A DNA stretch of 61,186 bases. Origin: Spirogloea muscicola. Taxonomy: Eukaryota; Streptophyta; Zygnematophyceae; Spirogloeales; Spirogloeaceae. The translations under genes and the position numbers were made by a program. The stretch covers positions 181,048 to 242,233 of the forward strand of contig WELB01000008.1 in the NCBI GenBank assembly GCA_009602725.1. The letters run 5' to 3'. Positions within the stretch are counted from its first letter, which is position 1; each line of letters begins with the position of its first letter. The notes beneath the pieces are model-generated. The model had not been told where the DNA came from. It made no database searches and saw nothing but the letters and a program-made list of their open reading frames with translations. This document shows positions 1 to 61,186 of this stretch, in pieces.

Positions 1-166
1 CCCCCCCCCTCCCCCCTCTGGCCACTCTCCAGCCCTCCTGCTTCCCTCCAACCTTTGCCTTCTTTACTCCCCGCTTGTGCCACCTCAAATGCTTGGCGCT
101 GAAGCCGGGCTGCCTGCCTTTCCCCCCTTCTCCCCGCTCTTGCCGTCTTCCTCCCCTCCCTGCCAG

Positions 167-3100
167 GCGGTACTGCTGCTCGCGGCTGCGCCGGCTCTAC
201 CGCTCGCTCAAGTTCCTGCACGGCCGCAGCAAGTACGTGCGGCGTGCCGTTGAGCCCGCCACCATCACCGACTCCAGGTACCGCTGGTCCACCCCCCTCA
301 CTCCCACTCATGGCTGCCGCTGCTCAGTCGCCACTGTCAGTGCACTGCCAGCGCACTGCCAGCCACACCGTAATTGAAATCCCTAAATGAATTCCCTTAT
401 GGTGGTCGTGGGCGTCGTGGGTCAGGTTCCTGCACATTCCGCTGTACTGCGCGGAGCGTGCGTGGGCCTACGCCATGGAGCTCAAGGCCGTGGATGGCGG
501 CCCGATGCCGCGCCAGCAGGCGCACCTCGTCGCCCGCCTTGCCAAAGCCGCCAAGTGGGCGGGCCTCTTTGCCGCCCTCTGCGCCAACCGCGCCGACTCC
601 CGCACCGCGCTGGAGGCCGAGGTTACCACCGCCGCCAACAACGCCGCCGCCGCCGCCACCCGCCGCTGCCGCCGCTGCTCTAGCCGTAGCGCGCCTGACG
701 CTGCCGCCAGTGGGCATGGTGGCACTGGCTCTCGGCAGGCTTACGCGTCGTACCTGTGGGGCAATTACCTTCTGGAGAAGGAGACGGACTGGGACGCCGC
801 GATCGGTCACTTCGTGCGCGCCAGGTCTGCCTCCACAGCTGTGCTCCCGTCGAGGGCATTGCCATTCTGCCGCGGACAGATGCTCACCACCAACGCCGCC
901 GCCGTCGCCGTCGCTGCCGCTGCTGTGCCAGGAAGGTGTATGAGCAGCTGGGCAAGGTGGGCGACGTGGAGCACCAGGTGCGGTGCAGGCAGCGCGTCGA
1001 CGAGCTGGAGCCGAGCATCCGGTACTGCCGCTACAAGGCCGGAGGGGGCGGCGGCGGCAGCGGCAATGGCGGCGACAGCGGCACAGCAGCCACCACCCCC
1101 GGTGGCAGCCTCCTCTCGGCGCTGGGGTCGCCCCATGAGGGTGGCCCAGGCTCCGACCTCCTCCAGTCCAAGCTTGAGGTGTGCCCAAGAGACCGACGTG
1201 GCAATGACTCATGGACCCCGGCGAAGGCCATTACATCTTGATTATTTTTGATCTGGTCAGGAGCGAGGTTAGGGGTCAGCACCATGTCTTGCCATGCCGT
1301 TGAAGCCAGAGTTCCGCTCTCAATGCTTTCGTCATGGTGGTTGTGCGGTTGTTCAATGTTCATGCTCGCGCTTTTGGCGTTTGATCAGGCGGTCATGGAG
1401 GAGGCCCGGTCGCAGCAGGCGACCACGATGATGGAGCTCGAGTGGCTTGGCGCAAAGCTGCCTGTGCGCAATGCAAAGACGCGAGTTTGCATCTTGCGAG
1501 GTGCGTGGGCCTGCTGCAAGCGCACCACTGCAATGGTCATACTGTGCGGCAGGTGTGTGCTCGAATGCTCCGTAGACCACCTCAGAAAGAAAGATGGGGC
1601 TTTGAGGGCGATTGCATATGTGCGGCGCTTGTTACTGGAGCAGGGCAGGAGCTGGAGCAGGAGCTGAAGGGGGGGCTGAATGCTGCGCTCGAGCGGCAAC
1701 TTGGCCTCTACGACAAGATTTTCGTGGCCTACCAGGATGCCAAGCGACACACACGCGATGATCTGGTTCGTGGGGCCGCTAGTCTCTGCAATTTGCACGC
1801 TAGTCTGAAGCCCAAGATAACATCTGGCAAGTTGGATAGGCAGACTTGATGTACTAGTTCAGGCAAGCCCTGGCCTGCCATCTAGTCTCGTCTTCGTAAT
1901 GCTTGTGCCGTTGTCAGGTTGATTGAACGCTGTTAGCACTGGCATGCATGTTATTGTTGGCAGGTGGCAGCCGGGAGTGCGGAGTTTGTGAAGGAGGAGC
2001 TGACGGCGCTGAGCAAGGCGCTGGCGGGGCTGCTGCTGCAGCGCACCACCGATCGGAATGAGCTCCTGGCTGACAGCACCCGCCGGAGGCTGGAGCGGCA
2101 GCACCGCGGCGGTGTCAGCGGAGAGCGGCGGGCTGGGGACGACGGCAGCAAGGACAAGGGCGAGAAGCTGGCCAAGCCCGAGGATCTCATCCGCCTCCAC
2201 GACATTCTTATTGAGGTCTTGCTCCCCGAGTTACCGTCACTCTGCTGCCGCCACTGCCTGTTGCCGGCTCATGGCTGAGGCATGCTGAGGAGCGGTGCTG
2301 CTGTTGACCCGTGCTTTGCTTTGCAGAATGTGTCAGACCTGCTGGAGAACATCACGTCAGGCCGGGAGATGCGGCCTGAGGAGGAGGCCTATGCTGACAT
2401 CCTGACGGCCAAGCGTACGCGCCTGAGGGCAGCAAGGTGTGGCGCTGAGCTTCTATGCTCATCAGAATCAGCAAGATGCAGGCCCCTACTGCCCCTTTGT
2501 ATTACGTCAAACTGCAGACTCATGGCTTGGTGCTGATGACAGCGCCGTGGGCAGCTGACATCTGGATGATGCTGGTTGTGGACGAGTGGACCAGGTGTTT
2601 TTATCTGGCGCAGTCCTTCGCTACGGCCAGCAAGTATGTGGAAGCGTACGTGCTCTTTGACCGCGCTGCCGAGCACGCTGCTGCGGCCCTGTCCGAGTTC
2701 AGGCAACTTGGCGAGCGAGCCATGGTAGGGAGACGGACAGACAGCAAGCCTCTGCCTAGGCTGTTTAGGGTATAGCGGTTTAGGGAGGTTTATCTGTCTC
2801 TGCTTAGCAGCCTCTCAATTACACCAGGAGGGTATCTACTCTTGGTGGCTCTTATCTCGAGTCTTGTCTGATGTACATGTCGCAGGTGTTTCCCTTTCAC
2901 CTCTCAGTGATATCCACCAAGCAGTACTTCTGCACAACATTAGCACGATATAATTGCACCTACAGATTGTTCAGAAGTTGTGATCGGTACAGTCCATTCT
3001 TGATGCAGGAAGAGGCTGAGAGTGCCGAGGACCTGGCAACAAGGAGCCGAGGACAGCGTTGCCTGGTCCACGCACTGGCCAGCGCCGAGGAGATGCACGC

Positions 3101-3740
3101 GCGGGAGGCTGCGCAGGCTGGTGTGGCGTCCATATCTGTTGCGGATCAGGGAGCTCCGGCAAATGCTCAGGTACTCAGCCCACTTTCTGAAGGCTGGCTG
3201 CCATGTTGGTGCCGGTGACTGCTTGCAGCCACCTGCAAGAGTGGAAGTAAGTCACGGGCTTTTAGGCCCTTTCACTATCTTACCGTGGTTCCGTCTCGCT
3301 GTGGTTTACTAGGACATTCTCCATAAATAGTATCCTTGTTCTGAAGCTCTCACATGTCCATGTGTATGTTTGAGATTACTGGTCATCATCCTGCTCTCTG
3401 ACGAGTTTTGTCATCAAAAGAGGTCAGGCGGGTTGTAATGGGTCGCACACAGTGGAGAGGCATACTCATCACCTGGGCCTCGTGCTGCTGTTTTTGGATG
3501 GTGCAGAAAAGTTACCTGATGGACCTGCTTGATGAGTACCGCCCTGCAGTGGAGGTGACTTCGAGTCAGAAGCAGGCGCAATTCCTCATTGCTCGCATAC
3601 CCCCACCCTTCCGCTCCGTACCCTGCAGGCCAATGGTCCTCGACACAGCCTTCAATGCTATTGAGTTTCCATCGCTGTCGGAAAAGATTAAGCAGGAGAC
3701 CAAGAAGACCACCGGCATCTTCAACTTTTGGAGAAGATGA
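167..3740 (+). CDS. SRP68: Signal recognition particle 68 kDa subunit, 5' end outside the window
   Basis: SRP68 is the RNA-binding protein of the signal recognition particle; with SRP72 it sits on the S domain of SRP RNA and helps target nascent secretory proteins to the ER. The first visible exon (167-277) encodes RYCCSRLRRLYRSLKFLHG, the conserved N-terminal RNA-binding block; exon 426-621 encodes HIPLYCAERAWAYAMELK, another SRP68 hallmark. Further exons lie near 739-824, 931-1178, 1388-1500 (EWLGAKLPVRNAK), 1648-1764, 1965-2213, 2327-2436, 2594-2723, 3008-3170 and 3508-3740. Each is bounded by AG acceptors and GT donors. The protein ends FNFWRR before TGA, a basic aromatic tail like that of other SRP68 proteins. 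The exon near 1031-1178 carries a Gly/Ala-rich insertion. Family homology is confident; exact junctions are by eye. The start codon lies left of the window. Confidence 0.92.
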
Positions 3741-4009
3741 CTGCCACCTTCTCTTCTTTTCTGTCTGTATTGTGCCCTCTAGATGGAAGGTGTCTACTAT
3801 AACTCTTGATTTGACAAAGAATCAGTTGAGCCTGCTGAGCATGTAGCTCACAGTACATGGATTAGGAGATATGGGTTTGCCACTTCTTTGTGCTTTGGCT
3901 TGCTTGCTCAGCTACTAGGATTGGCGGTTCCCTCAAGGAGGAGCTCACATCTTTAGTGCTACATAGGACCCGGCCAGGAACACGGTGCAGGTTTTATGCT
4001 CAAGACACA

Positions 4010-6787
4010 TCACACAAGCGGCTCCGGCACTCGCTGAACGACTACAATTGTACCAAGGTTGCCATGAGTTATCCTGTAGTCATCATCTAGGTAGGTCAAG
4101 TCGAGCCAGCCCTTGGCAGGAGGCAGTTTGACTTCATAGACACCCTGGTCGTCCATGTCGGAATTATGCTCCTTGAAGAGCTGAGAGGGCAAGTTCATGC
4201 ACGGGCTTCAGCGGAGCCAAGTCCTGCATCGAACAAGGACGGCTCCATGCATGATCCAAACAATGACAAGCACCATAGGCTTCGTACCTCAAGCCAGGCT
4301 TTCAAGTCCTTGGAATGCCTTGGTTCTAAGGCCGAGCTCTCAAACACCACATTGAGCCTTCCAGCGCTTGCTACGTCATATTTTGCCCTGCGGCACATTT
4401 AGACCTTGGAATGAATGTGACTGCAGTAGAAGGCCGACTTTGTCAGTATGGAGACCTCTTCTATGAAGATGAGGTACTGCTAAGTAGAGTTGAAGCTGCA
4501 GCAAATGAAAGACACCTGTCAACAAACAGTGACAAAGTTGCAATGCTAGACGGGGGATGCTCACCTATTGCGAATGAGGCCATCAAGAGGAGGTTGACCT
4601 TGCTCAGCTATGGTGAATGGCAGTGTCACATCATATTGATCATTTCTTGCCATGCCCACGTCATTGTAGACCTGTCATCACCATCTTAATTCCAACGCGT
4701 CAAGATTCCCTGTGTATGAGCTGCCTCTGTCATTCCAATGCGTATGTGCACACGTGTTGGAAGAATAGATGACGGCAAACGTATATGACTGCTGACTGGA
4801 TAAAGCAGGCAAGCTAGGTTTTTCTCCGCACTGCTTCTGCATGTGACCATGAGTATAAAGCATGTGGTGCTGACCTCCCTCATGCAGATCTTCAGTCCAT
4901 TTGGTCTGAATGCATTGAAGGTGGCTCGCCCCAAGGTAACAATAGCACCTCTGTAGAGCACTCCCTGCATCAGAGCTCTTTTCAGGTGAGGAGTGAGATG
5001 CTTGGGCATGCGAATGATCAGACTGCTGTCAATCACTTCAAAGGCAAGACAGGACCTTGCAAAGGCTGGCTTTGTATTCTCCTAAAAGTGCAATAGAGCC
5101 CAAAGCTGCAGCCTTGAAGTCGATGGCTACAGGTACGACATGCTGCTGCAGGTATAAAGGCTGTGACCTAGTAATGAAGGAGCACAGGCAGGTACGCAAC
5201 CACAGACAAGTTGTTGGCCAGGACAGGAAGGCCTGCAGAAGCAGGGCTTACCTGCATGCTACTATTCAGCAGCTGGAAGTGGCCGGTGAAGAGGTCTGGA
5301 AGATTTGTTGGCTCTGGATTTGGATTTAACTTCTCAAGTGAAGCTATAACTGTGGGAAGGAAAAGTAAGAAGCTCATGCACCAGGTTAAAATACTATCTT
5401 GATATCTCTACTGGCACTCGAATACTACAGCCTTTACACAACAGCTGTACAGTAAGTGTATGAGGACCCTGGAAGTAGTCCAATCAAGTCAACCAGACAG
5501 ATTGTGGGTGAGGCGGAAAGGAAGCACACGAGGACAACATAGCGAGTTTGACATTGATCAGAATCTCAAGTCGTTATCATCCAGTCAATCACCTGCCAGT
5601 GATTCATCAGTCAAGCTGCCATTGGTCTGCTCAAGTAACGAGGCCAGCTTCTCCTTCAACTCGGCACGCTCACCTGGATTTAACAACCACATTGGCAGTA
5701 CACTTTGCTGTTAGTTCAGTAGTAACGACTTCACTTGATCCACTGACTAGTCCGAGTGATTGGTTTAGACTCACGCGGCAAGGACTTGTCCCCCACAGAC
5801 TTGTGCAAGATGGCATACTTCCTACTTATGCTGTGCTTTGGCTTCCTGGTAAAAGAGATGTCTGTAAATCGAAAGTAGTGGACTGTCATATGCTGAGCTC
5901 CTGAGATGTTTAAGTCATATCACATTGTGATAGAGCGACCTGCAGCTGCTGGAGTTGCAACAGCTGCCTCTTGAGTACTGCACAGCAACAAAAGAGGGAT
6001 ACTTTGAGAATGTTAAGCTAGTCAAGCAGCAGTTACCATCTCAGCCGAAGCACAAGGCAGACCCTACACGGTAGAATCCAAGTTTGAGAGGGGCAATTGA
6101 GCTGTACCTCTTCGAGGTTGCTGCACAGCTCTTTACCACCCTCGATGCCCTTAGCTCCTCCCTATGAGACACAAATTGCATGTAGACATTTGTGACTCGA
6201 TTGGCAGTTCTCTGATGGTCGCTCCCATGATCATCAGCAGCCTGAAGGACAAAGCGTGCTTGCTTCCTCACCTGGAGGTACTTGGCTGTAAGTCATGATT
6301 CGATGTGGCTCTCTCTAGCATGACAGGGTGAGCAGGACCTGCCTAAGTGGATTCGAATATGTTTTCTGGTGCAACACATTGTGCATTTGTGAGGGCGTAC
6401 CTCGCGGCGACAAGTGACGGTCGCAGGAACGGTAGGCCTGAAGTCGCACGGCTGCTGCAGAAGGTACATTGTGAGGACAGAGACACGGTAGGGGTGTCAG
6501 TGAGAGGTGAGGAAGTGAAGGAGCAAGAGAAGCTGACGATGAATCGCTCTGCCGGACGCTTGGATGCGAGCGGTAGAATTAAGAGGCCTGCGTGCTGCGA
6601 GGAGCGAGTGAAAGCGCTGTCCGATGGAGGGGGAGCTCATCGACCTCTCCGCCTGTCTCCCGCGACTGCGCGAGGACGGCCTCGCCCCGCCAAAGCTGCT
6701 GCTCCTCAGCCTGGCGCGCGCCTCGCAGGGCGCCAGGCCCGCCGGCAGGGCCGCCGACGCCGCCGCCGCCGCCGCGGCGACCGACAT
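4010..6787 (-). CDS. PAP/fibrillin (plastid lipid-associated) family protein
   Basis: Fibrillins are lipocalin-like plastid proteins of plastoglobules, thylakoids or stroma, linked to plastoquinone and lipid metabolism. Read right to left, the blocks are: a Ser/Ala/Arg-rich N terminus from 6787 ([17 protein letters not shown]) resembling a transit peptide; an exon near 5600-5670 (AELKEKLASLLEQTNGSL); exon 5252-5352 with ASLEKLNPNPEPTNLPDLF, the family N-terminal motif, followed by GHFQLL and a GTAAGC donor; exon 4875-5075 with LGRATFNAFRPNGLKI; exon 4288-4387 with GRLNVVFESSALEP; and a last exon (4010 to about 4170) with LTYLDDDYRITHGNLGTIVV, the C-terminal family signature. It is transcribed towards SRP68, 270 bp away, and is head-to-head with the gene at 7456. 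The order of motifs makes the family call firm. The N-terminal exon and its link to the rest are inferred, since the opposite strand is also open there. Confidence 0.8.
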
Positions 6788-7186
6788 CGTGGCACCCGCA
6801 GCGGAGTGTCGTCGGGCAGGCGGACTGATCTGCTCTTGGCGTCACACGCCCGGCGTTGCGCTTGTAACACCGTTGGGCCCAGTGGAAAAGCTCACTTTCC
6901 TTTCTTGGCCCAGCGGGTAACAACGGTTGGGTTACGCCGTTACGTCGTCACGCCCACTGGCGTAACGACGGCCGGGGAGGCGGCCCAGCACGGTGAGGGA
7001 GGCCCGTGCAAGCGGGAGCATTAAACGGGTCAGCGGCTCTCCGACAGCTACACAGGGGCCTCGGCGGGCCGCCACGTCGGGGCGGGGGCCGGCGGCTGCC
7101 AGTAAGCAAGGCGGAGGGGCCCTTCTCCTTGGGTATCGACTCGGGACCTCGGACGATGGATCGCCAGTCCGATCAAAAGGCAAACT

Positions 7187-7315
7187 CTTCTTTCTTTGTG
7201 TGCTTTGGTTTCTTAGCGCTTCCTCTGGTTTCCTCTGGCCCCCTTCTCGTTCTTTGTTCATTCTTTTTTGGGCTGGCTTGTCCAGCCCCTATCCTCAATG
7301 GGCGAGCCCTTTCTT
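7187..7315 (+). repeat. Dispersed hairpin repeat, module 1 copy
   Basis: This copy has a T-rich lead-in related to the inverted repeat at the window end, then the block CTTAGCGCTTCC..TGGCCCCCTTCTCG, then a GGGCTGG-CTTGT-CCAGCCC hairpin (7270-7288) and CTCAATGGGCGAG. It lies in the divergent promoter between the fibrillin gene and the gene starting at 7456. Confidence 0.8.
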
Positions 7316-7455
7316 AACGGTGTCTACCGCTACCATGTGAACGGCGCGACGGCAGCAGCGGCGTTGCGCCAGTGAAGCCCAGCTTGCCATCTGGATCAGC
7401 CGCCCCGCCTGCGTGGCGAGGCCCAGTCAAGAGGTACACCTCACGCCCGGCAGCC

Positions 7456-8757
7456 ATGGCGCGCGCCGCGCCGCCGCCCGCCGCCGCTGTCGCCGCGGCG
7501 GCGTTTCTGCTCCTGGGCCTCGCAGGCGGCGCCGCCGCCGCCAACGAGTGGGGTTCTTGGTTCGAGGTCGGACCACCCACCCTTGCTGCAGCTCGACTGG
7601 CCAGACCTGGCTTTCCGGGCTGATGGCCGGCACGCCGGCGGCGGACTGCGTCGCCGGCTTGCCGCGTTGACGGTTCTGCTTGCCGTTCACGCGGTCGCTG
7701 CAGGGCCCGCGCGCGGCGCTTGACCTCTACCGCACAGTGCGCAGCATCACAAGCGTGTCAGGCGCGCTGCACACCATCCTCTACAAGGTGGCCGAAGAGA
7801 AGCGGGCCCGCGGTGACTACGAAGGTGCGGCTCCTTTCCCGAGCAGCTGCAGCCAACGAGTGCGTCTTTTGGAAGAAGCCGCCCCCAACCTGCCATCTGC
7901 CACACACACCTTCACTATCTGGCTGCATCGGGCTGCGTTTCACGTGGCAATTAACTAACTGTACATCTTTAACGGCAGTGTATAGTTGGCTAGGAAAACC
8001 GACACTTAGGCAGCATGTTTAGAATCTAGAGGTCGTCGTCCTGTGGTGGCAATTCTCACCACGGCACAAGAGCTCTCACAGCTCCAGGTTCTTGCTGAAG
8101 GCTCCATGTGGGGGCTAGTGCTGGCAATCAGGTGCCACGAGGATCCAGGGGTATGCCAATAGCGGGTGGACATCAGGGTGGGCGCCAGTGTGGACCCCTT
8201 GGGGCGCCTGGCGGGCAGCCAGCCAGGTTGCATGGGCATATGCCTCGAGCGCCTGGTTTGGCCGTCCAAAGGTCAGCGCGGCCCAGAGGACAGTACAGGC
8301 CGCGCAAGACTTGGGCGACATACTGAAGGAGACTGCACACCTTGCCACAAACCTCGACAAGCAGCAGTGGTTCAACGAGAACAAGGAGAAAGTGAACAAG
8401 GTCTCGAAGATGCTTTTTGGAGATCTTTCGGGCATCTTTCAACACATGGTAAGCCGCTCTTGCCAGTCCCATGTATCACAGATCAGCTGTATTGATGGTT
8501 AACTGTACTGGAGGGATCACTGCATGAATGCTAGCCATTTGTGTAAAACATATGCGTGCAATTGATTATTCTTTTTCTCCTTACAGGGACCAATTGGAGA
8601 TGTCATTCACTCTGTCAAAGCCGAGCTTGAGTCTGGAAACTTTATGGGGGATGCTTTGAGAGTTGCATCTGCAGATGTGCAGAAGCTGGTGAACGGCATA
8701 CAAGAGCTCCTTGGTCAAGTCCAGAAGAAGGCAGCCGCTTATAAAGAGGAGCTGTGA
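7456..8757 (+). CDS. Unrecognised small helical protein with N-terminal signal sequence, 220 aa
   Basis: Four exons join in frame: 7456-7566, 7704-7824, 8189-8448 and 8587-8757, giving 220 residues and a TGA stop. The N terminus, MARAAPPPAAAVAAAAFLLL followed by GLAGGAAAANEW, has the form of a cleavable signal or lumenal-targeting peptide with an Ala-x-Ala cleavage zone. The mature part is predicted mostly helical and charged, with ALDLYRTVRSITSVSGALHT, a Trp/Ala-rich stretch, WFNENKEKVNKVSKMLFGDL and a C-terminal amphipathic helix ending KKAAAYKEEL. I do not recognise a family and see no catalytic motif. The terminal KEEL only loosely resembles an ER-retention KDEL; whether it works as one is unknown. 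Donor and acceptor phases are consistent across all four exons. The acceptor at 8187-8188 was chosen because it restores the frame. It shares a 670-bp divergent promoter with the fibrillin gene. Confidence 0.7.
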
Positions 8758-9189
8758 AGTTAGTCTAGAAAGAGCAGTGCTTGGAGCTTCACCTTAGTAA
8801 CAGACTTGCTCATCAATTCTTCATTTGCAACTGCACAGTAGCTCCTAGTGTACTCATGCTGGCTCAACGAGCCTGCTGTCTTGGACTCCTACTGTGCACA
8901 AAAGAGAGCTTCATTTTACAGGTAGCTTGCAGATGAAGAAGTCTTCAACTGTTGTGCACATACTAGCTGTATTTGCTCTAATGGGCAGTAGAGCTTATTG
9001 CTTTTCCAAAATAGGTTTCTCTTGGCAAGGGCCTGGGTAGAGTCTGTTTGCTGTCTGTCTGCTGTTCCTGGAAATTAAATAAATAGGGCCCGGTGCTTGC
9101 CATTGGCGAGGATACAAAGCTGGTTGTATGATGCCATATCTGCAACAGATGGAGGTCAATTGGCCATCAGTATCAAGAATCAGGACATC
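8758..9189. other. Convergent 3' intergenic region
   Basis: This stretch lies between the ends of two convergent genes. It carries stop-rich, low-complexity 3'-UTR-like sequence, with no convincing exon on either strand and no copy of the dispersed repeats. Confidence 0.5.
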
Positions 9190-9685
9190 CTTCGTGTTTT
9201 ATGAATGCAGCCTGCCTGACTGGTAAGACGTCTGTGAAGCAGCTAGCAGGCTCACCGAAGGTATCGCCAAAGCTGGTCACAGCCTCCTCTTGTAGCACGT
9301 TTTCGCCCTCCACAAGGCCAATAACCTCAGCATAGGAGCTCGGGTACGCGATGCCCGACGGCGAGCGGACGGTGATCTGGCCGCCGTCGGGGGCCTGACC
9401 CTGCACTGTGCCGTCTCCTGGCTGCCTGAGCACCTGCAATAGCCAGCCATCTCGCAGGCGGTCAGCAGGCTGTTCAGTGCTCAAGTCAGCTGGCACCAGG
9501 TGCAGCGGCAGCAGATTGGGAGATGTTAGGCAAAAGCAAGCGGCGCCACGACGATGGTGACAGCCAGAGAGGGCAGGCTGCAAGGTGGGGCCTCCCGTCA
9601 CCTTGATGACGGTGCGCACGCGCCGCCCAGCATGGCGCCGCATCAGGTCAGCGTTCACCATTGGCGCCGGCGCCGACATGTCCAT
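9190..9685 (-). CDS. RPA3: Replication protein A 14 kDa subunit (RPA3-like)
   Basis: RPA3 is the smallest subunit of the heterotrimeric single-stranded-DNA-binding complex of DNA replication and repair; it is a single OB fold. Exon 1 (9602-9685, 28 codons) encodes a start followed by PMVNADLMRRHAGRRVRTVI, matching the family N-terminal VNGxxLxxxxGKxVRxVGKV pattern. Exon 2 (9256-9433) encodes GDGTVQGQAPDGGQITVRSP, then YAEVIGLV and VTSFGDTF, the conserved strand pattern and the typical SFGDTFD-like end. The acceptor is TTGCAG and the donor GTGAGC. The usual C-terminal helix for trimerisation would lie in a last short exon around 9190-9235, where two acceptors give different short tails, so the 3' end is uncertain. 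The family call rests on motif order and length. Confidence 0.8.
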
Positions 9686-10052
9686 GGCGTCCGCAGCGAG
9701 TACGACCGTTCAGCCGCTATCGGCGCAGCCGTGGTGCTGCAAGGGCGAGCCGCCCCAGGCGGTCGCTGAGCCTGGGCTCTGGCGGCTTGTCGGCACGAGG
9801 CACGAGCTGAGTGAGCCTGAAGGCCGGATGTGTCCCTCGAGAGCGCCTCTCCCTCAAGGGCCTGAGCCGGCCGCCTGCGCACGGATCCCCGCCGTCAGCG
9901 CCGCCGCCGCCGCAGCCGCCGCCAGCTCCGCCGCCGCCGCCGCCGCCGTCAGCTCCGTCGCCGGGCCTGCCGACTGGAGCGACGGCGGCTGGGCGGGACC
10001 TCGCCGTCGAAGCTTTTGAGCGCCTCCGGCTGGCGCGAAAGAAGAAGAAGGA
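9686..10052. other. GC-rich promoter region with CCG/GCC microsatellite
   Basis: Sequence upstream of RPA3, dominated by GCC/CCG triplets (about 9890-9960). Both strands stay open by composition alone and give Pro/Ala-rich frames; no exon is supported. Confidence 0.5.
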
Positions 10053-10120
10053 AGTGCTCGCCATTGAGGATAGGGGTTGGAAAAGCCAGCCCAAAAAAGA
10101 ATGGACAAAGAAGAATGACA
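10053..10120 (-). repeat. Dispersed hairpin repeat, module 1 (reverse copy)
   Basis: This copy reads AAGTGCTCGCCATTGAGGAT, then AGGGGTTGGAAAAGCCAGCCC and AAAAAAGAATGGACAAAG. It is the reverse complement of the copies at 7270-7305 and 30236-30275, with a few substitutions. Confidence 0.8.
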
Positions 10121-10279
10121 CTTCCAGGAGAGGGCGATGGCTTGGAGAGGCCTGCCCAGAACACAGAATGAAAGGGAGCGAAAGGGAGCCATTGCCTTCT
10201 TCTGGGAAAGCTTCTATACCACTGGTTAGCACGTAGAGCTTTGTTTCATGTATGCCTTGACTATTCTGCACTCATATCT

Positions 10280-10547
10280 GCCTGAACACTGTGTTGGCTT
10301 GAGTTGGCCTCGCTTTCATTTCCTGCGCACCGCGCGCCCTCTCTGTAGAAGAAAGTGCTCGCCCATTGAGAATAGGGGCTGGAACAACCAGCCCGAAAAA
10401 GAATGAACAGAGTACGAGAAGGCTAAGCAGCCGCAGATCAGAGATGCTGGGCTCCTGGAAGTGGGTCCACTGGCCAGAGCCAGAGGCAGCAGCGAGGGCT
10501 CTGCCGGCACGAAGGTGCAGCGCCCGGGCCATGGACCTCTGCAGCGA
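10280..10547 (-). repeat. Composite repeat: module 2, module 1 and interior of the foldback element
   Basis: Three blocks follow one another. At 10280-10347 lies module 2 (GCGCACCGCGCGCC next to GGCTTGAGTTGGCCTCGCTT). At 10349-10425 lies module 1 with the hairpin GGGGCTGGAACAACCAGCCC. From 10426 to 10547 lies a near-exact reverse complement of 61010-61120, the interior of the foldback element at the window end, including CCGCAGATCAGAGATGCTGG. The copy lacks most of the 64-bp arm present at 60934-60997, so it appears deleted or recombined. Confidence 0.85.
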
Positions 10548-10759
10548 GACGGCCAGGCGCATTCGATACACTTGCGCCAGCGACCCGGCTGTAGAGCGCG
10601 GGAGGGGCTTCGCGGGGCTGGGGTTCCCGCGCTGTGGGTGCGACGACTCGGCAAATGGCTTACGAATAACGTTGCCCTGCCGTTTACCGCCGGCAAGGGA
10701 CCGCCTATACCGTCGAGGGCTGCATTTGCCGCGGCGTGAGCCCGCAGCCGCTGCCGCCT

Positions 10760-10790
<31 letters not shown>

Positions 10791-10880
10791 TGCTGCTGCC
10801 GCCCCGCAATTGGCCGACCGTCGTCGACTCCGCGGCTCAGAGGTGGCGGGCCCCCAACGTAGACGTGGAAGGCGGGTCGG

Positions 10881-12419
10881 ATGCCCGAGACCAAGCGCCC
10901 GCTGGCGGCTGCACTGGCTCTCGTGGCCGTGAATGCGGGGCTCTGCCTCTCGCTCGGCACCGTGTACGACTTCGTGTGCGACTTGCCATACTGGGAGCGC
11001 CGGGTGAGCTCGCCCGCAGCTGATCCGGAGCTGCTCAAGGCTACCAAGGCCCGCGTTGCCTATGAAGCCCTGTGGTGCTGTCAGCTGCCGACAGAGGCGA
11101 TGCGACCCAGCCCAGTTAAAAGCGCCCACCTGAGAGGCCACTTCGTTGAGCTGTCCAGCCAGGACTGAAAGTCAACCTGATACTTGAAACTGCGCATCCG
11201 CTTCTCAGAGGGAGCGGCGAAGGCTCGCAAAGTCGCAGCTTCCGGAAGCGCCATCCCTCAATTGATGGCTGCCTTGCGTGCTGAAGAAGATGTCTGAACT
11301 TGGTCACTAGCTGTACTTGGTCAGGTCCTATGCATCGGGCATCGTTAAGGTAAGGCACTAACCCCACCTGTTACATAGGGCGTTACATAGGGCGCCTTTA
11401 TACAGATGGCAGTTGTGGCATCTCGCTCAAAGCGAATGTACGCCCGGCGAAGCGTGTCTTCATTTGCAACAGTCTGTAGCATGCTGGCTACTGCTTAAAG
11501 TGCTATGGTGAGTGCTGCAATCATTCTGGCTGCAGTGAGCTTCCGAGGAGCCTGCTTCTTCAATGAAGCTCGTTGCTCTTTGGAGGAAGCCATTGGCGTG
11601 GCTACGTTACGACTTGCCCGAGATTGTTTTCCCTTCATCCATCCCTGACCCTCCTCATTTACGTCCACCACCTCGACGACGTTTGACTTGGCAAGAACGC
11701 CAAGAGGTACATTCTGCACAAGTGCACGCCACGCCAGCAGCGTGCTGTGTTGATGTCGTGTGAATATCTGTCTCTGGATCATCAACTTAGGAAGCAGCTT
11801 GTATGCAACTAAACAGGAGTCTGTCTGGCTTGTGTCTGATCAGGTCCTGGTGGACTCATGGGTGGAGTACAAGCAAACATGGATGAGGCGTCGTGAAGAC
11901 AGGAGTATTGCCTTAAGTAAGGATCTGAAGGGAGAGATGGGCGAAGCTACAATGGCTGAAGAGATAGGTAAGAATCTGCATCCCTTTTACAGTATCGCAT
12001 TTGACGGTAACTACAAGTAAGAGGGTCGTTCTTGACTTGAGTGCTCATACTGATTAGGCAGCTCATTCACATACATGCTCAAAGTGCAGATTTTAGTACT
12101 GAAGCTTGACCTGGGCTGTCTTTCTGGCAATGACGTTGACTTCGGTACTTGACTTACAAGTCCACTACATTCTGCAGCTGTGATAGCCCGGGTGGGAGGA
12201 GAAGGGTTAAAACCAGCCCTGCGGCACATATTTATGACAAGGGCCGCCGCATATCGAGATGCTCTCCAACAATTCGTGGCTGGATATCAGGAAGGTGTGA
12301 GTGAGGTTTCTGCTGACTTGACCAAGGAGGCGGAATTAGAAAAGAGCGAGGAGAATGTAGCTCAGCCTGCCAACTCCTTCCAGCAGTTCAACAAAGCTTC
12401 GGCAAGTCAGAATGAATGA
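10881..12419 (+). CDS. Unrecognised 162-aa protein with one N-terminal hydrophobic segment
   Basis: Three exons join in frame: 10881-11003, 11844-11967 and 12178-12419, giving 162 residues and TGA. The N terminus, PLAAALALVAVNAGLCLSLG, is a single hydrophobic segment and is followed by TVYDFVCDLPYWERR. Exon 2 encodes DSWVEYKQTWMRRREDRSIA. Exon 3 encodes AVIARVGGEGLKPALRHIFM, TRAAAYRDALQQFVAGYQEG and a Glu/Ser-rich, Gln-rich tail. The motif-dense VGGEGLKPALRH block suggests a conserved family, but I cannot name it. A membrane-anchored soluble helical domain is the simplest reading. The 840-bp first intron could hide another phase-0 exon. The gene sits directly downstream of a cluster of dispersed repeats. 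Confidence 0.65.
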
Positions 12420-13490
12420 AATTGAGAGCATACTGTGCCCCGGATGTCATAGCCGACCCCTCATGCCTACTTTCGAAGCACTTACTTGCAGCTCACCGCA
12501 TAGGTGCCTTGAAGCAGGCCACTCTAGGAGGCCTCATGCAGGCATTCTGCACAGTATCCACATTGTCCACATGAATCTCTACAGTCTATACAGCTATATT
12601 TGGCATCAGCATGGTCATTGCTGAAGTTAGGCGTTATATTTGGCACCAGCACTACACAGAATTGGGTGAAAGTTTGCACCTCTGTCCATCCAATCTGTGT
12701 CATGATGACTTCATTTACCGATGACATCCTTGATAATTACATCCAGAGGTCCATCTTGAGCGCCAACCACTACATCAAGTTCATTTGTCATCTCCGATTC
12801 TTCTGGAGCAAGACACTTCAGTCAAATAGCCGTGGCTCTGCAGGCACTCGTATATATATTCGTGCATGTCTGGTCGCTTGATCGGTGACATCGTGCACAA
12901 CCTGCCCAGCTACTCAAGCAAAGCCTGCTTGTGCATGTCTGTCGAGTCTGCCTCTCAGCAACGCCCTAAGTAGCTGACAAAAGCCGCTTACGTTGCACAC
13001 AAGCTAGGGGCCATGACAAGCTAGGGCCAGAGCCGTGCCTGTGATGGCGGCGGGCGGACCTAAGGGCCGCCACTCAATCTGCATGCAGATCAGGCACCAG
13101 CGCCGTCAGCCAGTACGAAGAGCTGGCCGTTGATCAATTTCCTCTGCCTGTGCCTCTCCCCCTTCTCCGCTGGAACACAGACGTGTGACCGGGCGCCTCC
13201 CATATGACCAGATGGTTGTCCTCCCCTCCCTCAGCCCTCCTGCCACCCCCGCCTCCGCCATTGGCTGACCAGGCGACCGCAGAAGAGCCCCCGGACGACG
13301 AGAGGGCGGGCGGCATAGGCGGCGGTGCTGCGCCTGCAGGCGGCCGAGACGAGGCGTCCGGATCTGCGGATCTGGAGGCTTCGGCGCGCTGCCTGCCCGA
13401 CCTTTGTGAACATGCATGCATGAGACAATGCGGAGCCGGACCTGAGTCGCCGGGCAGCGAGCCGGCGGCGGGGCTTCGCGCGCGCGACAG
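12420..13490. other. Intergenic region upstream of HEI10
   Basis: The left part is AT-richer 3'-UTR-like sequence. From about 13020 it becomes GC-rich and leads into the HEI10 start. Open frames at 13134-13588 lie on the opposite strand in this GC-rich block and show no domain. Nothing else is supported. Confidence 0.4.
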
Positions 13491-15329
13491 ATGAAGTGCA
13501 ACGGCTGCTGGAAGCCCCTGGACGGCCGCGCTATTGCTACCACCTGTGGCCACATCTTCTGTGAGCAAGCTGCAGTGCCTAGCTGCATCTACGTTTCTGC
13601 AGTCCTCTCTATTCCTCCAGAAGCAGTAACCTCGCTTCTTGCTGTCCATCAACTGACCTGTTGGACACATCCAAGTGGTGCTGGAGATCCTTGTGTAATG
13701 CGGAAGTTGGCCCTGATCTTGAAAGCCAGGCACGGATGATGCAAGTCGGATTCTGCAAGCTGGGACATGCCCGCTCTGCGAGCACGCTCTGTCCAAAAGG
13801 TGTAGCACGCGGCATCAATGAATGTTGAACAAGCCGACTGTTGACACATGACCTTGTTTTGTTGTCATGTCGATGTTACGTAGACTGAGTGACAAATGCT
13901 GCGTATATGCTGCTTCTGGACTAGCATCAGTACCTTCAGGCTAGTCAGCTCACATATGCAGCACTGCATCATGAGTGACAAATGCTGCGTATATGCTGCT
14001 TCTTGACTAGCATCAGTACCTTCAGGCTAGTCAGCTCACATATGCAGCACTGCATCATGCAGCAACATGAAGGCTGTCGACATGAGCCCCTCTGATGACT
14101 GGATAAATGTACTCCTCGTTGCTCCTACTGTATGCTCATTGTGCTGGTTCGCTGGTTGCTCGTATCAGCCACTCACCTTCTCAAAATTACTTATCATGCT
14201 GCTGGCTATGATTGTGCAAACCTTTCAAACAAGCTGCAGGTCCGATTTATGAATTGATGACTACGACTTGATGACTAAGACTTGGTTGTGGTGCTCATGC
14301 TGGTGAACCAGATGATCATGGCTGGTATCCCTCCTCACAGCAGTATCCTAACTTCAGCTTGTGACTACCTCCAACCTAGCATGATAGAAGTCTCTTTAGG
14401 CGGCCTAATTGCAATACCAAGACGCAGTATCCCCACAACCTTGCGATGTGGATGGCCGGAAAAGTGCTGCCATGTGAGCCTTGACCTGGACGCAGTAATG
14501 AAAAGTGCGTTCAAGGGTGTAGTCTTCTGGATCGGGCAAAAGGATGTCGAGTCCCAGGTGACCGTTACCAAGGCAGTGCAGTTGAAGGCCAGGTTCGAGG
14601 AGGTTCAAGCAAAGTACCTAGAGAAGCTAGAGCAGGTCCATGCTGCCTACCAGAAAGCCATGAAGAGGGCTCAAGCCCTTGAACATGAAAAGGAGAGCCT
14701 TGTAAAGGACAGAACGGAATTGCAAGAGAAGTACTCTGAAAAGTCCAGGTGAGGGCTTCCGCTGAGTGCTCCTGCTGGTTGATGTCTTAGTCCTAGTCGT
14801 TCGCACTCAAGCTCCCTTAGACCTTGTCCATTCTTTTGGGCTGGCCTTTCCCAGCCACCAGTCAATCTGGCCGCGCTTTCTTCCTGCTTGCCCTGCATAC
14901 TTGGTCAAGCGATGGCAGCTGAGCAACAATGGCATTCCTTTTGAGTGCACTGTGTGTGACAGACAGAAAAGAAAGCTGGAGGAGATGTACGACTCGCTGA
15001 AATCAGAGTATGACTTATTAAAGAGGGGGACCATCATGCCATCCAGTGGCCGGAGGGAGCGCACATCGCTATTTGATGCACGGCCTCTATCAGCAGGCAA
15101 CATGAACATGCCGAGAGACAGGACGCCAGTCTTTGATGCGCCATCCCTGCCCCCACGGGCGCGCACAGGAGGTAGCCCTGCCGGCTTGAGCCCCTCAATT
15201 CATTACCGAGCTTCGCCATTCCCCACCGCAGACACCTCAGTCTTCACTCCCACTACTACCAATCCATCAAATGCCTTGCGGAACCTCCTCTTATCTCCTT
15301 TAAGGAAATGGCCACGGCAGAGTAGGTGA
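13491..15329 (+). CDS. HEI10: HEI10/CCNB1IP1-family RING E3 ligase, meiotic crossover factor
   Basis: HEI10 is a RING-finger coiled-coil protein that accumulates at future class I crossover sites on meiotic chromosomes and is a SUMO/ubiquitin ligase of the Zip3 group. Exon 1 (13491-13560) encodes MKCNGCWKPLDGRAIATTCG and HIF, the family N terminus. Exon 2 (13730-13799) encodes DDASRILQAGTCPLCEHALS, completing the RING with CPLC. Exon 3 starts at 14063 with NMKAVDMSPSDDWIN. The next exon (to about 14750) holds VMKSAFKGVVFWIGQKDVES and a long coiled coil (EKLEQVHAAYQKAMKRAQAL, ELQEKYSEKSR). Exon 14963-15329 continues QKRKLEEMYDSLKSEYDLLK and ends with NALRNLLLSPLRK, the C-terminal motif seen in plant HEI10. 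Phases agree for exons 1-3. The short exons make the gene easy to miss. A tandem duplication lies in intron 2 and a dispersed repeat in the last intron. Confidence 0.93.
13886..14057 (+). repeat. 86-bp tandem duplication inside HEI10 intron 2
   Basis: Two adjacent 86-bp units (13886-13971 and 13972-14057) start TGAGTGACAAATGCTGCGTA and differ at one base (TTCTGGACT versus TTCTTGACT). The second copy ends six bases before the first base of exon 3, so the likely branch-point region is duplicated. Confidence 0.95.
14820..14880 (+). repeat. Dispersed hairpin repeat in the last HEI10 intron
   Basis: The copy reads GACCTTGTCCATTCTTTTGG, then GGCTGGCCTTTCCCAGCC and ACCAGTCAATCTGGCCGCGC. It matches 60705-60815 almost base for base. 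Confidence 0.85.
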
Positions 15330-16048
15330 TTGTGGCGGCACCAAGCGGCTGTATACGTCTTGCATGGCAAGGCAAGGCACACAGTACTTGCAGCAAAGCA
15401 TGATAACGGACGACATGACATTGATGGCTGATTCAGTGCCAGTAGACTGTCAAGCCGGAGTACAACGTGCACAACAAGAAAGATGTAGCGAAGGTTAATG
15501 TAGGAAGGTGCACAGCTGGCCCACAAGCAACATCACCTCAACCAAAACGAGGGAGGTAGAGTACATGGCAGCTAACCATCCGGAGCCGCAGAGAGGCTAC
15601 TCAAGCAGCATGATGAGCTTCACTATTGGAAGCTGGAAAGGTGGCAAGTTTGGCGGGTGCCTGAGTGGCACATTGAGGCCAAATAATGGGAAGATGAGGC
15701 AATAATGGGGCAGCATACCGCAGGCTCGTCCAGGCGAGCTGATGCTGCGGAGCAGGGGTGCGTGCCGGGGGCACGGGCAGAGCGCCGCGGCAGGAGTAAT
15801 CTGTATCTACAAAAACAGTGGCACAATCGCTCTGTAGGCTTGCCAGACGTGCGGCGCTGGTGCAGATTGTTACATGTCAACCAAGACCAGTGCTAAGAGG
15901 CACCCAGCGAAGCCAAGAGAGAGATTATGCGGAGAGAGAGCAGCAATGACAGTTATGCAGCCCTCTGCGATTGGTCTACTGCTGCAGCACTCCAGCAAAG
16001 AATGCGTTGCAATGTGTCGCAGACCACGCCTCAAGCTGGCAACCTGCC
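15330..16048. other. Convergent 3' region between HEI10 and the PLP-protein gene
   Basis: Frames up to 85 aa occur on both strands but show no family motif or consistent splice signals. It is read as 3' UTRs and spacer. Confidence 0.4.
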
Positions 16049-18155
16049 TCACAGGGTGTGCACAACATTGCCGCCAGGGTGAGGGAGGCTCTTCTCCTTG
16101 ACCAGCTGGGCATTTCCAGCGGGAAGCTGGTACAGCGCCGACTCCTGGTAGGCGGCGCTAGGGGGTGGCGCCGGCGTCTCGCCACGAGACCGGAATGTGA
16201 AGCACGGTGGCGCGGGCGGGCTGAGATCATGGTCATCAGGCCCCACGCGCGTGTTCTTGTGTGCTGATGGCGGGGTGCGCTCCCATGACAATCGTTTTGC
16301 AAGGCTCTCAGCAATCTCCACGAAGCTCGCGCGACGCGGCCGGTGTGACTGCGGCCCAGTCATCGAGTAGCACAGTCCGGAGCCCTTCTCGCCTGTCATG
16401 GAGAACCGGCGAAGCCCATGGTCTGCCAACGGCTGCAGATGCCGCTTGGGCTGCAAAGTGAAGCCCTTTTTCACAAGGAGGGCGCCGAAGGGATATCCAA
16501 CTTCGACCTGGAACACCTGCCGGAGGAGACATGGTGACAGTAGGAGTAGCCTCAGGCCATCATTCGAGAAAGTCATAAGGCAATGTGCACGACTTCACAA
16601 AACAATGTAGTGGGTCAGGAGGAGGTATTGCTTGCTGACCTTGCTGAAAGAGCAGGCAACGAAGTCTGGCTTGTATGAGTGCAGGTCCAGGAGCTCCAGG
16701 TCGGAGGCCGACATGTCAGTGCCATCGAGCAGAACGTGCCAGCCTGTATTGTGTGCCTCAACGATCCAATCAAGCTTGTCACGCAGGCCCGACACACGCG
16801 CCTGCGAGGGCAACACGAAGAGCCCGCGTGTCGCTTCGGATGTGGTTGGCGGCAGCGGCGCTGGCGGCGGCAGGCTGCCCTCCTTGCGGCGCGCACCGCC
16901 ACTGGCTCCGATGTCGCCGACCAGCAGCCGCCGCAAACCAGGCCCATTGACGCTCATGTCTAGCCAGCTAGAGATGGGCGCCGCCGCGACTCGCGTGCCT
17001 GCCTCGCGTGCATGCTTGTGTGCAGCCTCAAGGAAGCCTGTGGCACCACTCTGGTGGTGCTCGTATGCAGTCACAAGCGCCATTGATTTGGTGAAGGGGA
17101 AGCATGACGCCACCAGCTGCGTGAGAGATAAGAGGGAGGAGCAACGGAGGGGCCTGTCAGAGACCTGGGTCTCCAATGCCTTGAATGCCCAATCTAGCAT
17201 CTGAAGCCAGCGTCAGCAAACGACGAGCCTGGCATGGCAGGGCATGGCAGTTGGAAGGTGCTTATCTGACACCGGCCCAAAGCTGAATTGCGACTTGAGT
17301 GGAGAAGGAACTGTCTCAAATGGGTAGCGGGAGGACAGTCACCTCGAGTGCTGCGGCGGCGTCGGCAGTGAGCAGCACAGCGTACTCCCCGTCGTTGATG
17401 TCCATGTACTCGAGTACCTTGGACCGTAGCTCGAACTCCTCCATCCCCTCATCAAGGGCCGCCTGCGCAGGATGCAAGTTGGCACGGTGTATGAGTATCC
17501 ACCATGCAGTGCCAAGCACAACCAAGCCTAACCGGCACAAATCGCGGAAGCGGCCAGCACATCGCCGCACAACAGGCTGAGCAGCCAATGGGGCTGCAAC
17601 GGGTGGCACGGCAGCCACAGATCTCAGGCCCGCACTGCAGTCACAGCGGCTTGGGCACGACAAAGCCGGCGACCATCGCGCCGCAGACGGCCATCCACCG
17701 CGGTCCCAGCCCTGGCTGGCGGCGCATGCAGCATGCTGCTGTGGCTTGCTCACCTGAGGTAGGCGGGTGAAGTCCACGAGCTCCGTGCCGGTGCGAAGGA
17801 AGGCCGGTGCCGACTCGAGCGGCTGTACCACCTGCTGCACGGGCCACGCAGAGGGGAGAGCCCGCCGTCTCCGAAGGGTCAGCAGAGGCCCGTGTGACCT
17901 GATGGCTTGCCGCCATGTGTGGCGAGACATAAGCACTGGCTGGCGATGGCCGCCCACTTGGGCGGCGGCACGGCTGTGGGCTTTGCTGTGCCGAACGCTC
18001 ACCCTATCTCGGGCGCCCGGCCTGCCTGAGTACGCGGCGGGCGTCGGGCCTGCGGTCGCGCCCCTGGCTGCCGCCGCTGCCGCCACCGGCGCCGGGGCCG
18101 GCGCCGCCGGCTTCTTCTGCCTCATGCCCAGGAGCGAGCGCCACGACCTGCCCAT
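16049..18155 (-). CDS. Molybdenum cofactor sulfurase-like PLP-dependent transferase family protein
   Basis: The family shares the aminotransferase class V (NifS-like) fold of the molybdenum cofactor sulfurase N-terminal domain. Exon 1 (about 18003-18155) starts MGRSWRSLLGMRQKKPAAPA, an Ala/Pro-rich leader. The next exon, ending near 17757, has FLRTGTELVDFTRLPQ. Exon 17343-17462 has EEFELRSKVLEYMDINDGEY and AVLLTADAAAALE, matching the family VMEYLxxxxxEYxxVFTAxxxxAxK block. Exon 16641-17119 has GLFVLPSQARVSGLRDKLDW and TGWHVLLDGTDM, then DFVACSFSK. The last exon continues VFQVEVGYPFGALLVKKGF and stops at 16049. The lysine in CSFSK occupies the place of the Schiff-base lysine of MOCOS (SFYKxFG), which several plant paralogues have lost. 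No C-terminal MOSC domain is visible. Whether it is an active desulfurase cannot be told. The N-terminal exons are less certain than the two central ones. Confidence 0.75.
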
Positions 18156-18709
18156 GGCTGGCTGCCCTGGGGGGCCGCCTCGCCGCCGTGCGGCAGCCGC
18201 AACGCGAGAGCCGGCGGCTTCCACAGAGCGGGCTGTGGGCCTGTCGGAGCGCGCCGTCGACGATCCACGAAACTCGGCTGTCAGCCCGCCGCCGCGGCGC
18301 CGGCCGGGTCCCCGCCGCCGTCCGTGCCCGCCGCGGCAGCCATGGACGCCGCCTCGCTCGCCTCTGCGCGGGCTCCACCACGGCGACGGCGGCGTCGGCG
18401 GCGGCGGGAAGCGATGTTGGGGGGGAGGAGGAAGTTTGAGAAACGGGGAGCGGTACGTTCGAGGTGGGGGGGGTGCGGATCGGAAGCTCGCCTCCCATTG
18501 GCCGCCGGGGCGCGGGCGGGAGGGCCCGCCAAGGGGGCGGCCCCAAGGGGGGGCCGCCTCCAGCCACACGTCCCGCCCGGCCGGCCCCCGCCGCGCGATG
18601 CGCCATCGGACGGCGCGCCGCGCGCGGCACCGCGGGGCCCCGATCGCCGCCCGCCCCCAGATACTACGCCCCGAATGGGGGCAGTTTCCGGCGCTCGGAT
18701 CGCCGCCAC
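18156..18709. other. Very GC-rich sequence ending at a single-N join
   Basis: About 550 bp of extremely GC-rich sequence upstream of the PLP-protein start, with runs such as GGGGGGG and CCGCCGCC. Long open frames on both strands are compositional. The block ends abruptly at the N at 18710, beyond which the sequence is AT-richer. Confidence 0.6.
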
Positions 18710-18710
18710 N
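18710..18710. other. Single undetermined base at a composition break (probable contig join)
   Basis: One N separates GC-rich promoter-like sequence from the interior of an aminopeptidase gene that has no C-terminal half in the window. The composition jump and the truncated gene together suggest an unsized assembly gap or misjoin. Confidence 0.75.
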
Positions 18711-18783
18711 AAGCTTCAAACCAGTGCCACATGAAGAGCGCCCATCATATATAGCATTTGCTTGAGAGAGATCCAATGGAGGT

Positions 18784-20386
18784 TCAGCTAGACCTGACCT
18801 CTAAGAGAAGGGAATGGTGCTCCCCTTTGGGAGGTGATTGGGACTTAGCTCCTGCTTCAGCTGGATTAACAGATGCTGACAGCTCTGTCTTTATTTGGGT
18901 AGCTAGCACAGGAGCAAATTGCGTCTCCAGGTTGATTTTGAATCCATCTGTGATCACTGTCCTGCACCAACTTACATGAAGCTTAGCAATCAAGGTCCAA
19001 CGCGTATGCTTTCATAAACGCAGAAGAGCGAAGAGATGTGGAGAGCTTGTGAGAGCTAGCTGGGATTATTGAGGCCATCAAGGACAGCTCACAAACCTGT
19101 CAAGATGGATGGCCAAAGTTGGTATTCGTATGATTGGCTGCATCACCTTCACAAGCTCGTGCCGAAGCTCCCCTCCCTAGTCAAAGCCAGAGAAGACATG
19201 GATGATCTGTCAGCAGAGTGTCAAATCAAAAGTGAAGCTCAATTTGGCAGCACGTCACAAAGGCAAGGCTCCATGGAAATGATTCCACTATGACTCCTGG
19301 GATCTACCCCCAAGCAATGGGGACAGCAACAACCTCTTCTAATTGACAATCTCAAAAGCTTGTTCTTAGGCCAGAGGGAAGGCCTAGGACTCCAGACTGA
19401 GGAAGACACCTGGCTCCGAAGTAGGACGCGACCAGCAACTGATAGGTCTCTGTCAAACCAAGTATGCCAAAGTCCTCCTCCATATGTTTGCACGCCCACG
19501 CTCAGATACCCGCTCTTCGTCAGGAGCGACACAGGTTTTAGCTTTGGGCAAGGGCTATCCGTATGTGCAGCAATGATGTTGAAACCACTTCCAGCCTGGC
19601 ACCTGTGTTGGCCAATGCAGGCTCGTCAGGTACTGCATAAAGACATGAGTGAGCACAATGCTGCTGCTCATCTCGACTTGTGTTGAACTTGCTCTGAGCA
19701 AGTAGAGCGTACTCACAGCAGTGAACTTACTTGTTCCCAATAGCAAAGGCGATTATCGAAGACATGTTGCGCGTGAAGAAGTAGCGGCCCCCAGCTTCAA
19801 GGTCCCACTCATCCTCTTCTTTGAGCTGCTGGAATCCAGAAGCTAGCAGCCTTTTTCTGGTCTCAGCTGCAAGACGTGCGAAGTTCTCTTCAACAGCTGG
19901 TCAACCCCGGGAGCACAATGTACATGCAACTGGCACATCAGCAGTATTGGTCTTGACGACAACAACTCCTGCTTGCGCCTGCTTATCTCCTCAACTAGCA
20001 CACAATGCAGGCCACCCACCTGTTGCATGGAAAGGCGTCCAGGATGTGTTCAGATATTTGAGAAGGTCTTGGACGAGCTGCAATTCCTCGTCCTTCCTGG
20101 CCTGCTCCTGCGCGGCTTCAGCTGCTGCACCCTGTCCAGGGGGATGGCAAGCATTAGCAGGCAATAGTAAATGAAATCCCCGCTACATCCGAGTTAGAGA
20201 GGGAATAGCATAGACAAGGAAGGATCGACGACGCACATTAGCCACGTCCTCCTTCACCGTCACTCCTCCTGCAGCCTCGTCAATGGCCGAGCCCGTTGAT
20301 GTAGATGCTGAGACGCGCCGAGCTGCAGAGCTAGGCCTCCTCTCGCAAAGGAGCTGCCGCCGCCTCGGGCACCAAGAGAAGGGCAT
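18784..20386 (-). CDS. DNPEP: M18 aspartyl aminopeptidase (DNPEP-like), 3' part missing at assembly break
   Basis: M18 enzymes are tetrahedral dodecameric zinc peptidases that remove N-terminal Asp and Glu. Exon 1 starts at 20386 with a basic Ser/Arg leader that may target an organelle. The next exon (about 20025-20155) has KYLNTSWTPFHAT. Exon 19740-19860 has DEWDLEAGGRYFFTRNMSSI then IAFAIGN. The exon around 19430-19620 has NIIAAHTDSPCPKLKPVS, with the metal-binding HTDSP histidine and aspartate, then TYGGGLWHTWFDRDLSVAGR. A short exon near 19090-19130 has IIRIPTLAIHLDR. The exon near 18784-18970 has NLETQFAPVLATQIKTEL and HHSLLLE. The remaining metal ligands and the C-terminal half (in relatives the ADTQP and SPRLDN region onwards) should lie further left but are absent, because the N at 18710 follows. 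The family call is secure; the gene is incomplete here. Confidence 0.9.
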
Positions 20387-20476
20387 AGCGGTGCCGGCGG
20401 CGTGAGGCGACCTTCGGCTGCTGAGCGGACCAGCACAGCCGGGAGTCGAGGGCGAGCAGCCGGCTCGTCGGGCCAG

Positions 20477-21322
<846 letters not shown>

Positions 21323-22120
21323 CATGAGGCGGGCATTTGCGCTGCAACTCGCTTGGGCGCCACGTGGGTCAGACGACCATTGTGAGCGCGATCTTTTCTA
21401 TGACGACCTGCGTGCACGCATTGCGACGCCTCAAGCCTATTCATGGTGCTCGCAGCCATCGGCGCAGCGCAGTGGTGGAGTTAATTCTCCAAGTCGTCCT
21501 CCTAGTGCCACCACTGCAAGTGTGATAGTTGCACCACCAAGTTGGCGTGCAAGGCCTTGTGCTCCCAGGTATGCTGCATGGGGATTGAGCCGAGAGTTGA
21601 TCATGCTGTCTCACGGAGCAGCACCATCGTGTAAATGACCCACTGCGCACTCTGGTAGATCCTCAACCTGAGGCTGTCAAGGTTCACTTCCAAGTGCTTG
21701 AAAATCCATCATAAATCGGCTCACGAGGAATCTATAATACAAAGTCAATTTCAGGAGGCCTAGTGCGCCGGTGCTTAGCCAGAGACTAAAGCGAGTGCCA
21801 ACTGCTGCCTGTCAAGTCGAGCTGGAGGAGCGTAATGCAACCCGTGGCAGAGATGCTATGCTGCTGGCAGGCACAGTACAGTCCCGTCATTACATGCGCT
21901 GGTGATGTCTTGGGATGTACTAAGCCTGATAATGACCAGACGTGTGCAGCGAGCTCCTTCTGCGCAAGTGCGCACCTATGACAGCATTGCTTGCAAGCAC
22001 GCTGACAGCACAATATCAAAACAGTGGAGGAGGGCCATCCAACTGCACAACTTTGGCAACTTTGCCCTTGCTGTAGCCAGGCACTGAGACGTAGACAGTG
22101 GTTGGAAGTTTGCAGCTCTG

Positions 22121-25100
22121 TCACCGCACGTTAGGGTCAAACTCGCCCAGGTATATCTGCTTGTCGCTTGAGCATGATCCAATGATGGGCTCCATTGGGT
22201 GGAAAGCCGCCTCATTGACTGACCCCACGTGGCCTGGCAGCTGCACTCAAGCAGGGAAGGTGCACATTGTCAATATGCTGCGCCTCAACCCCAAGATGGT
22301 TGCACAAGCTTGGCACCCGTCTGACTCAAAATTTCAGAAAAGTACAAATCTACAACCTCACACATTCTCAAATGCACAACCTCACACTTCTGACAACTTG
22401 ACCGACTACTGAGGTCTGCATTTGAGATTACCAAGCCCTTGAAGCGACAAGTTAACGCGCATGGGAGAGAGTCTATCAGCTACGGCAGTGCTGACCAGCC
22501 TGAAGAGCCTGTGCATTCATAGTTTAGGTCTGACCATTTGGTCCATATATGAAATCAATATTTGGACCAATAGTTGGACGAAAACGTCCACTGGACGGCA
22601 GGAATTAGCATTGGTCATGTCCCTCGCATGAGCCCTTCAGACTGGGACAGAGGAGGATCAGACAGTGCAAACCTTGTACAAGATCCTTGCTGACTCGGCA
22701 TCCCAGATGTAGACCATGCGGTCAGAGCTCCCTGCTGTCACACGGCTGCCATCTGGTGACCAGGCGCAGCGGAGGAGGTTCTTCTCAAAGTTGTGCTGGT
22801 GGCCGACAAACGTCCTCATGCACCGGTCCTGCATGTGAGCGAGCGGAAACAGGCAACAAGCTTATGGACGTAACACGTGGATCACATGAGTACCTGGCGC
22901 GCCTTGATGGACCACTATGTAAGACACTACAGTAATTTAAGTATTGATCGCCTTCAAGGTGGCGTATGGTTGATAAGCATTGAATAAGAGTAGCAAGTAC
23001 TAACTACCAGTCTAAAGCCAGGGTTGCACCCTCCCCACAACAGGCTTGGACAGAGTTTTATGTAAGTGAGGCTGCATGAAATGCGGACCCTGAAGGTGAT
23101 CACGACCACTTGAACAAGCTTTAAGTGATGAAATCCACCATAGAGAATGAGACATTGGCTGACTTGGAGCGTGAGAGTGGTACCTCAGGTGCATACGGTC
23201 GCAAATCCCAGAGCCGCAGGGTGCAGTCCATGGAGTTGGTGAGCAGGAAGGAGCCATCCGGGCTGAGGCTCATGCCCGTGATGCTGTCACCGTGGCCTCG
23301 GAGCACCAACGCGACCTCGCCCTGCCGAAGGTCCCACACCTTCACGTCGTTGTCAATGCCGCCAGTAAAGATTTTGTCGGCGTTCTCCGAAAACGATACC
23401 GCTAGGACCTGCATCAGAGAAGAGGCAATGCAGGAACTCTGTCAGTGGGCTCCTAACAACGCCTACCCCTGGCTGGGTATTGACACGCACCAGCCAAGCA
23501 CACCAGCCAAGCACGTCCTTTCGGGCTGTGTGCTCAAAGACCTCGTTAAGTCACAACTGATGGCCATGTAGGAAAGCAGAAGAGATACTGACTGGAAGAG
23601 ATGCGACGCCAGGAGAAAGTCAACCCTAGTGCCATTCAAGCAACTCTTGAGGACCAATTGCTGTGGACTGACAATGACTTGCACACTCCTCACAGGGACA
23701 GTCCTAAGGTCAGAGTTCAGTCTTCATTGCCACTTGAGAGCGGGAGGGTCACCCACTTGGTACTTGTCGGGGAATGACTGCAGGCAGCTGCGCTGGCGCT
23801 GGTCCCACAGCTTGGCCGTACCGTCATCGGAGCCGCTCACGATGAGGGGCGGGCCTTTGCTGGACGGGCAGATGCTGTTCACAAAGCTTGAATGCTCAGC
23901 CATCTTCTTGGCCTGCTCGCAGAAGACAGACCAAGAAGCCCCACAACCGGTGGCTGGTTAACAAGTGGCTAAAGCAGACTGCCAAGCTTGGCATGCACGG
24001 GTGAAATGCACGGCTACCCATGAATCTTATAATGTCCACTATGTCTGAACAAGACTGGCCGCGAATGGAGGGAGTAAGAGTACATAGCTCGAGTTGGACA
24101 CACGACGCTGCTTTCTGGATTGAGAGTGGCAGAGGCCCCCAAGATGCCAAAGTTGTCGAGGACCTCGGCAACCAAGCAATAAACCCCTAAGCCTCTAACC
24201 CTGGTATCAAAATCCTGTGTTTCACTCGGATGGAGAACATGGAGGGTGCCTCTGTCAAGTAACGCAGTAGTTACCTGCTTCCCAGTCTCGGCGTCCCACA
24301 CCCGGATGGTGTTGTCGGGCCCCGCAGAGAGTACACGAGTGCCGTCTGCAGACCAGTGCACGTCCAGAACGGCATTCTTGTGGCCGCGCAGGACCATGTA
24401 GTTTTGGCAGTCGCCCTCCGTCCTCCACAAAACTGCCCCAAGCGACACAGCATGCAAGGGCGGCAGAGAGAAGAGCTTGTCAGCGAGTGCGGCGCTGCTG
24501 AAGGTCCAGGGAGCTACGCTCGTCTACAGCTGCACCTTCAGTGGAAGCAACGGCACGGCGAGGTGACGGCGAGAGAGCCAGCGGTCCTCACAGACGTCTT
24601 TGTCCTGCGAGCCCGACGCAATGGTCTTGCCGTCGGGGCTGAACTTCATGCAGAACACGGCTGCCTGCAGGGAAGCTCCGCGGGCACGGCTCGGCACGGC
24701 TCAGCATGGCCAGGCCCTTCCGCGGCCTCGAGCTCAGCATGCAGCAGTAATGGGTTCAGGCCCCATTGCTCCGAGCAGCAATTCCACGCCACCGTTACGA
24801 AGTGGGCGAGCCCAGGTTACCGTAACACGGACGGCGGACTCCGACGCTAGCGGCTGAGTGCAAGACGTCGTCCCACGAGGGTTACGGGGAGCTCCGGCTG
24901 TCACAAGCGAGGCTGGGCTGGCCATGCAGCACGGCAGCGGCGGGGTGGGTGTCGAAGGACGGGACGGCGGCACACCGCGTGGCCGGTGAGGAGCATGATG
25001 GGCGACTCCAGGCTGGACGTCCGCCGCCCGCCCTGCTCCACAGCGCGCGGCCGCCGTCAGCCCCGCGGCAGCCGCTGTTAAGGGCTAGGGTTTAGGGTTA

Positions 25101-25409
25101 GGGGCTCAGGAGTTTAGGGTCTAGGCCCGCCGCGGCGGCTGGGACCGGAGCAGGGCGGCGGCGCCCGCGCTTCCGCCACTCCCAGCTGCGGCGGGCGCGG
25201 AGTGCAGGCGCAGGAGGCGCGCGCTCACATCCTTGGCCGCCGCGAGCTGCTTGCCGCCGCCGCTGGCCGCCGCCGGCGCTGCCGTCGCCGTTGGCGACGC
25301 CGGCGAGCTCCAAGGCCGTGCGCTGCCGCTTGGCCGGCACCAGCTGCTGTCCCAGCGCCTCGCCGCCGCCGCCGGCGTCCTCCTCCGGCGGCCGTTTTGG
25401 CGCGAGCAT
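22121..25409 (-). CDS. SNRNP40: U5 snRNP 40 kDa protein, WD40 repeat splicing factor
   Basis: SNRNP40 (U5-40K, Prp8-binding) is a WD40 propeller subunit of the U5 snRNP and the spliceosome. Exon 1 (25229-25409) starts MLAPKRPPEEDAGGGGEALG and contains LVPAKRQRTALELAG, matching the LVPVKRPR block of the family N terminus. Later exons: 24976-25030 (SPIMLLTGHA); about 24597-24666 (VFCMKFSPDGKTIASGSQDK); 24275-24440 (MVLRGHKNAVLDVHWSADGT, IRVWDAETGKQ); 23757-23910 (SDDGTAKLWDQRQ); 23184-23409 (GGIDNDVKVWDLRQGE, SLSPDGSFLLTNSMDCTLRL); 22673-22837 (HNFEKNLLRCAWSPDG, DRMVYIWDAESARILYK); and 22121-22240 (GSVNEAAFHPMEPIIGSCSS, DKQIYLGEF), ending in TGA at 22121. The order and spacing match the full-length family, with seven WD units. 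Intron 1 carries telomere-like sequence. Confidence 0.95.
25081..25127 (+). repeat. Short degenerate telomere-like repeat in SNRNP40 intron 1
   Basis: The stretch contains AGGGTTTAGGGTTAGGGG and, further on, GTTTAGGGTCTAGG: degenerate copies of the plant-type TTTAGGG unit within 50 bp. It is an interstitial relic, not a chromosome end, because coding exons flank it. Confidence 0.7.
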
Positions 25410-25868
25410 GGCGCCAGCTGCGGCGTCCCGCGCGGGTGGGGTTTTACGGGAGCCCGCTGTCGCCACGTCGGCGCCGGAGTCCACGTGAGCTACCCACCTG
25501 CCTGGGTGGCGGCCACGCTGGCGGCCGAGGTGGCAATTCCCGAAGGGGCGGGCGGCGCCGCGAGCGGCACATGCCGCAGGAGCGCCCGAGGGAGCGGGTG
25601 CCGTGACAAAGCAAGCGGTACGTACTATGAAACATATCTTGTTCAAGTTCAGTCGACGAAGGGCGAGAGAAAAAAATGCGGCTGCTAACAATAACGAATC
25701 GGCTGTAAAGTGCCAGCCAGATGCATACAGGTGTTCATGACGGAGCCAAAGGCTAGGCAGACAGGGCGCCCTTAATACCCCTGTCAGCAGGTAGGAAGTC
25801 AGATGAGCTGAGGGGACAACCGCGCTGCGCAAACCAGACGCTGCTGCAAGGGCGCGACCAGCCCGGCG

Positions 25869-26960
25869 ATGCAAACCAAGAGAACAGAGAAGAGAGAAGG
25901 CGCGCGGTCGCATGGCCTCGTGAAAATTATTCCAAAATAGAAGAAGAAACAGTAGAGAAGAGGCGCGCGGTGTGCATGAAATGGTAGGGTGGCCAACTTA
26001 AGCCAACACACTCTTCAGCCAAGAGCTAGTGCAAATTTCGGGGCTACATAAGGGCTGTACTAAAGTGGCTAGTATAACAGAAGAAAGAGTACTTCAAATT
26101 AGAGATAGTGGCTGCGAGAAGGCCAGGCAAGAACAACTACACAAGGTTCATAAGGGACCGGAATACGGAACTACTCTCCGTAAACTTCGCAAATGAACGC
26201 TCGACAGAACCCGGATAACAAATGCAGATCAGAGAAAGTAGAGGGCGGAATTGTGTTGACCTGGCGAAAGCCGGAGGTAGCAGCCAAGGCCCAGCCTGCC
26301 TGCAAGTGGACGGCAGAAGGGGGCAATAGGCTGTGAAAGGCGGCCCAAAAAGGACTGACAAGGTCCGAAAGGGGCCGGAAAGTCCTAATGCAGACAGTTA
26401 GGCAAGTGGCTACCGTAATTGGTTGCTCACATTATAGAAGAGAGGCCAAGCAGAGCCAGTGCATAATTGTACAGAAAATGCACGCAAAGTGCCAAAATTG
26501 GGGCTACATGAAGCGAATGCGGAAACCAAGGCTGAGAGGTGCTTGAAAGAGAGGAACAGCGCTTCCAAATTGACTGGTGGCTGAAGAGGCAGGGCGACAG
26601 CACAGCTGAAGGAGATAGGGCGCACGATGCACATGGTCTGACAGGGAGGCCAGGGCGAGCCAGTACACTTTCCAAGCTCAGGGGCAAAAGAGAAAATCTA
26701 GCTCTTTCAGGGGGCCGGGGGCTGTGAAAGCCAGCCCAGAAAGAATAGCGCGTCCAAAGTGACTCTCTCAGCCACCGGTGGTTGTGAGAGGTCAGCCCAA
26801 GAAAATGGAGAAGGTCTAAAGCGGCCGGATGGCGCAAAAAGCAAGATACTACAGAAAGAACGGACAAGGTCCAAAGATATGGACCCCATAAACAATAGGG
26901 GCTGGGAAGGCCAGCCCAAAGATATGGACAAGAGGGCCGGAAGGCGCCAAAAAGACAGCT
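25869..26960. repeat. Cluster of dispersed repeat modules upstream of SNRNP40
   Basis: The region holds successive diverged copies of both modules. GAAGGCGCGCGGTCGCATGG (25897) and GAGGCGCGCGGTGTGCATGA (about 25960) are module 2, followed by GGCCAACTTAAGCCAACACA. From 26550 to 26960 there are repeated units of the form GTGAGAGGTCAGCCCAAGAA, GGACAAGGTCCAAAG and AATAGGGGCTGGGAAGGCCA. All long frames here are made from repeat sequence. No gene is supported. Confidence 0.75.
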
Positions 26961-27484
26961 AGGCGAATGAAGGAAAAGAGGGAATGCACATTCGGCATAC
27001 ACAAATGGAAGCTTTAGTCTCGGGGAGGCTGTGGGACCGAAGCAGTAACTGACTGGAAGCCCGCGCCTGACATCAAGCGGCGTTGAGCAACAAACAGATC
27101 AAGCCCAAGTCGCACGGCACAATGCTCGCTTTTGACAAAGCCATTCCTGACTAGATCCATACGCGCCAATACCAACACTAAGATTGTACGAATCTCTGAC
27201 TAAACTTGCACATGAGGCATGCTGGTAAGCTTCCAAAAAGTGTGCTTTTAAGACAACGGTGCAATCTCTGGCAGCTGCCTAGCCAACCACCAGAAAGCTG
27301 GTGGCAGGGCCTGTGGGCTGAAACTAGATTGCATGGTGGGGAGCTACATTGCTCCCATTTCTTTATTTTACGCCTGCGTCCACATGGGATGCAAGTATTG
27401 TTTATTCTCTTACAGCTAGACCTGGAAACGCCTAGGTCCAGCCGCATGATGAACCTACTTCTAGCACATTTTGGACAGTCCAGC
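26961..27484. other. Spacer between repeat cluster and bHLH gene
   Basis: Probable 3' UTR of the bHLH gene plus spacer. Frames on both strands lack motifs; nothing else is recognised. Confidence 0.4.
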
Positions 27485-29983
27485 TTAAGCGCCACAAGGA
27501 GAGTCTCTCTGTGCCGCACTTTGCTCTACATGGGCCACCTCGGTGGCTTCCAAGATGCACCCCTCTCCTTGGGTGCCAACTTCCCGACGATACTTGAATG
27601 CCTGCAGGGGGTCCTGCTCAGTAGCTGGCTCGTCGTCCTCCTCGATACCACCATCCTGCCAGCCCTCATACTCTGCTGCATCCGCGTCCTCATCCACTGC
27701 AGACTGGCTGTCGGCACCCCTATCCTGTGCGAGTCTTTCCTCTGCACCAGCGTTTCTAGCTCCACCACCCACTTCTGACCGGCGCTCCGAGAAAGTGCGC
27801 GCCACCCCCTGTACGCAGCGGTGGCAGCGGGCGGCCTCGGCCGCGGCCTCCACTTGGCGCAGGCGGGCGAGATTGACTTTCAGCTTGACTTGCAGATACT
27901 TGATGTAATTGATTGCCTCGTCAAGCATTGACGCCGTGTCCATCTTGCTGCCTGACGGCACAAGCTGCTGTAGTATTTGGATGCGCTTGCTGATGCGGTC
28001 CCGCCGCTTGCGCGCTGCGACAGACTGCGGGTCCGTGGCCGTGCCCCGCTTCTGCCGGCCGGTACTTGCCGCCTTCAAACACCCGGGGCTATTGGCATGC
28101 CAGTCCTCGGCTTCAGGACTTGCTACGGTAGTGAAGGGATCTTGCTTGCTGTGATCACTGTTTACTTTGACGGCCAAGGCGCCCCCCTGCATACTGCCTG
28201 CTGCTACTGCCATGGAGGCAATGGCTCTTCTTTTTGCGGGAGGCTCCATGGCCGCCCCTGGCAAGCTGGTAGGCCCACCAACCTCTTTTCTCCTCCTGCT
28301 GGTAGGCCCACCAACCTCTTTTCTCCTCCTGGCGCCGCTGTAACCGCCGGTACCCCTATTGCCGCCATCATGCTGCAACACCTTCACTTTTGCGCTGCTC
28401 GCGAAGTCTCCCTCCTCATCCTCATCATCCTGCTCCTCATCAAGTGCTCCTTGCACTCCCCCCCTGGCCATGCTGCCGCCCTCCTCCCAATTGCAAGCGA
28501 GCCTGTCATACAACGTCGTCTGGCTCGCTGGGCTGCCAGTGCTGTGCTGATTCCCTGCCAGAGCATCGCTCACCCACAGCTGCGGATGGCTGCTGCAAGA
28601 TCGCAGAAGCAAGCTCTGTGTTAATAACGAGTAGCTGCCACTCACTATTGCATGGCTGTGGTGTGTTCAATCTCACACGCACACGTGTATGCACAGCACA
28701 GGGCTAGACTGGAGGGGGGGGGGGGGGGACAGAGCGATTAGAGCGCATTGTGGGCGATGAATATGAAACAAGGCAAGCTCTATTCATGTGCCATATTGGG
28801 AGGCAGCTAGTCACCTGGGGAGCGCGGGCAAGGAGCCAATGTCGCGCGGCGCGGCGGGCGACGACAATGGCGGCATCGTGGCAGCAGTAGTTGCGCCTTG
28901 CCCTTTGGCCGAGGTATTACCCAGCAAGATGTTAGCGGCGTCCCCAAGCGGCGGCCAGAGGGCCGTCGATGCAGGCCTGCTGTCAGTGGTGGTAAGCTCG
29001 GCAGCCTTTACGGCGGAGCCGATGATGTCAGACAGCAAGTTGCTTGTGTCACTGGCCGGGTGGGAAACGAAGTGTGGGAGGCCCCCATCCTGGTTGCCGG
29101 CATCCTCGTAGAGCAGAGCGCTCATAGTAGAGTTGCCAAAGGCGTCCTCACTGCCAGCAGTGGGGCAGCCACCACCGCAGTGGCCGTTGCCAAGAAGCTC
29201 CTTGTCCAGAAGGTCCTGCCACGGGCCAGACCCACGCCTGCTTTCCAAGAGGTACCGAGGTGCGAATGGAGGGGTCAACGGCGACCCCAGTGTCACGTCG
29301 TAAGGTTGTCCGTCGCCCATGGCCGTAACGCGTGACGGCAAATGTGGCAGGGTCTGGGCGGCTGGCAGCCAATGCTGCCGCTGCCGAGGATTTCCTGGCG
29401 GCCCTCGCCAAGGAAGAGCCCGAGCAGCACTGATAGTGGCGACAATTCGGCGGTGATGGCAGTAGTAGTGGTCGGGCCCGCAACGGTCAGCAGCCGCTGC
29501 GCGAGGTCGCCGGTGAGCGCCGCGACGGCATGCTCGCGAGTGGGCGGAAGGGGCCGGCAGAGGCGCGCGCTGCCGGCTTGGAGCTCGCGGGCGGCGTCGC
29601 CCAGCAAGCTGTGCAGGGCGGCCAGCGCTGGGGACGGCGCTGGCGAGGAGTTCGCGGCGGTCGATGCCTGCACCAGCAATGAAAAACGGCATGGCGGAGA
29701 TCAGCCGCCGTGTTGACGAGCTCGGCCGTGCAAGCGGGCGAGGACTCGATCGCCACAACGCGGCTGCTTCGGTCCTGCGAATGCAATCGAGCAGCGTTAC
29801 CTGGTGGAGGTAGTGGGGAGACAGGTGGGCCGGAGCGGCGGCTGCGGCGGCGCCGCTGCCTTCGAGCAAAGTGCGGAAGGCGGCGACGGAAGACGGCGAG
29901 AGGCAGAGGGCCGGGGCCGCAGCTGCTGCTGCCTCAGCGCGCGGATGGTGGGTGGGGCCCGAGGCGGCGTCGGCGCCGTGCAT
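27485..29983 (-). CDS. Class VIII-like basic helix-loop-helix transcription factor
   Basis: The DNA-binding domain lies at about 27870-28030 on the minus strand: [20 protein letters not shown] followed by [20 protein letters not shown] and [14 protein letters not shown]. The basic region has the R-x-R-R type E-box contacts, and the loop [11 protein letters not shown] is typical of plant group VIII (RSL and HECATE types). N-terminal to it are an acidic stretch ([14 protein letters not shown]), a duplicated [11 protein letters not shown] segment and a PPAKRR basic patch. The C terminus is acidic and ends SPCGA before TAA (27485). Upstream exons are inferred: start at 29983 ([14 protein letters not shown], with HLSPHYLHQ before a GTAACG donor), an Ala/Leu-rich exon at about 29300-29670, and an exon ending at 28815 ([13 protein letters not shown]). 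The bHLH exon is certain; joining it to the 29983 start is a model. Expected to be nuclear. Confidence 0.8.
28265..28330 (-). repeat. 33-bp in-frame tandem duplication in the bHLH exon
   Basis: Two identical 33-bp units (28265-28297, 28298-28330) encode [11 protein letters not shown] twice on the minus strand, just N-terminal of the bHLH domain. The length keeps the frame. Confidence 0.95.
28714..28728 (+). repeat. Poly(G) run of 15
   Basis: A homopolymer in an intron of the bHLH gene, prone to length error in sequencing. Confidence 0.9.
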
Positions 29984-30149
29984 GGCGGCCGGCGGGACGA
30001 GGGAAGTGGTGGTGGAGCTGGTGGGCGCTCGCGGAGGGAGGCAGAGGAGCGGGGCGGGGGATGGTGTCAGGGACGAGGCGCGGCGCGGCGGCGGAGGTGG
30101 TGCTGCCGCGGTGGTCTGGCCCGCAGTGGGCGGAGGGGCTCTCTCTCTG

Positions 30150-30290
30150 ATACGTAGCTGCTTTGTTTCTTTGTGTGCTTGTTTTCTTTATCGCTTCCCC
30201 TGGCCCCCTTCTCGTACTCTGTTCATTCTTCATTGGGCTGGCTTTTCCAGCCCCTATCCTCAATGGGCGGGCACTTTCTCTCGCTGCAGC
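30150..30290 (+). repeat. Dispersed hairpin repeat with partial foldback arm
   Basis: It starts TACGTAGCTGCTTTGTTTCT, which matches the foldback arm at 61146-61165, runs through CGCTTCCCCTGGCCCCC and TTCTCGTACTCTGTTCATTC, and ends with the hairpin GGGCTGGCTTTTCCAGCCCC and CTCAATGGGCGGGCAC. This copy links the arm of the foldback element to module 1 in one unit. It sits about 165 bp upstream of the bHLH start. Confidence 0.9.
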
Positions 30291-31154
30291 GCACTCCTGA
30301 CACGTCCCCCCGCAGCTTGTGGGCCCCCCCCCCCTTCTTCGTCTGCCCCATGAGGGATGTGCTTTGCCTCCGCACTAATAAGCGGTTCCGGGCGCTCGTT
30401 GCCCCCATGCACGCCTCTTCTGAGATCTGGGCGCTGGAAGCGGGCCCCCGCCTAGCGAGCACGCAGTGAGCCACCATCCTTCGCGGTGCTTGCACAGGGC
30501 TGTCGCTTCAGCGCTTGCCGGCCCCTTCGGAAGAGCCCTTTCTCTTTCTCAATGGGCGAGCACTTCCTCTTATCCTCGACGGGCGAGCCCTTCTTCTTTG
30601 GGAGAGCCCTTCCCTGTATTGGCTTGAATTGGCCTCCCTTTCAATTCATGCGCCCCGCGCGCCTTCTCTCTTCTGGACGGAGCTGCTTTCTTTCCTGGCG
30701 CCCCCGGGCGCAAATCTGAGTACCGATCTTCTTCTTTACTTTGCCTTTCGCCCACCCCCAACCCGACCGTTGGCGCGCCCGCGCTTGCCCCCCGCGCCCG
30801 CGCCGCCGCCGCCGCCGCCGCGGCGGCGGCGGCGGTCCTTTCGCCCCCCGCTGCCGCCGGCTGGCGAGCTGGCGCCGACGAGCTCATGGCCGCGCCAGGC
30901 CCCGGGGCTTCTTCGGGCGCCACGCTCAAGGCCGCGCCAGACCCTGGCCCCGCCCCTCTGGTTGCCTCGCCGCTGCCGAGTTCCCCCGGTCACCCTCGGC
31001 TGGGCAGCAGTTCCCCGTGCCTGCGCCAGCGACAGCTGCTCCTCCCGACGCTTCAAGCCCCGCGGCGGCGGCCTCGGGCGCCCCGGCCTCCTCTACCCCG
31101 GCGGGAGCCGAGCTCGTCCTCCCCTACCAAGCGCCTCCTGTCTTCACGGGCAGC
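30291..31154. other. GC-rich region with repeat copy, cut by a single-N join
   Basis: Strongly GC-rich, with CCG microsatellites near 30800-30835. A plus-strand frame at about 30990-31154 (SPSAGQQFPVPAPATAAPPD) is Pro/Ala-rich and could be a first exon, but it is open on several frames and runs into the N at 31155. No family is recognised. Confidence 0.4.
30541..30676 (-). repeat. Dispersed repeat: module 1 fragments plus module 2
   Basis: CTCAATGGGCGAGCAC and a second GGGCGAGCCC fragment are followed by GGCTTGAATTGGCCTCCCTT and GCGCCCCGCGCGCCTTCTCT, the reverse complement of module 2. Confidence 0.8.
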
Positions 31155-31155
31155 N
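31155..31155. other. Single undetermined base at a second composition break
   Basis: One N divides GC-rich sequence on the left from AT-richer, coding-like sequence on the right, the same pattern as at 18710. It is probably an unsized contig join. Confidence 0.7.
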
Positions 31156-31520
31156 AAATGACAATCTGGAGGACACTTTTGAGATTCACCGTTATGCCAA
31201 GGTCCACCAGGTTTTTGACATACATGGCATGCTACGAGTCCACCATGCCTGACTTGGACGGCTTGGCTGAGGTACCCAAAACATAAATTAGCTACTTAAG
31301 AGATTGACCAGTGATCTGTTTGGACCTTAATTTCGGCGCACCTGTCCCTGTATCTGTTTTAGGATCGCGAATAAATGGCCGGCATCCACTGTGGTCGGCA
31401 TACCATTGATGACAAATCCCGCATATGTGTCATCACAGTCGCTATTGGCGGGGTTCTCAATCTCATGGAGACGGAGGGAAGTTCTTCCACTTTGCTTGTA
31501 GCTCTTCAGGCCCTCCTACC
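31156..31520 (-). CDS. Fragment of an unrecognised gene truncated at the 31155 join
   Basis: On the minus strand, about 31350-31500 reads SLRLHEIENPANSDCDDTYA followed by GFVINGMPTTVDAGHLFAIL, then a GTGCGC donor after LKQIQGQ. Nearer the join, about 31156-31235 reads MYVKNLVDLGITVNLKSVLQ. Both look like conserved helical protein rather than chance frames. A TAG at about 31244 lies between SAKPSKSGMVDS and the second block; it is either a 3' splice acceptor or an error. I do not recognise the family. The rest of the gene would lie left of the join and is missing. No clear exon was found right of 31520. Confidence 0.4.
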
Positions 31521-31879
31521 ACTTCCACTGCCTGAAGTCAGGCGCCCAAATGGGCCAGCTTGCACCTTGTCATCTGAGTCACTGGGAGAGCGGGCACAGT
31601 GTGAAGAATGCGGCTGCTGATATTAAAAGTCACTTGAGAGTCAAGCCATCAATGCCCACTACTGCAAGCACCGAGAACCTCAGTAGCATGGACTATAAGG
31701 AAGACTCTTCCAAATGCATGGAGTGCGTAGCCCGTACTGAGTCTCAGCTATTGCTTCACTCCGGACTTTCAAGGCTTGCCAGACTTGAGAGGAAGTCACC
31801 GACTGCTCATATTGTGAGTCTCCAACCTAGCCCGAGGGCGTGCTGGGATGGGCAGATCAAATGGCATCAACTACTACTT

Positions 31880-32045
31880 TTCCCTGGGCTGGCCACTCAC
31901 AGAAAGAAGTGCTCGCCCATGGGGAAGAGGGGCAAAGCCAGCACAAAAAAAATGGACAATGTCCAAAGCCAAGAGAGAAGGCGCGCGGTGCGCATGAGAT
32001 TGAAAGGGAGGCCAACTCTAGCCTTACACAAATTTCCCTGTTTAA
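31880..32045 (+). repeat. Dispersed repeat, copy with both modules in order
   Basis: Module 1 (AAGTGCTCGCCCATGGGGAA, AAAGCCAGC, AATGGACAATGTCCAAAG) runs directly into module 2 (GAGAAGGCGCGCGGTGCGCA, TTGAAAGGGAGGCCAACTCT, AGCCTTACA). This copy shows the two modules belong to one element of roughly 160 bp. Confidence 0.9.
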
Positions 32046-32349
32046 CTGGGTAATGAGCTGACTAGGGAGGACACTAATATCCCCGAGTGAGCTCATGCAT
32101 ATAAGCCAAAGGAAGAGGTGCCGAAAGCCATCACCATGCCATCGCATCACAGCCATCGCCCTCTTCCCTCCTGCCATTGCTGCTTCCTCAACCTCCTCTA
32201 GCAGCTCCACAAGCGGTACCGGTCGAGTCGACATGGCCCCCGTCAGCACGGCTCCCCCCGCTCTGTGGCACCTCCGGCCCTCCTAGTATAGGGCGTCTTT
32301 TCATGTAGCCACATTCTTTGCGCTGCATTCTTTGCACTTTCTGCATTTT

Positions 32350-32425
32350 CTGCCTGAACAATGTAATGGCTTGAATTGGCCTCGCTTTAATTTCATGCGC
32401 ACCGCGCGCCTTCTCTCTCTTCTTG
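32350..32425 (-). repeat. Dispersed repeat, module 2 only
   Basis: GGCTTGAATTGGCCTCGCTT, then TCATGCGCACCGCGCGCCTT and CTCTC: the reverse complement of module 2. Confidence 0.85.
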
Positions 32426-32779
32426 ATCTACGATAAGTATCTCCCAGCCGGCGGGCCCTGACGGCGCGCCAGGCGGGGCGGGCGGCCCGAAGCTTGCGCC
32501 CGCCCTGCTCGGCCGCACGGCCGGCGCACGTGCGGCTGGCTGCCGGCCGCAGAATGCCACGTGGTGCCTGCCGCCGTCGGCACGCAGCACGTGCCCGGGG
32601 GCGCCCCAGCTGCCTGACGCGTGGCGGCGAGCCCCGGGGTGGCCCGTCTCCCCGGCGGGCCCGCCGACCGTCAGGCGCGTTGCGTCGCTCGCGTTTATCC
32701 CCCCGGTTAGAGGTTCCTCCAGACGGGGCAGTTTACAGCCGATTTTTCAAATATCAGCAGCCTTTTTTAGACGGGGGCG

Positions 32780-33105
32780 ATGGGCTTTGGGAATGGCCAG
32801 CCCAAACGAGAGGCAAGGGGCACGGTGCCCATGCACAGAGGAAATTGCGCATGCAAAGAACAAGAAGCTCCTCCGATTCACGGCAATGGCAGTGAGAGGC
32901 CAGCTCAGAGGGATGGACACGGTCTGAAAGGGCCAGATGGCGCAGAAAGCAGGATATTCCTCTCCAAGACGGCAGCAAGAGGCGCTCGATAACCTCTAGT
33001 CAGCAAGTGCAAATCAGATTGACTAGAGGGCGGAAAGCGTCGTCCTGAAAAGGTAAGGGGAGGCCAATTCATGCCAATACGCTGCTCAGGAAAAAGCTAG
33101 TGATC
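32780..33105 (+). repeat. Diverged dispersed repeats
   Basis: GGGAATGGCCAGCCCAAACG, then GTGAGAGGCCAGCTCAGAGG and GATGGACACGGTCTGAAAGG, then at about 33060 GGAGGCCAATTCATGCCAAT. These are older, diverged copies of the modules seen at 26550-26960. Confidence 0.7.
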
Positions 33106-33900
33106 AACCTACTATAGTGATCACCATGGACTGCTTGCTGCCCCCGGGGTCATGTCCACCTTGTGGTCTTTCACAATGCTCGTAGCTTGCACAAGTTGCC
33201 GCCACTAGCAAAAGTGCATCAACAACCCCCACTGCAGCAGCCCGCTTTGCCCCGGAAAGATCTCCATGCTGCCCAACAGCGACACCTGCTTGCAGTGACA
33301 CTGCCAATGTTGTGGCCGCAACCTATGCCGCCAATGAGCCGTTTCATATGTCGCAGGAGGTCAACTTACATTAGCATCTGATCTCTGTAGAGCTTGCCAA
33401 GCCAAATTCAGCAGACGAGTGACTTCCTAGCGCAATGTCAGAGATTGCTGTCCCAAGGCACCCTTTGAGGACCTCCCTAGCAAGTATTTAAATGGGAGGT
33501 CTTGAGCACAAGTAGGCAAGTCAGATATGAAAGAATGAACCTGAAACGTCATGTTGCAAGAAAAGCATGGGGCAGGTTGAAGAGTCTGTTTTTAGCTCTG
33601 TCATGATTTGCAGCGCTCACATCATCTGTGACCTGTGTTGGGAAAGCCACAAACATGTTGAAAGCAACTCAGAGGACTTTTCGTTGAATTTGGCACACGA
33701 ACCGTCATCTGTCAGAGATGTACGAATCAGTATAGGGTACCGATGAAGACATGGGGCATCTATGTATCAAGAGCATTCAAGCAAGTTCGCTTTGCTGTAT
33801 CGCATGCTACTGGTCTCTAGATAACACAAGAGGTCACGTCACAATGCGTGCCAGATTGTCATTCTGCCATTACGTAGACCATTATAAGAATCTTCAAAAT
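33106..33900. other. 3' spacer downstream of the MLL-type gene
   Basis: Stop-rich sequence with short unremarkable frames on both strands. It probably contains the 3' UTR of the methyltransferase gene. Nothing else is recognised. Confidence 0.4.
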
Positions 33901-36900
33901 TCACAAGTAGCCCCTACAATACTGATGCCCGCAGAGGCAAGGCACGCGCTCGTGGGCAGGGTCTCCGGCTGCAAACATGTAGTTCAGCGTGAGCTCCTCC
34001 CCAACATCAATGGACCTGTGCGCAAAAATGAGGAGCTTCCGGTGGCCATTGATCACCAGCGCTCGCGCAAATAGGTTGCCATCACACGAGTGATTGATGT
34101 GTCGCGCTGCATTACCCTGACGGGTTGCGTCCAACACCAAATCCTCCACTCCAGCAACCTTAGGGAGGCCAAAAAAGTAGCATCCAAGACCTTGCTGCTG
34201 ATAGTTCTTCTCTCTTAGGTCAGAGATGCTGGCACACAAAAAGCACAACACAGGTCAAATAAGTAAATACACCAATTCATAAGCCAGAAACGAAGTGGAA
34301 CTTGAGCATGGAATTATAACCTCGTCGTAACATCCCATGTCTTGCCACAGATACATTGCTACCTTCATCAAATCAGAGAGAAAGGCCATAAGGGAAGGCT
34401 CAAGCTTAGTACAATGGACCTACTGGCACGTTAGCTCTACTAAGCATTGGGTTGAAAAAGCATCATGACAAGTGCCGAATCACCTGGTGCGAATGAGCTC
34501 CCCAACATACTCAATGACGAGCTCCGACGGGGAGAAAGGGATAAGAGCAAAAAGGCCACGCCCGTGGATGCTGCTCCCACCCACCGCGACACGCTTGCGC
34601 AGGTCCTTGCGCATTGCCCTGTACCGCATGGACAGAGGCACCTCCACTATGGTGTCTTGCCCGGTTGCTCCCTTACCAGGGAGTGTACCACTGCCGGCCT
34701 GGCCGTTACCTCCTGCAGAATGTGCCGCCACAGACGCGCATGCTGGATGGACCCCAGAACCAGCTGCACTGCCTGCTGCAGTCACATGCTCCTCCTGTTC
34801 ACAGAAAGCGTCGATGGTCCTAAATCAGGGACACTGAAAGCCAAGCTGCTGCACAGGAGCTGCTTTCAAGCAAGCAACTGGACATGCCTCAGTAGGCCGA
34901 CATCCTCACAACTCACCCAGCCAGCTTGCACTGCTTCAAGCCGGCGCAACCGCTTGTCATTGACAATCTTGGTGGCGGCAATGCGCGCAGCCACATCCAG
35001 GCCAACTCTGCCAATCCCGCGGCCCCAGTGCGGTTCGCTCCGAGCACATCCGCTGGGGTTGCGCCACTGCACTGCGGCTGGCTGCTGCCTGTGTCGGAAC
35101 TTGTACCCCAAGCACATCTCCACATCTGCAAAATCAAGACAGAGGGACAGCATGTGAAGCTGAATAAGCTTGAATTCATCAAGCTCTTCACTCAAGCTTC
35201 TTGCACACAAAGCGGCCCTACCCTGACAGTATGTTGTAGTCTGATTGCACATGCACATAGGCACTGTCCTGGCAGGTATAGGCAACTTACATAATAGGTC
35301 ACTAAAGGGTGGTTTCCCTACCTGGGAGCTGCTCAATGGCACTGGCTATATCAGCCACGCGCAGGCCAAAGAACCAGGCCCCACAGCATGCTGCCCCGGT
35401 GGAGTCTATGAGTTCCTGGACTACAGAAGCTTTGTGTTGGACTGACTGAGCTGCATCCTCTGGTACTTCAGCGACGGACTTGCAGTGGCTGAGAGCCAGT
35501 CTTGCCCGCCTCTGTCGCCTCCTCCAGCCCAGCCCCGCACTTTGTCGGAGGACCCACAAGCGCTCCTCAAACGCCCTCCAAAGCTCGTCAGCACTGTCTC
35601 AAATCAGGAGGACCAAACATGGCACAGATCTTCGTTCTCGTCAGCAAGTGCGCCAGTGGGCCTAGTCTTGACGAGGCTTCTAAGGAGAGCTGCACGACAT
35701 GCTATGCCAACCAGGGCACAGAATGCATGTATAAGTTACACACCGAATACCACAATATGTGTCCAGGTGGGTGACCAATCTGAATTACCTGGACGCTGCA
35801 ATGGTCCCATCAACAGCCTGCTTGCCATTATTCCCGGTTGCAGCATTGTCCTCTGCATCGATCTTCACTGCACTTGACGAGCCACTATTGTCCGACGAGG
35901 GCGGCAGCACTTCGCGGACCAAGGTGAGGACGAACCAGGGACACCCAGCTGGCGTGTCCTGCACCTCCATGCGGTACAGCGCCCGGACACCAACGTGAAG
36001 CACGCTCCAGTGCAGCCGGAAGGCCTGGTAACCTAGCGGAAAGATGTGGTCACGGCTCACAAAGCCCTTCTGGCGGGGCAGCGCAACGACCTCACCCAGC
36101 TGCCGCACGCACACGGCTCCGACGCGCATCCAATGGCCAAGAACAGCTCTCGAGGGCGCCGCCAGAATGGCAGGCCCCGCCTCAGCGCACCAGGGCTTGC
36201 CAGCAGTCACTTCCAACGGCGGGCAGCTCCCCTCGCTGCTACGAACTTCCTCGTCAGCAATGCCAGCGGTGTGCGAGGCAGCCGTCGAGCAGGCTGCTAG
36301 CAGGTTGTGCCTGGGCGAAGCAGGCGTGACATACAGCCGTGCTCTCCTGCCGACCAGGTCGAAGGACAGGACCTTCTGACCAACGAGGCGCGCACGGGTA
36401 GCGTGCTTGCGGCAGAGAACAGAGCCTCCAGCGAGGAACACCATGCCCAGAGCCTTGGCGCAGGTGAAGTGAACATGCGGTTTGCGCGAGCAGGAGGCGC
36501 CAGCACATGGGACCGATGCCCCCGGGAGCTTGCAGACGCCGCAACGGCAGCTCTCATCATCCTGCAGGAACAACAGATTATAGATTAATAGCTCAACAGC
36601 AGTAAACCAGAGCCACCAAGGCCCAGATTAGTCTCAGTCTCAGTCTATCTTGTGGATTATTAGGAAATAGGGTTTAAGTTGTGGAGGTTTTATATACAAG
36701 GGTCCTTGCGACTAGGAGGCTATGAGAGGAAAACTTTAAAAATCGATGGTCTAATCTTTCTGATTTTAGGAGTTACTCAGGTCTATGGCTGCTACTTACA
36801 GCAGACTGCATCCTGGACACAGCCTCTGCAACTCGCTTGACCTCCCCCCCGGGAGAGCGCACGATGCCCGGGCACCACAACACGCATCCCGCATGGAGCC

Positions 36901-39900
36901 AGCAGTCGGCCAGGCCGCAGTACACCATGCGGCCATGCCGCGTACCTGCCTGCGAGCACACCAGGCAGCGCCGGACATCCCGCGCCTCCTCCTTGCTTGG
37001 CTTCCCCTGCTGAGCAAGCACCCCCGGGCGGTCATGAGCTTCTTGCACACTCTTCATATGCTTATGACTTGCTCCTCCATCCTCGCAGAACTCTGCTCTC
37101 TGCTCCTTAGCACCTGGTTGTTGACCCCCTGCCTGAGGTGACAGCCCGTTACTAGACTTGCGCTTCTTCACGCGAGCCTGCATGTGGAGTTTCTTCTGAA
37201 CCGTAAATGGAACTCCCGCACTGCCATCTTGGTCCGTGCTGACTGCCACACAAGTGAGGTCCAAAATGGCATTGTCTGCCGTGCCCTGAACGCAGTCATT
37301 CTTCACACGGAAACTGCTAGCAGCACAACCATTTACCGCCTCTCCGGCGCCTGCAGTAGCACTTGCCTTTGACAGGTCCAACTTGCCCCACAGATCTTTG
37401 TCTGCTCTAAGCTTGGTCGCATTGGGGGGCCTTGTCGCCCCCAAGAGTGATGCAGCTGGATTAGGCTGTCCTTCATATTCCAGCAGCGCTTGCCGCACCA
37501 AGCCCAAGGTGCACTCACCAAGCTGTGCCAAATATGGGCTCAATGGCTGTCTGCCATCACCAGGTTGCCACTCCTTCACTTTCTCGCTGTCCTTGTTGGC
37601 AATGCTTGGCATGCACGCCCCTGTGGCAGCCCCCACCGTCGCTTGGCTCTGTCCCCATGGCGTGCAACCCTGGCCTTGCCCAGGGATAGCTGGCCTTGTC
37701 GTACCCTGCTGTGGCACCTCTGTAGCTGCAGTTGCTGTGTGACTTGGCAATATACCGGCAGAGGCCCTCTGCCCATTTGGCATTGCTGCCATCCCTGCCA
37801 TGGCCAGAGCCACATGAGCGCTCGCTGCCCTTGCCAAGGCGGTCGCCTGAGTCTCGCCCACCAATGTAAGAGCCCGTGCTGCATGAGCTGCTGCCGCCAG
37901 GTCGTCTTGGCCCTGCTGGCGTGCACACACAGCCTGCTGCCAGACCGACAATCTGGTCAGGAACTCCCCCTTCTCCCTGGTGCTCAGCTCCTTGGCGGGC
38001 ATGGCTCCGCTAAGAAGAGCGTCACATGGCGCTGCTGCTGCTGCTGATGGCATGCAACCTTGCATTTCTGGCCCAGCTCTTGCCGTCGCCGACCAAACAG
38101 TAGCATCACCACCCGATGTGGCCACTGCCTTGTCCTTGGCTGCAAGTAGCCTGCCTTGCCACTCGACCGTGTCAAGCTTGTTCGCCAGCAAACCGGGGCA
38201 AGCTGGCGCCCGTGGCTTCTCCTGAGCATTCACAATCCCCTGCACGTGCAAAGTACAGGGACAATTTAGTGCCTCATTTGTCAGAATTGAAGGGCAGGCA
38301 CCTTTGCAAGCAGGAACATCATGCTACCATCCTTTGTGTGCGGCTAAACATATTCAACATCACCAAGCATCTTAACGGGCAAAACCCCTGTGACAGAAGG
38401 AGCTGCAAAAGACAAACTCACCGTCGGCAATGACAGACCAACACATCGAAAGGGCGGCTGCTTGGGAGGAGCCTCAATAAAGACCTGGAGGACAGACGCC
38501 CCCAGCTTGCTGCCAGGGTGCTCGCCACTGCTGCTTCGCCGAACGGTCCCCACCGTGCGCACCCAGACCGGCGACCCACAGATCTGGCACTCCTGGTTGC
38601 TGCCACCACAGTAGCACGAGATCGCCCACTGACTGGCAGAGGGCGTCATGGGCTTCAGCAGGCTGGCAGCAATACGTGCGTGGTACTGCGATGCGTCAGC
38701 TAATAGCTGGGCATGGCAGCGCTGGAGCTCCTCCACTGTCGACGGTGGCAGCCTCGCCGCTGAGCTGCTGAGCAGCCTAGCCGAGTAATGCTTTTTTGTT
38801 GCCTGATCCTGCCAAATGTAGACCGTGCATCGCCTGCTCGCGACCACAGCCGCTGCTTGTGGCAGCGGCTGCAGTGCAGCTGTCCAGACGCTGCATCCCA
38901 CGGCTTGCTGATGCCGCTGGAAGGCCTTTAGCCAAGCTCCCAGCGACGGGACCTTGCCGCCACCAGCAACCAGCAAATCAGCATGCATGGCTGCAGACCG
39001 CGGCGCTGCCAACGAGTTGCAATTCCTGTCACCTGATTGGGGGCTTGAAAACTGATTTGGTCCGTCATTTGCAGGCCGCTCATTCAATGCCCATGAAGCA
39101 TCCCGCTGCCGCTTCCGGGCCTGCACCCTGCCAGAGCCCTGAGCACAAAACTCAATCCAACGCCGCCTGTTGGCACTAGTGTCCTGCTGGGGTATGCAGA
39201 CCGGCCTCAGACTGTCCGCTATTTTCATGCCGCCATTGCCTAAGAACCCCTCCTGACAGTTACTGCCACCGTCTGCTTCGGTAGCCTGCATCATGACATA
39301 GCAATGCTGCAGTCAGATTGGCCAGACACAAAGCAGTAGCAGCAGAATACTCAAACGGTCTATCATGCTGTGAAACTCAACAGCCCTTCCACTGTGAGCT
39401 GGACTGCATATCGGGAGGTGTACTAGGCACCCATGTGTGGGCCATCAGTAGAACCTCATCAACCGTGGGCAATGGTCAGAGCAACTATAACCCCTTCCTT
39501 TCCAGTTAGCAAGTTTAAGATGGCATTTTGCCTCATGAACTATGCAACTTCATGCATGGGACAGAACATCGCCCCCCGTTGTGCACTGAGCACAGGGGCA
39601 GGCATAATTATGCATGACACTTCTTCAGGCTCATTGTTGGTGCAGTATTGTACCTCGGATGAAACAGCCACACCATGGCCATAGTCCTCCCTGAAGGATC
39701 TGGCAGAAGACAACATTGGCGGTGGAGTGCAGCCCAGCTTGACTGATGGCACAGGCTGCTGCTGCTGCTGCTGGTGACCCCACAATGAGGACGGGGGCCC
39801 AGGCCACCTTCGCACCTGCTGCTGCTGCTGCTGTCCCAGCAGGGCTGGCGCAAGCGGCCAAGAAGCTCCGAGGGCGTCTGGAGTTGGTAAGCCCTGGTCT

Positions 39901-42900
39901 ATGACTGTGGGATTGTGGTAGGCGGAGCTCATGGTGGCCCCACGAGCGAGAGCGAGATGGTGCGCTAGCGCGCGCCCCATCAGCATTCTCTGCCAGCTGA
40001 GGGCCGCATCTGGGAGCTGTCCAGTCATGTCTTTGCTCGTCCCAGTCAGCCCCTGTGTGGCACATGGCGGCGCAGTTAGGAGCGTAGGACCTCCCAGCAC
40101 CATGGCAGCGCGATGCATATCCGGCATTGCAGTCATTGGCTCCGCCACAGCTTGCTTGCCACCGTGACCAGCCAGCATGACTGGCTCATCAATGTCAGCA
40201 GCGTGGGAGAGCTCAGCCTCCATAGGCTGCGACGCTGCCTTCAGCTCCACCTCGGCAGGCCCAGCAGCCGCCAGCACGGCCAGCTCAATGCTCAGCGTGG
40301 CCTCCACCGCGGCCTCAGCTTCACCCAACTCCAAGCTGCCGCAGCCACTGCGGTTGCTCTCAGAAGGCCTGCCGGATGACAGGACCCCCGGTTCCTTGCC
40401 CTCTGCCACTGCCTCCTTGTCGCCCTCTGCCGCTGCTGGAACAGCGGTCGCAGCCGCCACTGCATGGTTGCCCTCCGCCTCCGACTGCAGGAAGCGGTCG
40501 AGGGGCTCGACACGGAGGTGGATGCCGCGCTCGCGGCACTGTTTGCAGAAGTATTTGCCTTTGCTCCCCGTCACGGCCTTGCGCATCTCCAGGCCAGACA
40601 CCAGCTCCGAAGACGTGCGAGATGACCGCTGCGGACAGCCGCTGAGGTTCCTGGCCCTGGCAGCTTTGGCTATCGCCTCGCGGGCGTGCCGCTCCTGCTT
40701 GGCGCACGCCGCGTGCACGGTCAAGCCGCAGCCTTTGCATGACGTGACCTTGCTGGCGGCAGGAGCTTCTGGCAGCGGCGGCGGCACTGACAAGCCCAGC
40801 TCCTTCGACTGAGTCCCCGCAGGCTCCTCTTCTTCTATCCCACCGCTGTTGTCGCCACCCAGCGGCAGGGCACAGGAAGCGCACGCCCCGCCCAGGGGCT
40901 GCTGGCGCTGCTCCTCCTCCATGGCTGGCGCGCAGCTGCTGCACCAGACCACTGTGCTGCGTGCTAGCCAGCAGGTCTCGATTGGCGGGGCAGGCTCGCT
41001 GTCGTTGCCCAGCGAGGCGCCGCAGCGTGCGCAGGTGCAGCAGGCAGGGCAGGGCCAGCCATACGTGCCCGCCAGGTGTGGCGCCGACGGCCGGCTGCGT
41101 GGCGGCAGGCATGCTGCATGGTGCGACTGGTCGCAGATGGAGCAGACCAGCAAGTCCGCATGGACGCCGCCGCCGGCGGCACCGACGCCGCACGTCTCGC
41201 AGATCTTGCAGGCCTTGCACCGCCAGAACGCGCGCAGCTCGGGCGTGGCGCGCAGTGGCGGCTCCAGGCAGAAGGCATGGAACGCCTCGCCGCAGTCGGC
41301 GCAGGCGACAAACTCCTCAGTGGCATACTCGCCCAGGCCTCCGCACGCACTGCAGCTCTCCAGGCCATGCAGAGCCGCCGGCGTGTACCGCAGCACGGTG
41401 TGAGGCCCGCCGCTCGGTCTCTCGCTGCAGTGACCCCCCGCGCAGCCGCCGCCCCCGTCGCTGCCGCTGTCGCCGTCGCCCCCTTGCCCACCCACGGCCT
41501 CTTTGCTCCTGCCGCAGTCACCGCTCAGCAGCTCACTCACAAGTCGTATGCCCTTGGCCCTGGGCCTCTCGACCGCCAGCCGTCGCCGACGGCGGCGCTT
41601 CTTCCTCCTCGTGCATACGGTGCGGCTCCTTGGCGGCACCTTGACCACGGCATCTTGCACTAGGAGAGCCGGCTGAGCAGCAGCAGCACCCTTTCCCGCC
41701 AATTGCAGCTTCGGCTGGCCGAGCTGATGCTCACTCCCGAGGCAGGGAAACTCTTCTGTGAGCTTTGAGCTGCTACTGGAGTTGGCGAGCAGAGGCGCAG
41801 CTGCGCCGGCTGCGACCTCCGCTGCGAGCGCATCCTCCAGCACCATCGACCGCCGGGGACATCGGCGCCGCCTCCTCTCTGGCACCGCCGCCGACAATTC
41901 CACCTGTCTTGACACCGGCGCTGCTGCAAGCGGAGGCTGCCGCGTCGCAGCCAGTTGCTGATCAGCAAGCGCCAGCAGCTCGCCTTCGCGCTCTGCGGCT
42001 GATATGGCAGCCTGCTTGCCATGACAGCATCGATCTCCCACTCCTGCCCCCAATCGTGCGGCTCTGCCTGTGACGGCAGCACCATCCAAGGTGTCTGCCG
42101 TCACCACCAAGCCCCCGTCATCCTCGTCACTCCAGCCGCATTCAATCAACGGCGGTGCTTGCGCTGCAGCCGACCCCTGCGCATCTAGACCAACCACTGG
42201 CACTGCCAGCAGGGCCGGCAGTGCGCCACTGAGGGCAGATTCCATCGGCGCACTGCTTGCCCACACAGAGTCGCTCTGCTCCGAGTGCCACCTGCAGCTG
42301 TTGCACTGCAAGAGATGGGCAGCAGAGGGGAAGGGTCAGCTTGCTGCGGCAGCGAATATCAGCAACCTCCATGTCTGGGCCACAGCTACTGTCAGCAGCT
42401 GCCATCTCTTTGACAGAGTTGACCCTTTCAAACACAACTCACATGGCAGTGAAGGAGGGGATCGAACACTAGCAAATACGTTGAGCAAAGGCAACCTTGC
42501 TCACCACGCTGTGGTTGTCGGAGGGGTCAGCCGCGAGGAGGGGGCAGGCGCCGTGCATTGAGCGTGAACATGCAGCGCACTCCAGCAGCTCGCTGCCTGC
42601 CTTGTTTCCCTCTTTGTACACCTGGCAGCCGCAAAAAGCAGCACCAGTGACTGTCAGGCATGCTTCAAGGTTGCGCTGCCTGGACTGCCGGGTGGTACAT
42701 CAGAAATGACATCTGCGAAGCAGAATGGTGAGGTGCAAGTATTCGACCTTGTCACAGGCGCCGTGGCAGAAGAGCTCTGTGCAGCCGGAAGACGTGGCTG
42801 GCAGCCCAATGATAATGTGGCGCTCCCCTCGAGCGGGAGAGACAGCTGTCTGCGAGAGTGCGCCGCACCTTGGGCAGCTTCTAACGGCAGCGCCAGCCAG

Positions 42901-43786
42901 AGCCTCACTCTGTGATGTTTCCAGTGACGCTGCCACTGCTGCAGTAGTTGACGGCAGGCGGCACCGAGCCAGCAGGCGCTCGGCGCCGATCGCTCTTGAG
43001 GGGGCGGCATGTTGCTCCGCAGCTGCTGCCAACGTCTCCACCTCCTTGTCGCCGACGCTGCAGGAGCCCCCGAGGCTTCCGCATGCGCTCAGGTCCCAGT
43101 TGCGGAGCCGCGGGCAGAGCAGCGGCTGCGAGTCTGCACCAGGCGTTGCCAACCAAGGCACCACACCACCGACGACTGCCGGCACAGCTGGCATTGCTTC
43201 GCGAGGTGCTGCCATTGACAGCCAACAGGACAAGAGTCAGACTCTGGCGTAACATTGCCATCACCAAAGCTGTTACTTGCATTCGCCTTGGCTGCAAGTC
43301 TTGTCGCAGCCGAGCCATGTGGGCATGCGGGGACCACGTCGACACCAACTCTCAATGATACCTTTCTCCTGCAGGACGTCCGTGAGCCTCTGCGACGCTG
43401 GCCAGCGCCGGGGACGAGTCCCTGCCAGCGCCCCGCGTCGGGGACTCCCGAGTGCTGCCTGGGCCGCCCGCCTCTTGACGCAGCCGGGACGAGGCGTCGG
43501 CGCGGCATTAAGGACGGGCGAGAGCTTCGCGAGCTTGCGCTGCCGAGCTGGAAGCGCCTCCGCGGCCGCCGCAGCCGCCTCCGAAGCCACGGCGGCTCCT
43601 CGCTGTGGGCCGTCCGGCGAACATGGCGGCCGCCTGCGCTTGGTGGTGGCAGCAGCAGCCACTGCCACGGACGCAGCTGTGGGCCGGCCGGTGTCGGAGG
43701 CGGCCTCCGCCGCGGGGAGGGCGGCGTCCAGCAGCACGTCGTGCAGCGCGCGGCTCCGGCGAGAGCCAGCTGCAGCGACGCCGCCG
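33901..43786 (-). CDS. Trithorax/MLL-type histone H3K4 methyltransferase, N terminus in the N gap
   Basis: A SET-domain chromatin protein predicted to methylate H3K4 in a COMPASS-like complex. Blocks in protein order: a Lys/Arg-rich exon left of the gap (to 43362; RKLAKLSPVLNAAPTPRP, donor GTATCA); Cys-rich exons 42714-43230 and 42500-42690 (ECAACSRSMHGAC, completed by CNSCRWH after an intron: a PHD); the big exon 39540-42311 with further PHD fingers (CSACGGLGEYATEEFVACAD, CKICETCGVG, CKGCGLTVHAAC, FCKQC) and poly-Gln runs; 38344-39294; an extended PHD split over 36773-38251 (RRCLVCSQAGTRHGRMVYCG) and 36573 (CGVCKLPGASVPC, HFTCA); FYRN (HWMRVGAVCVRQLGEV, IFPLGYQAFRLHWS); FYRC (AWFFGLRVADIASAIEQLPG, about 35320); a Win-like motif; SET in two exons (IHGRGLFALIPFSPSELVIE near 34520; ARHINHSCDGN and GEELTLNYMF near 34000); and post-SET CLCGHQYC ending at TGA 33901. 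The second Tyr of the usual ELTYDY is kept. Confidence 0.9.
35028..35060 (-). other. Win-like WDR5-interaction motif between FYRC and SET
   Basis: The minus strand encodes NPSGCARSEPH. Animal MLL-family proteins carry NP-x-G-(S/C)-A-R-(A/S)-E at the same place, where the arginine inserts into the WDR5 propeller. Position and sequence agree; binding is inferred. Confidence 0.75.
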
Positions 43787-44310
43787 NNNNNNNNNNNNNN
43801 NNNNNNNNNNNNNNNNNNNNNNNNNNNNNNNNNNNNNNNNNNNNNNNNNNNNNNNNNNNNNNNNNNNNNNNNNNNNNNNNNNNNNNNNNNNNNNNNNNNN
43901 NNNNNNNNNNNNNNNNNNNNNNNNNNNNNNNNNNNNNNNNNNNNNNNNNNNNNNNNNNNNNNNNNNNNNNNNNNNNNNNNNNNNNNNNNNNNNNNNNNNN
44001 NNNNNNNNNNNNNNNNNNNNNNNNNNNNNNNNNNNNNNNNNNNNNNNNNNNNNNNNNNNNNNNNNNNNNNNNNNNNNNNNNNNNNNNNNNNNNNNNNNNN
44101 NNNNNNNNNNNNNNNNNNNNNNNNNNNNNNNNNNNNNNNNNNNNNNNNNNNNNNNNNNNNNNNNNNNNNNNNNNNNNNNNNNNNNNNNNNNNNNNNNNNN
44201 NNNNNNNNNNNNNNNNNNNNNNNNNNNNNNNNNNNNNNNNNNNNNNNNNNNNNNNNNNNNNNNNNNNNNNNNNNNNNNNNNNNNNNNNNNNNNNNNNNNN
44301 NNNNNNNNNN
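43787..44310. other. Assembly gap of 524 N
   Basis: A run of N falls in the N-terminal part or promoter of the MLL-type gene. Its flanks are very GC-rich. Any open frame drawn through it is meaningless. Confidence 0.99.
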
Positions 44311-44509
44311 TGCGGCCCCCACCCCCCCCCCCCTTGGGCCACCATCCCCGGGCTGGCGGCGGTCGCGGTCACGTTTGCGGGTGCGTCCGCGTTTGCTGCC
44401 GCGTCCCGTCGGCGTTCGCGGTTGCAGGCACCGAGCTTTCGTTTTGCGCTTTCAGCGGCGCCGACACGTCATGTTATGTCAGCAAAGCCACATGCTATTC
44501 ACAATAACA

Positions 44510-44800
44510 AGAATAGCGCTTCCAAGTTGACTTGGTGGCTGTGAGAGGCCAGCCCAAAAGACCAAAACCGAGGTCCAAGGAGGTAAGAGGCTGACAGAAG
44601 TGAGCTCATCCAAAGGGGCGAGGGCTGTAGAGAGAAGGCGCGCGGTGCGCATGACTTGAAAGGGAGGCCAACTCTAGCCTTACAAATGTCCTGTTACGGG
44701 GTGATGTGCCAGAAAGAGGAGGGCTGTAGAAAGCCAGCCCCAAAGGAATGGACAGGGTCCGCAAGGGGCCGGAGAGCAAAGAGTTGGGCTGAGCCTACAG
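44510..44800 (+). repeat. Dispersed repeat cluster upstream of the MLL-type gene
   Basis: GCGCTTCCAAGTTGACTTGG and GTGAGAGGCCAGCCCAAAAG are followed by a well-preserved module 2 (GAGAAGGCGCGCGGTGCGCA, TTGAAAGGGAGGCCAACTCT, AGCCTTACAAA) and another module 1 derivative (AAAGCCAGCCCCAAAGGAAT, GGACAGGGTCC). Confidence 0.85.
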
Positions 44801-45702
44801 ACCCACTAGTCTCATCGCCATCACGGCACCTCTGGGGTGGGGAGGAAGGCAGCTGCAGGCTCACTGAAATATATCTGCGTCAACGGGGAGCCCTCTTGGA
44901 GGCGGCAATGCAGGGGAAGCGTTCATCGATCTCCTCTGAAGCAACACCGAAGACGAGGGGACACAATCAGTCACCTGGGGGGCTCACCATGTCTTCACGC
45001 ACCAGTATGCTGGTATGCAAGTGGCGGAGCTGGCTGCCATGCTGGCTGGAGGGAGGAGGGGGAGGGAGCGAAGGGCATAGAGGGGCAGCACATCTGCCCA
45101 ACTGCAGCCTTGCTGACTATTGCAGCACTCCATTGACATTGTTGAGCTGCGATGACATTGAGCTCATCGACAGGCTCAAGCAAGCAAGATGCTTGAGGAT
45201 GCATGACGGACAAGCATGCGGCCAGCCTGAAGGTGGTTGGGCAATAAATGCCCTGGATGCCATATTCACTTCAATTTATTAGCCCGAAGCAATGTGCTCC
45301 AGTGAATGGCCAGGTCCTACCTACTGAGGACTCAGCATGAGGTACTAGTGCAAGTGGGCATGGTGATGAGCCCAGAAAAGTTACACTCAAACAGCCCACT
45401 CATATGACACATCACGCCCTGACAGGACTTGGGCACCCACACAAGGTGCTCACTAACAAAAACGTGTGCCTGCTTAGATCAACGAAGATGAAGAAAGGTG
45501 TCAAAATGAGATGCATCATCCAAACATGGTGAAGCATTTCATTCATGCACATGTCTGCAGAAGATGTCACAGTGACGACACGCATCTGCACATCGGTGCT
45601 TATTGCTTGTCACAGGGATGGAATTCACCTGTTCGAGTGGGAATCCACCAGTGGCAGCATCTTGTAAGGTCTTTAAATCATTAACTCTCTGACTCCTCTA
45701 AG
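44801..45702. other. Intergenic region
   Basis: A plus-strand frame running to 45282 starts inside the repeat and has no domain. The remainder is stop-rich. It separates the 5' end of the MLL-type gene from the 3' end of the RME-8-like gene. Confidence 0.4.
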
Positions 45703-48700
45703 TCAAGGGCTTTCATAGCCTGTTGACCCGTTGCCTTCAGATTCAGGTTCTCTTGGCCCGGCTGACACCTGTGGATGTTTCGGCAACAACTGTGTCAAAT
45801 CTAGACAGTGATCATCAACACAAATAGTCACAGCCAGCAGACAATCCGATAAGCCGTTGAATCTACAATTGGCAACTACAGGACATATCAATGATGCTAT
45901 CACAACAACAGCTTGCCCTAAGTAAGGCAGCATGGCCCCCGCCTGGAGTCACGCAATGTGATGAATGTGATGATCTGGGCATGCCTGTGAGCGCGAGCTA
46001 TTCAACGCATGACACAAATTACAACATGTAGCTGACGCTCTGGGAAGCACAAGCCCTTCCAAGAGCTTACCTTAGAGCCATTGACGCCTACCACAGGGTC
46101 CACAGGTGGAACGTAGGCTGGAACTTTGCCATCCCACCAGGGTGTAGGGAACCTGTGCCTCGCCAGATGAGCCAGAGTGTCTACTCCAACATCGTCCTCT
46201 ACCCTTTCTGCCAATTGAGACCATGACTTGCGCTGCGGAGCAGGTACCCGCTCGTCCAGCTGGGCACTGACCTCTGCCCCACTCTTTTTGTCAGAGCACA
46301 TTAGTGCCAAAGCCTTGGCTGCCTTCTCACGAGCTGCAGCCCCCCCTTTCGCTTCTGTCACAATCTTGGCGAGCTCAATGACCATGCCCTGACGTAGCCC
46401 TACCGAGACTGCCTTGCTGGAGTAGCGCAGCAGGCGAAGCAGGAGCACCAGGCAGCACAACTGCGGATCTGTGCCAGGGAAGCCTTCTGCATCTGAAGGT
46501 GGCGCCAGAGCCAGAAATGGCAGCAGAGCTGTAATAAGCTCGTCCGTGACAGCAGCCTCTGCCACCTCGGGATGCGAAGCTGCACACTGCAGTAGCAGTA
46601 TGGCTGCTTGCGCCAGGCCTCTCCGCTCCTCCGGCCTGCTCCCTGCAATGAAGTCATAAGCTGGCAGGAAGACGTCAATGCTGGCAGCCCTCTTGGCCTG
46701 TAGAAGCTTGGGCCTTGCCCTGAACAGAAGTAGCAGCGCCAGGAGCAGCCTCCTCCGGTCATCAAACGTCCACCTTCCGCCACCCTCCTCTCCAGAAGAC
46801 GAGGCAGCTACCATAGTCTTCCTAAGCTCTCTGAGGAGCCTCTCATCTCCTGCAAACCCTGCTCTAGGAAACTGGTAGCTGGGGTCTCGTAAGAATTGAT
46901 CCAAGTAGTAGCCACCAAGATAGAGCTCCCACGCATACCCATTCTGTGGCTCTGCCCCAGAGCTCACATACGTAGGCCTCATTTCCTTTGCAGCCTCCTC
47001 CTCATCAAGGGCTACTTCCACCAGTACCTGCCTCAAGAATAGCGGCCTCTCTGCATCCTCAAGGGACCAAGGCTGTAGCTGTCCAGACAGCGTCTGGACC
47101 ACTGTATTTGCAGCCGTCAGAGCTTTCGTGACCTGGGCCCTTGTCCCCTGGTCCCAGACGAGGCAAGGAGACACCAAATCCGAGTCGTACAGTTCGCCAG
47201 CTCTGGAGGGGTCTTGCGCAATGGCGGAGAGGATGTTCACTGGGAGGCACAGGAGGAGGGTGGTGACAGCAAGGGGCATCTGTCGTTCCCTTTCCTGAGA
47301 GATTGGAGACGAGGCGGAGACAGGGCTCAACAAGTGGGAGATCTCGTACAAGTCTGTGACATCCGCTGCGGCCATCCGTGAGTGAATGTTGCTTCCTTCT
47401 GCTCCTCTGTGTTGCTGCAGGTCGCGCAGCGGCTTCTCTTCCTTGCTGACTCCCACTGTTGCCAGCAGGATCTGACCGATGATCCTTGCTGCAGCTTCTC
47501 TGAGAGGCTCTGGAATCAAGCTGCACTCCGAGGACTGGGTCTGGGGATTTGTAGAAGGCAGAGGACATTTGCAGAAGAGAGTCAAGAGAGGGAGCAGAAG
47601 GCCGGACGTCACAGCAAATTCATCTGCTGCAGCTGCCTTTGACGGGATCTCCTGACTCACGCACAGTAGCATCTCCAGAATGATGACAGGCATCTTCGCC
47701 TCCCCTTCATCAGCACTCTGCGAACCTGCTAGTCCTTTCCACAGCTGGAAGCCTAGGGTGCAGAGGATGCCTGAGGACAGCAGTGCTTGCTGAGAGGTGG
47801 CATTGCAAGCAAGTGCTCTGAAGGTGCCTATGAGCAGCTGCCGCACAGACGCACTGGATTGTGGCTCCCGCAAGAGCTCCTCCAGTAATGGAAATCTCAC
47901 TCTGCGAAGAAGGGGCTCCCTGCCATTGCCCTCAACTGCCCACTCCAGGCACTGGCGTAGAGCGAGCAAGGCCATAGTAAAAGTCTCAGACCTTTCCTCA
48001 ACACTCATGCTCTTGTCTTCCTGCACTGATGAACCTATGAGGTCTTTCTTGGAGGATAAATAATCTTGCAGATTGTCCAGGAATATTGACATGTTTGGAA
48101 GCTCAGAGTGTCGCCACTCGGGGCCGATGTACACTCGAACAAAGATGCCTCCAAGGATAAATTCGTCCTTGAAGGCATCATACCTGATTCATTCCACAAT
48201 CCAATTATTGTTGAGCCACGACTAATTGATTACACGCTTGCTGTCAAGCGCACATTCATAAAATGTCAATAACATGCAACATGCTCGTAAAAGCAGATAA
48301 ACACAGGGTTAGCCTTGCCTGAACGACGCCAGCCACTGCAGCTCATTCTCAGAGTTGCTTGCTTGAGGAATACGGAGAGCCACTTTCTCTCGCAGCTCCA
48401 GGCGAACATCCAGATTCCAAATCGCTGTTGGCTGCCGAAGCGTCATAACAGCCATTTCTACGAACAAAGAAGGTCCCTTCTTTGGATCCTGATACAACGC
48501 ACCCCAATCTCACAACATGAGTAGCAAGTCATGTCAAAAATCCTCCCAAATTCATGCAGTGAAGATCAGGCGGGAAAACTTAGTGCTGCGCCTTGCAAGC
48601 TTTTCCAAGAGACCTGGCACGCTCCTGAGCATTTCAAAGTGTTTGCCTTGCAGAAAGCGGTGGACAAACCATGTGGGCTGTCAGCATACCACTAAGGCAC

Positions 48701-51700
48701 CAAGAAGAGCGTAAGGTAGAATATTAGAAAGTAAGTCGCCAGATGACACTATAGCTACTTCTTCTGGGCTCAAATCTGGACTCTCCTCCTCTAATGGTTG
48801 CGCCAACTGACAGGCAAGCGACTGCAGCATTTTGGCAGCAGCGAGTTGGAGCACATTCTTGGCCTTTAAGAGCTCTTCAACGGAGACTCCGTCTCCACTT
48901 TCTGATTCCTTGTCTGTCTCCTCCACCAACTGACCTGCTTCATCTGGAATACTGAGTAGGAGGATAGGCAGCAGCAATGCCTGTTTGACAGAAAGGAAGA
49001 AGGGTAGGTCAGTGCACCAGCACTACCACTGATAGACAACTTGTGCACTGGAAGACAGAGAAGGTTGCAAGCACCAATCTTCCTACCGACCTCGAGCCCT
49101 TCTCTCAATAGGACTCTTCTCAAAGAGGTGAGGTAATATCTTGCTCCAAAGCGACTCACAAGGAATTACCTGCTTCAGAACACGGTAGCAGAATTGTGAA
49201 TCTCCACAGAAATAGTCGAGGCAGTTGAGAGCAGCTAGGGTCACAGGACTTGGTGCTCTGCTTGGACCAGCAGCAGAACACATCGCCCACCAGCAACCCT
49301 TGCGCCAGCGCACATCATCCCGCAGTAGGGTCCTGCCTTCCCTGTATATCAAGAAATTCACAACAACATTTTCAAACTCAGAAAGAGTTTAATATGCAAG
49401 GAGTACAGAAGCGAAAGCAAGCCTGAGATGTGCCAGATCGGAGCTCGCAGAGACCACTGAGCAGGCTGCTTCACAAAGAGACGTGAATGCTGTCAGGCGT
49501 GCTCACGCTGAGGCCGAAGCAAGCTCCAGAACGCCCAGCGCGTCTGCAACAGCAGCCTCCAAGGCAGGGCTGCCACACACTTCAGGGTAGGCAGTACCCT
49601 CTTTGGCCGCCTTTGTTCCCAGTGATAGCACACCAAGGGCAAAATTAAGGACAGGCTGTGCTAAACTCCTCCGCCTGAAGTCACACAAGTTGTGCATGTC
49701 ATTAACAAGCACAAAGTCATGACATGCTACTTGCTGTCAAGTCCTCCAAGTCAGCCTGTACTCTGTTTCTGAAGAGCTCAGCCTCATCAAGCCACGTCCT
49801 TTGAGCAATTCCAACCACCACAAGTAAGCGCTCACTCTGCAAAGTAAGTATTGCGCAGTATCCTGGCCGCATATGACAATATGTTGGCCATGAGATCTGG
49901 GCAATCTTCCCGCTGTGCAATGCACACACGCAGTGCAGGTGTAGCTGCACTTATTACAACTGTGTCTGCATCCTCTGGAAGATGTATTTCCGGGTATCTT
50001 TCTTGCACCAAGGCCTGTCAAAAGCTTAGCACTGCATGTGTAAGCCAAAACTGAGAAACAAAAGCCAAAACAGAACTAGGAGCAGCATTCGATGGTTCTA
50101 GACATGCAGTACTTGACAAGACGAAGCTTGTATTATCCTAACATGCTGGGAAACTGAACAACCAAGCAACTGCCTCACTACTATTTGACCCCAATGTGTG
50201 AGTAGCAACTTGTATCAGAAAGTTTGCACTTGGCCAAGACTGTCACACATACGTATATCATACTCCTGTAGTCAACTCGCCCTCTGCAGTAAGCAAAGCT
50301 GCCACTAGTCAGAAGCAATCATCAATAAGGGAAGTTCTGTGTGACCTGGGCATGAAGTAGGGCAACCACTCTTGCGACCTCCTTCCGCCAAGTGCTTGGG
50401 ACATCTCCACCCCCTATTATTCTCAATAGCTCCTGGCAAGACAGGAGGCCAGATTAAGTGCCATGGCCCCTTGAGAACGTTGAGGGCTGCTTGTGGCAAG
50501 TAAAAAGTTACTATTAGGCATATTGTGAAAGTCTTCACATTCAATTCACTGTATTCCTCGTGACCTCGTTGTGGATATCAAAGACAATGACGGGAGTGAG
50601 TATGCTGGGCTCAGGTGGCTTCTTGAAGCTTACTGTCATGATGGCCTTATGGAATGATGACACATCATTGATATGGTGGCTTGGAAAAGCTTCTATATCA
50701 AGGAGATGGTGCAGATATACAGGTGCTACAAAAATTGCATCTGGCAGGATCAGTCCACAGAGAAGCAGCACACACATTACACAATCAGTCTACAATGAGC
50801 ACAGGAGTACACAAGAGCTGCATGAAAACCAACGCACTTAAGCAGCCATCGGCTCATGTAAGACATCTACTCAGGAGTAGTGCAGCAATCAATCTTGCAA
50901 GAGAGGAAGCAAACCAGCTAATTCGGGGTAGCTGACAGGCGACCGACTAGAGTATATGTAAACGGCCTGAGGATCAGAAGCTCTGGCCTTCACGTAGGGT
51001 TCCAAACTTGTTGTGACGTGCTCAACTAGCAGCGCTTTCATCTCGTTGTTCCATATCACTTCAGGGTCTTGGACATCTGAATCAATTATGTCTTTCATGA
51101 CTTCAGGACCCTGCAGAATGACAAATAGCCTTCAGGTCTGCATAATATGGACCCACCAAGTCTGTAGCAGGCATGTACAATCTCAGATGCTCATTGGTCC
51201 ACACTGATTGTTCCAGGAGCGTGTAGCGCAGGTGTACAGCCCCAAAAGAGGCGTGAGATCCGACACAATCAAGCTGGTGGAGTACAACGTCAACAGGATA
51301 CTAGCTAGCTCCACTGGAAGGCAGAACACAACAGTCATCTTTTCTATTGATGACCGAAACGATCACTGTGGCACTCTACCTCAGAAATGAGCTTCACAAT
51401 GATCCCAGGTGGAAAATACAACTGGAGAATGCTCTCATGCCAAGGCAAATGGTCTACATGTATGATTCCTTTTGTGGGTGCCTGAGCCAATGAATCTGCA
51501 TGCTGCAAATTCAGATAACAAGCCATGAGCTGTGGCAAATGCTGGCACTGTAGTTCATGAGATGTATCACCTCCAAAGTGAGGATCTCAGTGCTTCTATG
51601 ATTATCCATTACGTCTGTATACTAACAGTAAGCCAGAGGAGAGCGGCATTTTCCATAGATTTGGCGTAGGAAAGCCAACAGCGGAGGTGCAAAAGCACCT

Positions 51701-54700
51701 CAGCGTCAATGGGGAGTACAATGACAAGTTGACATACCTGCAAAAGGTGGGATTGAGAGAAGAACTTGACGATAGCAGACCGATCACGTTCAGCTAGGTC
51801 TCCTGCGACGAGTTTCCACACCAAGATTTCAAACAAGCCAAATTTGTACATCCCAGGGGTAGCTGCCCGATTGGCTGTGCTTATGTGACTCACAACAGCC
51901 AGTAACCTGGAGATTTATCCAACATAGAAGACATCACATACACGGATTAGAACATTATTCAATCCACGAGTGAGCGTACAAGCAGGTACAAGCAACAAGG
52001 TGTGCATGACAGATTACAGCAAATAAGAAGATTCTCAATCCGTTGTGATGGTGAGGGCATGTTGTCAGCAAGAGGAGGTCACATTTGCAACCATGTGTTG
52101 TAGAGGAAGTACAAAAGTAAAAGGATAGGTTCTCTGACCTCCCAAAGACAGGGGATTTTGCTCGAAGCAAGAGTTGCACAATGTGAAAAAGAATCTCCTC
52201 ACGACAGAGGTCAAGACAGACTGCCGAGGGAGGAAACTGTTTGACTGAGTCTTCGGCTCCCGAAAGTCTGAAATAACATCAAATATAAGTCAGTTCTTTA
52301 TTTACAATGCGCAGTCTCCGAGCGAAACATTGGAAGCACAAGTGGAAATCGTGAAGAAGCCGTTCTAGGCTTCCAGTATGCAGAGACCACAAGCTTTCTA
52401 GCCGATTGTACATGCTAATGTTGTTATTGGCATTGACATTGCTTTTATCATCAACCTTTACATTTCTCGATCAACAGCTTTCACCAAGCACAAATGCACA
52501 CCTCAGCAAAGCCTCTAGCAGATCCAATGCCATTCCTAGCTGCAGCTTCTCAGGAACTTCATCGTCTTGCCATCGTATTGCTTCCCTGGCATCAACAGCG
52601 CTGTCGGCACTGCCCAGCGCGGCCTTCTGATTGGTCTCTTTGCCACAAGGTACCCGTGCCATTCGGATTTGGCCATCTGAGCCCATTACAGGGACAGTCT
52701 CTGGTCCTTGACCCTTGAAGCTAGCTGTATCGCACTCAAAGGTGGTCACATCCTTGCAGAGCTGGGTCATAAGACAAGACATGCACGATCAGACAAGCTC
52801 TCATGTCATTTGCAGCACCATGCCTGCATGACGGCGAAATGTAAAGCTGGCAATCGGAAGCTGACTCTTAGTAAGGGGCCTTTGACAAGTGTTTGTCCTC
52901 ACCGTAGCAAGGGAGAGAACTAGCATGGGGATTATCACTGTCAGGCCCCCTGCACGGATCAGATGGAGGACATTATCTCGACCACCAAGATCCATAGCAG
53001 CCACAAGGAAGACCAGGGCCTTGAAGGTGAACACGTGGTGGTCGTTCTCCAGAGCTTCTCGCAGCATGGAGACCATACTCTGGAGCAAATTACAAGTCGG
53101 TGGTAGTAAAGAAGCTCTGTCAACATGATGGACTGCTTGACTGCTATGCACTCATTCAGCATCTCCGTCAGAAAATAAGACCAAGGAGCCTGACACGAGG
53201 CCGCTAGCTTGCTTCTCAGCAGCATGCATTCAGAGTGCACAACAATCAAATTCTGATACATCCAAGACAGGCCCGTTCTTTGAGTTACCATTTGAACATT
53301 TGTCCCTGGAAAGTGGTAGGGATTGCTGACTACACCGCTGATAGTGTCTACATCAAAGGCTGCTGCTCACCTCAACAGTTTTCAGGGTCTCCATTGTTGT
53401 GGACAATTCCTCTGGATATCGCTCGTAAATCCACGACAATAAATGTACAGCTAACCTGGGGTCAACTTCAGGCAAGCCGCATGTGCCGTACAAAGGAGTG
53501 AATGCTAGGAGGAGTGCCTGGAAAACACTCTGGAAGAGCAGTGCAGGCTCTTGCAGCTGGGCAACAAGGACATCACAAAACAACCAGTCAGCAGTATACC
53601 CATGAATGAAGTAGCAGAAGAGAGTGCAGCGGAACTGTAGCTATTGTGTGGCTCTGCTTGTTGATGCCTAATTAAGCATTACTTTGTGTTATTGGACCTT
53701 GACAGTGCCTCCGTACAAGGTGGAGACGCGTGAGTTAGCGTTCAATACAAACAGTGAAGGAAACTCCACCTTCCAATGCTGCTGCCAAAATCCTGAAGTT
53801 GGAGGACTTCCTTCTACAAGAAGCTCCAGATTCAGGCCCCCAATTCGTGTGCCTGCTCAAAATGACAGCATATGCTAAGATCATGAGCAGCACCAGGACA
53901 AGACTATGCAACTTGAGGTATTGGTGCACCAAAGGTGTGGCTAGTTGCAACATCCACAAGCAGCTCCAGCAAGGGGGCAGGGGCTGTGCATTACCAGTCC
54001 GAATTTTGCTTGCAAGATAGAGGCAAGCAAGGGCCAGCAGAATGATGGAGAAGCAAGCAGACAACAAAAGCATCAAGCTGCAACTTCAGTTGAGCAAGCA
54101 GATGCTTTTGTATGTTGCAGCTACGTCAGGAGTAGCTCAGTATTGCATGATTACCTCCACCTTCGCCCAAGGCAGAGTACTCTAGCAATGCATCTCCACT
54201 GTTATAGTGCAACTCGAGCCCAGCGTTTGCAGCAATGGCAGCATCAAAGCTGCTGACTTCCTCTCGGAGAAACTGCACTACAGACAAGCTTTTGGGATCA
54301 TATTGTTGACATCAAATCGACAATGACAGCAATAAGCTTAAATAGATCCAAGCAGGCTCTCACAGGAGAATGTGCAGGCCATAATCATCGTTCTCAGTGT
54401 CATTTAGGAATGCAAGTATGGCTCATGCCGCAATCAGAGACGGCTTCTGCTGTGATGTGAATTGCGGGCTCAGCATTGTCACTTACCTTCTGCAGATCTG
54501 CTCTCTTTATGTCATTCCAGACGAGCACTGGTGTTGCTACTGTCTCAACTCTTAAAATCTCAAGTGTCTCCAGCCAGGCCAATAGTGACCTAGATTCCTG
54601 TAGGTGTGCCAGGCCAAAAGTACAGAATTTTGGCACCAGAATCTAACATGATTCTCATTTACTTGCTAGACCACTCATCAGCTTCCCACCGATGTGCTGC

Positions 54701-57700
54701 ATTTCAGCCCGACAACGTCGTCGGCCAGACTATCTGTTTGACACACCCTCTGTCTGCCACCCATGGGCATCTTCCTCCATGAGGAGATCAAGACATGAGG
54801 ATCACAAGAGCGCAATTGCTATCTCATATAATCACAGAACCCCCCCAGAAAACAGGTTGTAGTCTATACCAATGGCAGCGCTGCACTTCCCTGCATGTTA
54901 AAAATTTCCTAGCATGCTACCGTTTTCTACCTTGAGCAACATATGGATAAGACTTCATACATTTCCAGAAGGCTTGAGTTGAGCAGCTTTGGAAGCATGG
55001 ACATACATTGTACCCTGCCAAGCTCACGAAGGGCGTGTTTAGCTTGGCAATCCTGGCGGCATATATACATCTATATATGTATGTCTATATCAACGGTTCT
55101 AGTATACGCCTGCGTTTTGCTCAAAGGGCAAGACCATTGCATGAGAGGTGCATGCTTTGACACTTGCATTGACGTGCATGCTCTGACAGAGTGTAGAGAA
55201 CAGGGGCGAGTAAGCAAGTAAGCAGACAAAGTACAATGTGAAAGAGAAACAAACAAGCAGAAATAATCTGACCTCTATCTACAGACATTCTGCAAACTGG
55301 TACTTGAAGGGGAGTAACCAGCGTGCTTACTTTTGGCAGCACAGAATGCAAAAGAAACCAAGTTTCAGGATTGCCATCCATGAGGAGATGCAAGAGCTCC
55401 CCACTCAGTCTTCTTGCTCGTTCACTTACTGAAAATACTGCTGTCCGCAAGTGAAGCAGGACCACACATTGTGCAAGGGATGTTTTCTGCAGACAAACAT
55501 GATCTGATCAAGAACTGTGAAGACCCAGCTCAGGCGGCCCTGGATCAGTAATAATAAGCTCCACCATGACCGTCTGCGGACCACTGGCCTTGGGGCCTTG
55601 GTGAATTATCAAACAAGGCTTTGCATACCACTTCAAGAGCTGAGCACCCACCACATTGACCAGGAAGTTGACATGCAGATTATACAAGCCACTGGGAGAA
55701 GAAGGCTTTATCTTGTCTACCTGAAAGTGACCTGCCACATTTGGCGAGGTTACCTCCAAGATCCTCTTCAGCAAGATAGCATTGCTGGAAACAGGTGCCA
55801 TCACTGTCAAGGGTTCAACTTAGCACCTTGACTTGGAGCATGTAACTTCGCCTATGATACTGCATGGTTCTTGGAGCACGTGAAGCATCCTAGGATACTG
55901 CATGTTCAATTGAATATCAGGAAGAATTGCACCAATACTGCTGATGAGCTCATTGAGCTTCTAGGTACTCATCATCTGGAATGCTCACCTGCGAAAGACT
56001 ATTGGGACCTGTGACCGGCAAATAGAGCATAAAGTGTCTGCTGCCAGCATCAGTGAAGCTTCCCTAGCCTGCAATATACGCAGGTCAAAGTCAACTAACT
56101 CTGATGCTTGAGGGTTCCCAATCTGACAAGCACTGCAATGTAGCATCAACAGAGACATCTAGAACATTGAACGACAGCCACTTATAGAACACAGTATTTG
56201 TTACCTTAGTCCATGTTCTGTCAGCGTCTGTTTCATTGGATGGGAGATTCAGCGCTAGTGTGAAGACATCCAGTACCCCTAGGACCTGCCAAGTACATAG
56301 TCCTTATAACAGCTGTCAAAACTCGAGATTCTGTCAAGAGATGACAGGAGTACCACTAATCCAAGTGGCAAGACATGCTTTGCAAAGCCTTGACAGAGCT
56401 GTAGCCCCTAACTACCAGATCTGTCAGCACAGAGATGACTTGAACCTGCAGGGCATTTGCAGCCACAGGGGCAAAAGTGTGGAGCAATGCCACAAACTGC
56501 TTAAGATTCTCGGGGCTTAGAACCGCATGTTTGTTAGCAATCTCCTGCACATTGAGAGGAGGTGCATCAGGAGCAAGCAGCATAGGGGGTGCCACTTAAA
56601 CATCTCACTATGCAATTGGATATTGCCACTTAAATATTTCACTATGCAATTGGATATTGCGTTGCTGCAGACCTGCCATCTCCTAGTCGTAATACCCAGG
56701 AAACATTGAAGTTTGGAGATGCTAAGTCTTACAGAAGCAGCTGGGGTGGTGGTTCCGAGTAGAGCCAATGCAGCTGAGGATACAGCTCCAAGACCACTAT
56801 CCACAGCAGTTGAGTCAGTGGCAAAAAGCTTCAAAGCCATACGAGCAGTCATAGAAGCGACATAAGCAACCACTGGATTCTCTGACTTCATGGCCTGCAA
56901 GACCAACAGGGATCACCTAATGAGCCTCCAGGCTGTTGTAGATTGTACGCACCGACTGTGACTGCATACTGAGGAAATCATGATGTATGATGCACTGCCC
57001 CAGGCATTGGTTGGCTGGTGTCGCTCACCAGTAACAGTGTAGCTGTAAAGTCCGGATTGCCCCGTACAGCATCAAAGCAGGGACGAGATGCGAGAAAGCG
57101 TTGCAGGACCAAACAGCAAGTCACTGCATGCGAGGGCTGTTCACCCTGCTTGGCTGAGGGCAGTACAGATCAGCCACAACTTAGAGCAGACAGTAAGGAA
57201 TGGGTCTAAGTTCTGCCACGAGTCGTTGTTTTTGCTTGAGCAACAGTCCTCTCTAACAATGAGTCTTGCAGTTTCTGTAGCATGTATCTGATTTTTTTGT
57301 TGAGGAGCTGAGAGCATACTTAGACTTCCTCGAAGGATCTCAGAAACAGCGAACATGGGCCTAGGATCGATGCAGAGGGAGTCTCCCAACTGCACAAAGC
57401 TCAAAGTACAGGAGCTGTTAAGGAAGGCTTGCACTCGTGTTACTGGCTCACGCCGTGCGTTCCCTGTCTATTTGGACTGTATCCTTGAATACAACATTCA
57501 TTTCATAGAAAAGAGAGATGCTTTAGCCAGGCATCTGCGTGGCTTGCATCACTACCAGCCAGTCCTTGCTTGCAGGATGTAGACCAGAGATTCACACTGA
57601 CATGCATGTTGCAGACATATTCTTTCATCATTGGCAGCCATTGCAGGGGATCCCGCGCTGTATTGTAGGAGGTCATTATTCTTGAGAGATAGAATGCCTC

Positions 57701-60235
57701 GCATTCATTCTGCGACGCAAGCCAACAGTGAGAGACTGAATACTGTAGTGCATATTGAAAGCTATGCATAGGGCAATCAAAGAGAGATAGCGACTTCATG
57801 TAGATAAGCACGACCACAGTAAGAAGCCGGCTCATCACCTGGTACAACGGGAGGGGTTTGTCTGGAAATGTATGAGGGCCAAAAGGGTCCATGTGTATGC
57901 TGAATTGAAGGCCTTTTGAGAGCCCCATTATGTTGGATATGCTGGCCATGAAAGAATCTCTGTCCTGTACGAAGTAGCGAGTAGGGCGCCAGCTCCGAAA
58001 TTCTAGAAGGACCTCTGTACTCTTTGTAGCGGAAATCACCACCCCCAGGATGTCGCTGAGACTGCCACAGCAGGATCAGATCAATATATTAGCAAGAGTA
58101 AATTTTTTTGGTAAGCTTATGTAAGACAACGCAGTCCTTAAGGCGAGATAGCCACTGTTACAGTCCATCTGCACATTGTTTGTTCAGGTGCACTTGATAG
58201 GTGCCTTGAAAGTTAGAGCACCATGGTGGGTGCCAAAGTGCACTTGGAAAGTCACAGCACGATGAGAGCTGTGTATGTGTTTTGCACAAAGGCAAATGAC
58301 AATGAAGTTGACAACAAAGTGGCGTCCTTACCTATGATCACAAATGATCTCGTCAGCTCCCTTCTCTATCAAGTTGTGAGAAGTTAGATATAGAGTTCTC
58401 TCTCTCAGTTCACCAGCTTCCTCAAACCCCTTCAGAGCTGCAAATTCGTACAGGATGCTCCGATCTCGCTGCATAGAAGTTCCAAGTGATGCCATAAATC
58501 TTAAAACCACTTGGTCTACACCAGAAAAATGGTCTTGCTACCATCAGTTGATGCAGCTGCGCAGATCTGAAAGGTAAGGACGGAACATCAGTGAAGTCCT
58601 AGAAAAGATCCTGTGCCAAGGGGCTTCTTCTGACCAGAATGCTTTGTCTGGACGACACTGTATCCACCATGGCTGCTGCTGAAGTCTTCGCAAGCTGGAT
58701 GTCCCTGTTGAGGTACAGCTGGAGCATATGTATACAAGCGGAGGTAACAACAGCATGCGTTAGCTATAGAGCATGACTTGGACATCTTGGAGGCGTCACT
58801 GGCGCTCCCCTTAGTATGAATGCATTGTTTAGCTTTGAGCAGATGATCTTGTTGCCTTACACCCCATACAATAATTCATATCACGAGCAAGGACTAGTAA
58901 AAGTAGATCTGCACATTAGGCACTATGACCGACAGGGTCTGCAGATTAGACTAGCCGAAGCACATTGCATTGACATCAGCATGTCAGCTTGTACAGTTGG
59001 TGGATCATCCACCTTCATATTGCGCTGCACAGCAAGTGCAAATGCTAATGAATCGCGTAGAGACAGTCTGAGAACTCTTGACTTGAAGTGAAGAAGAACT
59101 ATGCGACCATCATCTCCCAGTATTTCAACCTGCAAAATGTCCTGCAGATTGATCTTCTTGGGGTTGGCCTGCAAGACGAAGTCCAATCTCAAATCGTAAG
59201 TACGTCCAAGCTTACAGTTCTGTCATCCTTTTGATCCATGATATGACTCTTTTCTATCAGACAAAAGGATTACTGACACTGAGCTCAATATCTGCTCTGT
59301 GCTGACCCCTCCAAGTATGGCAAAGAGAAACCACAGCACTTTACCGGGTGAGGCATGCACAGGAGCACAAGTTGCTACAGAGCATACTCTCTATCATGAT
59401 CATCCAAGAAGAGGCCTACTGTAATGTTCAGTCATTGATTCTCCTCCCTCCGATCTGCATGTAGGTAACCAGTGCTTCTAAGTGCTATATGCTGATATCA
59501 TATCTTGCACAATTCACGACATTTGCAGCTCCTTTTAGCATCCCTCTGGGTGAGGAGCACAGACCAGCTGACGCTCCAGCCTGGCGCCGGCAGCCTCCAT
59601 TTTCACAATCGACGTACTCCTTACGCGCATTACAGCGTCAACGAAGCCCTCCCTGCGGTGGCTGTGCTTCTTCAAGTGAAAATCAGTTCCTGTAGTGGCC
59701 AGAATAGATTTGCACAACCGTCCTGATATCAGCTTGAAGTAATAGATGAGCATTGGCTGTGACTGCAGCAAGCGAGCCTGCAGCTTCTTGTCATTGTCCA
59801 AGCACAATGCCAGTGACTAGGCCAAGATTGCGGGCAAAGGACGATTCCTTCTGCAGGCCACTGCCGTAAGTGCTTCAGTCAGCTTATACTTCTGCATTGA
59901 AGATAAAATAAGTAGCTTGGCTCACCAATGCCATTGAGGTCGTCCAGCTTGTTGTGGAGGGTCGTGAGGAGCTCGCTCCGGGCACTGCTCAGGAAGGTAT
60001 GCACCTCTTTGCCGCCGCTGCTGAGAGCGAAGGTCTCGAAGGAGAATTCGCAGCGGTCCTGATTGGCAAACCGCAAGTTGGTGACCATATCGAAGCTGTA
60101 CTGTGTCGCAGTGGGGTTGATTGTCGCGAGCGTGGTTATGTAGATGCCGTGCTCCGTCACCTTCAGTATCCTCGACGAGCCGCGCGTCGGGCGAGCGTAA
60201 CCGGGGAGCCGCACGAGGAACGTCTCATAGTCCAT
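45703..60235 (-). CDS. RME-8/GRV2/DNAJC13-like endosomal ARM-repeat protein
   Basis: RME-8 proteins are very large peripheral endosome proteins that act with Hsc70 and retromer in endosomal sorting. The start at 60235 (MDYETFLVRLPGYARPTRGS) leads a PH-like domain with ILKVTEHGIYITTLATINPT. Later blocks include 58930-59170 (LQDILQVEILGDDGRIVLLH), 57640-58040 (TEVLLEFRSWRPTRYFVQDR), 56370-56570, 54490-54630 (a first IWN motif, VLVWNDIKRADL), 52880-53090, 52480-52760, 50945-51110 (a second, DPEVIWNNEMKALLVEHV, then SPVSYPEL), 50570-50740 (FVAPVYLHHLLDIE), 50340-50440, 49845-50010, 49505-49690, 49110-49350 and 48690-48975. A long exon (46074-48134) of helical repeats contains CLVWDQGTRAQVTKAL and YLGGYYLDQFLRDPSYQFPR. 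It ends at GTAAGC; a phase-compatible last exon stops at 45703 (PREPESEGNGSTGYESP). Order and spacing match plant GRV2 and animal DNAJC13. No HPD J-domain motif or GYF domain was found where expected. Many junctions are approximate. Confidence 0.75.
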
Positions 60236-60699
60236 GGCCGGCCCCCAGCGTTCGTGTGAGCGGCCGAGTAGGCCGATCGAGTCAGTGGCCCAGCCGTAAC
60301 GAACGGCAAGGACGACCGAACCGAACCGTCAGTCTGGCACTACAGAATTCGTAGGCAGCCTCATCCGAAGGCCGGCCGCGGGACGATGCAGGGCCTTGGC
60401 AGCGCCGCGGAGATTCGCCTCGGCCAGGCGGACCGGGGGCCGGGATCAATGGCAGGGTGCAGCAAGCAAGCCGGGTAAGTCTACAGCACCGCTGCAAGCC
60501 GCCGTGTGCAGCCGGGCGTCGGCGCCGCTGCCGGGTGGCCCGCGGCGCCCGCCGCCGCAAGCCGCGGCGGGGCCGAGGTTGGCGGGATGTGGGGGTGGGG
60601 CTCCACCAGCTGCCCGCGGTCGGGCCGGGCAACCGCCAACCTCGCCGGCTTCACCCGCCTTCGCTCCACTGTTCCCCTAATTCCTAATTCGCACGCAGG
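60236..60699. other. GC-rich 5' region of the RME-8-like gene
   Basis: GC-rich promoter-like sequence. On the plus strand a short frame from 60387 (MQGLGSAAEIRLGQADRGPG) ends at a good GTAAGT donor near 60477 and could be the first exon of a divergent gene running out of the window; there is no further support for it. Confidence 0.35.
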
Positions 60700-60930
60700 C
60701 TCCCTCAGACCTTGTCCATTCCTTTTGGGTTGGCTTTGCCAGCCCCTTTTCTCAATGGGCGAGCACCTTCTTCTTTGGGCTGGCCTTTCCCAGCCACCAG
60801 TCAATCTGGCCGCGCTTCTCTCCCAGCTGTGTGTTTCCCTTCTTTGTTATGTAGCCCTGTTTAGATGAAGAAAGTGCTCGCCCATTGAGAATAGGGGCTG
60901 GAACAACCAGCCCGAAAAGGAATGAAAAGA
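60700..60930. repeat. Dispersed hairpin repeats in both orientations
   Basis: At 60705-60770 lies CCTTGTCCATTCCTTTTGGG, a TTGGCTTTGCCAGCCCC hairpin and CTCAATGGGCGAGCACC. At 60777-60820 lies GGGCTGGCCTTTCCCAGCCA with CCAGTCAATCTGGCCGCGCT. At 60866-60920 the reverse orientation follows: AAGTGCTCGCCCATTGAGAA, TAGGGGCTGGAACAACCAGC. Confidence 0.9.
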
Positions 60931-60933
60931 GAA

Positions 60934-61186
60934 GGGGGCCAGGGGAAGCGCTAAGTAACAGAAACAAAGCTGCTACGAGACACTCAGTAACCCCTGCTTC
61001 GCTGCAGAGGTCCATGGCCCGGGCGCTGCACCTTCGTGCCGGCAGAGCCCTCGCTGCTGCCTCTGGCTCTGGCCAGGGGACCCACTTCCAGGAGCCCAGC
61101 ATCTCTGATCTGCGGCTGCTTAGCAGGGGTTACTGAGTGTCTCGTAGCAGCTTTGTTTCTGTTACTTAGCGCTTCCCCTGGCCCCC
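60934..61186. mobile_element. Foldback (MITE-like) element with 64-bp perfect inverted repeats, cut by window end
   Basis: Arms 60934-60997 (GGGGGCCAGGGGAAGCGCTA..CAGTAACCCCTGC) and 61123-61186 are exact reverse complements over 64 bp. They enclose 125 bp of unique interior, whose reverse complement recurs at 10426-10547. The left arm is preceded by module 1 in reverse orientation, and copies at 7187 and 30150 continue an arm directly into module 1. The true terminal repeat therefore probably continues past the window edge. No transposase is encoded, so any mobility would be non-autonomous. Target-site duplications cannot be checked. Confidence 0.85.

Follow-up and report, generated by a model that had tools for sequence, protein, structure and literature searches.

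The DNA analysed here, a stretch of 61,186 nt from a contig of Spirogloea muscicola (hereafter the window), carries a family of short dispersed repeats built around a GGGCTGG/CCAGCCC hairpin. The 20-mer GCTCGCCCATTGAGAATAGG has seven matches in the window at three mismatches or fewer, two of them exact, while no match was found in 100 shuffled windows. In addition, a perfect GGGCTGG/CCAGCCC hairpin with a loop of 3-8 nt occurs five times, versus none in 100 shuffles. An earlier note on this DNA had described at least a dozen copies sharing the 20-mer; the family itself is real and far above chance, but this count was overstated. A covariance model (CM) of the whole tail, trained on 17 sequences of which eight were window copies, gave 12 window matches at E<=0.01, and ten of the 12 coordinates listed in that note lie in or just beside CM copies. 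The remaining two differ: position 30541 belongs to a copy that is cut off 16 nt short of the end of GGGCGAGC and lacks the hairpin, and position 60777 to a 5'-truncated copy of a relative whose 3' box differs. The features of the window are collected in Table 1.

Table 1. Repeat copies and other features of the window (nt, position in the full-length element of locus L169; CM, covariance-model match)
Feature	Position	Strand	Evidence and remarks
5'-truncated LINE copy	7188..7315	+	3' end 7315; hairpin 7270-7288; repeat-covered throughout; 7230-7315 = nt 4025-4110, 89.5%; CM 7249-7315, 88 bits
5'-truncated LINE copy, 3' end leftmost	10043..10113	-	10043-10110 = nt 4115-4047, 85.5%; CM 10048-10113, 76.5 bits
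Second family	10277-10347
5'-truncated LINE copy, internal deletion, last ORF codons present	10347..10594	-	hairpin 10376-10394; nt 4112-4037 at 100%, nt 3976-3804 at 98.8%; CM 10349-10415
Tandem duplication	13886-14059		86 bp, 98%
Related-lineage (F5) 3' end, same hairpin kind	14819..14882	+	3' box CAGTCAATCTGGCCGCGC; CM 51.2 bits
Unbroken run of 109 A	20477-20585
Second family	25952-26021
Decayed, weak tail copy	26302..26366	-	CM 27.2 bits, E 1.5e-4
Decayed, weak tail copy	26693..26751	-	CM 25.8 bits, E 3.6e-4; nhmmer
Tail copy	26874..26936	-	7-bp hairpin 26899-26917; CM 40.6 bits
ORF, bHLH domain	27485-28645	-
5'-truncated LINE copy	30163..30280	+	hairpin 30235-30253; 30188-30279 = nt 4018-4109, 91.3%; CM 30214-30280, 79.5 bits
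Very short tail fragment	30545..30568	+	ends before hairpin, 16 nt upstream of GGGCGAGC end; nhmmer E 7e-4
Second family	30615-30672
Degenerate tail copy, hairpin broken	31903..31964	-	CM 47.3 bits
Second family	31971-32058
Second family	32349-32418
ORF, PHD fingers	39540-42311	-
Second family	44627-44709
Degenerate tail copy	44707..44760	-	CM 27.2 bits, E 1.5e-4
GGGTTGG-subfamily (F3) tail	60707..60774	+	60713-60774 = nt 4050-4112, 85.7%; CM 60707-60772, 82.3 bits
Truncated F5 tail, abuts preceding copy	60775..60817	+	sequence, F5 3' ends
5'-truncated LINE copy	60867..60998	-	hairpin 60895-60913; nt 4111-3974, 94.2%; CM 60868-60934
5'-truncated LINE copy	60999..61186	+	nt 3851-4038, 100% over 188 nt; into assembly gap (Ns) at window end

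Several other features share the window with these copies. The second short dispersed family is constant at one end, ...TTGGCCTCCCTTTCAATTCATGCGCACCGCGCGCCTTCTCTCT, varies on its 5' side and looks like another retroposon 3' end; 31 distinct copies at E<=1e-4 were found among the loci examined. The run of A residues may be a retroposon tail or an artefact. The DNA is GC-rich, and the bHLH ORF also matches two plant-type bHLH models, below the cut-off. At the right edge of the window, the last two copies stand head-to-head, 5' end against 5' end, with zero spacer, and the right end of the arrangement is lost in the assembly gap. No plasmid match was found for window positions 1-8000. In viral contigs a 14-mer occurred in at least 120 stretches, but none of those listed contained the 20-mer or a 16-mer from it, indicating that these are chance matches; no relative of the element ORF described below was found in viral contigs.

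The family is abundant genome-wide. In 153 Mb (471 contigs), the exact 20-mer was found at 898 + 913 sites and its reversed control at none, and among the first 100 listed of these 1,811 sites, 34 had a neighbour within 1 kb, compared with 2.4 expected at uniform density. Alignment of the copies revealed one constant end at AAGAAGAAAGTGCTCGCCC, with the opposite end varying from copy to copy. Read on the opposite strand, this becomes a constant 3' end, ...GGGCGAGCACTTTCTTC, with a variable 5' end, which is the signature of 5'-truncated retroposons; the earlier note had read the wrong strand and missed this LINE 3' end. The upstream extent was compared for 27 copies from 26 loci, of which 25 gave a value, and three reached the edge of the examined stretch. 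Two copies elsewhere in the genome are full-length (L169:5412-9522 and its counterpart in L170); they are 99.951% identical over 4,111 bp, have different flanks, and each contain a single long open frame of at least 1,328 codons. GGGCTGG begins 76 nt past the ORF stop, and CCAGCCC ends 28 nt before the ACTTTCTTC end. A self-comparison of the 4,111-bp copy at E<=1e-3 returned the trivial match only, and the element thus has no LTRs. The window copies collectively cover nt 3804-4115 of the full-length element, and the copies at 30163-30279 and 7188-7314 match each other at 81.9%; two more short window matches correspond to nt 50-90. It is nearly certain that the modules are LINE 3' ends.

The ORF of the element (P0001) encodes a reverse transcriptase (RT; RVT_1, E 8.4e-16, over the cut-off). 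Four PDB matches were obtained at E<=1, three of which are R2 proteins (E 7e-7 to 1.1e-6) and the fourth a zinc finger (0.83), in a comparison that covers solved structures and hence no LINE clades without them. Two N-terminal zinc-finger-like motifs are visible in the ORF sequence (zf-C2H2 E 0.019, below the cut-off). By eye, the C-terminus displays C-x-C-x12-H-x3-C followed by D-x14-D, resembling a restriction-like endonuclease (RLE), and a similar arrangement is found in L189; the spacing differs from the CCHC-knuckle pattern CX2-3CX7-8HX4C given in PMC5678591. No Pfam or PDB match at E<=10 was obtained for the endonuclease domain, and no APE endonuclease was found in P0001, with RVT_1 as the sole profile match at E<=0.05. 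A genome search with RVT_1, in which 150 of 985 candidates were scored, also recovered other RT elements, and the exact tail anchor was absent from ten 3.5-kb stretches around such elements. Those at L159-L168, whose RVT_1 scores are the same or nearly so and whose open frames measure 1172-1237 aa, may represent another, perhaps active, retroelement family.

Target-site duplications (TSDs) of at least 7 nt were found at 28 of 99 copies with readable flanks, compared with 3.9 expected when flanks were swapped; they were not seen at the other 71, and no clear TSD was seen at the two full-length copies. Seven of the 28 TSDs begin with CTT, although a few of the 28 are CTT-like themselves and could have been lengthened by the tail. 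After ACTTT, zero, one, two or three CTT units follow in 9, 33, 29 and 3 copies, respectively, with 25 of the 99 unparsed. Most copies are short, with length quartiles of 69, 136 and 275 nt and only two of 99 full-length, in a sample that favours young copies and clusters because it was drawn from tail-sequence searches and chosen stretches. Start points appear to be widely spread among 59 copies. The varied flanks and the many contigs do not correspond to a single 28S rDNA site.

Family sequence was present on both sides of 44 of the 99 copies, compared with 45 of 171 control flanks 600 bp away, a measure that comes out too high wherever a copy is interrupted by an indel. A palindromic pair at L130-L132 (G000:C320) is best explained as one copy that inserted into a second, oppositely oriented one, with the TSD CCTGGCC. 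Separately, 11 of 136 tails are seemingly cut within the hairpin loop, which might reflect an enzyme stop; as at least three of the 11 are loop indels, we do not claim such a stop.

These properties bear on whether the repeats could be something other than LINE ends. Head-to-head inverted arrangements such as that at 60867-61186 might suggest a DNA transposon, for instance a MITE, whose terminal inverted repeat is the module. However, the copies have a single fixed end and varying truncation points instead of two fixed inverted ends, the source element encodes an RT, the L130/L132 palindrome is a nested insertion with its own TSD, and, among 100 listed sites, the 21 pairs of neighbours no more than 1.1 kb apart are oriented almost evenly (11 same, 10 opposite), all of which makes this explanation scarcely credible. 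It is likewise very improbable that the repeats are a SINE, or small RNAs of the cell that have a function of their own, with selection acting on each copy. Half of the 99 sampled copies are no longer than 136 nt and end in the common tail, just as SINEs share the tails of LINEs, but longer copies reach into the LINE ORF, the start points appear widely spread, and single stem changes in the copies mostly break pairs. No Rfam match or tRNA was found in the window.

Minimum-energy folding of six tails gave the inner hairpin in every one of them. The z-scores of the whole tail were -4.4, -2.5, -3.0 and -2.4 in four of these tails, whereas the remaining two scored -0.7 and -1.0. An outer helix, GUUCAUU/AAUGGGC, is strong in the predicted folds of the main types and absent in two of the six tails, one of which also lacks the inner hairpin in its centroid fold. 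Swapping the arms of this outer helix gave no support for it (pairing 0.770 versus 0.772 swapped; 317 of 500 swaps as high).

Covariation was considered as a proof of the fold and rejected, since no clear excess emerged in three counts. The earlier note had held that the stem stays paired while loop and flanks vary. Among 118 distinct tail rows, all seven pairs are intact in 58, and at least one is broken or gapped in 60. In 116 of these rows, assigned to five subfamilies, single stem changes left 48 pairs broken and 17 still paired, and two-sided changes left two paired and one broken; changes within subfamilies thus mostly disrupt pairing, the pattern that dead copies should show. Two-sided changes numbered 2 cells versus 1.3 in shuffles (206 of 500 as high). 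A third count, based on the best 150 of 229 matches (from 52 sources, 100 distinct rows), gave 3 pairs versus 2.8 (294 of 500) and 7 cells versus 3.4 (22 of 500), with the covariation score reached in 61 of 500; sliding the partners by -1 produced 21 two-sided cells, more than the 7 of the structure itself. The share of paired cells was 86.8% versus 86.1% shuffled, a value that 1 of 500 shuffles attained, but this is one of five measures, kin sequences can yield it without structure, and the alignment had been fitted to the model. RNAalifold did not recover the stem from the 17-sequence alignment, perhaps owing to register shifts between subfamilies. The earlier note had itself proposed to ask whether compensatory changes in the stem exceed single ones and had named the lack of such an excess, or simple decay of one ancestral sequence, as evidence against selection on the fold. 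At the level of copies the outcome is largely of that kind: no clear excess was found, and the copies themselves are consistent with simple decay.

The fold as such is therefore not proven, and a conserved primary sequence would fit these counts too. Accordingly, the stem of these LINE 3' ends might be kept as linear sequence, for example for RNA processing, for 3'-end formation or for a protein that reads unpaired sequence. In favour of this, the letters of the inner stem hardly vary across 182 tails, and a clear compensatory excess is missing. Three observations render it unlikely: the consistent prediction of the inner stem in minimum-energy folds, the retention of a G-U pair in the subfamily change from GGGCTGG to GGGTTGG, and the loss of pairs, which is far commoner at the outermost and loop-closing positions than at the five inner ones.

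Variants shared among copies provide a view of the source elements. We took variants seen once as mostly private decay and those seen at least three times as mostly inherited, excluding from the test those seen exactly twice (10 in the stem, 14 elsewhere). In the 182 tails, the 14 stem columns contain 9 shared and 12 single variants, compared with 88 and 36 in the 53 other columns, so that the stem is depleted of shared relative to private variants (Fisher p 0.022; inner five pairs, 0.027). This evidence is moderate, as the choice of alignment has an influence and the copies cannot be treated as independent.

A comparison of related lineages in the genome points in the same direction. A stem of the type GGCTG(G)/(C)CAGCC follows the ORF end in lineages that are 57-75% identical over 39-181 aa, with the tail match beginning 29-89 nt beyond the ORF match, while the loop and the 3' box vary. 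By identity of the ORF end to the reference, these include L149 (73%; GGGCTG/CAGCCC), L171 (69%; GGCTGG/CCAGCC), L182 (67%; GGCTGG/CCAGCC), L150 (65%; GGGCT/AGCCC) and L181 (57%; GGGTTGG/CCAGCCC), the stem being shortened to 6 or 5 pairs in some of them. Another lineage, with 62-64% identity across aa 937-1350, carries GGGCTGGC-TTCT-GCCAGCTC, and the more divergent L184 and L178 have shorter GGCTG/CAGCC hairpins. In L174 and L158 (41% and 44% identity), neither GGGCTGG nor GGCTG was found within 330 nt past the ORF match in this orientation. Taken together, selection would plausibly be visible solely at the source level and not in individual copies. Selection on the fold, as the earlier note proposed, is thus plausible for the source elements, although the grounds given for it and its extension to the copies themselves do not hold.

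Among known elements, the closest parallels are the RLE-type LINEs (R2, NeSL, Utopia and HERO), which share with the present element a single ORF, an RT and 5'-truncated copies and, as far as motifs visible in its sequence go, N-terminal zinc-finger-like motifs and a C-terminal Cys/His motif with D-x14-D; no profile confirms the endonuclease in our element. For Utopia, PMC4640811 describes one to three N-terminal zinc fingers, an RT, a C-terminal ZF and an RLE, and for HERO many non-specific and some microsatellite-specific elements. Whereas R2 occupies a single 28S site, the present element is dispersed, in which it resembles the R2-like BLAG of cockroach, described in PMC7650587 as non-site-specific and located at random genomic positions; this likeness, to animal elements, is one of description only. 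The 5'-truncated, clustering copies recall Zepp/ZeppL, L1-type LINEs of green algae whose 5'-truncated copies pile up in nested clusters (PMC8226300), but the present element ends in CTT repeats, has no endonuclease family match and occurs on many contigs. Among the titles listed for RLE LINEs of green algae and neighbouring subjects, none describes this element.

UnaL2 has a short repeat tail. The stringent-type LINEs UnaL2, ZfL2-1 and ZfL2-2 have a 3' stem-loop in common with the present element, in our case by predicted fold and position and without covariation support. The ZfL2 elements belong to the L2 clade according to PMC4176376, whereas the present ORF is R2-like in its RT and has no endonuclease family match. 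As outlined in PMC4176376, stringent-type LINEs depend on a stem-loop at the 3' end to which their own protein responds, with the stem recognised generally and the loop specifically, and R2Bm and R2Dm require their 3' UTR. This mode of recognition fits the kept stem and varying loops observed here.

We consider it highly likely that the modules represent the 3' ends of 5'-truncated copies of an RLE-type, R2-like LINE and of several related lineages. The hairpin is probably what the LINE's own protein recognises in the RNA for target-primed reverse transcription, judging from its position, its source-level conservation and the stringent-type precedent (PMC4176376). The RNA of the youngest type terminates in ...GGGCTGG-loop-CCAGCCC-CTATTCTCAATGGGCGAGCACTTTCTTC. 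The protein of the element would bind the 3' UTR stem-loop, and its endonuclease would nick a site that often starts with CTT; the AAG 3' end released in this way could then anneal to the CUUCUU tail, from which reverse transcription may start, with occasional slippage varying the number of CTT units. Reverse transcription would usually stop early, leaving stubs with little but the hairpin, that is, the modules, and the inserted copies would then decay neutrally.

More tentatively, these elements may constitute a group of R2-like RLE LINEs that combines a compact tail in the style of UnaL2/ZfL2 (a near-invariant stem, a lineage-specific loop and a CTT slippage tail) with widespread insertion in place of a single target site and several co-existing lineages, in which the stem could be a shared handle and the loop a lineage address. 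With the modules read as truncated LINE tails, an unexplained hairpin repeat becomes a mechanistic object. As this genome holds several lineages that retain the stem but differ in the loop, the choice of RNA by LINE proteins becomes a question open to testing through comparison of sequences and simple assays of binding.
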